From: a virus
Direction: 5' to 3' (one strand)
Length of the DNA: 23,079 bases
IMG/VR virus record: IMGVR_UViG_3300003621_000025
Coordinates: 1,437 to 24,515 of that record
Shown: positions 1 to 23,079 of the stretch, piece after piece
Position numbering within the stretch: the stretch's first letter is position 1
How the letters are laid out: each line of letters begins with the position of its first letter
Notes under the pieces: generated by a model
Database searches by the model: none
Seen by the model: the letters and a program-made list of their open reading frames with translations, nothing else
What the model was told of the DNA's origin: nothing
Translations under genes and position numbers: made by a program

Positions 1-215
1 ATCGTCCGAAGCATCTGCCCCTGCATAATTAGGTGGTCTACTGCACTGCTTAGGGTCATATGCAGACCGCTGAGTAGATCCATGTAGTAGAGGGCCTCGG
101 CCTCTGGCATGTCTTCGCTCAGGTTGTGGCCACAGAAGACCTCCAAGTCACCGTCGCCTAAGACTTTAAGTCGAAGGTGTAGGGTGTCCTCAGGCATGTC
201 GGGAAAGTCATTCAT
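1..215 (-). CDS. Hypothetical phage protein, C-terminus cut by window edge
   Basis: Seventy-one codons are visible from the ATG at 215, and the frame is open to base 1, so the gene continues to the left of the window. The protein begins MNDFPDMPED and is acidic, with no motif I recognise. Its ATG shares four bases (ATGA) with the stop of the endonuclease gene upstream, so it is almost certainly translated by coupling as the next member of the replication and recombination operon. The function is unknown. The start is supported by the overlap, which matches the pattern throughout this operon. Confidence 0.7.
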   Translation of the reverse strand, partial: MNDFPDMPEDTLHLRLKVLGDGDLEVFCGHNLSEDMPEAEALYYMDLLSGLHMTLSSAVDHLIMQGQMLRT

Positions 216-562
216 TTCTTTTTTCCAATCAGTTTGAAAAAGTGTTCTGCATCTAAGACCGCCAGAGGCTTGCGGCGGTCTGCTTTGATGATGGCTAGTG
301 GCTCTGCATTGGCCGGACAGTTGGACTCTGCTTGTTCTATGAACTTGTAGACGCCGATCTGCTTTAGGGCCTTGCACTCAACCGAGTAGGGAAAGAGTTT
401 CCTAGCGGCAGGCGAGAGTTGAACATCCTCTCCACCGGCCCCCATACTGGTGCTACGGACATCGTCCGGCTCCAGCTTAGGGAATAGTTCTAAGATCTGA
501 TCCCTCACCCACTGCTGATGTCGGCGGCCTTTGGCCTTAGCGGAACTAGGTTTGATCGCCAT
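212..562 (-). CDS. PD-(D/E)XK endonuclease, Holliday-junction-resolvase-like
   Basis: The 116-residue protein has the small-nuclease pattern GGEDV (E45, D46) followed by VECKA (E62, K64), the D...ExK arrangement of the PD-(D/E)XK fold, and ends in a lysine run. Phage proteins of this size and pattern are usually annotated as endonucleases or Holliday junction resolvases that process recombination or replication intermediates. The fold and nuclease chemistry follow from the motif; the exact substrate is inferred. The ATG at 562 is preferred over the TTG at 565 because a purine-rich AAGGCGAAG lies upstream. It overlaps the exonuclease gene at its start and the next gene by four bases at its end. 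Confidence 0.62.
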   Translation of the reverse strand: MAIKPSSAKAKGRRHQQWVRDQILELFPKLEPDDVRSTSMGAGGEDVQLSPAARKLFPYSVECKALKQIGVYKFIEQAESNCPANAEPLAIIKADRRKPLAVLDAEHFFKLIGKKK

Positions 563-1442
563 CAAGCACTTCGCCTTTGTACTCTGTGTACCAGTAATGT
601 CGTGGCGATTTGGCCTCTGAACCTGTCTGAGGAAGGAACTGGGCCTTAGGCCAGCACGAACCTAGATAGTTACAGAAGCTACACTGAGACGGCAGCCGCT
701 TAGAGCCGGTAGGCTTTCTACGGAAGGTCTCATCCTCTGGTTCAAAGCAACGCTTAAACTCGCCGTCGATGTTGTCTATCTTGTCCTTAATAGAAGCCAG
801 CACCTGTTCTTTGCGCTTAGGCTGATCAGGGCACTCGACAAACTTCACATGGCCAGAAGACTTGTCCACGACGATCCAGCCGCCGGGGTCTTTCTTCTGC
901 GCCATAGAGTAGACGTAGAGTTGATTGACGTAACCAAAGTCATCGCTCTTATCCAATCCCTCGAAGCCGTTGCTCCACTTGTTGGAGAACGCCCACGGGC
1001 TGGCAGACTTCGTGTCCCAGACCTTGTCATCAATATCGATATCAGACTCACCTTTAATGGTGGTGCCTTCTACCTCTAGCGTGACCTTGTCCTTGCCGCC
1101 GGTGATGTTAAAGTCTGCAACCCGAAGTAAGATCTCGATGATACATTCAATAGCATCACCGTGCATCATACGGATGATATGATTGTAGGGCATCCGAGAC
1201 TTAGGCTTGCCCATCTTCTCCATCTGTAGCTGGCAGAGAGGGCGACCGGTGTTGGAACCTCGGATACGAAACTCGGACTCTGGCTCACGCAAAAGCTGCT
1301 TTGCCATCGTCTCCTTCCACATCTCCCCAGCGTCATCAATGATCTGGTAGACCCGCTTTTTGTCTTCAAGCAGGTCACCATTTTCATTGTTAGAAAGACG
1401 CTCAAGGAGCCTATGAAGGCGTACCTCGTGCGGATGCTCCAT
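546..1442 (-). CDS. Cas4/RecB-type PD-(D/E)XK exonuclease with probable Fe-S cluster
   Basis: The 298-residue protein carries the ordered nuclease motifs of RecB/Cas4 exonucleases: GDAIE (95-99), GESDIDI with D134, DTK (D143, K145) and the QLYVY motif (Q174). A C-terminal cluster C254-x2-C257-x5-C263, with C70 as a possible N-terminal partner, matches the four-cysteine Fe-S arrangement of Cas4 and AddB nucleases. It probably resects DNA ends during recombination-linked phage replication, like the exonucleases beside DNA polymerase in T7-like phages. It follows the ssDNA-binding-like gene with a one-base stop/start overlap (TAATG). The nuclease fold is well supported; cluster ligation and polarity are inference. 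Confidence 0.8.
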   Translation of the reverse strand: MEHPHEVRLHRLLERLSNNENGDLLEDKKRVYQIIDDAGEMWKETMAKQLLREPESEFRIRGSNTGRPLCQLQMEKMGKPKSRMPYNHIIRMMHGDAIECIIEILLRVADFNITGGKDKVTLEVEGTTIKGESDIDIDDKVWDTKSASPWAFSNKWSNGFEGLDKSDDFGYVNQLYVYSMAQKKDPGGWIVVDKSSGHVKFVECPDQPKRKEQVLASIKDKIDNIDGEFKRCFEPEDETFRRKPTGSKRLPSQCSFCNYLGSCWPKAQFLPQTGSEAKSPRHYWYTEYKGEVLDGDQT

Positions 1443-2287
1443 TACACGAAGTCGTCAGCGAGATCTTCGTCCAGAGCCGACATAGCAGCTACATCAATAG
1501 CATCCATACCGCCCAGAGAAGCATTGTACTTCTGCTTGATCTTGTCATTCTCAGACGAAATCATTTCAGCGAAGTGCAACATGGTCTGGTAGGTGTCTTC
1601 GTCTAGGCCCACAGGATTTAGTAGGTCTGGGCTATAGTCGAACGTATAGTATACCACAGATCCCATCTCATTCTCAATGCCTTTGAGGTCAATCCAGTAA
1701 TCTTTGAAGTCACGACCGTTGATCTTCTTGATGACCTGATCTTCAAAGGCCATGTAGTTGCCTCGCTTGTTCATCAGGATCATCGGCTGGTTCTCTACAG
1801 TGACCTCGTCACCATCAGCAGTGACCCCGGTGTAGGACACCAAGCCACGAAGCTGGCGGAACAGATCGATGCTCTTGAACTTAGCCTTCTCTTCTTTTGA
1901 CCAGTCAGCCATCTGACGTGATGTAGGCTTACCACAGCGGATAGTACCTTTCTCGTCGATAGGCTCCATAGAGAAGCGAGGGACCATGATGGTCTTGTTA
2001 CGAGGGCGCATCTCTTCTTCGTCGAAGTCGATCCACTGATATACCTGAGACAGTACACGGATCTTAACGCTCTCCGCATACACTTCTTGGCCAGCACCTT
2101 TAACGTAGAGGTGGCCAATCTTGTCCTTGATCGAGCGACCTTCTTTGTCTTTGCGCTGATAGTTGAACTTCAGTTCTGGTAAGCGGTTAGTTGCCTGACC
2201 ACCACCTGTAGTAGGGCCATCATTGAGGCCGAGGATGGCATTGAGTTCTGCCATTTTTGAACGATCGATTACTGCTAAATCACTCAT
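1442..2287 (-). CDS. Probable phage single-stranded DNA-binding protein
   Basis: The 281-residue protein has no catalytic motif. It has a short Gly-rich linker (GGGQ near residue 28), a mixed basic/acidic core, and a strongly acidic C-terminal tail (DEDLADDFV) with an aromatic residue next to last. Acidic tails with a terminal Phe are typical of replication ssDNA-binding proteins such as T7 gp2.5, where they dock polymerase and helicase. Its position between DNA polymerase and exonuclease fits that role. This is inference from tail and context, because no OB-fold signature can be read by eye. The ATG at 2287 has a strong AAGGAG ribosome site, and an operator-bearing promoter lies immediately upstream. 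Confidence 0.5.
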   Translation of the reverse strand: MSDLAVIDRSKMAELNAILGLNDGPTTGGGQATNRLPELKFNYQRKDKEGRSIKDKIGHLYVKGAGQEVYAESVKIRVLSQVYQWIDFDEEEMRPRNKTIMVPRFSMEPIDEKGTIRCGKPTSRQMADWSKEEKAKFKSIDLFRQLRGLVSYTGVTADGDEVTVENQPMILMNKRGNYMAFEDQVIKKINGRDFKDYWIDLKGIENEMGSVVYYTFDYSPDLLNPVGLDEDTYQTMLHFAEMISSENDKIKQKYNASLGGMDAIDVAAMSALDEDLADDFV

Positions 2288-2313
2288 CGTGATCTCCTTC
2301 TGTTTAGGCTTTC

Positions 2314-2349
2314 TTTGTAGTTTAGCTAAGTGCGTCAGTCAACACTTAG
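2314..2349 (-). promoter_or_regulatory. Minus-strand promoter with perfect CTAAGTG-N10-CACTTAG operator (site A)
   Basis: On the minus strand, TTGACT (2342-2337) lies 17 bases before TACAAA (2319-2314), a fair sigma-70 promoter. The -35 box sits in the spacer of a perfect inverted repeat: CTAAGTG at 2326-2332 and CACTTAG at 2343-2349, ten bases apart. A protein bound there would cover the promoter of the ssDNA-binding-like gene. The stop codon of the polymerase gene (2335-2337) lies inside the element. Confidence 0.6.
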
Positions 2350-4446
2350 TTCTTCCTGTATCATCCAATTAGGACCACAAGAGAACTCAATATCCAGAGG
2401 CAAGGTAGCCTTGTAATTGAACCGCTCGAGCATCTCATCAGGCACACCAGTCATGGCCCACTTGAGTCCTTGTTTTACCTGATCAATTTCATCTGGGTGG
2501 ATGTCTACGACAATGCTGTCATGCACAGTCAGTATCAACTTGGACTGTAACTTATGCTCACGGAAATACTTCTGCGCTCGGATACAGGCTAAGGGGACTT
2601 GGTCTGCTGTAGCAAAACTCTGCACCGGAAAGTTTACCACTTGGGTGTGGTTAGTGACCCTACCTGACCGCATACGTTTGGCTCCGGGGAAGGCGAACTG
2701 TCGTCCAGAAGGTGTCTGGATGTAGCCCTTCTTCAGAACATCGTCAGCCAATTCTGAATGCCACTTCTTTAGGCCTTTGTAGACGTTGAAGTATTCTTGG
2801 AAGTAGACCTGAACATGGCTCGGCAGACCTGCTCCCATGCCCCCATAAAGGGGAGCGAACGTCACCGCCTTTGCCGCAGACCTTTGATCCTTTGTGACCT
2901 CACTGGCCTCGATCTGGTGGATAATACCAGCGGTCTGGCTGTGAACGTCTTTGCCGTTCTTAATGTCCGATATGATCTGAGGGTCTTGTGATAGTTCCCC
3001 CGCCACACGGAACTCTAGGCCAGAGAAGTCGGCCTCTCCAATTAACCCATTTTCGAATCGGCTAATGATAGCCTTTCGTACCTCGAACTTATTCCCCTTA
3101 GGTAAGTTCTGGAAGTTAGGGTTTGTCGAAGACAGTCGTCCAGTAGCAGTAACAGTCTGGTTAAAGCTGCTGTGTAGTAGTCCACTGGGACGTGTCCAAG
3201 CATTGATGCCTTTGATGAAACTATCGAGGTAGGTACTGATCGCATTCAACCGGCTAGTCTTCTCCAAGAACTCTACCGCAATTAAGTTGTCCTTGAACTT
3301 AGCCTGTTGGATGAGGCGCTTGACCGTAGTCTTGTCGGTCTTGAACCCGTTGATGGACGCATCCGCAGCCGACGTAGGTGTCAGCTTTAATCCGGCTACA
3401 CGACCTGTAGGCACATACAAAGCACCTTCACCCTTACAGACAGGGCACTTGGTAAGCTGCTTATACGGCTGGCCGTCCTTGCGTATCTTCTGGATCTTAC
3501 CCTTACCATCACACTCGATGCAGTGGTGTGCCACTGTCCGGTAGACCTTCTGGGTGGTCTCACGAACACACCGAGCAAACTGGCTCTGGTTTTGGCGGGG
3601 TGGATAGAGGGGTCGACCTCTGGCATCCACTCCAATGTTCCAACGCTTACGGTGTTCATCACGGTCTATGACCTGACGGCTGTAGACTACCTTAGACATG
3701 TCGCCGCCAGAGTTTAAGTTGATAGGGGTATCGCCCATAACCTCTTCGACGATCTCTACCAGACGCTTCTCTAGCTGATCCTTCTCAGCCTGATAACCTC
3801 GACCCACCTCTTCAAGGACATCCAGATCAATACGAATGCCGTTGCCTTCAATTTCGAGAAGGAAGCCCATCATATCAAACATAAGGTCCAGCACCTTGTT
3901 AAGAGGCTGGCCGTACTCCGTCTGTAGCTCGTCTTGTTGCTGGTAGTATATCTCTGAACAGGCAATGACATCTGCATCAGCATACTCGTGGACCGTAGCC
4001 AGAGGCATGGCTTCGAAGCCTGTGCCAGACCTAAACAACTCGTCCACCAAGTCAGACTTCTTGCGAGTAACATTGCGCCGCTCGGCTGTAGCTTTAAGAG
4101 ACAACTCTGTGCGCTGGCCACGGGCCAGAACATACTCCGCCACCATCGTGCAGTATATACGATCTGGTATACGAAACCCCATCTCGATCAGCCAGAAGGC
4201 GTCGAACTTAGTGTTGTGGCACACCATTAGATCCGCCCAGTCTAATGCCTCTTGCAAAGCATCTCGGCTGTCAGGAATGTCCTGCTCGTTGTGGTGGTAG
4301 ACAGACCGCTCTACAGTTGGCCCAAAGATATCCGCCTTAGCCCAATAGGCCGCCACGCATTTGTTATCTGGGTTCTTTGGAGAGTTGTCCGTCTTATCGT
4401 TTATCTTCTTAACGGTGGTCTCTAGATCAAGAAATAGGACGTTCAT
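2335..4446 (-). CDS. Family A DNA polymerase with 3'-5' exonuclease and DnaJ-type zinc insertion
   Basis: This is the replicative polymerase (703 residues). Exonuclease motifs are DLET (D7, E9), HNTKFD (D82) and YADAD (D159), all with their acidic residues. Polymerase motif A is DFSGLEFR (D473), motif B has R522, K526, F530 and Y534, and motif C is VHDS (H642, D643); a conserved RLSSTNPNFQNLP segment lies at 437-449. Between the domains, residues 309-341 hold CIECDGKG and CPVCKGEG, two CxxCxGxG repeats as in the DnaJ central domain. That insertion is known, from memory, in HMO-2011-type marine phages. The residue equivalent to E. coli Phe762 is Phe530. The ATG at 4446 shares ATGA with a 52-residue gene upstream. 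Confidence 0.96.
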   Translation of the reverse strand: MNVLFLDLETTVKKINDKTDNSPKNPDNKCVAAYWAKADIFGPTVERSVYHHNEQDIPDSRDALQEALDWADLMVCHNTKFDAFWLIEMGFRIPDRIYCTMVAEYVLARGQRTELSLKATAERRNVTRKKSDLVDELFRSGTGFEAMPLATVHEYADADVIACSEIYYQQQDELQTEYGQPLNKVLDLMFDMMGFLLEIEGNGIRIDLDVLEEVGRGYQAEKDQLEKRLVEIVEEVMGDTPINLNSGGDMSKVVYSRQVIDRDEHRKRWNIGVDARGRPLYPPRQNQSQFARCVRETTQKVYRTVAHHCIECDGKGKIQKIRKDGQPYKQLTKCPVCKGEGALYVPTGRVAGLKLTPTSAADASINGFKTDKTTVKRLIQQAKFKDNLIAVEFLEKTSRLNAISTYLDSFIKGINAWTRPSGLLHSSFNQTVTATGRLSSTNPNFQNLPKGNKFEVRKAIISRFENGLIGEADFSGLEFRVAGELSQDPQIISDIKNGKDVHSQTAGIIHQIEASEVTKDQRSAAKAVTFAPLYGGMGAGLPSHVQVYFQEYFNVYKGLKKWHSELADDVLKKGYIQTPSGRQFAFPGAKRMRSGRVTNHTQVVNFPVQSFATADQVPLACIRAQKYFREHKLQSKLILTVHDSIVVDIHPDEIDQVKQGLKWAMTGVPDEMLERFNYKATLPLDIEFSCGPNWMIQEELSVD

Positions 4447-4601
4447 CGCTTCATGATCTCCCGCAGGTTATTCTCCAGCTTGAGAAACTCCTCAAGGATC
4501 TGGAGTTGCTTTGAGAGTAGATGGTTAGGCTTACGCTTCTGCTCCGCCTCTTTCTTCTCCATCATTTCGTAGAACTCGTGCAGGTCAGTCTCATTCAACA
4601 T
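4443..4601 (-). CDS. Small charged helical protein between helicase and polymerase
   Basis: The 52-residue protein begins MLNETDLHEF and ends EIMKR. It is rich in Glu, Lys and Leu, with heptad-like hydrophobic spacing in its second half (LLSKQLQILEEFLKLENNL), so a single amphipathic helix or short coiled coil is likely. The start overlaps the helicase end by 11 bases and the stop shares ATGA with the polymerase start, so it is embedded in the operon and translationally coupled on both sides. No family is recognised. Its position suggests an accessory replication factor, but that is only context. Confidence 0.7.
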   Translation of the reverse strand: MLNETDLHEFYEMMEKKEAEQKRKPNHLLSKQLQILEEFLKLENNLREIMKR

Positions 4602-5811
4602 AGCGAGATATCTCCGGCTGAATGTTGCAGACGATAGTGCCGTGCCAACCCGACAGCTTGTTCTTTGAGATAGTCAGAAACCGAGTATGGTCTGGCTCGT
4701 TAGTCTCCATCTCTGCGTTGTGTCGGCCTAGACCAATGATCAGGTCACTCTCGGCGGCCTTACCAATCTTAGATCCTTCCATCATGGTGTAAGACAGACG
4801 GCTCTTCTTCTCAGCTTCTACCGAGGCTTGGGACACGCCGAAGACGGCACAGTCACACCGCTTGGCTACTTCCCGCAGCCGACGATACAACTCACGCAGA
4901 CGCTCGTGGCCTGCGTTGTAGCTGCCTTCAATCTGCACTTTGTCTGCTTGGTCGATGATTAGGATGTCAGCATTGAGAGCCTTAGCTTTGGCCTCAATCT
5001 GATCGATGCTCCAGTCTTGGGCATCAAACATTTCGATGTTGTCTTCGATCTCAGCAAACTTGCGTCTGGCTGCTACGGGATCTTCTGCTATCTGATACTT
5101 GTCCTTACCGGTGTAGGCTTGCAGCGCACGATACATAGTACGCTTAGTAACCTCTTCGTTACCAAGGATCAGAACCTTGGCACCTTGGGAACAGAAACCT
5201 CCGGGCGCACAACACATGCTTACGATGAATGCCGTCTTACCAGTGTTAGGCGTGGCGAAGACAATGCCGAACTCCCCCGGCCCAATGCCGTAGCAGACCT
5301 CCTTGAGGGATTCGATGTTAAAGGCGTAACGTGCCTCGTCGGTGGCCGTAGCCATAAGTTCAAAGATGTCTTTTGTAGTCGGAGTTCCAAAGTCGTCCGG
5401 CAAGAAACCATTCTCTATCTTCTCCAGCTTCTGGCGTAGGCGGTCGTAAAGATCGAAGTTGCCTTCGTTAATCATCACACCGAGGTTGGCTATCTCCAGA
5501 CCCTCAGATCTTTTCCACATATCAGCAATAACATCTGAAGCGATGTCTTGTGACATTGGCTCTGTAGTAGCGATGGTCTGGATCATGTCCTTAACTAGGG
5601 ATCGATCTGATTCCGTAGCTACTGGGTTGTGTACGTCATAGAGAGCCAACAACTCTCTGGCGGTTATGTCGTGATCATACTTATCGTGGGCGCTGGATAG
5701 GATCTTGTAGATCTCCTGCCCTTCATCTCCAAACAGATCAGGCTTTAGACGGCCTTTGTTATCTGCATAAAATTCACTCGATAGTAAGTTCCTCAAAATT
5801 GCGTGGTCCAA
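4591..5811 (-). CDS. DnaB-family replicative DNA helicase
   Basis: The 406-residue protein has a RecA-type ATPase core: Walker A ATPNTGKT (186-193, K192), a catalytic Glu region GNEE (217-220), Walker B ILIIDQAD (283-290, D287) and the sensor GVSQ (Q327). The order and spacing match DnaB/T7 gp4 C-terminal helicases that unwind DNA at the fork as hexamers. The N-terminal 150 residues are helical and lack a primase zinc domain; the primase is encoded separately at 6155-6928. Walker A begins with Ala-Thr-Pro rather than the common Gly-x-Pro. It starts a new transcription unit just downstream of a terminator and an operator, and heads the polymerase operon. Confidence 0.92.
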   Translation of the reverse strand: MDHAILRNLLSSEFYADNKGRLKPDLFGDEGQEIYKILSSAHDKYDHDITARELLALYDVHNPVATESDRSLVKDMIQTIATTEPMSQDIASDVIADMWKRSEGLEIANLGVMINEGNFDLYDRLRQKLEKIENGFLPDDFGTPTTKDIFELMATATDEARYAFNIESLKEVCYGIGPGEFGIVFATPNTGKTAFIVSMCCAPGGFCSQGAKVLILGNEEVTKRTMYRALQAYTGKDKYQIAEDPVAARRKFAEIEDNIEMFDAQDWSIDQIEAKAKALNADILIIDQADKVQIEGSYNAGHERLRELYRRLREVAKRCDCAVFGVSQASVEAEKKSRLSYTMMEGSKIGKAAESDLIIGLGRHNAEMETNEPDHTRFLTISKNKLSGWHGTIVCNIQPEISRYVE

Positions 5812-5844
5812 GTCGCACTCTCCTGCTCAAGTTAGTGTGCTTAG

Positions 5845-5875
5845 ATAAGTGGCACGACACGCACTTAGGTGTCAA
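5845..5875 (-). promoter_or_regulatory. Operator site B with TTGACA in front of helicase gene
   Basis: ATAAGTG (5845-5851) and CACTTAG (5862-5868) form the same N10-spaced inverted repeat as at 2326-2349, with one mismatch in one arm. On the minus strand a perfect TTGACA (5875-5870) precedes it by one base. No convincing -10 lies 16-18 bases away; TATCTA at 5847-5842 is 22 bases off, so the exact promoter is unresolved. It lies between the upstream terminator and the helicase start, where a new transcript must begin. Confidence 0.5.
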
Positions 5876-5885
5876 CATCAGACAT

Positions 5886-5911
5886 AAAAAAAGCCCCGCT
5901 AAAAGCGAGGC
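5886..5911 (-). terminator. Rho-independent terminator after primase unit
   Basis: On the minus strand an 8-bp GC-rich stem (GCCTCGCT / AGCGGGGC, one G-U pair) with a 3-base loop is followed by seven T. It lies about 30 bases after the stop of the 66-residue gene and separates the primase unit from the helicase unit. Confidence 0.85.
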
Positions 5912-5939
5912 CTCTAAATCCTACTAGTATGGGGCAGGT

Positions 5940-6140
5940 CTAGTTGTTGCGGAACTTCATCCGCTTTATGTCCAAAGGCGCATCGCCTCTACGTTCTTTA
6001 AGATCCATCTGGTGATGGACCACACGTCGGTTTCCCGTGATCAATGACTTTAGGGCTTCAGCTAGTCTGGCCTCTTCTTCGGCTGCTTCGCTATACCCTT
6101 CAAACTCATAGTCTACGACTAATATACCTCTGGCTTTCAT
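5940..6140 (-). CDS. Small hypothetical protein downstream of primase
   Basis: The 66-residue protein begins MKARGILVVDYEFEGYSEAAEEEARL. It has a short beta-like N-terminus, an acidic helical middle and a basic C-terminus. The ATG at 6140 has a GGGAGAGC ribosome site about ten bases upstream, and the gene ends just before a strong terminator, so it is the last gene of the primase unit. No family is recognised. The EEEARLAEALKSL stretch suggests a helix that could pair with another protein, but no function can be assigned. Confidence 0.68.
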   Translation of the reverse strand: MKARGILVVDYEFEGYSEAAEEEARLAEALKSLITGNRRVVHHQMDLKERRGDAPLDIKRMKFRNN

Positions 6141-6154
6141 GTCTTTTGCTCTCC

Positions 6155-6928
6155 CTACAGCATTAGCTGCGTCCGCATCTCACTTACGGTCAAATGTTTC
6201 AAGTCCGTATTTGTGAATCTAACGCTCACCTCTACTAAACCACCAATACTGCTGGCTATGGACACTGCCTTACTACTAGCATCCTTGTCAAGAATAATTA
6301 TTACCTTAGCTAAGTGGCGTAGTTCAGATCTAATAGTTGGAGTAATCTTTGTGCCTAAGAGTGCGTAGCCGCTGTAGCCATCTATTCTAGAGACAGAACA
6401 GGCTGAAGGTGTATCCTCGACTAATACTGGGATACCACTACCTACTTGTATTCCCTTACTTGTATCGCCGTAAGTATACCACTTGGGTGTCCTACCGTCT
6501 AAAGCTCGGCCTACCGCACCTTTACCGTCTGAGGTATAGAATAGAACTCTATTGTCTCTAGGAGCATATTGAACCCTGATATCACCACAAGAGTAAGCCT
6601 CCCAGCTATTTACTGAGTGTAGGTATTCTATGGCCTCTGGGTGATTCTTGGGTGAACTAACTATTTTAGGCAGAGAGTTATAGTAGACCGCCTTAGCCGT
6701 CTTCTTCTGGATATGATTCTTAATTCCGTCTAAGCCTCTACCAACTTGATGAGATCCTTTGATCCCACAAGATGACCTGAAGCAATTCCAAAGAAGTCTT
6801 CCATCCTGCTTGAGTATACCAAACTTCTTACGGCCTCCGCAGAATGGGCAGTCTAAGGATTTCTTCTCCCCATCTGCTAATTTGATAGACGATAGTATCT
6901 CTACTTGGTCTCGGTATGAGTACTGCAT
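6155..6928 (-). CDS. DNA primase with zinc ribbon and TOPRIM domain
   Basis: The 257-residue protein has an N-terminal zinc ribbon C27-x2-C30 ... C49-x4-C54 (DCPFCGG, WNCFRSSCG) and a TOPRIM core: VLVED with E171 and the DxD motif ILDKDAS with D214 and D216. This is the layout of the primase half of T7 gp4, which makes RNA primers for the lagging strand. The helicase half is a separate gene here (4591-5811). The ATG at 6928 is chosen because GGAGG lies six bases upstream; a GTG at 6940 lies upstream of that site. The gene is visibly richer in A+T than its neighbours, which may indicate a separate origin. Confidence 0.88.
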   Translation of the reverse strand: MQYSYRDQVEILSSIKLADGEKKSLDCPFCGGRKKFGILKQDGRLLWNCFRSSCGIKGSHQVGRGLDGIKNHIQKKTAKAVYYNSLPKIVSSPKNHPEAIEYLHSVNSWEAYSCGDIRVQYAPRDNRVLFYTSDGKGAVGRALDGRTPKWYTYGDTSKGIQVGSGIPVLVEDTPSACSVSRIDGYSGYALLGTKITPTIRSELRHLAKVIIILDKDASSKAVSIASSIGGLVEVSVRFTNTDLKHLTVSEMRTQLML

Positions 6929-6953
6929 CTTAGCCTCCACTAAGGGGACGGTC

Positions 6954-6969
6954 GGGGCCTAGCGGCCCC
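6954..6969. other. Perfect GC hairpin in primase leader
   Basis: GGGGCC-TAGC-GGCCCC is a perfect 6-bp inverted repeat lying between operator site C and the primase ribosome site. In the minus-strand transcript it would form a leader hairpin. The flanking TCCCTTTT on the plus strand also makes it resemble a weak plus-strand terminator, but no plus gene precedes it. Confidence 0.4.
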
Positions 6970-6996
6970 TCCCTTTTACACCTAACTTTTCGTTTG

Positions 6997-7020
6997 TCTA
7001 GTGCTAAAATGCGCACTTAG
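6997..7020 (-). promoter_or_regulatory. Operator-like site C in front of primase unit
   Basis: CACTTAG (7014-7020) is intact and the partner arm ten bases away keeps only AGTG (TCTAGTG, 6997-7003). The full-match arm is followed by TTAAC, and the same CACTTAGTTAAC string occurs at site D in front of the integrase. The position upstream of the primase leader fits a regulated early promoter; the -35 and -10 boxes are not clear. Confidence 0.42.
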
Positions 7021-7078
7021 TTAACAGGCCAGCCACTACCACTAGCTGCAACTCACTGATATACCTACTAGGTCGTAT

Positions 7079-7118
7079 ACCCTGAAGGTCGTAGGTTCAA
7101 ATCCTACTCCCGCAACCA
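7079..7118 (+). other. attP: Putative attP core: 3' half of initiator tRNA-fMet
   Basis: From ACCCTGAAGG to the terminal CAACCA this stretch equals the 3' half of a bacterial initiator tRNA: end of the anticodon stem, variable loop AGGTC, T stem GTAGG/CCTAC around TTCAAAT, then acceptor strand TCCCGCA, discriminator A and CCA. The 5' half is absent, so it is not a tRNA gene. Temperate phages often carry such a fragment so that integration rebuilds the host tRNA. ACTGATAT occurs as a direct repeat on both sides (7055-7062 and 7123-7130), possible integrase arm sites. The integrase lies 1.7 kb away. Confidence 0.8.
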
Positions 7119-7144
7119 AAGTACTGATATCATTAAATAAACTT

Positions 7145-7158
7145 ACCCCTAGTGGGGT
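7145..7158 (-). terminator. Possible terminator of integrase/ThyX unit
   Basis: ACCCC-TAGT-GGGGT forms a 5-bp stem ten bases after the stop of the 2OG-oxygenase-like gene. On the minus strand it is followed by AAGTTTATTT, a T-rich but interrupted tract, so termination is plausible but weak. Confidence 0.35.
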
Positions 7159-7168
7159 GGAGTGGGCT

Positions 7169-7726
7169 TTAGTGGCCTCCGTCTGAAGTTTTTTCAGTGT
7201 CGAAGATCTTACAGACGGTATCGAAGTCCAGTTTAGTAGACAGAGCCAAAGCGATTCGATCTTTATCAGACCCAGAGTGAACACTGTGTATCTTCGTTAC
7301 ATCTAGGATGTATGCGTCTCCATCTTCTGCCACAAAGGATGCAATAGTGTCTACATCCTCGAACTGGTAGGAGCAGCCTGTAGTCTGATTAGGCAGCTTG
7401 AACGGCTTGGCACCCTCCTTGAGCTTATTGAAGTCCGTAGTGTATCCGCCAGCCTTTAGGTACAGGTTAACAACCGTACACACGCCGCTGTCGATGTGTG
7501 GAATGATGTCTCGGTTGATGTGCATATGTAGAGGCACGAACTTATGCCTTAATGGCGCAGGCATATGGTTGAGTAGCTGGGCTGTCAGCTTATGGCTGAT
7601 GATGCAGTTCTTGTAGGCAATGCCCTCGAACTCACCATCCTTCTCTATGCCATACTTAATCACGTCAATGGGACCGGCTGACACCTCTTGGGCGTCAAAT
7701 CCTATGTTTATCTTTTTATAGTGCAT
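7169..7726 (-). CDS. 2OG-Fe(II) oxygenase-like protein
   Basis: The 185-residue protein has an HxD pair (H77, D79 in PHIDSG), a hydrophobic beta strand VVNLYL, then GDAYILDVTKIHSVH with candidate distal His residues H147 and H150 and a following Arg (R157). This is the iron and 2-oxoglutarate binding order of the double-stranded beta-helix dioxygenases, many of which hydroxylate proteins or small molecules and are common in marine phages. The substrate is unknown. The ATG at 7726 has GGAG eleven bases upstream. It is the last gene of the integrase/ThyX unit, 63 bases beyond ThyX. The fold is inferred from motif spacing only. Confidence 0.55.
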   Translation of the reverse strand: MHYKKINIGFDAQEVSAGPIDVIKYGIEKDGEFEGIAYKNCIISHKLTAQLLNHMPAPLRHKFVPLHMHINRDIIPHIDSGVCTVVNLYLKAGGYTTDFNKLKEGAKPFKLPNQTTGCSYQFEDVDTIASFVAEDGDAYILDVTKIHSVHSGSDKDRIALALSTKLDFDTVCKIFDTEKTSDGGH

Positions 7727-7789
7727 TGGCAGACTCCATAACTTGTCTTCTTACTGTTTGCGATAAATACGGGGCTACTACTCGCAGTA

Positions 7790-8545
7790 TCACAGGTTTT
7801 TATCTTTTACGGTAATAAGGGCATCCCAGCTTACAGGGAACAACTCCTGCATCGTCTCACTGATCTGATCAGCTACTACACGGCTCTCGTACTGCGTGTC
7901 AGAGGCACACCGTAGGCGGCACATATTAGCAAAGGCATCTAAGCTACCAGACCAGTACCACTCAGTCATGGTGGACTGTGGTAAGACCATACGTGCCATC
8001 TCAGGGGCGACATCGCTGTTTAACATGCCATGGTACAAACTGAGGGCTTCCTCGTGTACGTAAGAAGTCCATTGATTGGGTTCTCGCTCTACGTTGTCGT
8101 AAAAAGGATGGCCATCTATTGAAAGTTCATAATCTTGTTCCATCCAGTGTAGAACCTCAATCACTTCATCGCTTGAACCTTGCTTCTTGTCTTCACTACG
8201 CCCACGCCATACCTCAGGCTGATAGAACTCAGGCTCATCATCGACGTACCGACGGGATATTTCATTCCACCGGAGATAGGAATGTTTGACCAACTGACGT
8301 GCTACAAAGATCGGAGCCTTGACGTGGAAGGATGCGAAGGCATGACCGAAGGGTGACAGATGCTTATGCTTGGCTAGGTAGTCTATTAGCTTGGTGTCTC
8401 CTGCCTTCAGTGTATTGCCATTACCTGTTCCACTCTCTAGCTCTTTAGACCAGTTCCACGCACTCTTCTTACCAAACGATACCCGTGCTGCGTTTACTAC
8501 GGACAGGTCACTGCCCATGTGGTCGATGTATGTTGCTCTAATCAT
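7790..8545 (-). CDS. thyX: Flavin-dependent thymidylate synthase ThyX
   Basis: ThyX makes dTMP from dUMP using FAD, NADPH and methylene-tetrahydrofolate, which supplies thymidine for phage DNA. The 251-residue protein has HLSPFGHAF (62-70), matching the conserved HxSPFEH region, and the signature helix R83...K87-H88-S89...N94-E95-x-S97-x-R99-Y100. The classical motif RHRx7S begins here as KHS, as I recall from other marine phage ThyX proteins; N, E, S, R and Y are kept. A C-terminal RLRCASDTQYE segment matches the conserved region that contacts dUMP. The start shares one base with the preceding stop (TAATG), so it is coupled. Confidence 0.93.
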   Translation of the reverse strand: MIRATYIDHMGSDLSVVNAARVSFGKKSAWNWSKELESGTGNGNTLKAGDTKLIDYLAKHKHLSPFGHAFASFHVKAPIFVARQLVKHSYLRWNEISRRYVDDEPEFYQPEVWRGRSEDKKQGSSDEVIEVLHWMEQDYELSIDGHPFYDNVEREPNQWTSYVHEEALSLYHGMLNSDVAPEMARMVLPQSTMTEWYWSGSLDAFANMCRLRCASDTQYESRVVADQISETMQELFPVSWDALITVKDKNL

Positions 8546-8703
8546 TAGAAGGGGGGTTCTCCGTTCTCATCCAATTCTGGCATATTATATTCAAAGGTCC
8601 GTGGGACCACGGGTTCGTTCTGTGTTTCCTCAAGAGGATGGCGGGGTAGTATTCCCATCTGTTCCATCTCTTTGAGGATGTAGGCGGGGATGTTATCTTC
8701 CAT
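8545..8703 (-). CDS. Small acidic hypothetical protein before ThyX
   Basis: The 52-residue protein begins MEDNIPAYILKEMEQMGILP and ends ENGEPPF. It has a short helical N-terminus followed by a proline-rich acidic stretch, probably disordered. It overlaps the preceding small gene by 11 bases and ThyX by one base, so translation is coupled on both sides, which is the main reason to accept it. No family is recognised. Confidence 0.65.
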   Translation of the reverse strand: MEDNIPAYILKEMEQMGILPRHPLEETQNEPVVPRTFEYNMPELDENGEPPF

Positions 8704-8839
8704 CTCGTTTCCTTAGCTGGTCTCGGACTGCTACGATCAGGTCGATCAGTCTCTCTGTGGTTTGTTGTGTTGGCTTGCCTACCAACCGCTCTAGTTCTTG
8801 CTCAAATGCCTTTCGGGCCTCGTTTATGTCGTCTGTCAT
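8693..8839 (-). CDS. Small helical hypothetical protein after integrase
   Basis: The 48-residue protein begins MTDDINEARKAFEQELERLV and ends LRKRDGR. It looks like two amphipathic helices with alternating charged residues. Its ATG shares ATGA with the integrase stop and its end overlaps the next small gene by 11 bases, so it belongs to the integrase/ThyX unit. No family is recognised; a small dimeric helical protein such as an integrase cofactor is possible, but nothing in the sequence shows it. Confidence 0.62.
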   Translation of the reverse strand: MTDDINEARKAFEQELERLVGKPTQQTTERLIDLIVAVRDQLRKRDGR

Positions 8840-9915
8840 CCAAACCTCTTGCTCATTGCTTTCGAAGCCAGCTTCTTAGTTGGCCTCACATAGACGTTCA
8901 GCACGTTACGGCTCATGTGACCGGTGACTGATCGTAGTTCGTCCTCGGTACAGCCAGCCTCTGCTAATTCAGTGGCTCCGGTACGTCGTAGGTCTCGTAG
9001 TTGGAGTGTCGTAGGCAGTCCTGCCGCCTCTCTGATCTTGGCGGCGTACTTGCTGTACAGTCGATTGTCGTAAGGTCTGCCTGTAGTCTCACACAGGACA
9101 ATAGGATCGTCGTCAGAGCCTCTCACAACCGTCTCTAGGCGCTCTGCTAGTCGGGGGGAGGCTTCGACATACACTTCGGCTTTTGTCTTCTCTTGGACAA
9201 AGGTGAAGACACCGTCGTTGTAGTGCTTCCAGAGCATCTTACGCATATCACCCGGGCGCTGGCACAGGTCGTAGCACATCAGAGCCAGTGTGCCGACGCT
9301 GGGTAGGCCTAGGCTGTCTGCTTTGTCGATGAAATTGGCTACTTGCTCCGGCTCCCATAGCACTACACGAGGTGGTGTCTCGGTCAGGCCCATCATAGCG
9401 AATGGGTTGGTGCTGTTAGGCGAAATGAAGCCTCGTCGTCCAGTGAACCATATGCGGCGTAGGATCTTGCACACGCCATTGGCTCGGTGGATGCTGTAGG
9501 TCTCTCGCACAGTGTCGTAGACCTTGTCTGCCATCTCGGCATCGACACCTCGAGCCAGCAACTGGCCGAAGGGGGTGTTAGACTGGCCAATGCGAAGGTG
9601 GGAGACTGTCTTGTACAAGAACCTGTACGTCCGCTGGGTGTTGGCTGACTTCAGTTTGAAGGCTTTGTGCTGTGTGTAGAAGTGAAACAAGGCATCCACG
9701 GTCTCTCTATCCAGCTTAGACCGCTTCTCTCGGGTGCGCTCGAACTCCTCAAGGGCACGGGAGATCATCTTGCAGTGTTCTACAGCCTCTTCACGGCTCT
9801 TAAACTGCTCGTAGGATGCTTCCACATGCTCTTTAGCATAGTCTGAAGGATTGCAGACCCAGATAGGACCGCTGGCCCTGTCTCTACGCTCGAGGTATTT
9901 AATCTTCTCTGTCAT
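8836..9915 (-). CDS. int: Tyrosine recombinase (phage integrase)
   Basis: The 359-residue protein has an N-terminal core-binding region (about 68-165) and a catalytic domain with R220 (QRPGD), K243 (EKTKAE), RDLRRT (307-312), H333 (TGHMS) and Y342 (NVYV). The usual HxxR box reads R307-x-x-R310, so its His is replaced by Arg while the catalytic Arg is kept. It should join attP to the host site; the tRNA-fMet fragment at 7079-7118 is the obvious candidate. The ATG at 9915 is chosen over upstream starts because GGAG lies eight bases before it. Operator site D lies just upstream, and the gene heads the unit containing ThyX. Confidence 0.92.
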   Translation of the reverse strand: MTEKIKYLERRDRASGPIWVCNPSDYAKEHVEASYEQFKSREEAVEHCKMISRALEEFERTREKRSKLDRETVDALFHFYTQHKAFKLKSANTQRTYRFLYKTVSHLRIGQSNTPFGQLLARGVDAEMADKVYDTVRETYSIHRANGVCKILRRIWFTGRRGFISPNSTNPFAMMGLTETPPRVVLWEPEQVANFIDKADSLGLPSVGTLALMCYDLCQRPGDMRKMLWKHYNDGVFTFVQEKTKAEVYVEASPRLAERLETVVRGSDDDPIVLCETTGRPYDNRLYSKYAAKIREAAGLPTTLQLRDLRRTGATELAEAGCTEDELRSVTGHMSRNVLNVYVRPTKKLASKAMSKRFG

Positions 9916-9943
9916 TCTGATAACTCCATCAGTTATATCGCCA

Positions 9944-9977
9944 CTAATCGCTACTATAAGCACTTAGTTAACGTCAA
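9944..9977 (-). promoter_or_regulatory. Operator site D with TTGACG in front of integrase
   Basis: CACTTAG (9961-9967) has a degenerate partner CTAATCG (9944-9950, five of seven) at the same ten-base spacing. On the minus strand TTGACG (9977-9972) precedes it by four bases. A TATAGT follows but only 13 bases from TTGACG, so the -10 is uncertain. The site lies about 30 bases upstream of the integrase ATG. Confidence 0.48.
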
Positions 9978-9991
9978 TAGAAAAGATTTAA

Positions 9992-10019
9992 TTGACATGG
10001 TGTGGTGTTTTGTTAGTCT
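9992..10019 (+). promoter_or_regulatory. Candidate promoter for small RNA
   Basis: A perfect TTGACA (9992-9997) is followed after 16 bases by TAGTCT (10014-10019), a weak -10. It points away from the integrase and toward a plus-strand terminator at 10076-10105 with no protein gene in between. Confidence 0.42.
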
Positions 10020-10105
10020 GGTCATGCGGACTACCTGCTCCGCATCCTCCCTGTGAGCCTCATGCTCTAACTCAGCCCCTTGGTCTCCGGATCGAGGGGT
10101 TTTTT
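10020..10105 (+). ncRNA. Candidate small RNA with hairpins and its own terminator
   Basis: About 85 bases between the candidate promoter and a strong terminator hold no credible plus-strand reading frame. ATGCGGA (10024-10030) pairs with TCCGCAT (10039-10045) around an 8-base loop, GAGC (10055-10058) pairs with GCTC (10064-10067), and the terminator stem closes the 3' end. This is the usual architecture of a short regulatory RNA. The 5' end is uncertain, since the predicted start falls within the first hairpin. No known RNA family or target is recognised. Confidence 0.42.
10076..10105 (+). terminator. Rho-independent terminator, plus strand
   Basis: CCCCTTGGTC pairs with GATCGAGGGG around the loop TCCG: ten pairs including two G-U, followed by six T. 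It implies a plus-strand transcript ending between the integrase and the small gene at 10161. Confidence 0.85.
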
Positions 10106-10109
10106 CATT

Positions 10110-10132
10110 AAAAAAGGCCCCCGAAGGAGCCT
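10110..10132 (-). terminator. Rho-independent terminator with TTCG tetraloop, minus strand
   Basis: On the minus strand AGGCTCC-TTCG-GGGGCCT forms a 7-bp stem with a stable UUCG-type loop, followed by a run of T. It ends the small gene at 10161-10337 and stands back to back with the plus-strand terminator five bases away. Confidence 0.85.
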
Positions 10133-10140
10133 GATTTACT

Positions 10141-10416
10141 TGCACGTCAAAGCATTACTGCTAGTCGGATACTATCCTAGCAATGGTAGTGTATCCTTCA
10201 TCATGCCCATCATCTAAGGGCATTACCGCCACTATAGCGCCTTCACCTACTTTGATCACAACACGGTCTTTATCAGAATCGGAGGCATCGATCAGTGCAT
10301 TTCCTAGTTCGTATGCGTCAGCTTTTGTTAGTATCATCGTTCACCTTCCGTTCGTATAAGATTACCATAGGTCACCTTTATTTTTGAAAACTACTGGCAC
10401 GTCAAGCATTAACTGC
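10141..10416 (+). repeat. Imperfect direct repeat flanking a small gene
   Basis: GCACGTCAAAGCATTACTGC (10142-10161) and GCACGTCAAGCATTAACTGC (10397-10416) are the same 20-base element with one A shifted. They lie 255 bases apart and flank the small minus-strand gene, the left copy touching its stop codon. Confidence 0.7.
10161..10337 (-). CDS. Small hypothetical protein between flanking repeats
   Basis: The 58-residue protein begins MILTKADAYELGNALIDASD and ends TTIARIVSD. A likely N-terminal helix is followed by a run of beta-like strands (RVVIKVGEGAIVAVMP), giving a compact alpha/beta protein. The ATG at 10337 has a good GGAAGGTGA ribosome site, and a terminator follows the stop by about 30 bases, so it is a single-gene unit transcribed toward the integrase. 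No family is recognised. Its isolated position in the control region and the flanking direct repeats suggest a separately acquired gene, possibly regulatory, but it has no visible DNA-binding motif. Confidence 0.68.
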   Translation of the reverse strand: MILTKADAYELGNALIDASDSDKDRVVIKVGEGAIVAVMPLDDGHDEGYTTIARIVSD

Positions 10417-10520
10417 AACTCAAGCATCCACCAATACTTATCCACAGCAATACTCATCCTTATACACACTCTTGCACCTACTTAGGTGCAGGCATACGCA
10501 GGTTCATATATAAGAAAAAA
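10370..10520. other. Candidate replication origin (two DnaA boxes, palindrome, AT-rich flank)
   Basis: TTATCCACA (10438-10446) is the exact DnaA consensus, and TTATACACA (10460-10468) also fits TTATNCACA. They have the same orientation, 22 bases apart, about two helical turns. The perfect palindrome TGCACC-TACTTA-GGTGCA (10473-10490) follows, with an AT-rich flank at 10379-10390 and 10505-10523. The stretch lies where minus-strand and plus-strand transcription diverge and encodes no gene. DnaA-dependent initiation, or simply DnaA-regulated transcription of the plus operon, are the two readings. Confidence 0.5.
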
Positions 10521-10604
10521 GGAAAACGGCGCAGCAAGGTGCAGCTTCATGATTTAACAAAGTGCTTGCTAAGGTCATGAAATGGATTTACTGGTGTTTG
10601 GGTA

Positions 10605-10643
10605 GGGGCACTTCCGCCCCGCACTAACTTGGAGAAAATGACC
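10605..10643 (+). promoter_or_regulatory. Leader hairpin plus repeated ribosome-site cassette
   Basis: GGGGC-ACTTCC-GCCCC (10605-10620) is a leader hairpin followed by AACTTGGAG and ATGACCATG. The same hairpin-plus-cassette is found at 11640-11684 (GGGGG/CCCCC hairpin), and the cassette alone at 12271-12288. In each case the second ATG of ATGACCATG has the correct distance (8-9 bases) from GGAG, which decides the start. Confidence 0.6.
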
Positions 10644-11630
10644 ATGAACACTTTTGCAAACCTTTCGCACCTGTCCCCCGAGATCATCAACTTGGCTCAG
10701 GAACTGCACCGCCGCCAGCAGGCCGAGCAGCCGAGCCAAGAGATGCGCCGCCTGTTTCCTGCTTTGGACAAAACAGGCTTCGAGGCCGAGGCCGTCGATC
10801 TGTTCCATTGCTATGACCAGAACGACAACGGCACAGCATCGATGGGTGAGGTGCCGCACAATGTCGGGCGGTTGATCCGCCGCACCGATACGAACCAGCC
10901 GCTGGGTGTAGTGGGTGAACGCTACGCCATCGCACAGAACCAAGACCTTGCCGACAAACTGGCCGAGGGCTGCGAGGCTGCACTGCCTACCCGTGCTTTG
11001 CAGGGGATCGAACTGCGGGAGCATACCAGCCGCAACGGTCGGTTTAGCCGCTTTGAATATTCTTTTCCTGAGCTGGGTGCAGACATCCGCCAGCTAACAG
11101 GCCGCAGCACCCAACTGAAATTTCGGGTAGCGGTGGTTAATGGCTTCTCAGGCACAAGTATTCGTGCGACGGCTGGGGCCATTGACTGGTATTGCACCAA
11201 CGGCATGACCTTTGGCGAATTCGAAACATCTGTGTTCCGCCACACCTCAGGCTTTAACCCCAACAAGGTGAAGACCTTTGTTACGCTCGAGGCCGAGCGG
11301 TTCAAAGAGCGGGTGAGCATCTGGCAGCGTTGGGCGCTTAACGAGATCAACCCAGCCGAGGCCGAACTGGCCCTTGAAGAGGCGGGGATGGCTGGCCGCA
11401 CGGTCAAAGGCATCATGGAGCAATTCGACATCGAGGCGCAGGAACGGGGGGCCACAACGTGGGCGCTCTATTCGGCGCTGACTTACCGCTCGAGCCACAA
11501 CAGCGAACGCTTTGGCGTCCGCAACAGTTCCAACATCGACAACGTGGCCGAGGTTCTGGATCGCCGAGAGCGTGAGGTTGGGCAACTGATCGCCCACCCT
11601 GCAATGCAGCGTGTCGGGATGGCCGCCTAA
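10644..11630 (+). CDS. DUF932 (phage/plasmid-like) protein
   Basis: The 328-residue protein has the DUF932 signature near residue 80, RRTDTNQPLGVVGERYAIAQNQDL, corresponding to the family pattern of a leader strand, LGvVs, RY and QN. DUF932 proteins are found on plasmids and phages; their function is not established, and links to DNA modification or plasmid maintenance are guesses. The length is ordinary for the family. It opens the plus-strand operon, and its GC content and codon choice (many GCC, GAG, CTC-GAG) differ from the phage genes on both sides, which suggests transfer from an alphaproteobacterial plasmid or chromosome. The second ATG is taken as start from ribosome-site spacing. Confidence 0.82.
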   Translation: MNTFANLSHLSPEIINLAQELHRRQQAEQPSQEMRRLFPALDKTGFEAEAVDLFHCYDQNDNGTASMGEVPHNVGRLIRRTDTNQPLGVVGERYAIAQNQDLADKLAEGCEAALPTRALQGIELREHTSRNGRFSRFEYSFPELGADIRQLTGRSTQLKFRVAVVNGFSGTSIRATAGAIDWYCTNGMTFGEFETSVFRHTSGFNPNKVKTFVTLEAERFKERVSIWQRWALNEINPAEAELALEEAGMAGRTVKGIMEQFDIEAQERGATTWALYSALTYRSSHNSERFGVRNSSNIDNVAEVLDRREREVGQLIAHPAMQRVGMAA

Positions 11631-11681
11631 TCACTAACGGGGGGCCGAGTGTCCCCCACCATTTAACTTGGAGAAATGACC

Positions 11682-12182
11682 ATGAACGAACAGACAATCA
11701 TCACCGCACTGCAAGCGCCAATAAAACTCGAGGGCTTCGGCGATGCCGACATCCCAGAGAAAGCGCAGCGCCGTATCGATCGGCTGCAACGCCGCATCGA
11801 GGCACGGGATGCAGACCACAACGCAGATCAGGCGACGATCCGCAGCCTGACGCATCGAGCCGAGAGCGCCGAGCAAACGCTCGAGAGCGTCCGAGAAACT
11901 GGCGCAGGCTTCGAGCGGGGCTGGCATCGAGCCACAGCCGAGGTGACCGAACTGCAAGGCAAGCTGATGTGTGCCCAACTTAACGAGGCCGCAGCCCTCG
12001 CACGGCTCAACGATGGCGACACATGGGCCAAACGCTGGGAGGCTGAATGTCTACATCAGCGCAAAGATTATGAGGCGCTCGAGGGCCAGCTAAACGATAT
12101 GCGCAGCCGCCTTGTCGAGGCTCGAGCCGAGATACGCAGCCTGACCAGCCGCAACATCTGGCAGCGTATCTGGGGCCGCTGA
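11682..12182 (+). CDS. Coiled-coil hypothetical protein
   Basis: The 166-residue protein is almost entirely helical, with repeated Arg/Glu/Ala/Leu patterns (for example IDRLQRRIEARD and MRSRLVEARAEIRSL) that make an extended coiled coil likely. It ends in a basic aromatic tail (NIWQRIWGR), which might touch membrane or nucleic acid. No family is recognised. It follows the DUF932 gene after a hairpin leader and the repeated AACTTGGAG cassette, and its stop overlaps the start of a 23-residue membrane peptide. Leu before Glu is written CTC-GAG every time, as elsewhere in this module. Confidence 0.75.
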   Translation: MNEQTIITALQAPIKLEGFGDADIPEKAQRRIDRLQRRIEARDADHNADQATIRSLTHRAESAEQTLESVRETGAGFERGWHRATAEVTELQGKLMCAQLNEAAALARLNDGDTWAKRWEAECLHQRKDYEALEGQLNDMRSRLVEARAEIRSLTSRNIWQRIWGR

Positions 12183-12253
12183 TGTCTGGCCTGTATTGCC
12201 TGATCGGCTTTGTAACATTCTGGGGGGCGGTCCTGTATTGGATCGCCACCTGA
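12182..12253 (+). CDS. 23-residue single-membrane-span microprotein
   Basis: The frame starts within the preceding stop (TGATG) and encodes MSGLYCLIGFVTFWGAVLYW plus IAT, one hydrophobic helix long enough to cross a membrane with almost no flanking residues. Translation would be coupled to the coiled-coil gene. There is no independent ribosome site, so it could be chance. The tight overlap, the uniformly hydrophobic composition and the operon habit of overlapping starts argue for a real membrane peptide. Confidence 0.45.
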   Translation: MSGLYCLIGFVTFWGAVLYWIAT

Positions 12254-12285
12254 TCACCACCGAAATCTAACTTGGAGAAATGACC

Positions 12286-12666
12286 ATGACCAACGAACAA
12301 ATGAAAGAACTCGAGCGCCGCTTGGATCCGACAGGGGCCATCGAGGTTTACTTGTGGGACGAACTGAACGATGGGGACGCATGGGCCAGCCCTGACCTGA
12401 TCGTGCAGAAACTGTTGCAGGCTCAGTGCGTGAATGGCTCTTGGAATGGGCTGATCTACACCCGAGACGTGCTGGCCAAACTGGCCGATGATCATTGGCA
12501 GGACGCCATCGATGACGTGCTGGCCGAGATCACCGATTATGACCAAGCGCCCCGCATCTTGTCGCTGGGTGATCTTGTCTGGCTGGCTGTCGATCACACC
12601 GCCGCCATGATGGGCCACAGGCTCGAGGCCATCTTGGAGACGCTGAAAGATGAGGTGGCGGCATGA
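12286..12666 (+). CDS. Acidic hypothetical protein of plasmid-like module
   Basis: The 126-residue protein begins MTNEQMKELERRLDPTGAIE and is acidic and Trp-containing, with a C-terminal helical part (HRLEAILETLKDEVAA). No catalytic motif or family is recognised. It is preceded by the third copy of the AACTTGGAG/ATGACCATG cassette, and its second ATG gives the better spacing. Its stop shares ATGA with the next gene, starting a chain of five overlapping small genes. Confidence 0.72.
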   Translation: MTNEQMKELERRLDPTGAIEVYLWDELNDGDAWASPDLIVQKLLQAQCVNGSWNGLIYTRDVLAKLADDHWQDAIDDVLAEITDYDQAPRILSLGDLVWLAVDHTAAMMGHRLEAILETLKDEVAA

Positions 12667-12857
12667 GGTTTGAGGTATTGCGCAGCTATATGTCGGTGGA
12701 TGTCTACCACGTCGAGGCCGAGAGCGAGGCCGAGGCCATCCGCAAGGCCAAGGAAGGCGAAGGCCATGTGAAAACCTACGACGGCGACTATGATGCTGAC
12801 ATAAGCGTTGAACCGCTCGAGGCGCTGGCCGAGATCGAGAAGGAGGGCGCAGCATGA
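12663..12857 (+). CDS. Small acidic alpha/beta hypothetical protein
   Basis: The 64-residue protein begins MRFEVLRSYMSVDVYHVEAE. Two beta-like strands are followed by a helix rich in Glu/Ala (ESEAEAIRKAKEGE), a layout common in small plasmid and phage proteins that carry the AeseeeAi pattern after a strand; function is unknown for these. It ends EGAA. Its start overlaps the previous stop (GGCATGA) and its end contains GGAGGGCGCAGCATGA, which supplies both a ribosome site and the start of the next gene. Confidence 0.7.
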   Translation: MRFEVLRSYMSVDVYHVEAESEAEAIRKAKEGEGHVKTYDGDYDADISVEPLEALAEIEKEGAA

Positions 12858-13039
12858 AGGTCTGGGATAAAGCTATAACTGAGGTCGAGGGATATCACAC
12901 GGTAACAGTGGACCGAGACGAAGATTGTGACCACGGCCCATGCACAGGCTATACGATCAAGGATCTGGGGCTGACGGTGTTCTTATATGATAACGACGCC
13001 AGCCTGCTTTCGTTTCACCTTGAGGAGGACGCAGCATGA
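12854..13039 (+). CDS. Small acidic hypothetical protein with paired Cys/His
   Basis: The 61-residue protein begins MKVWDKAITEVEGYHTVTVD and contains DEDCDHGPC, a local Cys-x-His-x2-Cys group that could bind a metal, although no second ligand group is present. The rest looks beta-rich (YTIKDLGLTVFLYD). It ends EEDAA. It overlaps its neighbours by four bases on both sides. No family is recognised. Confidence 0.65.
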   Translation: MKVWDKAITEVEGYHTVTVDRDEDCDHGPCTGYTIKDLGLTVFLYDNDASLLSFHLEEDAA

Positions 13040-13218
13040 TCACCATCAAGGAAGCACTGACCAACTATTGGGCAGACCTGCGTTATAACGGGCTGCACTG
13101 TGGCCGTGAAACGCTCAACGATCTGAGCTGCGGCACACCCTATTTCGAAAGTGATGATGAGATGACCGCTTACTTCGACGCAATCGAGAGGCTGTTATCT
13201 GGGGAGGGCGCAGCATGA
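13036..13218 (+). CDS. Small hypothetical protein, coupled chain member
   Basis: The 60-residue protein begins MITIKEALTNYWADLRYNGL and contains two Cys (GLHCGRETLNDLSCG) and a C-terminal helix (MTAYFDAIERLLSGEGAA). It looks like a small helical domain; no family is recognised. The upstream GAGGAGGACGCAGCATGA gives a ribosome site and four-base overlap, and its own 3' end repeats the GGAGGGCGCAGCATGA junction. The four-base overlaps are the main support for this frame. Confidence 0.65.
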   Translation: MITIKEALTNYWADLRYNGLHCGRETLNDLSCGTPYFESDDEMTAYFDAIERLLSGEGAA

Positions 13219-13394
13219 ACTATGACGCAGAGATAAGATGGATCAGAGCAGCAACCCGAGCCGCCAAGCCAAGGTGGGACCGCATGGACTGGATCGAGCG
13301 CTATAAAGAGGCAAAGGGGTGCAGCATTTGGGATGCCCGAGAAGCGTGGCAGATGGCCAAGATCATGGGCACACTAGAGGAACCGATCACATGA
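13215..13394 (+). CDS. Small basic Trp-rich hypothetical protein
   Basis: The 59-residue protein begins MNYDAEIRWIRAATRAAKPR and has five Trp and many Arg/Lys, unlike its acidic neighbours. Helices with exposed Trp and Arg suggest binding to nucleic acid or to an acidic partner, but no known motif is present. It starts in the GGAGGGCGCAGCATGA junction and ends in ATGA shared with the next gene. Although no separate promoter exists, the reading frame fits exactly between the two overlaps. Confidence 0.62.
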   Translation: MNYDAEIRWIRAATRAAKPRWDRMDWIERYKEAKGCSIWDAREAWQMAKIMGTLEEPIT

Positions 13395-13558
13395 GCCTGA
13401 CAGTATATATGGAAAAGCCGCAGGCATGGGCCGAGCCAATAGCCACCTTTGAAAGTGAGGCCGTCTATATGCTGTGCGTCCCTGCACTCGAGGCGTGGGC
13501 CGAGGCAAAGGGCTACATCATCACCGAGAGCATGGATGAGGAACTGGCCGACGATTAG
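13391..13558 (+). CDS. Small acidic hypothetical protein, last gene of module
   Basis: The 55-residue protein begins MSLTVYMEKPQAWAEPIATF and ends MDEELADD. It combines a short beta-like start with an Ala/Glu helix (ALEAWAEAKG) and an acidic tail. The ATG at 13391 overlaps the previous stop by four bases and is preferred over the frame's earlier possible starts, which would overlap the previous gene deeply. A strong terminator begins 25 bases after its stop. No family is recognised. Confidence 0.62.
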   Translation: MSLTVYMEKPQAWAEPIATFESEAVYMLCVPALEAWAEAKGYIITESMDEELADD

Positions 13559-13583
13559 GCCGCAGCCCACAACAGAGACCAAG

Positions 13584-13612
13584 AACCCCTGCCATTCGGT
13601 GGGGGTTTTTTT
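13584..13612 (+). terminator. Strong rho-independent terminator closing the DUF932 module
   Basis: AACCCCTGCC pairs with GGTGGGGGTT around ATTC: ten pairs with two G-U, running into seven T. It ends the plus-strand operon 10644-13558. Confidence 0.9.
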
Positions 13613-14048
13613 ATGCCCTCAGAGCGTCTGAGAGGGGGCACAGGGGCGCAGGCTGATTGATCGAGCAGGGGAAGCCTACCGACAGTGCAGAGATGGGCAC
13701 GAGAGGGGCCTTGCAGGGCGTCTGAGAGTGTGGGCCGTCTGAGGTGGTGGCCGAGGTGATGTGATCGGGTGGCTGCCGGTGCGGATGTCTGGCCGGTGAT
13801 CGAGGCGAGGGGCTGGCGGATGTCGGGCTGTATCATGCACCCGAGGCCCCCGCCCTCTGGCGTTATGCGTTTGGCAACGGCTGAGAGTTTTTCGTGGCCC
13901 GAGACCGAAACCACGCCCAGCCCACCATCTGGCCGCAGCCCTATAGGGGGTAGGGTCTCCCGATATCGGGGCCGATACCTAAGAGGTAACACGCTCGAGC
14001 GCCTGAGCTTTAACCTAGGGGCTAAAACCCCAGCAAAACAAGGGGTTT

Positions 14049-14087
14049 CGAGGCCGTATCGAGGCCAGACCGAGGCCGAGCGAGGCC
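14049..14087 (+). repeat. Four CGAGGCC repeats at helical spacing
   Basis: CGAGGCC occurs at 14049, 14060, 14071 and 14081, with steps of 11, 11 and 10 bases, so every copy faces the same side of the helix. The array abuts the hairpin at 14025-14048. Such phasing is typical of binding sites for a cooperatively binding protein. Confidence 0.7.
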
Positions 14088-14255
14088 CCCCACCGAGCGC
14101 CACCCCCGGGGGTACCCGTTAGCGTATACCACTCTGACCAAATCTAGGGATTTCGGTACCGTAAACAGCCCCGGTGCGGACCCAGAACTGCGTAATGTCA
14201 AAACCCAAAGGCTTATTTCCGGGGTTTGGTGTGGTATAACTGTAAACCCGGCTTG

Positions 14256-14311
14256 TTAGGTGGCTAAATACGCACTTAGCAGTTGACCTAGGCCCTATAT
14301 CTGGCTAGTTT
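14256..14311 (+). promoter_or_regulatory. Operator site E and plus-strand promoter
   Basis: TTAGGTG (14256-14262) and CACTTAG (14273-14279) are ten bases apart, five of seven and seven of seven matches to the operator arms. Three bases later comes TTGACC (14283-14288), then after 17 bases a weak TAGTTT (14306-14311). It lies about 50 bases upstream of the gene at 14363. Confidence 0.5.
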
Positions 14312-14362
14312 AACGAGATCCGGGGCCAGTATCCGGGTATGCGCCAGTATAAGGGGCGTCTT

Positions 14363-14698
14363 ATGTCGGATTTCGGCGTTAGCTTAGAACTCGAGGTGCC
14401 AGTTTACCTCGAACATGACCTTGAGGTGGACGATGACGGCACCTTGTACCTTAATTCCTTCCTTTATCTTTCGGATAACGACGACTCGACAGAGGTAAGG
14501 ATAGAGTTCCAGCCTATTGTGGAGACGGTGGTCGATATCGCCCGTGATTTCAGCGATGGGTATAAGCAGTTGTATGGCATTGCACATGAATTTGAGCGTC
14601 ATGCCGCCCGTATGCGGGACGTAGCCGCCCGAATGGAAGATTCACTGTCTAATGTCGGGGATCTCTTTGAAGTAGGAGACCTCGATGATGTGGAGTGA
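14363..14698 (+). CDS. Acidic hypothetical protein
   Basis: The 111-residue protein begins MSDFGVSLELEVPVYLEHDL and is strongly acidic throughout, with an N-terminal beta-rich part, a helical middle (VVDIARDFSDGYKQLYGIAHEFERHAARM) and an acidic end. No family is recognised. Very acidic small phage proteins are sometimes DNA mimics that block host DNA-binding enzymes, but nothing specific supports that here. The ATG at 14363 has AAGGGG about seven bases upstream; the earlier ATG at 14339 has none. The end overlaps the next gene by 14 bases. Confidence 0.68.
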   Translation: MSDFGVSLELEVPVYLEHDLEVDDDGTLYLNSFLYLSDNDDSTEVRIEFQPIVETVVDIARDFSDGYKQLYGIAHEFERHAARMRDVAARMEDSLSNVGDLFEVGDLDDVE

Positions 14699-15077
14699 GG
14701 AAGAACTAGCTGACTTCTCTAAGGCAGAGATGCTTGAGGCCCATGTACGGAAGAAACTATCCAGTAATCTGTATGTAGCCGCTAATAAGTGCCGAGATAA
14801 TGGCATACCCTTCGAGGTTACCGTCGAAGACCTGATGCCAGTGCCTCTAACGTGCCCTGTGCTAGGTATTAAGCTGGATTGGTACAAGGATGGTCGTGGT
14901 GGAGCCGACGAAAGCCCGTCTATAGACCGCCTAGAGCCTGACGTAGGTTATGTGCCGGGTAATGTCTCGGTTATCTCCCAAAGAGCCAACCGAATTAAGA
15001 ACGATAGTGACTTATCTGAACTATTGCTCGTAGCCGCTTGGGTACAGGCCCAGACAACAGAAAAGGCCCGAGCCTAA
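14685..15077 (+). CDS. HNH-like endonuclease family protein
   Basis: The 130-residue protein contains TCPVLGIKL (56-64) followed by SPSIDRLEPDVGYVPGNVSV and ISQRANRIKND (81-111). From memory this matches a widespread phage family related to HNH / endonuclease VII-type nucleases, in which D-R, N-V and the N...K positions replace a classical His-Asn-His set. It may cut DNA as a homing-type or recombination nuclease; I see no second zinc-binding Cys pair, so activity is uncertain. The ATG at 14685 has AGGAG seven bases upstream within the previous gene. It closes the short unit started at site E. Confidence 0.55.
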   Translation: MMWSEEELADFSKAEMLEAHVRKKLSSNLYVAANKCRDNGIPFEVTVEDLMPVPLTCPVLGIKLDWYKDGRGGADESPSIDRLEPDVGYVPGNVSVISQRANRIKNDSDLSELLLVAAWVQAQTTEKARA

Positions 15078-15121
15078 GCCCGAGCCTTAACAGATCTTGA
15101 TCACCTACCTTGATTAAGAAC

Positions 15122-15151
15122 AGGCTAGGGGGGACTATTAGACCCCCGCCT
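15122..15151 (+). terminator. GC hairpin after HNH-like gene, possible terminator without U tract
   Basis: AGGC (15122-15125) plus GGGGG (15129-15133) pair with CCCCC (15143-15147) plus GCCT (15148-15151), a nine-pair stem with a two-base bulge. No T run follows on the plus strand, so termination is uncertain. The region 15078-15220 is otherwise empty. Confidence 0.35.
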
Positions 15152-15220
15152 AACCACAATTAGGATTGTAGCACGGATTTAGCACTTTGGCAATCCGTAA
15201 AATACTTATCCCGCACACCG

Positions 15221-15250
15221 TTGACCTAAGTGTACCATATGGGGTATAAT
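15221..15250 (+). promoter_or_regulatory. Strong sigma-70 promoter with CTAAGTG half-site (site F)
   Basis: TTGACC (15221-15226) and a perfect TATAAT (15245-15250) are separated by 18 bases. CTAAGTG (15226-15232) overlaps the -35 box; no second arm is present ten bases later. This is the best promoter in the window and heads the unit of small genes leading into the packaging genes. Confidence 0.75.
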
Positions 15251-15279
15251 TATTAGGTGGCGGATACTCCACTCAGTGA

Positions 15280-15546
15280 GTGACTCCCTTGTCCATAAAT
15301 TTACACTACATCCGAGCGGCCATCGAGGCCAATACTGGAGTGCGGTTGTCTCTCGAGAGAACCCGGGAACTTCTCGTTGAAGAAGGCCTGATCACCCAGC
15401 ATCAAGCGGATACCCAAGCCGAGATCTTCCGTGGTTATGGTGACTTCTACAATGAGGACTATCCATCGACCCTAGTGAAGGAAGATCCACAAGATATCAA
15501 AGACGACCTCAACCGTGAGGTTCGTAATCTGGAGAACTCACGATGA
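15280..15546 (+). CDS. Hypothetical early protein downstream of strong promoter
   Basis: The frame gives 88 residues from the GTG at 15280; a TTG at 15289 is also possible, and neither has a clear ribosome site, so the start is uncertain. The protein is helical and acidic (VRLSLERTRELLVEEGLIT near residue 21) and ends NREVRNLENSR. No family is recognised. It is the first gene after promoter F, with a very short leader, and overlaps the next gene by four bases. Confidence 0.62.
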   Translation: MTPLSINLHYIRAAIEANTGVRLSLERTRELLVEEGLITQHQADTQAEIFRGYGDFYNEDYPSTLVKEDPQDIKDDLNREVRNLENSR

Positions 15547-15740
15547 AGGTAGAAAAAGCAAACTGCGGCGCATCCGTAAAAGCTGCTATGGGCGGCTACA
15601 TGGAAGTCGATAAGTATAGTTCTGGTGGTATGGCCCAGAAGAAGACTGCGGACAAAGCCAAGAAGGCAGGCACCTACAAGAAGGGTGAAGTAGTTGAGGC
15701 CAGCTACGGCGGCATGGCTAAGAAGAAGAAAAAGAAATGA
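15543..15740 (+). CDS. Lysine-rich small protein with GGMA repeats
   Basis: The 65-residue protein begins MKVEKANCGASVKAAMGGYM. It has two GGMA-Lys units (SSGGMAQKK and YGGMAKKK) and ends in a run of six Lys. The composition suggests a flexible nucleic-acid-binding or virion-packaged peptide; small basic proteins of this look sit near packaging genes in many marine podoviruses. Function is unknown. It is coupled by ATGA overlaps to genes on both sides. Confidence 0.7.
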   Translation: MKVEKANCGASVKAAMGGYMEVDKYSSGGMAQKKTADKAKKAGTYKKGEVVEASYGGMAKKKKKK

Positions 15741-15931
15741 CTGCTTGGGTGGCATTGGTGTACCTCTGTGCCCCAGCGGCTACAGGCTGTACTCTTATAG
15801 GTTCGCCCAACGTGTTATACGACGAGCAGGCTTGTTGGTCTGAAACAACCATAGTCTCTCAGTTTTACAACGAACAAGGCTTCACAGCCATCCCTTACTG
15901 CCATCCTGTAGAACTTGGAGTTCCTGCATAG
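15737..15931 (+). CDS. Small hydrophobic-N-terminus protein, possibly exported
   Basis: The 64-residue protein begins MTAWVALVYLCAPAATGCTL, which resembles a signal peptide, perhaps a lipoprotein-type one given Cys at 11 and 18. The remaining segment has two more Cys (residues 33 and 55) that could form a disulfide outside the cytoplasm. No positive charge precedes the hydrophobic stretch, which weakens the export idea. It starts in an ATGA overlap with the Lys-rich gene. A new promoter follows its stop. Confidence 0.55.
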   Translation: MTAWVALVYLCAPAATGCTLIGSPNVLYDEQACWSETTIVSQFYNEQGFTAIPYCHPVELGVPA

Positions 15932-15958
15932 CGGGTATTCACTAAGAGGCACTACTAC

Positions 15959-15982
15959 GCACCTAACAGGGTGCGGTATAAT
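15959..15982 (+). promoter_or_regulatory. Promoter with GCACC-N6-GGTGC palindrome before DUF1127 gene
   Basis: A perfect TATAAT (15977-15982) in the string GGTATAATTAT, also present at promoter F, lies three bases after GCACC-TAACAG-GGTGC (15959-15974). No good -35 is visible, so an activator may be needed, or the palindrome acts as operator. The same palindrome class is found in the origin region at 10473-10490. Confidence 0.55.
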
Positions 15983-16012
15983 TATCTCTGAACCAATCAA
16001 GAGGAGATAATT

Positions 16013-16165
16013 ATGATCTGGTTAAAAGCAATCTACAAAGCCATCGTCCGCACACAAGAACGCCGAGCAGCGTACTGGCAGTTGAACAACCTTACAGACA
16101 AAGAACTACGGGACATCGGCGTAACCCGTGGCGAGATTTGGGACGCAGCGTTTGGCAATCGATAA
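16013..16165 (+). CDS. DUF1127 small protein
   Basis: The 50-residue protein ends with the DUF1127 pattern YWQLNNLTDKELRDIGVTRG plus EIWDAAFG, including the conserved L..L.D.eLrDIGv.R core. These small basic proteins are abundant in Alphaproteobacteria; one from Rhodobacter sphaeroides (CcaF1) binds RNA and affects RNA maturation and turnover. A phage copy might steer host RNA metabolism, which is inference. The ATG at 16013 has a strong AAGAGGAG ribosome site and its own TATAAT promoter, so it starts a transcription unit. The length is normal for the family. Confidence 0.88.
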   Translation: MIWLKAIYKAIVRTQERRAAYWQLNNLTDKELRDIGVTRGEIWDAAFGNR

Positions 16166-16391
16166 ATCCAAGATGAAGTGTAACAAGCCTCGTCGTACCC
16201 CCGACGGCTCGAAGAAGTTCGTGGTTAAGGCTTGTAAGGACGGCAAGGAAAAGATCGTCCGCTTCGGTGATCCCAACATGAAGATCAAGAAGTCCAACCC
16301 CGAGCGACGTAAGTCTTTCCGTGCCCGTCATAAGTGCGACACGGCCAATGACAAAATGACCGCACGATACTGGTCATGCAAAAAGTGGTAA
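16152..16391 (+). CDS. Conserved basic phage protein (KSFRARH family)
   Basis: About 80 residues, rich in Lys/Arg, with the string IKKSNPERRKSFRARHKCDT and a C-terminal MTARYWSCKKW. From memory, close relatives with KCNKPRRTP near the start and a RARH...YW...KW end occur in many marine phages just before packaging genes; their function is unknown, and a DNA-binding or virion role is likely from charge alone. Four Cys might bind zinc. The start is uncertain: TTG at 16152 gives the usual MAIDKSKMKCN beginning, while GTG 16128 and ATG 16173 are alternatives. It overlaps the DUF1127 gene by 14 bases. Confidence 0.7.
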   Translation: MAIDKSKMKCNKPRRTPDGSKKFVVKACKDGKEKIVRFGDPNMKIKKSNPERRKSFRARHKCDTANDKMTARYWSCKKW

Positions 16392-16395
16392 TTCA

Positions 16396-16539
16396 ATGTC
16401 CCTAGTCAAAAACATCCGAAATGCCCAGAAGAAGGGCACTGCTAAGTCCAAGAAGAAAAGCACTGTCAGCGACAAGGCTTACAAGGATATGCAGAAGGGT
16501 TGGCCTAACTCCAAGAAGAACAAGGCGAAGAAGAAGTGA
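16396..16539 (+). CDS. Very lysine-rich 47-residue protein
   Basis: The protein begins MSLVKNIRNAQKKGTAKSKK and ends SKKNKAKKK, with about a third of its residues lysine and almost no acidic residues. It must bind polyanions, most likely DNA or RNA, or be an internal packaged peptide. No family is recognised. It lies four bases after the previous stop and its own stop overlaps the GTG start of the membrane protein gene, so it is part of a coupled series. Confidence 0.68.
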   Translation: MSLVKNIRNAQKKGTAKSKKKSTVSDKAYKDMQKGWPNSKKNKAKKK

Positions 16540-17009
16540 AGGCCTACGGCCTCCGTGGGACACTTGAAAAGGTCCGTAGTGCAAATGGGCCTGCCCAACA
16601 CATTGCCTGTGCTATCTGCGGAGCCATCATGGCCGGAATGTTCGTTAAGCATGTAGATGCCTACTTGGTTACAGCATGGGCCGGTATGAGTGTCTTAGTC
16701 CTAGTAGCCACGGTTTGGTTACCTCGTATCCTACTGAAGTACACTCTGCTTGCAGATTTCTTCCTGAGCATGATCGTGTTGTTCCAATACATGATGGCTC
16801 ATGACCATAGCCCTAAGGCCCAAGTCTATCATGTGATGAGGTCTGACGGCACCATGAATGGCTATACCCGTGGCAATGACGGAATGACCATGATTGATCA
16901 GATGGCACATGCTGCCGCACTGATATGGCTTGCAGGCTGGTCACTGTACTTAGCTAACCTAGTCCACCGACAGATCCTAGAACACAGACGGTTTATAGAT
17001 GAACATTGA
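16536..17009 (+). CDS. Four-span membrane protein
   Basis: The 157-residue protein has four hydrophobic helices at about 22-41, 44-66, 70-88 and 125-147, with a hydrophilic loop at 89-122. Size and layout fit a phage inner-membrane protein such as a holin, but no holin family is recognised. The GTG at 16536 overlaps the previous stop (GTGA), which supports it despite being a rare start. It is followed with an 11-base overlap by a one-span coiled-coil protein, so the two may work together at the membrane. Confidence 0.7.
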   Translation: MKAYGLRGTLEKVRSANGPAQHIACAICGAIMAGMFVKHVDAYLVTAWAGMSVLVLVATVWLPRILLKYTLLADFFLSMIVLFQYMMAHDHSPKAQVYHVMRSDGTMNGYTRGNDGMTMIDQMAHAAALIWLAGWSLYLANLVHRQILEHRRFIDEH

Positions 17010-17292
17010 ACAATACATCCCAGTGATCGTAGCCGTGGTCTCAGCAGGGGGACTGTGGACGTATCTGAGCAAACGGGCGCAGTGGTCCTATGAGGCAATG
17101 AAGAACGATAACAACTCTCGAGCAGAGTTTCAGGAAACCCTGAAAGACCAAGTAGATCGTCTGTCTGAGAAGCTGGACAAGGTACTTGAGGACAAAGAGC
17201 AACTCCTGCGTGAGGTCTCAGAACTCAAGGCATCCTTGGCTCGGGCAGAGGCTACCATCCAGCATCTCGAACAAAGGCTAATGAGCAAATGA
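16999..17292 (+). CDS. One-span membrane protein with coiled coil (spanin- or holin-like)
   Basis: The 97-residue protein has an N-terminal membrane helix (about 7-24) and then a long coiled coil (about 43-95) with heptad Leu (VDRLSEKLDKVLEDKEQLL). Inner-membrane spanin subunits of Rz type have this layout, but the Lys/Arg just after the helix favours a cytoplasmic C-terminus, which would not fit a spanin. A role in lysis is therefore only possible. It overlaps the four-span membrane gene by 11 bases and the small terminase gene by four. Confidence 0.65.
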   Translation: MNIEQYIPVIVAVVSAGGLWTYLSKRAQWSYEAMKNDNNSRAEFQETLKDQVDRLSEKLDKVLEDKEQLLREVSELKASLARAEATIQHLEQRLMSK

Positions 17293-17672
17293 CCGATAAG
17301 AAGTTAACAGAACGTCAGGAAGCCTTCCTAGAGGCTCTACTGGGTGAAGCCAAAGGCAATACCCGAGAAGCTATGCGTATTGCTGGCTATTCTGATTCAA
17401 CTCGCATCAACGAGGCTATCGCACCGATCAAAGAAGAGATCGTAGAGCGTGCCGGTATGTTGCTGGCATCCAACGCACCTAAGGCCGCACTAGGCATTAT
17501 CGGCGTATTGGATGATCCGAGTGCTATGGGCGCACGGAATGCTGTGGCTGCTGCCCGTGAAGTTCTTGATCGCTCAGGCTTGGTAAAGAAAGAACTGGTA
17601 GAGGTCAAAGGGGTTGAAGGTGGCGTGTTCATCCTTCCGCCGAAAAAGACTGAAGAAGATGGCTTGGGATAA
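17289..17672 (+). CDS. terS: Terminase small subunit
   Basis: The 127-residue protein begins LTERQEAFLEALLGEAKGNT and carries a TREAMRIAGYSDSTR helix-turn-helix of the kind used by small terminases to recognise the packaging site, followed by helices for ring assembly and a C-terminal strand. It recruits the large subunit to concatemeric DNA. Its position immediately before the large terminase, with a 14-base overlap, supports the call. Its start shares ATGA with the preceding coiled-coil gene. Confidence 0.75.
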   Translation: MTDKKLTERQEAFLEALLGEAKGNTREAMRIAGYSDSTRINEAIAPIKEEIVERAGMLLASNAPKAALGIIGVLDDPSAMGARNAVAAAREVLDRSGLVKKELVEVKGVEGGVFILPPKKTEEDGLG

Positions 17673-19521
17673 CAAGACACGAAGTAACGCTGCCCAGAAG
17701 ATACCGTATGCTTATAAGGCAGACGAAGAAGATCCCCTAAAGCTAATCCCAGATCCTGAGATGGTCCCTCTTGTAGAAGAGGCGATGGACTACTTAGACA
17801 AGGGCCACTCCTTCCGTGAAGCGGCACGTTGGCTGTCAGAGAAGTCCGGTGTGTCTATTTCGCACCAAGGCCTGAACAACATCTGGCGGCGTCACCGCAA
17901 CGGCGACCGACGCAAGGCTCTCGATAAAGACCACAAGAAGCGCAAGCCTAAGACCGCTAAAGAGAAGCACGAAGCCCGTCTCAAACGTAAGATCTCTGAC
18001 GCCAAGCGTGTCATGACGATGACGGAGAAGAAGCTGAACAAAACCGCTGAACCTGAGCCTGAGCGCCTAGGTATGCCTAAAGCGGGAATAAGCGAGGAGT
18101 TAGACTTTGAGGCCGTACCCGAAGAACGGGAAGTCATCTTCAAACCTAACCCGGGGCCACAGACTGAGTTCTTGGCAGCCCCGGAAAGAGAAGTCCTCTA
18201 CGGAGGCGCAGCCGGTGGAGGGAAGTCATTCGGACTACTCGCAGATCCCCTCCGGTATTTTGCTGTACCTGAGTTCAACGGACTCATCCTTCGACGTACA
18301 AACGACGAGCTTCGAGAGCTTGTATGGAAAAGTCAGGAACTGTATCCGAAAGCGTACCCGGGAGCGAAATGGCAGGAGAAGAAGAGCCAGTGGGTCTTCC
18401 CTTCAGGCGCACGGCTCTGGATGACATACCTCGAGCGGGACGAAGACGTTCTCCGCTATCAGGGTCAGGCCTTCTCTTACATTGCCTTTGATGAGTTAAC
18501 ACAACACCCCACACCGTTTGCATGGACCTATATGAGGTCACGTCTGCGTACTACTAACCCAGACCTACCGGTGTTCATGAGGGCTACAACCAACCCCGGC
18601 GGCCCCGGCCATGCTTGGGTTAAAGCTACATTCATTGATCCTGCTCCAGAAGGTCGCCCATTTGTGGCAACAGACCTAGAGAGCGGCGAACCATTACTGT
18701 ATCCGGAGAACCACGAGAAGGCAGGAGAACCTCTCTTCTATCGCCGGTTCATCCCAGCTACACTACGAGATAATCCCTACCTTTTTGACGAAGGCACCTA
18801 CGAAACCAACCTGCTCTCCCTACCTGAGATGCAGCGTAGGCAGCTTCTAGAAGGCGACTGGACTATAGCCGAAGGCGCTGCCTTCTCTGAGTTCCGCCAA
18901 TCTACCCATGTCACAGAACCATTTGAGATACCAAATGACTGGCGTCGGTTCCGGTCATGTGACTACGGTTACAGTTCATTTAGTGCGGTGCATTGGTTTG
19001 CTATTGACCCGTCTTACGAAACACTTTACTGTTACAGAGAACTGTACGTTAGTAAACACACTGGTCGAGACTTAGCTAAAGCGGTCATGGAGCAGGAAGT
19101 CGGCGAAAACATACAGTATGGCATCCTCGACAGTTCGTGCTGGCACAACCGAGGACAGATTGGTCCTAGCATTGCTGAAGAGATGATTTCTGCCGGATGT
19201 AGGTGGAGACCTTCTGACCGTACCGCTGGTGCCCGAGTAGCGGGTAAGAACCGTCTACATGAACTCCTGAAGATTGATGAAGAGACAGAGCTACCCGGAA
19301 TTGTGTTCTTCAATAACTGCCGCCAGATCATTGCGGATCTACCGGTAATACCGTCCGACCCTAAGGGTACAGACGACATCGATCCTCGATACAAAAGCGA
19401 CCACGCATATGACTCCGTTAGATACGCCGTCATGTCTAGGCCCCGGGCAAACTCTCCCTTTGAAATGGGCGGCAAGCCTATCACCTCGTGGCAACCTTCT
19501 GACTCAGTATTTGGATACTAA
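17659..19521 (+). CDS. terL: Terminase large subunit with N-terminal helix-turn-helix extension
   Basis: This is the packaging motor (620 residues). Walker A is GGAAGGGKS (182-190, K189), Walker B YIAFDE (274-279), the coupling motif is ATTNPGGPG (309-317), and the RNase H-like nuclease acids are D435 (CDYGYSS), D491 (ILDSSCW) and D581/D585 (DHAYDS). Residues 33-80 form an extra domain (LDKGHSFREAARWLSEKSGV...) that resembles a resolvase-type helix-turn-helix, followed by a basic helical linker (about 82-130). The ATG at 17659 is chosen from the GAAGAAG site; an upstream frame extension exists but overlaps the small subunit further. Confidence 0.93.
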   Translation: MAWDNKTRSNAAQKIPYAYKADEEDPLKLIPDPEMVPLVEEAMDYLDKGHSFREAARWLSEKSGVSISHQGLNNIWRRHRNGDRRKALDKDHKKRKPKTAKEKHEARLKRKISDAKRVMTMTEKKLNKTAEPEPERLGMPKAGISEELDFEAVPEEREVIFKPNPGPQTEFLAAPEREVLYGGAAGGGKSFGLLADPLRYFAVPEFNGLILRRTNDELRELVWKSQELYPKAYPGAKWQEKKSQWVFPSGARLWMTYLERDEDVLRYQGQAFSYIAFDELTQHPTPFAWTYMRSRLRTTNPDLPVFMRATTNPGGPGHAWVKATFIDPAPEGRPFVATDLESGEPLLYPENHEKAGEPLFYRRFIPATLRDNPYLFDEGTYETNLLSLPEMQRRQLLEGDWTIAEGAAFSEFRQSTHVTEPFEIPNDWRRFRSCDYGYSSFSAVHWFAIDPSYETLYCYRELYVSKHTGRDLAKAVMEQEVGENIQYGILDSSCWHNRGQIGPSIAEEMISAGCRWRPSDRTAGARVAGKNRLHELLKIDEETELPGIVFFNNCRQIIADLPVIPSDPKGTDDIDPRYKSDHAYDSVRYAVMSRPRANSPFEMGGKPITSWQPSDSVFGY

Positions 19522-19524
19522 AAC

Positions 19525-21654
19525 ATGGCTTTAATGGACCGACCCGAAGATCTCTCTACCGACGCAAAGGCGGACGATACTAACGTCGTTGCACTAGAAG
19601 AGGACGGCGATGTACAGCAGGAGAACATCGAGTTCTCTGGTCTAGTTGCCTATATCAATTCACAGTACCAGCGTTCTAAGACCCGTCGTGAGATGGACGA
19701 GGAGCGGTGGCTTCAGTCGTATCGTAACTACCGAGGCCTCTACGGCCCAGAGGTTCAGTTCACTGATACCGAAAAGTCACAAGCGTTCATTAAGATCACA
19801 AAGACTAAAGTCCTAGCCAGCTACGCACAGATCGTGGACGTACTGTTTGCCGGGTCTAAGTTCCCTATTGGTATCGAACCTCGCAAGTTCCCTAACAACG
19901 TGGCGGCTGCCCTATCCTACGACCCTAAGAAGATTACTCCTGAGAAGATTGAGGAGAAGCTAGGTAAGCAGGTAGGCTCTAAGAATAACATTACTCGCCC
20001 AGATCTTGAGAAAGACGCAGGCCTGTATGCTGACCGCCTTAAAGACGTAGAAGGTGATCTAGAGACTGGCCCCGGTGCCACTCCTACTTCGGTTACTTGG
20101 GAGCCAGCTAAGAAGGCAGCCCAAGGCATGGAGACAAAGATCCATGACCAGCTAGACGAAACTAATGCCGATAAGCACCTCCGCTCTGTTGCGTTTGAGT
20201 GTGCTTTGTTTGGTACCGGCGTCCTTAAAGGCCCCTTCGCATTCGACAAAGAATACCCTCGCTGGAATGAAGACGGTGAGTACGACCCACTGATGCAGAC
20301 TATCCCTAAAGTGGAAGCAGTAAGCATCTGGGATTTCTACCCTGATCCAGACGCCCGTTCTATGGCAGATGCAGAGTTCACCGTTGAGCGTCATCGGATG
20401 AACCGTACGCAACTACGTGCGTTAAAGAACCGTCCGTTCTTCCGTGAAGAGAGCATCGAGTTTGCCCTAGAGTTTGGTACGAACTACATCCAGCACTACT
20501 GGGAAGATATCCTCGAGGACAACAATGTTGACTCTGATATCGAGCGTTACGAGGTACTAGAGTACTGGGGTATCATGGATACCGAGACTGCTCTGATGGC
20601 TGACATCGAGATCCCCGACGACTTCAAAGACCGTGACGAAATCCAGATCAACGCATGGGTATGTAATGGTCAGATCCTTCGTCTGGTGATGAACCCATTC
20701 ACACCTACCCGTATTCCTTACTCCGCAGTTCCTTACGAACTGAACCCGTACAGCTTCTTCGGTATTGGTGTAGCAGAAAACATGGAAGACACGCAGTTGC
20801 TGATGAACGGCTTCATGCGAATGGCGGTAGATAACGCTGCACTGTCTGGTAACCTTCTTATCGAGGTGGACGAAACCAACCTTGTGCCGGGCCAAGACAT
20901 GAAAGTGTTCCCGGGCAAGATCTTCCGCCGTCAGGCGGGTGCGCCGGGTCAGGCCATCTTTGGTACTAAATTCCCTAACGTATCCAGCGAACTCATTATG
21001 ATGTTCGACAAGGCACGTCAGTTGGCGGATGAAAGCACTGGTATGCCTTCCTTCGCACACGGATCTACCGGCGTTACCGGTGTAGGCCGTACCGCTTCTG
21101 GTATGTCTATGCTGATGGGTGCTGCCGCACAGTCGATCAAGGCTGTGGTACGCAACATCGACGACTATCTTCTCAACCCTCTGGGTCGTTCTCTGTTTGC
21201 CTTCAATATGCAGTTTAACTTCGAAAAAGAGTTAGTCGGTGATCTGGAAGTTGTGGCTCGAGGCACAGAAAGCCTGATGCGGAACGAGATCCGTAGCCAG
21301 CGTCTGATGCAGTTCATGAACATGACAGCCAACCCTGCGATGATGCCGTTTGTTAAGTACGACTACATCCTGCGTGAGATTGCAGCGTCTATGGACCTCG
21401 ACGAAGCTAAGATCCTAAACGATCCTCGTGAGGCGGCACTACAGGCCAAGCTGATGGCTGAGTTACAGGCTATGATGCCACCACCACCTCCACAGGCTCA
21501 ACAGCCTCAGGGTGGTCCTCCCACACCAGAAGGCGGCCCTCCCGCCCCGGGCGCAGCACCTGAACCGGGTGGCCCGGGCTTCACCGGCGGTGGCGGCGGA
21601 GATAATGGCGGTAACCCGCCTCCCCAACAAGGCGGCCCCGTAGCTAATGGATAA
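19525..21654 (+). CDS. Portal (head-tail connector) protein
   Basis: The 709-residue protein follows the large terminase by three bases, has portal length, and shows typical elements: an N-terminal helix SQYQRSKTRREMDEERWLQSYRNYRG, a beta/helix body with EAVSIWDFYPDPDARSMAD, and a region with FAHGSTGVTGVGRTASGMSML. Portals form the dodecameric DNA channel in the capsid. The last 60 residues (650-709) are almost only Pro, Gly and Gln and must be disordered. The ATG at 19525 has no clear ribosome site and probably relies on coupling. Confidence 0.88.
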   Translation: MALMDRPEDLSTDAKADDTNVVALEEDGDVQQENIEFSGLVAYINSQYQRSKTRREMDEERWLQSYRNYRGLYGPEVQFTDTEKSQAFIKITKTKVLASYAQIVDVLFAGSKFPIGIEPRKFPNNVAAALSYDPKKITPEKIEEKLGKQVGSKNNITRPDLEKDAGLYADRLKDVEGDLETGPGATPTSVTWEPAKKAAQGMETKIHDQLDETNADKHLRSVAFECALFGTGVLKGPFAFDKEYPRWNEDGEYDPLMQTIPKVEAVSIWDFYPDPDARSMADAEFTVERHRMNRTQLRALKNRPFFREESIEFALEFGTNYIQHYWEDILEDNNVDSDIERYEVLEYWGIMDTETALMADIEIPDDFKDRDEIQINAWVCNGQILRLVMNPFTPTRIPYSAVPYELNPYSFFGIGVAENMEDTQLLMNGFMRMAVDNAALSGNLLIEVDETNLVPGQDMKVFPGKIFRRQAGAPGQAIFGTKFPNVSSELIMMFDKARQLADESTGMPSFAHGSTGVTGVGRTASGMSMLMGAAAQSIKAVVRNIDDYLLNPLGRSLFAFNMQFNFEKELVGDLEVVARGTESLMRNEIRSQRLMQFMNMTANPAMMPFVKYDYILREIAASMDLDEAKILNDPREAALQAKLMAELQAMMPPPPPQAQQPQGGPPTPEGGPPAPGAAPEPGGPGFTGGGGGDNGGNPPPQQGGPVANG

Positions 21655-21862
21655 GCAAGACTACCGCCATCTACTTATGCTGGTGAACAATGAAGAGCAG
21701 TATCAACGTCTACTGACTTACGTTGATGCTCGTATCAATCAGATCCGTCAGTTCATGGACACGGAGAAGGACCACCACCGCATCCTAGAGATGCAGGGGG
21801 CCATCTCTGAATTGAAGCGATTTAAAACCCTCCGAGACGAAGTCATTAAGGGCGCAGAATAG
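21647..21862 (+). CDS. Small helical protein after portal
   Basis: The 71-residue protein begins MDKQDYRHLLMLVNNEEQYQ and is fully helical, with heptad-like spacing in ILEMQGAISELKRFKTLRDEV, so a two-helix hairpin or coiled coil is likely. Small helical proteins in this position are common between portal and scaffold or internal-protein genes in podoviruses; the role is unknown. It overlaps the portal stop by eight bases and is followed without a gap by the SleB-type gene. Confidence 0.72.
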   Translation: MDKQDYRHLLMLVNNEEQYQRLLTYVDARINQIRQFMDTEKDHHRILEMQGAISELKRFKTLRDEVIKGAE

Positions 21863-23079
21863 ATGAGTGAGAACCCAGACGAGCAAGGCCTGATGGCGGA
21901 CGTTAATCCTGATGCGGTCCCTGAGTATGAGGATGATACGGTTGTAGAGCTTCGTGAAGATGAAGTGGATATGATCGAGCGTCTGGTGTGGGCCGAGGCT
22001 GGTACCGAAGGCGAAGAAGGACGTAACGCTGTCCGTGGCGTGATCTTTAACCGTCTGGCTTCTGACCGTTTCCCTGACACGGTTGAAGAGGTAATTAACC
22101 AGCGGAATCAATTTGAGCCTATTGGTAAGTACGGTAGTGTTGGCGCTATCCCAGTACCAGATGAAACGCTGGCGAACCAAAAATACGAGATGAATGAATA
22201 CCTGAATACGGGTATTGATGCCTCTGGTGGCCGTACATTCTTTCTGAACAAAGCAATCGCCCAAAAGCGTGGTACTGACTTTACCGGCGGCAAAGCCCTT
22301 ACGATTGGCAATCACACATTCTATGACAGCTACCCCGGGCAAGCTCCTGTTGAGGTGCCTTCTACGTCTCACAACATTACGATTGTGGATAGTCGTCCGG
22401 GTACGGTCGAGGATATGGCCTCTGGACTAGCTGCTCCGGCACTAGAAACAGAAGAGACAGAGACTACTACCCCCCTTCCAGCGGACGATGAGATAGCCAT
22501 GTCCTCTGGTCCCAGTCCAGTTTCTAGCTACACACCCACCACTTCAAACTCCGGTCCCGCTACCTCCGCTGTTGGTCCTGACGGTTCTGATTTTACTAAT
22601 CGTGGTAACTCTAGCTTGGACCAACAGACTAGCTCTGCGTTCAGAGTTTCCGCCCCGGGTACAGTAGACAACTATAACGAGCAAAAAGGCCGAGTAGACA
22701 CGGGTATCTTATCGGCTGTCCGTGAAGCGTTAGGCCTCGCCGAGGGCGGTATGCCTGTGAAAGGCGACCAAGATATCGAACCTCCTCAAGGAGATGGCTC
22801 TATTTTATCTGCCTACGAGCCTACTCTCCAAGAGAGAGCCAAGTACGCAATATCAGGCTTCCTACAAGATACGTTTGGTATGGGTAACTACGAGGCCAAC
22901 GACTTATCGGAAAAGTTTACGGGGAACCCTAATGCTACGGATGGAAGTTATGGCATTGGCCTTGCTGATTTTACTCCCGCTGGCATTGCTTTTGGTATTG
23001 ATAACGCAATAGATGGCTTCCAAAGAGCGAAAAACACAGGCGACACACTCGGAATGGGACTTTCGGCGGTCGAAGGTGG
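21863..23079 (+). CDS. SleB-type cell wall hydrolase / internal virion protein, runs off window
   Basis: The frame is open from the ATG at 21863 to the window end (405 residues seen). Residues 36-160 match the Hydrolase_2 (SleB) fold: LVWAEAGTEGEEGRNAVRGV with catalytic Glu45, IFNRL, and IGNHTFY near 148-154, so it should cut peptidoglycan. There is no signal peptide, and a Ser/Thr/Pro-rich linker (about 170-285) leads to a second region with YGIGLADFTPAGIAFGIDNA. Fusion to a long non-enzymatic part and placement after the portal suggest a virion-borne enzyme that opens the wall at DNA entry rather than a free endolysin. Confidence 0.82.
   Translation, partial: MSENPDEQGLMADVNPDAVPEYEDDTVVELREDEVDMIERLVWAEAGTEGEEGRNAVRGVIFNRLASDRFPDTVEEVINQRNQFEPIGKYGSVGAIPVPDETLANQKYEMNEYLNTGIDASGGRTFFLNKAIAQKRGTDFTGGKALTIGNHTFYDSYPGQAPVEVPSTSHNITIVDSRPGTVEDMASGLAAPALETEETETTTPLPADDEIAMSSGPSPVSSYTPTTSNSGPATSAVGPDGSDFTNRGNSSLDQQTSSAFRVSAPGTVDNYNEQKGRVDTGILSAVREALGLAEGGMPVKGDQDIEPPQGDGSILSAYEPTLQERAKYAISGFLQDTFGMGNYEANDLSEKFTGNPNATDGSYGIGLADFTPAGIAFGIDNAIDGFQRAKNTGDTLGMGLSAVEG

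Follow-up and report, generated by a model that had tools for sequence, protein, structure and literature searches.

A recurrent CACYTAR half-site in two dyad geometries as a candidate operator regulon of CRP-3-like marine phages

Introduction

Under lambda/P22-type cI control, palindromic operators overlap the core promoters of the temperate phage, and in lambda itself three sites are clustered at each of two divergent promoters. In the cluster A mycobacteriophages (L5/Bxb1), the consensus of the operators-stoperators shifts from one related phage to the next in step with immunity (PMC6550527). The available part of a further account describes the stoperators as asymmetric sites of about 13 bp that lie mostly outside promoters, in one orientation, and have a known monomeric repressor (PMC9283540).

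Phages of the HMO-2011 type are reported to dominate in the ocean and to occur widely there (PMC9038755). One of them, CRP-3, has been shown to integrate into the host tRNA-Met and is experimentally temperate (PMC6918029). Control of lysogeny or of gene timing is absent from the published descriptions of HMO-2011-type phages consulted here, although CRP-3 integrates; those of CRP-3 and CRP-212 name the integrase and the integration site, and the words promoter and repressor occur in neither.

Results

The window and its relatives

The stretch of 23,079 nucleotides analysed here (the window) lies inside an IMG/VR virus record of 28.7 kb. The second half of the phage's genome, roughly 24 kb, lies outside the record. 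The phage is a relative of Roseobacter phage CRP-3, with 78% DNA identity across 39% of the window. As in CRP-3, one strand carries, in this order, genes for the integrase, ThyX, the primase, the helicase, a family A polymerase, an SSB-like protein and a Cas4-like exonuclease, and the opposite strand carries small genes, the terminase and the portal. This synteny, together with homology of the integrase, primase, helicase, polymerase, portal and terminase, places the phage in the HMO-2011-type/CRP-3 group. CRP-3 and CRP-212, both of the HMO-2011 type, match it in phage group, gene order and the sites at orthologous promoters. The window's polymerase and SSB-like proteins have 100% identical counterparts on one IMG/VR contig (3300003909_000040). 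CRP-3, CRP-212 and CRP-235 were all isolated on strain FZCC0040, and CRP-207 infects the same host.

A tyrosine integrase (8836-9915, minus strand) and an attP-like stretch matching a tRNA are consistent with a temperate phage; integration itself has been demonstrated for CRP-3 only. The stretch in question (7079-7135, 57 bp) resembles the 3′ part of a tRNA, comprising the T-arm and acceptor with a CCA end, and shows a 91% match to CRP-235. It is likely to be attP, in line with the tRNA-Met integration of CRP-3. A scan of GTDB genomes for prophages carrying the helicase returned none.

A half-site concentrated in non-coding DNA

The recurrent word is CAC[C/T]TA[A/G] (CACYTAR). In the window, 12 of its 16 copies are non-coding, against 1.6 expected for the 10% of the sequence that is non-coding. 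Pooled over the window, CRP-3 and CRP-212, there are 36 non-coding and 35 coding copies where non-coding DNA makes up 8.3% of the sequence (p about 1e-20, the counts not being independent, as the pooled phages are related). When its letters are permuted in all 1,260 ways, the actual word takes first rank in the window and in the pooled set, and second rank in both CRP-3 and CRP-212; relaxation of the half-site, done by eye on these very sequences, preceded this test. Motif-free k-mer counts also recover CACTTA, CACCTAA and ACACCTA. The preliminary description of this DNA had named an equal frequency of the N10-spaced pair inside genes as the outcome that would speak against its reading; the half-site is instead strongly concentrated in non-coding DNA. 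Its statement that every complete CACTTAG is non-coding does not hold, since among eight exact CACTTAG/CTAAGTG copies one lies in the last polymerase codons (2343-2349) and one in the primase gene (6310-6316, minus strand). The latter had been singled out as intragenic and without a partner; it is indeed intragenic, with a match of only 5/7 at the N10 partner position, and is likely a chance occurrence, but it is not the sole intragenic exact copy.

With annotated gaps taken as non-coding, CACYTAR shows no enrichment in CRP-207, CRP-1, CRP-345, CRP-603 or HMO-2011. Annotated gaps were preferred for these outgroups because masks built with an automatic gene caller were too coarse. Under the automatic mask, G001 has only 2 of 15 copies in non-coding DNA, a weak value that we ascribe to the poor mask, because its sites at 3293, 13453, 15145, 26140 and 52655 sit in leaders orthologous to annotated CRP-3 leaders.

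Two dyad geometries

With up to three mismatches allowed, CTAAGTG-N10-CACTTAG matches the window seven times against 0.89 expected, and none of 100 shuffles reaches seven. The five dyads first described, at 2326-2349, 5845-5868, 6997-7020, 9944-9967 and 14256-14279, are confirmed. So is their ten-base spacing, as a relaxed scan for YTARGTG-N10-CACYTAR (at least 12/14) gives N10 as the commonest of the spacings 0-30, with seven matches, followed by N11 with five and N14 with four; the Markov null for the relaxed dyad has a mean of 0.73 and a maximum of 4. The N10 dyad had been taken as the regulatory unit, and its reality stands, but a further dyad at 15253-15276 and a second pairing had been missed. 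The second pairing is everted and gapless (CACYTAR-YTARGTG) and occurs at 10475-10488 and 15960-15973.

Around the exact non-coding half-sites of the window and CRP-212, partners matching at 6/7 or better are found in the convergent N10 position in 8/28 cases and in the everted gapless position in 8/28, and both geometries stand out among the offsets tested. A signal at offset 3 was excluded as evidence, being mostly forced by the self-complementary YTAR core. Dyad symmetry with a preferred spacing is thus present in two forms (convergent N10, everted N0), with half-site offsets of 17 and 7, a difference of 10 bp. The half-site CACYTAR, paired in either of two ways, describes the unit better than the N10 form alone. 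The same clade-specific flanking base is seen in the convergent and everted forms, from which we infer one reader for both.

Sites and promoters in the window

The dyad at 2326-2349 is perfect (0 mismatches), and its arms lie on either side of the putative -35 of the SSB-like gene. On the minus strand it reads CTAAGTG-[TTGACT]-GACG-CACTTAG-CTAAAC-[TACAAA], a geometry that is the same in CRP-3, CRP-212 and 21 IMG/VR contigs. The putative core promoter spans 2314-2342 on that strand (-35 TTGACT at 2337-2342, -10 TACAAA at 2314-2319, spacer 17), and its geometry is kept in relatives. The gene downstream of the site (1442-2287, minus strand) is SSB-like by synteny and has no Pfam or PHROG match; the 3′ end of the DNA polymerase A gene (2335-4446, minus strand) overlaps the site.

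Three further minus-strand leaders carry convergent N10 dyads. That of the DnaB-like helicase (4591-5811, minus strand) has one at 5845-5868 (13/14, 1 mismatch), directly downstream of TTGACA at 5870-5875. The helicase promoter and operator are immediately preceded by a terminator-like hairpin with a T tail (5889-5915, minus strand), which makes the helicase look like a separate transcription unit. In the leader of the primase (phrog_47; 6155-6940, minus strand), the dyad at 6997-7020 has a weaker left arm (3 mismatches), its CTAAGTG overlaps the -35-like TTAACT at 7019-7024, and it aligns in CRP-212 as CTAAGTG-N10-CACTAGA. The same leader bears a single half-site CACCTAA (6979-6985, plus strand), and TTAGGTG is found in the corresponding CRP-3 leader. 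The integrase-leader dyad (9944-9967; 12/14, 2 mismatches) lies downstream of TTGACG at 9972-9977, and its counterpart in CRP-3 is TTGACC-TTAACTAAGTG.

An everted palindrome, CACCTAC-TTAGGTG (13/14), is located at 10475-10488, upstream of a DUF932 gene. The surrounding gap at 10338-10643, where CRP-3 gp58-gp60 are absent here, also holds a DnaA-box-like word, TTATCCACA, near 10438.

On the plus strand, the dyad at 14256-14279, perfect to YTARGTG/CACYTAR with 2 mismatches to the strict form, ends 3 bp upstream of TTGACC at 14283-14288 and precedes the gene for a 119-aa acidic protein of the CRP-3 gp52 family (14339-14698, plus strand). The spacing is that of CRP-3 and CRP-212, where the junction reads CACCTAA-CTG-TTGACC (CRP-3, and also G001) or CACCTAA-CTG-TTGACT (CRP-212). 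An Endonuclease VII-like HNH protein is encoded at 14685-15077; it weakly resembles PHROGs of the Srd anti-sigma and sigma-decoy kinds. The best sigma-70-like promoter (15221-15250) does have a half-site touching its -35, as first described, but this CTAAGTG (15226-15232, minus strand) is not conserved in CRP-3. The dyad at 15253-15276 (plus strand, 13/14 relaxed) lies directly downstream of that promoter, reads TTGGGTG in CRP-3, and is followed by the gene for a small helical protein of the CRP-3 gp50 family (15280-15546, plus strand). The everted palindrome CACCTAA-CAGGGTG (15960-15973, flanks CG/CG) lies directly upstream of TATAAT at 15977-15982 in the promoter of the gene for a small DUF1127 protein (16013-16165, plus strand; CRP-3 gp47; Pfam E 1.8e-8), which is conserved throughout the group.

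All promoters are consensus readings. Since a consensus scan gave fewer promoter-like sites than shuffles (9 vs 13.5), the promoter calls draw solely on comparative geometry and not on the scan.

Conservation at orthologous promoters

Conservation of the sites in related phages, proposed as a check in the preliminary description, is borne out. Orthologous promoters of CRP-3, CRP-212 and uncultured relatives carry the sites as well, and CRP-235 has a drifted form of them; the leaders concerned are those of the SSB-like, helicase, primase, integrase, gp52, DUF1127 and coat genes. The last of these is late, and its promoter bears the site in CRP-3, CRP-212 and G001. The assignment to early transcription units is therefore too narrow for the set as a whole.

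The SSB-like promoter, with the architecture YTARGTG-[TTGACY]-N4-CACYTAR-N6-[-10], is the clearest example. Of 2.9 million IMG/VR contigs scanned, 22 contain YTARGTGTTGAYN5CACYTAR, and 21/22 carry it at the polymerase/SSB-like junction of this clade, with polymerases 52% to 100% identical to that of the window. The pattern had been picked from the site itself, and 38 non-redundant junctions located through the helicase and the polymerase were added as an unbiased set; six of these score 14/14, and shuffles never score above 12. Another branch in this set retains only CACTTAR, in the spacer after GTGC. The right arm carries the weight here, because the left arm is partly coding (polymerase C-terminus) and the right arm lies mostly past the stop codon. 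Four junctions (L048, L054, L059, L099) hold CACTARTARGTG-like palindromes with a shorter CAC-GTG spacing, possibly further operator variants. At the DUF1127 promoter, the arms of the everted palindrome co-change symmetrically across relatives, as CGCAC..GTGCG or ACACC..GGTGT.

Spelling of the word and candidate regulators

The spelling is GCACYTAR in CRP-3, ACACYTAR in CRP-212 and CCCYTAR in CRP-235, where 16/30 copies of the latter are non-coding. The base before CAC (position -1) is G in 14/20 sites of the window and CRP-3 vs 0/16 in CRP-212 (p = 1.3e-5).

No clear cognate DNA-binding protein was recognised in the window, and PHROG and Pfam scans of the small proteins of CRP-3 returned no recognised repressor, with sub-threshold matches only. 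The HTH-like proteins noticed were gp56 and gp59, both absent or without the HTH in the window phage. The gp56 N-terminal HTH is present in CRP-3, G001, G002 and CRP-212 (CRP-212 gp55, HTH_23/HTH_7 match, E 2e-4), but the window homologue (11676-12182) lacks it and retains only the coiled-coil C-terminus. No homologue of gp59, winged-helix-like by eye, was found in the window, and CRP-3 and G003, with DUF1127 operators of the GCAC and the ACAC type respectively, share 91% identity in this protein. Moreover, G002 combines CRP-212-like gp56 and gp59 with CRP-3-like operators. The gp50 family has an N-terminus modelled by AlphaFold2 as a confident three-helix structure. As a reader it is not supported: it gave no PDB fold match (best Z 3.5) and no family match, and its N-terminus is near-invariant over phages with differing operators. 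DUF1127 proteins were set aside as well, the host members described in the available part of the literature binding RNA or PhoR. Integrase arm sites are a poor description of the set, as only the 6997 site is close to attP.

Discussion

We consider it probable that a single regulator encoded by the phage uses the sites as operators, and that it is most likely a repressor, acting as a dimer, which silences the replication, integration and late promoters. The original proposal of a regulon under one trans-acting factor that is not recognisable in the window is thereby supported as the best reading of the sequence. The regulator would bind the CACYTAR half-site, one protein would read both the convergent and the everted geometry, and it would silence its target promoters, for lysogeny or timing, mainly by occluding the -35 or the spacer. 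The putative reader would lie outside the annotated repressor families.

Repression is favoured over activation because the sites overlap the -35 or spacer of promoters with a good -35, at offsets that vary by gene: straddling the -35 (SSB-like), downstream of it (helicase, integrase) or upstream of it (gp52). A phage-encoded activator or dual regulator that turns on replication and late promoters in lytic growth is unlikely, though it deserves weighing. Some room for activation is left by the DUF1127 promoter, which has TATAAT and the palindrome with no clear -35 in several relatives, and by the gp52 site, whose position upstream of the -35 is also used by activators; the site at the late coat promoter points the same way. 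Against this, the position of the sites relative to the -35 and -10 is not fixed, and the TTGAC -35 elements at most site-bearing promoters are good enough to work without an activator.

Host factors are used by many phage promoters, and no phage regulator could be named here. That a host transcription factor exploited by the phage reads the sites is nevertheless quite improbable, as three phages of one host strain, FZCC0040, spell the word differently genome-wide and CRP-207, on the same host, shows no enrichment. These observations make a reader that is encoded by the phage, and that evolves together with its sites, the most likely one. The repeats might instead be RNA hairpins or leader structures, since CTAAGTG-N10-CACTTAG is able to form a 7-bp stem. 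We regard this as very improbable: the SSB dyad spans the -35 and would be untranscribed from that promoter, the palindrome of the everted form has neither gap nor loop, and the arm changes between CRP-3 and the window (C/T and A/G steps) ignore pairing. An Rfam search gave no match, which counts neither for nor against RNA structure. An origin of the word by chance, or from the composition of AT-richer leaders, can be dismissed almost entirely, for although some exact copies lie within genes and G001 scores poorly under the automatic mask, the word ranks first of 1,260 same-letter permutations, its orthologous positions are conserved and the IMG/VR scan is specific to one junction.

Beyond the operator regulon as such, we tentatively suggest, as a possibility we hold to be less than even, that one phage protein reads the half-site as convergent 10-bp-gap and everted gapless pairs one helical turn apart, and that its specificity has shifted stepwise (GCAC, ACAC, CCC) among same-host phages, giving graded immunity groups. 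If true, such groups would exist in an abundant marine phage group without a known repressor, and the spelling differences between CRP-3, CRP-212 and CRP-235 predict a pattern of mutual immunity in their shared cultured host. The sites at 2326-2349 and 15960-15973 offer ready bait for the regulator.

With lambda and P22 the window phage shares palindromic sites over (predicted) core promoters. It differs from lambda in that its sites occur singly, at seven or more transcription units, with no cI/Cro-like gene recognised. From the cluster A stoperators it differs in that the sites are located at promoters and often palindromic, and not asymmetric, in one orientation and mostly away from promoters. 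As in L5 and Bxb1, a single short word recurs along the genome of a temperate phage with a family A DNA polymerase (PMC6550527), and the consensus of that word drifts in concert between related phages.

Follow-up and report, generated by a model that had tools for sequence, protein, structure and literature searches.

Does the half tRNA in this phage genome mark its integration site, and if so, why does it lie so far from the integrase? The window (the whole stretch of DNA that we analyzed) has 23,079 nucleotides, from a virus record of 28,726 bases, and it belongs to an HMO-2011-type podovirus that is close to Roseobacter phage CRP-3. We propose that the half tRNA is the attP site of a CRP-3-like phage of the HMO-2011 type, and that a lambda-type integrase, together with IHF, carries out recombination between its 38-base core and the 3' end of the host's tRNA-fMet gene. 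We give this explanation a probability of roughly 95%.

A close relative integrates at the same core

The nearest record to the window is Roseobacter phage CRP-3 (MK613345), with 75% identity across 82% of the region. The integrase is 78% identical to its CRP-3 orthologue and the primase is 71% identical. The gene order is also that of CRP-3: integrase, a small ORF, ThyX, a 2OG-like gene, the attP site, primase, helicase, and DNA polymerase. The DNA polymerase matches PF00476, PF01612, and PF00684 (the last with E = 5e-4, below its cut-off). The integrase lies upstream of primase, helicase, and polymerase, and the polymerase has an inserted DnaJ-type zinc motif, which is described as a mark of HMO-2011-type phages (PMC6918029). 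The most likely host of the window phage is a member of the Rhodobacteraceae.

The integration of CRP-3 into tRNA-Met(CAT) of strain FZCC0040 was shown by sequencing reads and by PCR (PMC6918029, mSystems 2019), and the integration core overlaps the 3' end of the tRNA. The phage-side primers given there, attL-R at 2829-2849 (+) and attR-F at 3642-3662 (-), flank the CRP-3 copy of the window's core, which is at CRP-3 3170-3233, so the window segment is the orthologue of a verified attP. CRP-3, which belongs to subgroup III, has the identical 38-base core in the same slot between the primase and the 2OG-like/ThyX/integrase operon, although the surrounding DNA has diverged (about 75% identity over the region). 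An attP of this kind, and in the closest relative, was already known. What we add is its conservation across the family, an explanation for the distance to the integrase, an IHF-like site, and a predicted tRNA-Asn target for phage CRP-738.

The core matches the 3' end of an initiator tRNA

Judging from sequence identity, positions 7081-7118 (+ strand) are an attP in the initiator tRNA gene, as the first-pass annotation had proposed; the CRP-3 experiment and the junction primers around the same core (PMC6918029) agree with this. The core (CCTGAAGGTCGTAGGTTCAAATCCTACTCCCGCAACCA) reproduces the 3' end of Rhodobacteraceae tRNA-fMet without a mismatch, from position 40 to the CCA. That annotation had described a match of 40 bases up to CCA with no 5' half, and this is right except for the length: 38 contiguous bases match positions 40-77 of complete tRNA-fMet genes. 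By simple arithmetic, 46 kb of strand would contain a 38-base match by chance with a probability of about 1e-18. Among 198 sampled genomes from one family (the family of a genome named Rhodobacteraceae), 54 contain the exact 38-mer. The host genes that hold it have the form CGCGGGATGGAGCAGCC..CTCATAACCTGAAGG..CCCGCAACCA, that is, CGCGGGATGGAGCAGCCCGGTAGCTCGTCAGGCTCATAA followed by the core, and ARAGORN identifies them as tRNA-Met(cat). A C1.A72 mismatch is the hallmark of initiator tRNAs.

The core occurs once in the window and once in the entire virus record. When we scanned the window for a paired T arm with an acceptor strand and CCA, we found no second place. The 5' half of the tRNA and a complete tRNA are both absent from the window, and neither ARAGORN nor Rfam gave a match there. 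The same genome encodes a cognate tyrosine integrase with its catalytic residues. (Folded as single-stranded DNA, the attP region was unremarkable, with z = -0.31.)

Conservation of attP across relatives

To the question of whether other phages have this site, we assembled viral contigs that were found through integrase similarity alone (80 loci). In 77 of the 80, a tRNA 3' end lies between the primase and the integrase. The core is fMet-type in about 72 of these loci, and in 4 it fits another tRNA with a CAT anticodon. In the remaining 3 loci, our T-arm scan did not find the core. (In four CRP-3-like loci, L169, L187, L193, and L197, the core ends in CGGGCCTACCA and fits a second CAT-anticodon tRNA, which ARAGORN reports as Met and which could be elongator Met or Ile2.)

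In all 42 distinct fMet attPs of this set, identity to the tRNA is complete from position 40, and the crossover probably occurs at position 40 or later. The T loop is invariant among them. The T stem of the fMet core has seven paired versions: GTAGG/CCTAC, GCAGG/CCTGC, GCCAG/CTGGC, GTCAG/CTGAC, GTTGG/CCAAC, GTGGG/CCCAC, and AGAGG/CCTCT. Paired changes are expected if the core follows the host's tRNA, but this point is somewhat biased, as the scan demands that 4 or more of the 5 stem pairs form and so leans towards paired T stems.

Among Roseobacter phage isolates, CRP-212, CRP-235, and CRP-738 also have a core from a tRNA 3' end in the equivalent position. Unlike in the window phage, the T stem of the core in CRP-212 is GCAGG/CCTGC, and the core of CRP-738 (which is not among the 80 loci) matches tRNA-Asn(GTT), at about 2934-2972 on the minus strand. 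We predict from this match that CRP-738 integrates at tRNA-Asn. The literature passages that we read do not mention these sites in the three phages. The subgroup I phages HMO-2011, CRP-1, CRP-2, CRP-345, CRP-603, and CRP-207 had no tRNA 3'-end core in the 12 kb that we scanned (50 kb for HMO-2011). In subgroup I, the integrase is immediately upstream of the primase or one gene earlier. The sequence comparisons indicate that CRP-3-like HMO-2011 phages usually target the initiator tRNA. This site permits the host and the integration site to be assigned from sequence for a dominant group of marine phages, and makes targets predictable for isolates such as CRP-738.

Could the half tRNA instead be what is left of a tRNA gene once carried by the phage, or an RNA element that resembles a tRNA? 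The presence of just half of a tRNA would fit such an origin. However, the identity reaches the CCA, the position is always at the boundary of primase and integrase, relatives have different tRNA species in the same slot, and for CRP-3 this idea is refuted by the junction PCR of the integration experiment (PMC6918029). We consider it very improbable.

Cargo genes separate attP from the integrase

The first-pass annotation placed the core between the primase and the 2OG-oxygenase units, 1.7 kb from the integrase, and the coordinates confirm this. The primase (6155-6940, - strand; PHROG 47, E = 5.5e-14, and 71% identical to the CRP-3 primase) is about 140 bases to the left of the core. From the end of the core (7118) to the 3' end of the integrase gene (8836) is 1.7 kb, and there are three ORFs in this gap, all on the - strand. 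The first is a putative 2OG-Fe(II)/Asp-hydroxylase-like protein (7169-7726), for which the sole match was a weak one to PF05118 (E = 0.051, below the cut-off). Next are ThyX thymidylate synthase (7790-8545; PF02511, E = 4e-45) and a small ORF in the same operon (8545-8703), which had no PHROG match. A terminator-like hairpin at 7145-7158 (- strand), between the 2OG-like gene and attP, is at the end of the integrase-ThyX-2OG operon, and the alignment with CRP-3 has the same stem.

Across 90 distinct loci, the distance from core to integrase ranges from 76 to 2420 bases, with a median of 1223. The median is 464 where we recognized neither ThyX nor a 2OG-like gene in between, and about 1.6 kb where both are present. 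The distance from core to primase in these relatives is mostly 64-500 bases. Since the distance to the primase is short and the distance to the integrase varies with gene content, attP stays beside the primase and the cargo sits towards the integrase. The 1.7-kb gap in the window reflects the cargo (ThyX and the 2OG-like gene) within the integrase operon.

We also noticed, in the primase leader (window 6954-6969) and facing the + strand, a GC-rich hairpin with a T-rich tail after it. The words GGGGCC/GGCCCC recur at the place of this hairpin in many relatives. Another word, CATAACTA/TAGTTATG, which may be a promoter element, occurs in the interval from primase to attP. About 19 of 62 phages have it there, and 29 have CATAACT, far more often than in shuffled sequences.

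An IHF-like site beside the core

Copies of ACTGATAT are found on both sides of the core, at 7055-7062 and 7123-7130. The left copy overlaps an IHF-consensus-like site (CAACTCACTGATA, 7049-7061), which has one mismatch to YAANNNNTTGATW (the form of the IHF consensus that we used, which is the reverse of WATCAANNNNTTR) and is 31 bases before the edge of the core. This arrangement is widely conserved. Of 71 distinct attPs, 61 have an element in the left flank with at most one mismatch to the consensus, versus 3.3 expected (maximum 8) from shuffles, and 30 of 71 have the perfect consensus, versus 0.18 expected; these figures are not strict probabilities because the sequences are related. In 48 distinct attPs the element begins 31 bases before the core edge. 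Information in the element is concentrated in the columns of the IHF consensus, with TTG nearly invariant. The recurrence of the consensus at a constant spacing from the core suggests that the left element is an IHF site and that IHF takes part in integration.

The ACTGATAT direct repeats had been likened to arm sites for the integrase. The integrase does have a lambda-like N-terminal domain, and the TGATATCATT consensus is present on both sides of the core. But the left copy is part of the conserved IHF-like site, and the similarity between left and right flanks is raised in the inverted orientation alone (13.27 within phages versus 12.09 between phages, p = 2e-4); in the direct orientation, it is 12.68 within and 12.63 between. 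It is therefore unlikely that the repeats are arm-type sites. When we enumerated repeated words, we did not find arm-type sites for the integrase: on the left, the words were promoter-like or hairpin-like, and on the right, they were A/T words. The right copy (7123-7130) lies within a palindromic sequence, TGATATCA, and is a candidate for a weak second IHF-like site or an integrase site. Five of the 71 attPs have a perfect IHF consensus in the right flank, in the opposite orientation.

Integrase and proposed integration

The tyrosine integrase (8836-9915, - strand) matches PF00589 (Phage_integrase, E = 9e-13), and its catalytic columns are invariant in alignments. The predicted structure has a pLDDT of 88.5, and its best match in the PDB is full-length lambda Int (Foldseek E = 1.8e-11), with the N-terminal domain included in the match. 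Residues 1-359 of the model align to residues 9-356 of lambda Int with Z = 20.5 over 329 residues; the rmsd is 12.0 because the domains are placed differently. The predicted model thus has an N-terminal domain of the arm-binding type as well as core-binding and catalytic domains, as in heterobivalent integrases. Because the fold of lambda Int is present with its N-terminal domain, we infer that a lambda-type, IHF-assisted reaction is the most likely mechanism. The window system resembles lambda in this fold and in having an IHF-like site beside the core. It differs from the lambda attP in that the core is a tRNA 3' end and that we identified no arm-type sites.

In our proposal, IHF would bind the conserved site that lies 31 bases leftward of the core and would assist the integrase in recombining this 38-base core with the host's tRNA-fMet gene, at the 3' end of the gene. 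The 5' half of the host's tRNA would be joined to the 3' half from the phage at attL, so the tRNA would be restored there. In the integrated form, the 2OG-like/ThyX/integrase operon would be at the attL end and the primase would be at the attR end. By analogy to CRP-3, whose integration was shown by experiment, the window phage itself probably integrates in this way. The expectation that integration would split the replication genes (primase, helicase, and polymerase) from the integrase/ThyX unit fits this geometry. The absence of a full tRNA had been taken to show that the free phage form was sequenced. The conclusion is sound, as phage genes run through both sides of the core, which excludes the prophage form, but the reason is not diagnostic: we know of no attP that holds a full tRNA.

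Stable lysogeny or transient integration

The first-pass annotation suggested a search of genomes for prophages of this type. With limited sampling, we found none that were CRP-3-like in genome contigs or in 394 genomes from one family. In the genome contigs, a search with the single integrase as query found no relatives, and a search with an integrase alignment found 18 distant loci alone, whose best segments were mostly 25-33% identical. The 394 genomes gave four weak matches and no CRP-3-like prophage. Also, none of the viral contigs with a complete tRNA-fMet were from CRP-3-like phages. Among the subset of CRP-3 proteins that we scanned, we recognized no clear repressor or excisionase.

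These results would be explained if attP is functional but integration is rare and transient, occurring during lytic infection without stable lysogeny, which is a narrower version of our proposal. There is a precedent: T7-like cyanophages with an integrase and a tRNA attP integrate without forming stable lysogens (PMC8776855). Of these, S-TIP37 and P-SSP7 are, like the window phage, marine podoviruses with a tyrosine integrase and a tRNA attP, and integration has been shown in the cyanophages; unlike in the window phage, their attP is directly downstream of the integrase and corresponds to tRNA-Leu, and they form no stable lysogens. On the other hand, the integrase, the core, and the IHF-like site are intact across very divergent members of the group, which argues that integration is selected for. 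Furthermore, little can be concluded from the missing prophages, given how sparsely hosts such as RCA have been sampled. We view transient integration as a serious possibility, at somewhat less than even odds. The frequency of integration in the ocean could be measured by comparing hybrid junction reads (GGCTCATAA and the core joined to the window-type right flank) to attP reads.

Finally, the window contains candidate operators. The dyad CTAAGTG-N10-CACTTAG has 7 sites in the window versus 1.1 expected. With 0-3 mismatches, we noted it at 2326, 5845, 6997, 9944, 14256, and 15253, mostly in intergenic regions. The copy at 6997-7020 (TCTAGTG-N10-CACTTAG) is upstream of the primase, and others are upstream of the integrase, the helicase, and the gene that follows the polymerase. 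This dyad is a candidate for the operator of some regulator. Because attP is at the boundary between the integrase/ThyX operon and the replication operon, integration itself would cut the early region apart, separating primase, helicase, and polymerase from the integrase operon. In combination with dyad operators at the starts of operons, this could conceivably replace a classical repressor switch, but we consider this scenario speculative and rather unlikely. Similar dyad sites are present in CRP-3 and CRP-212.
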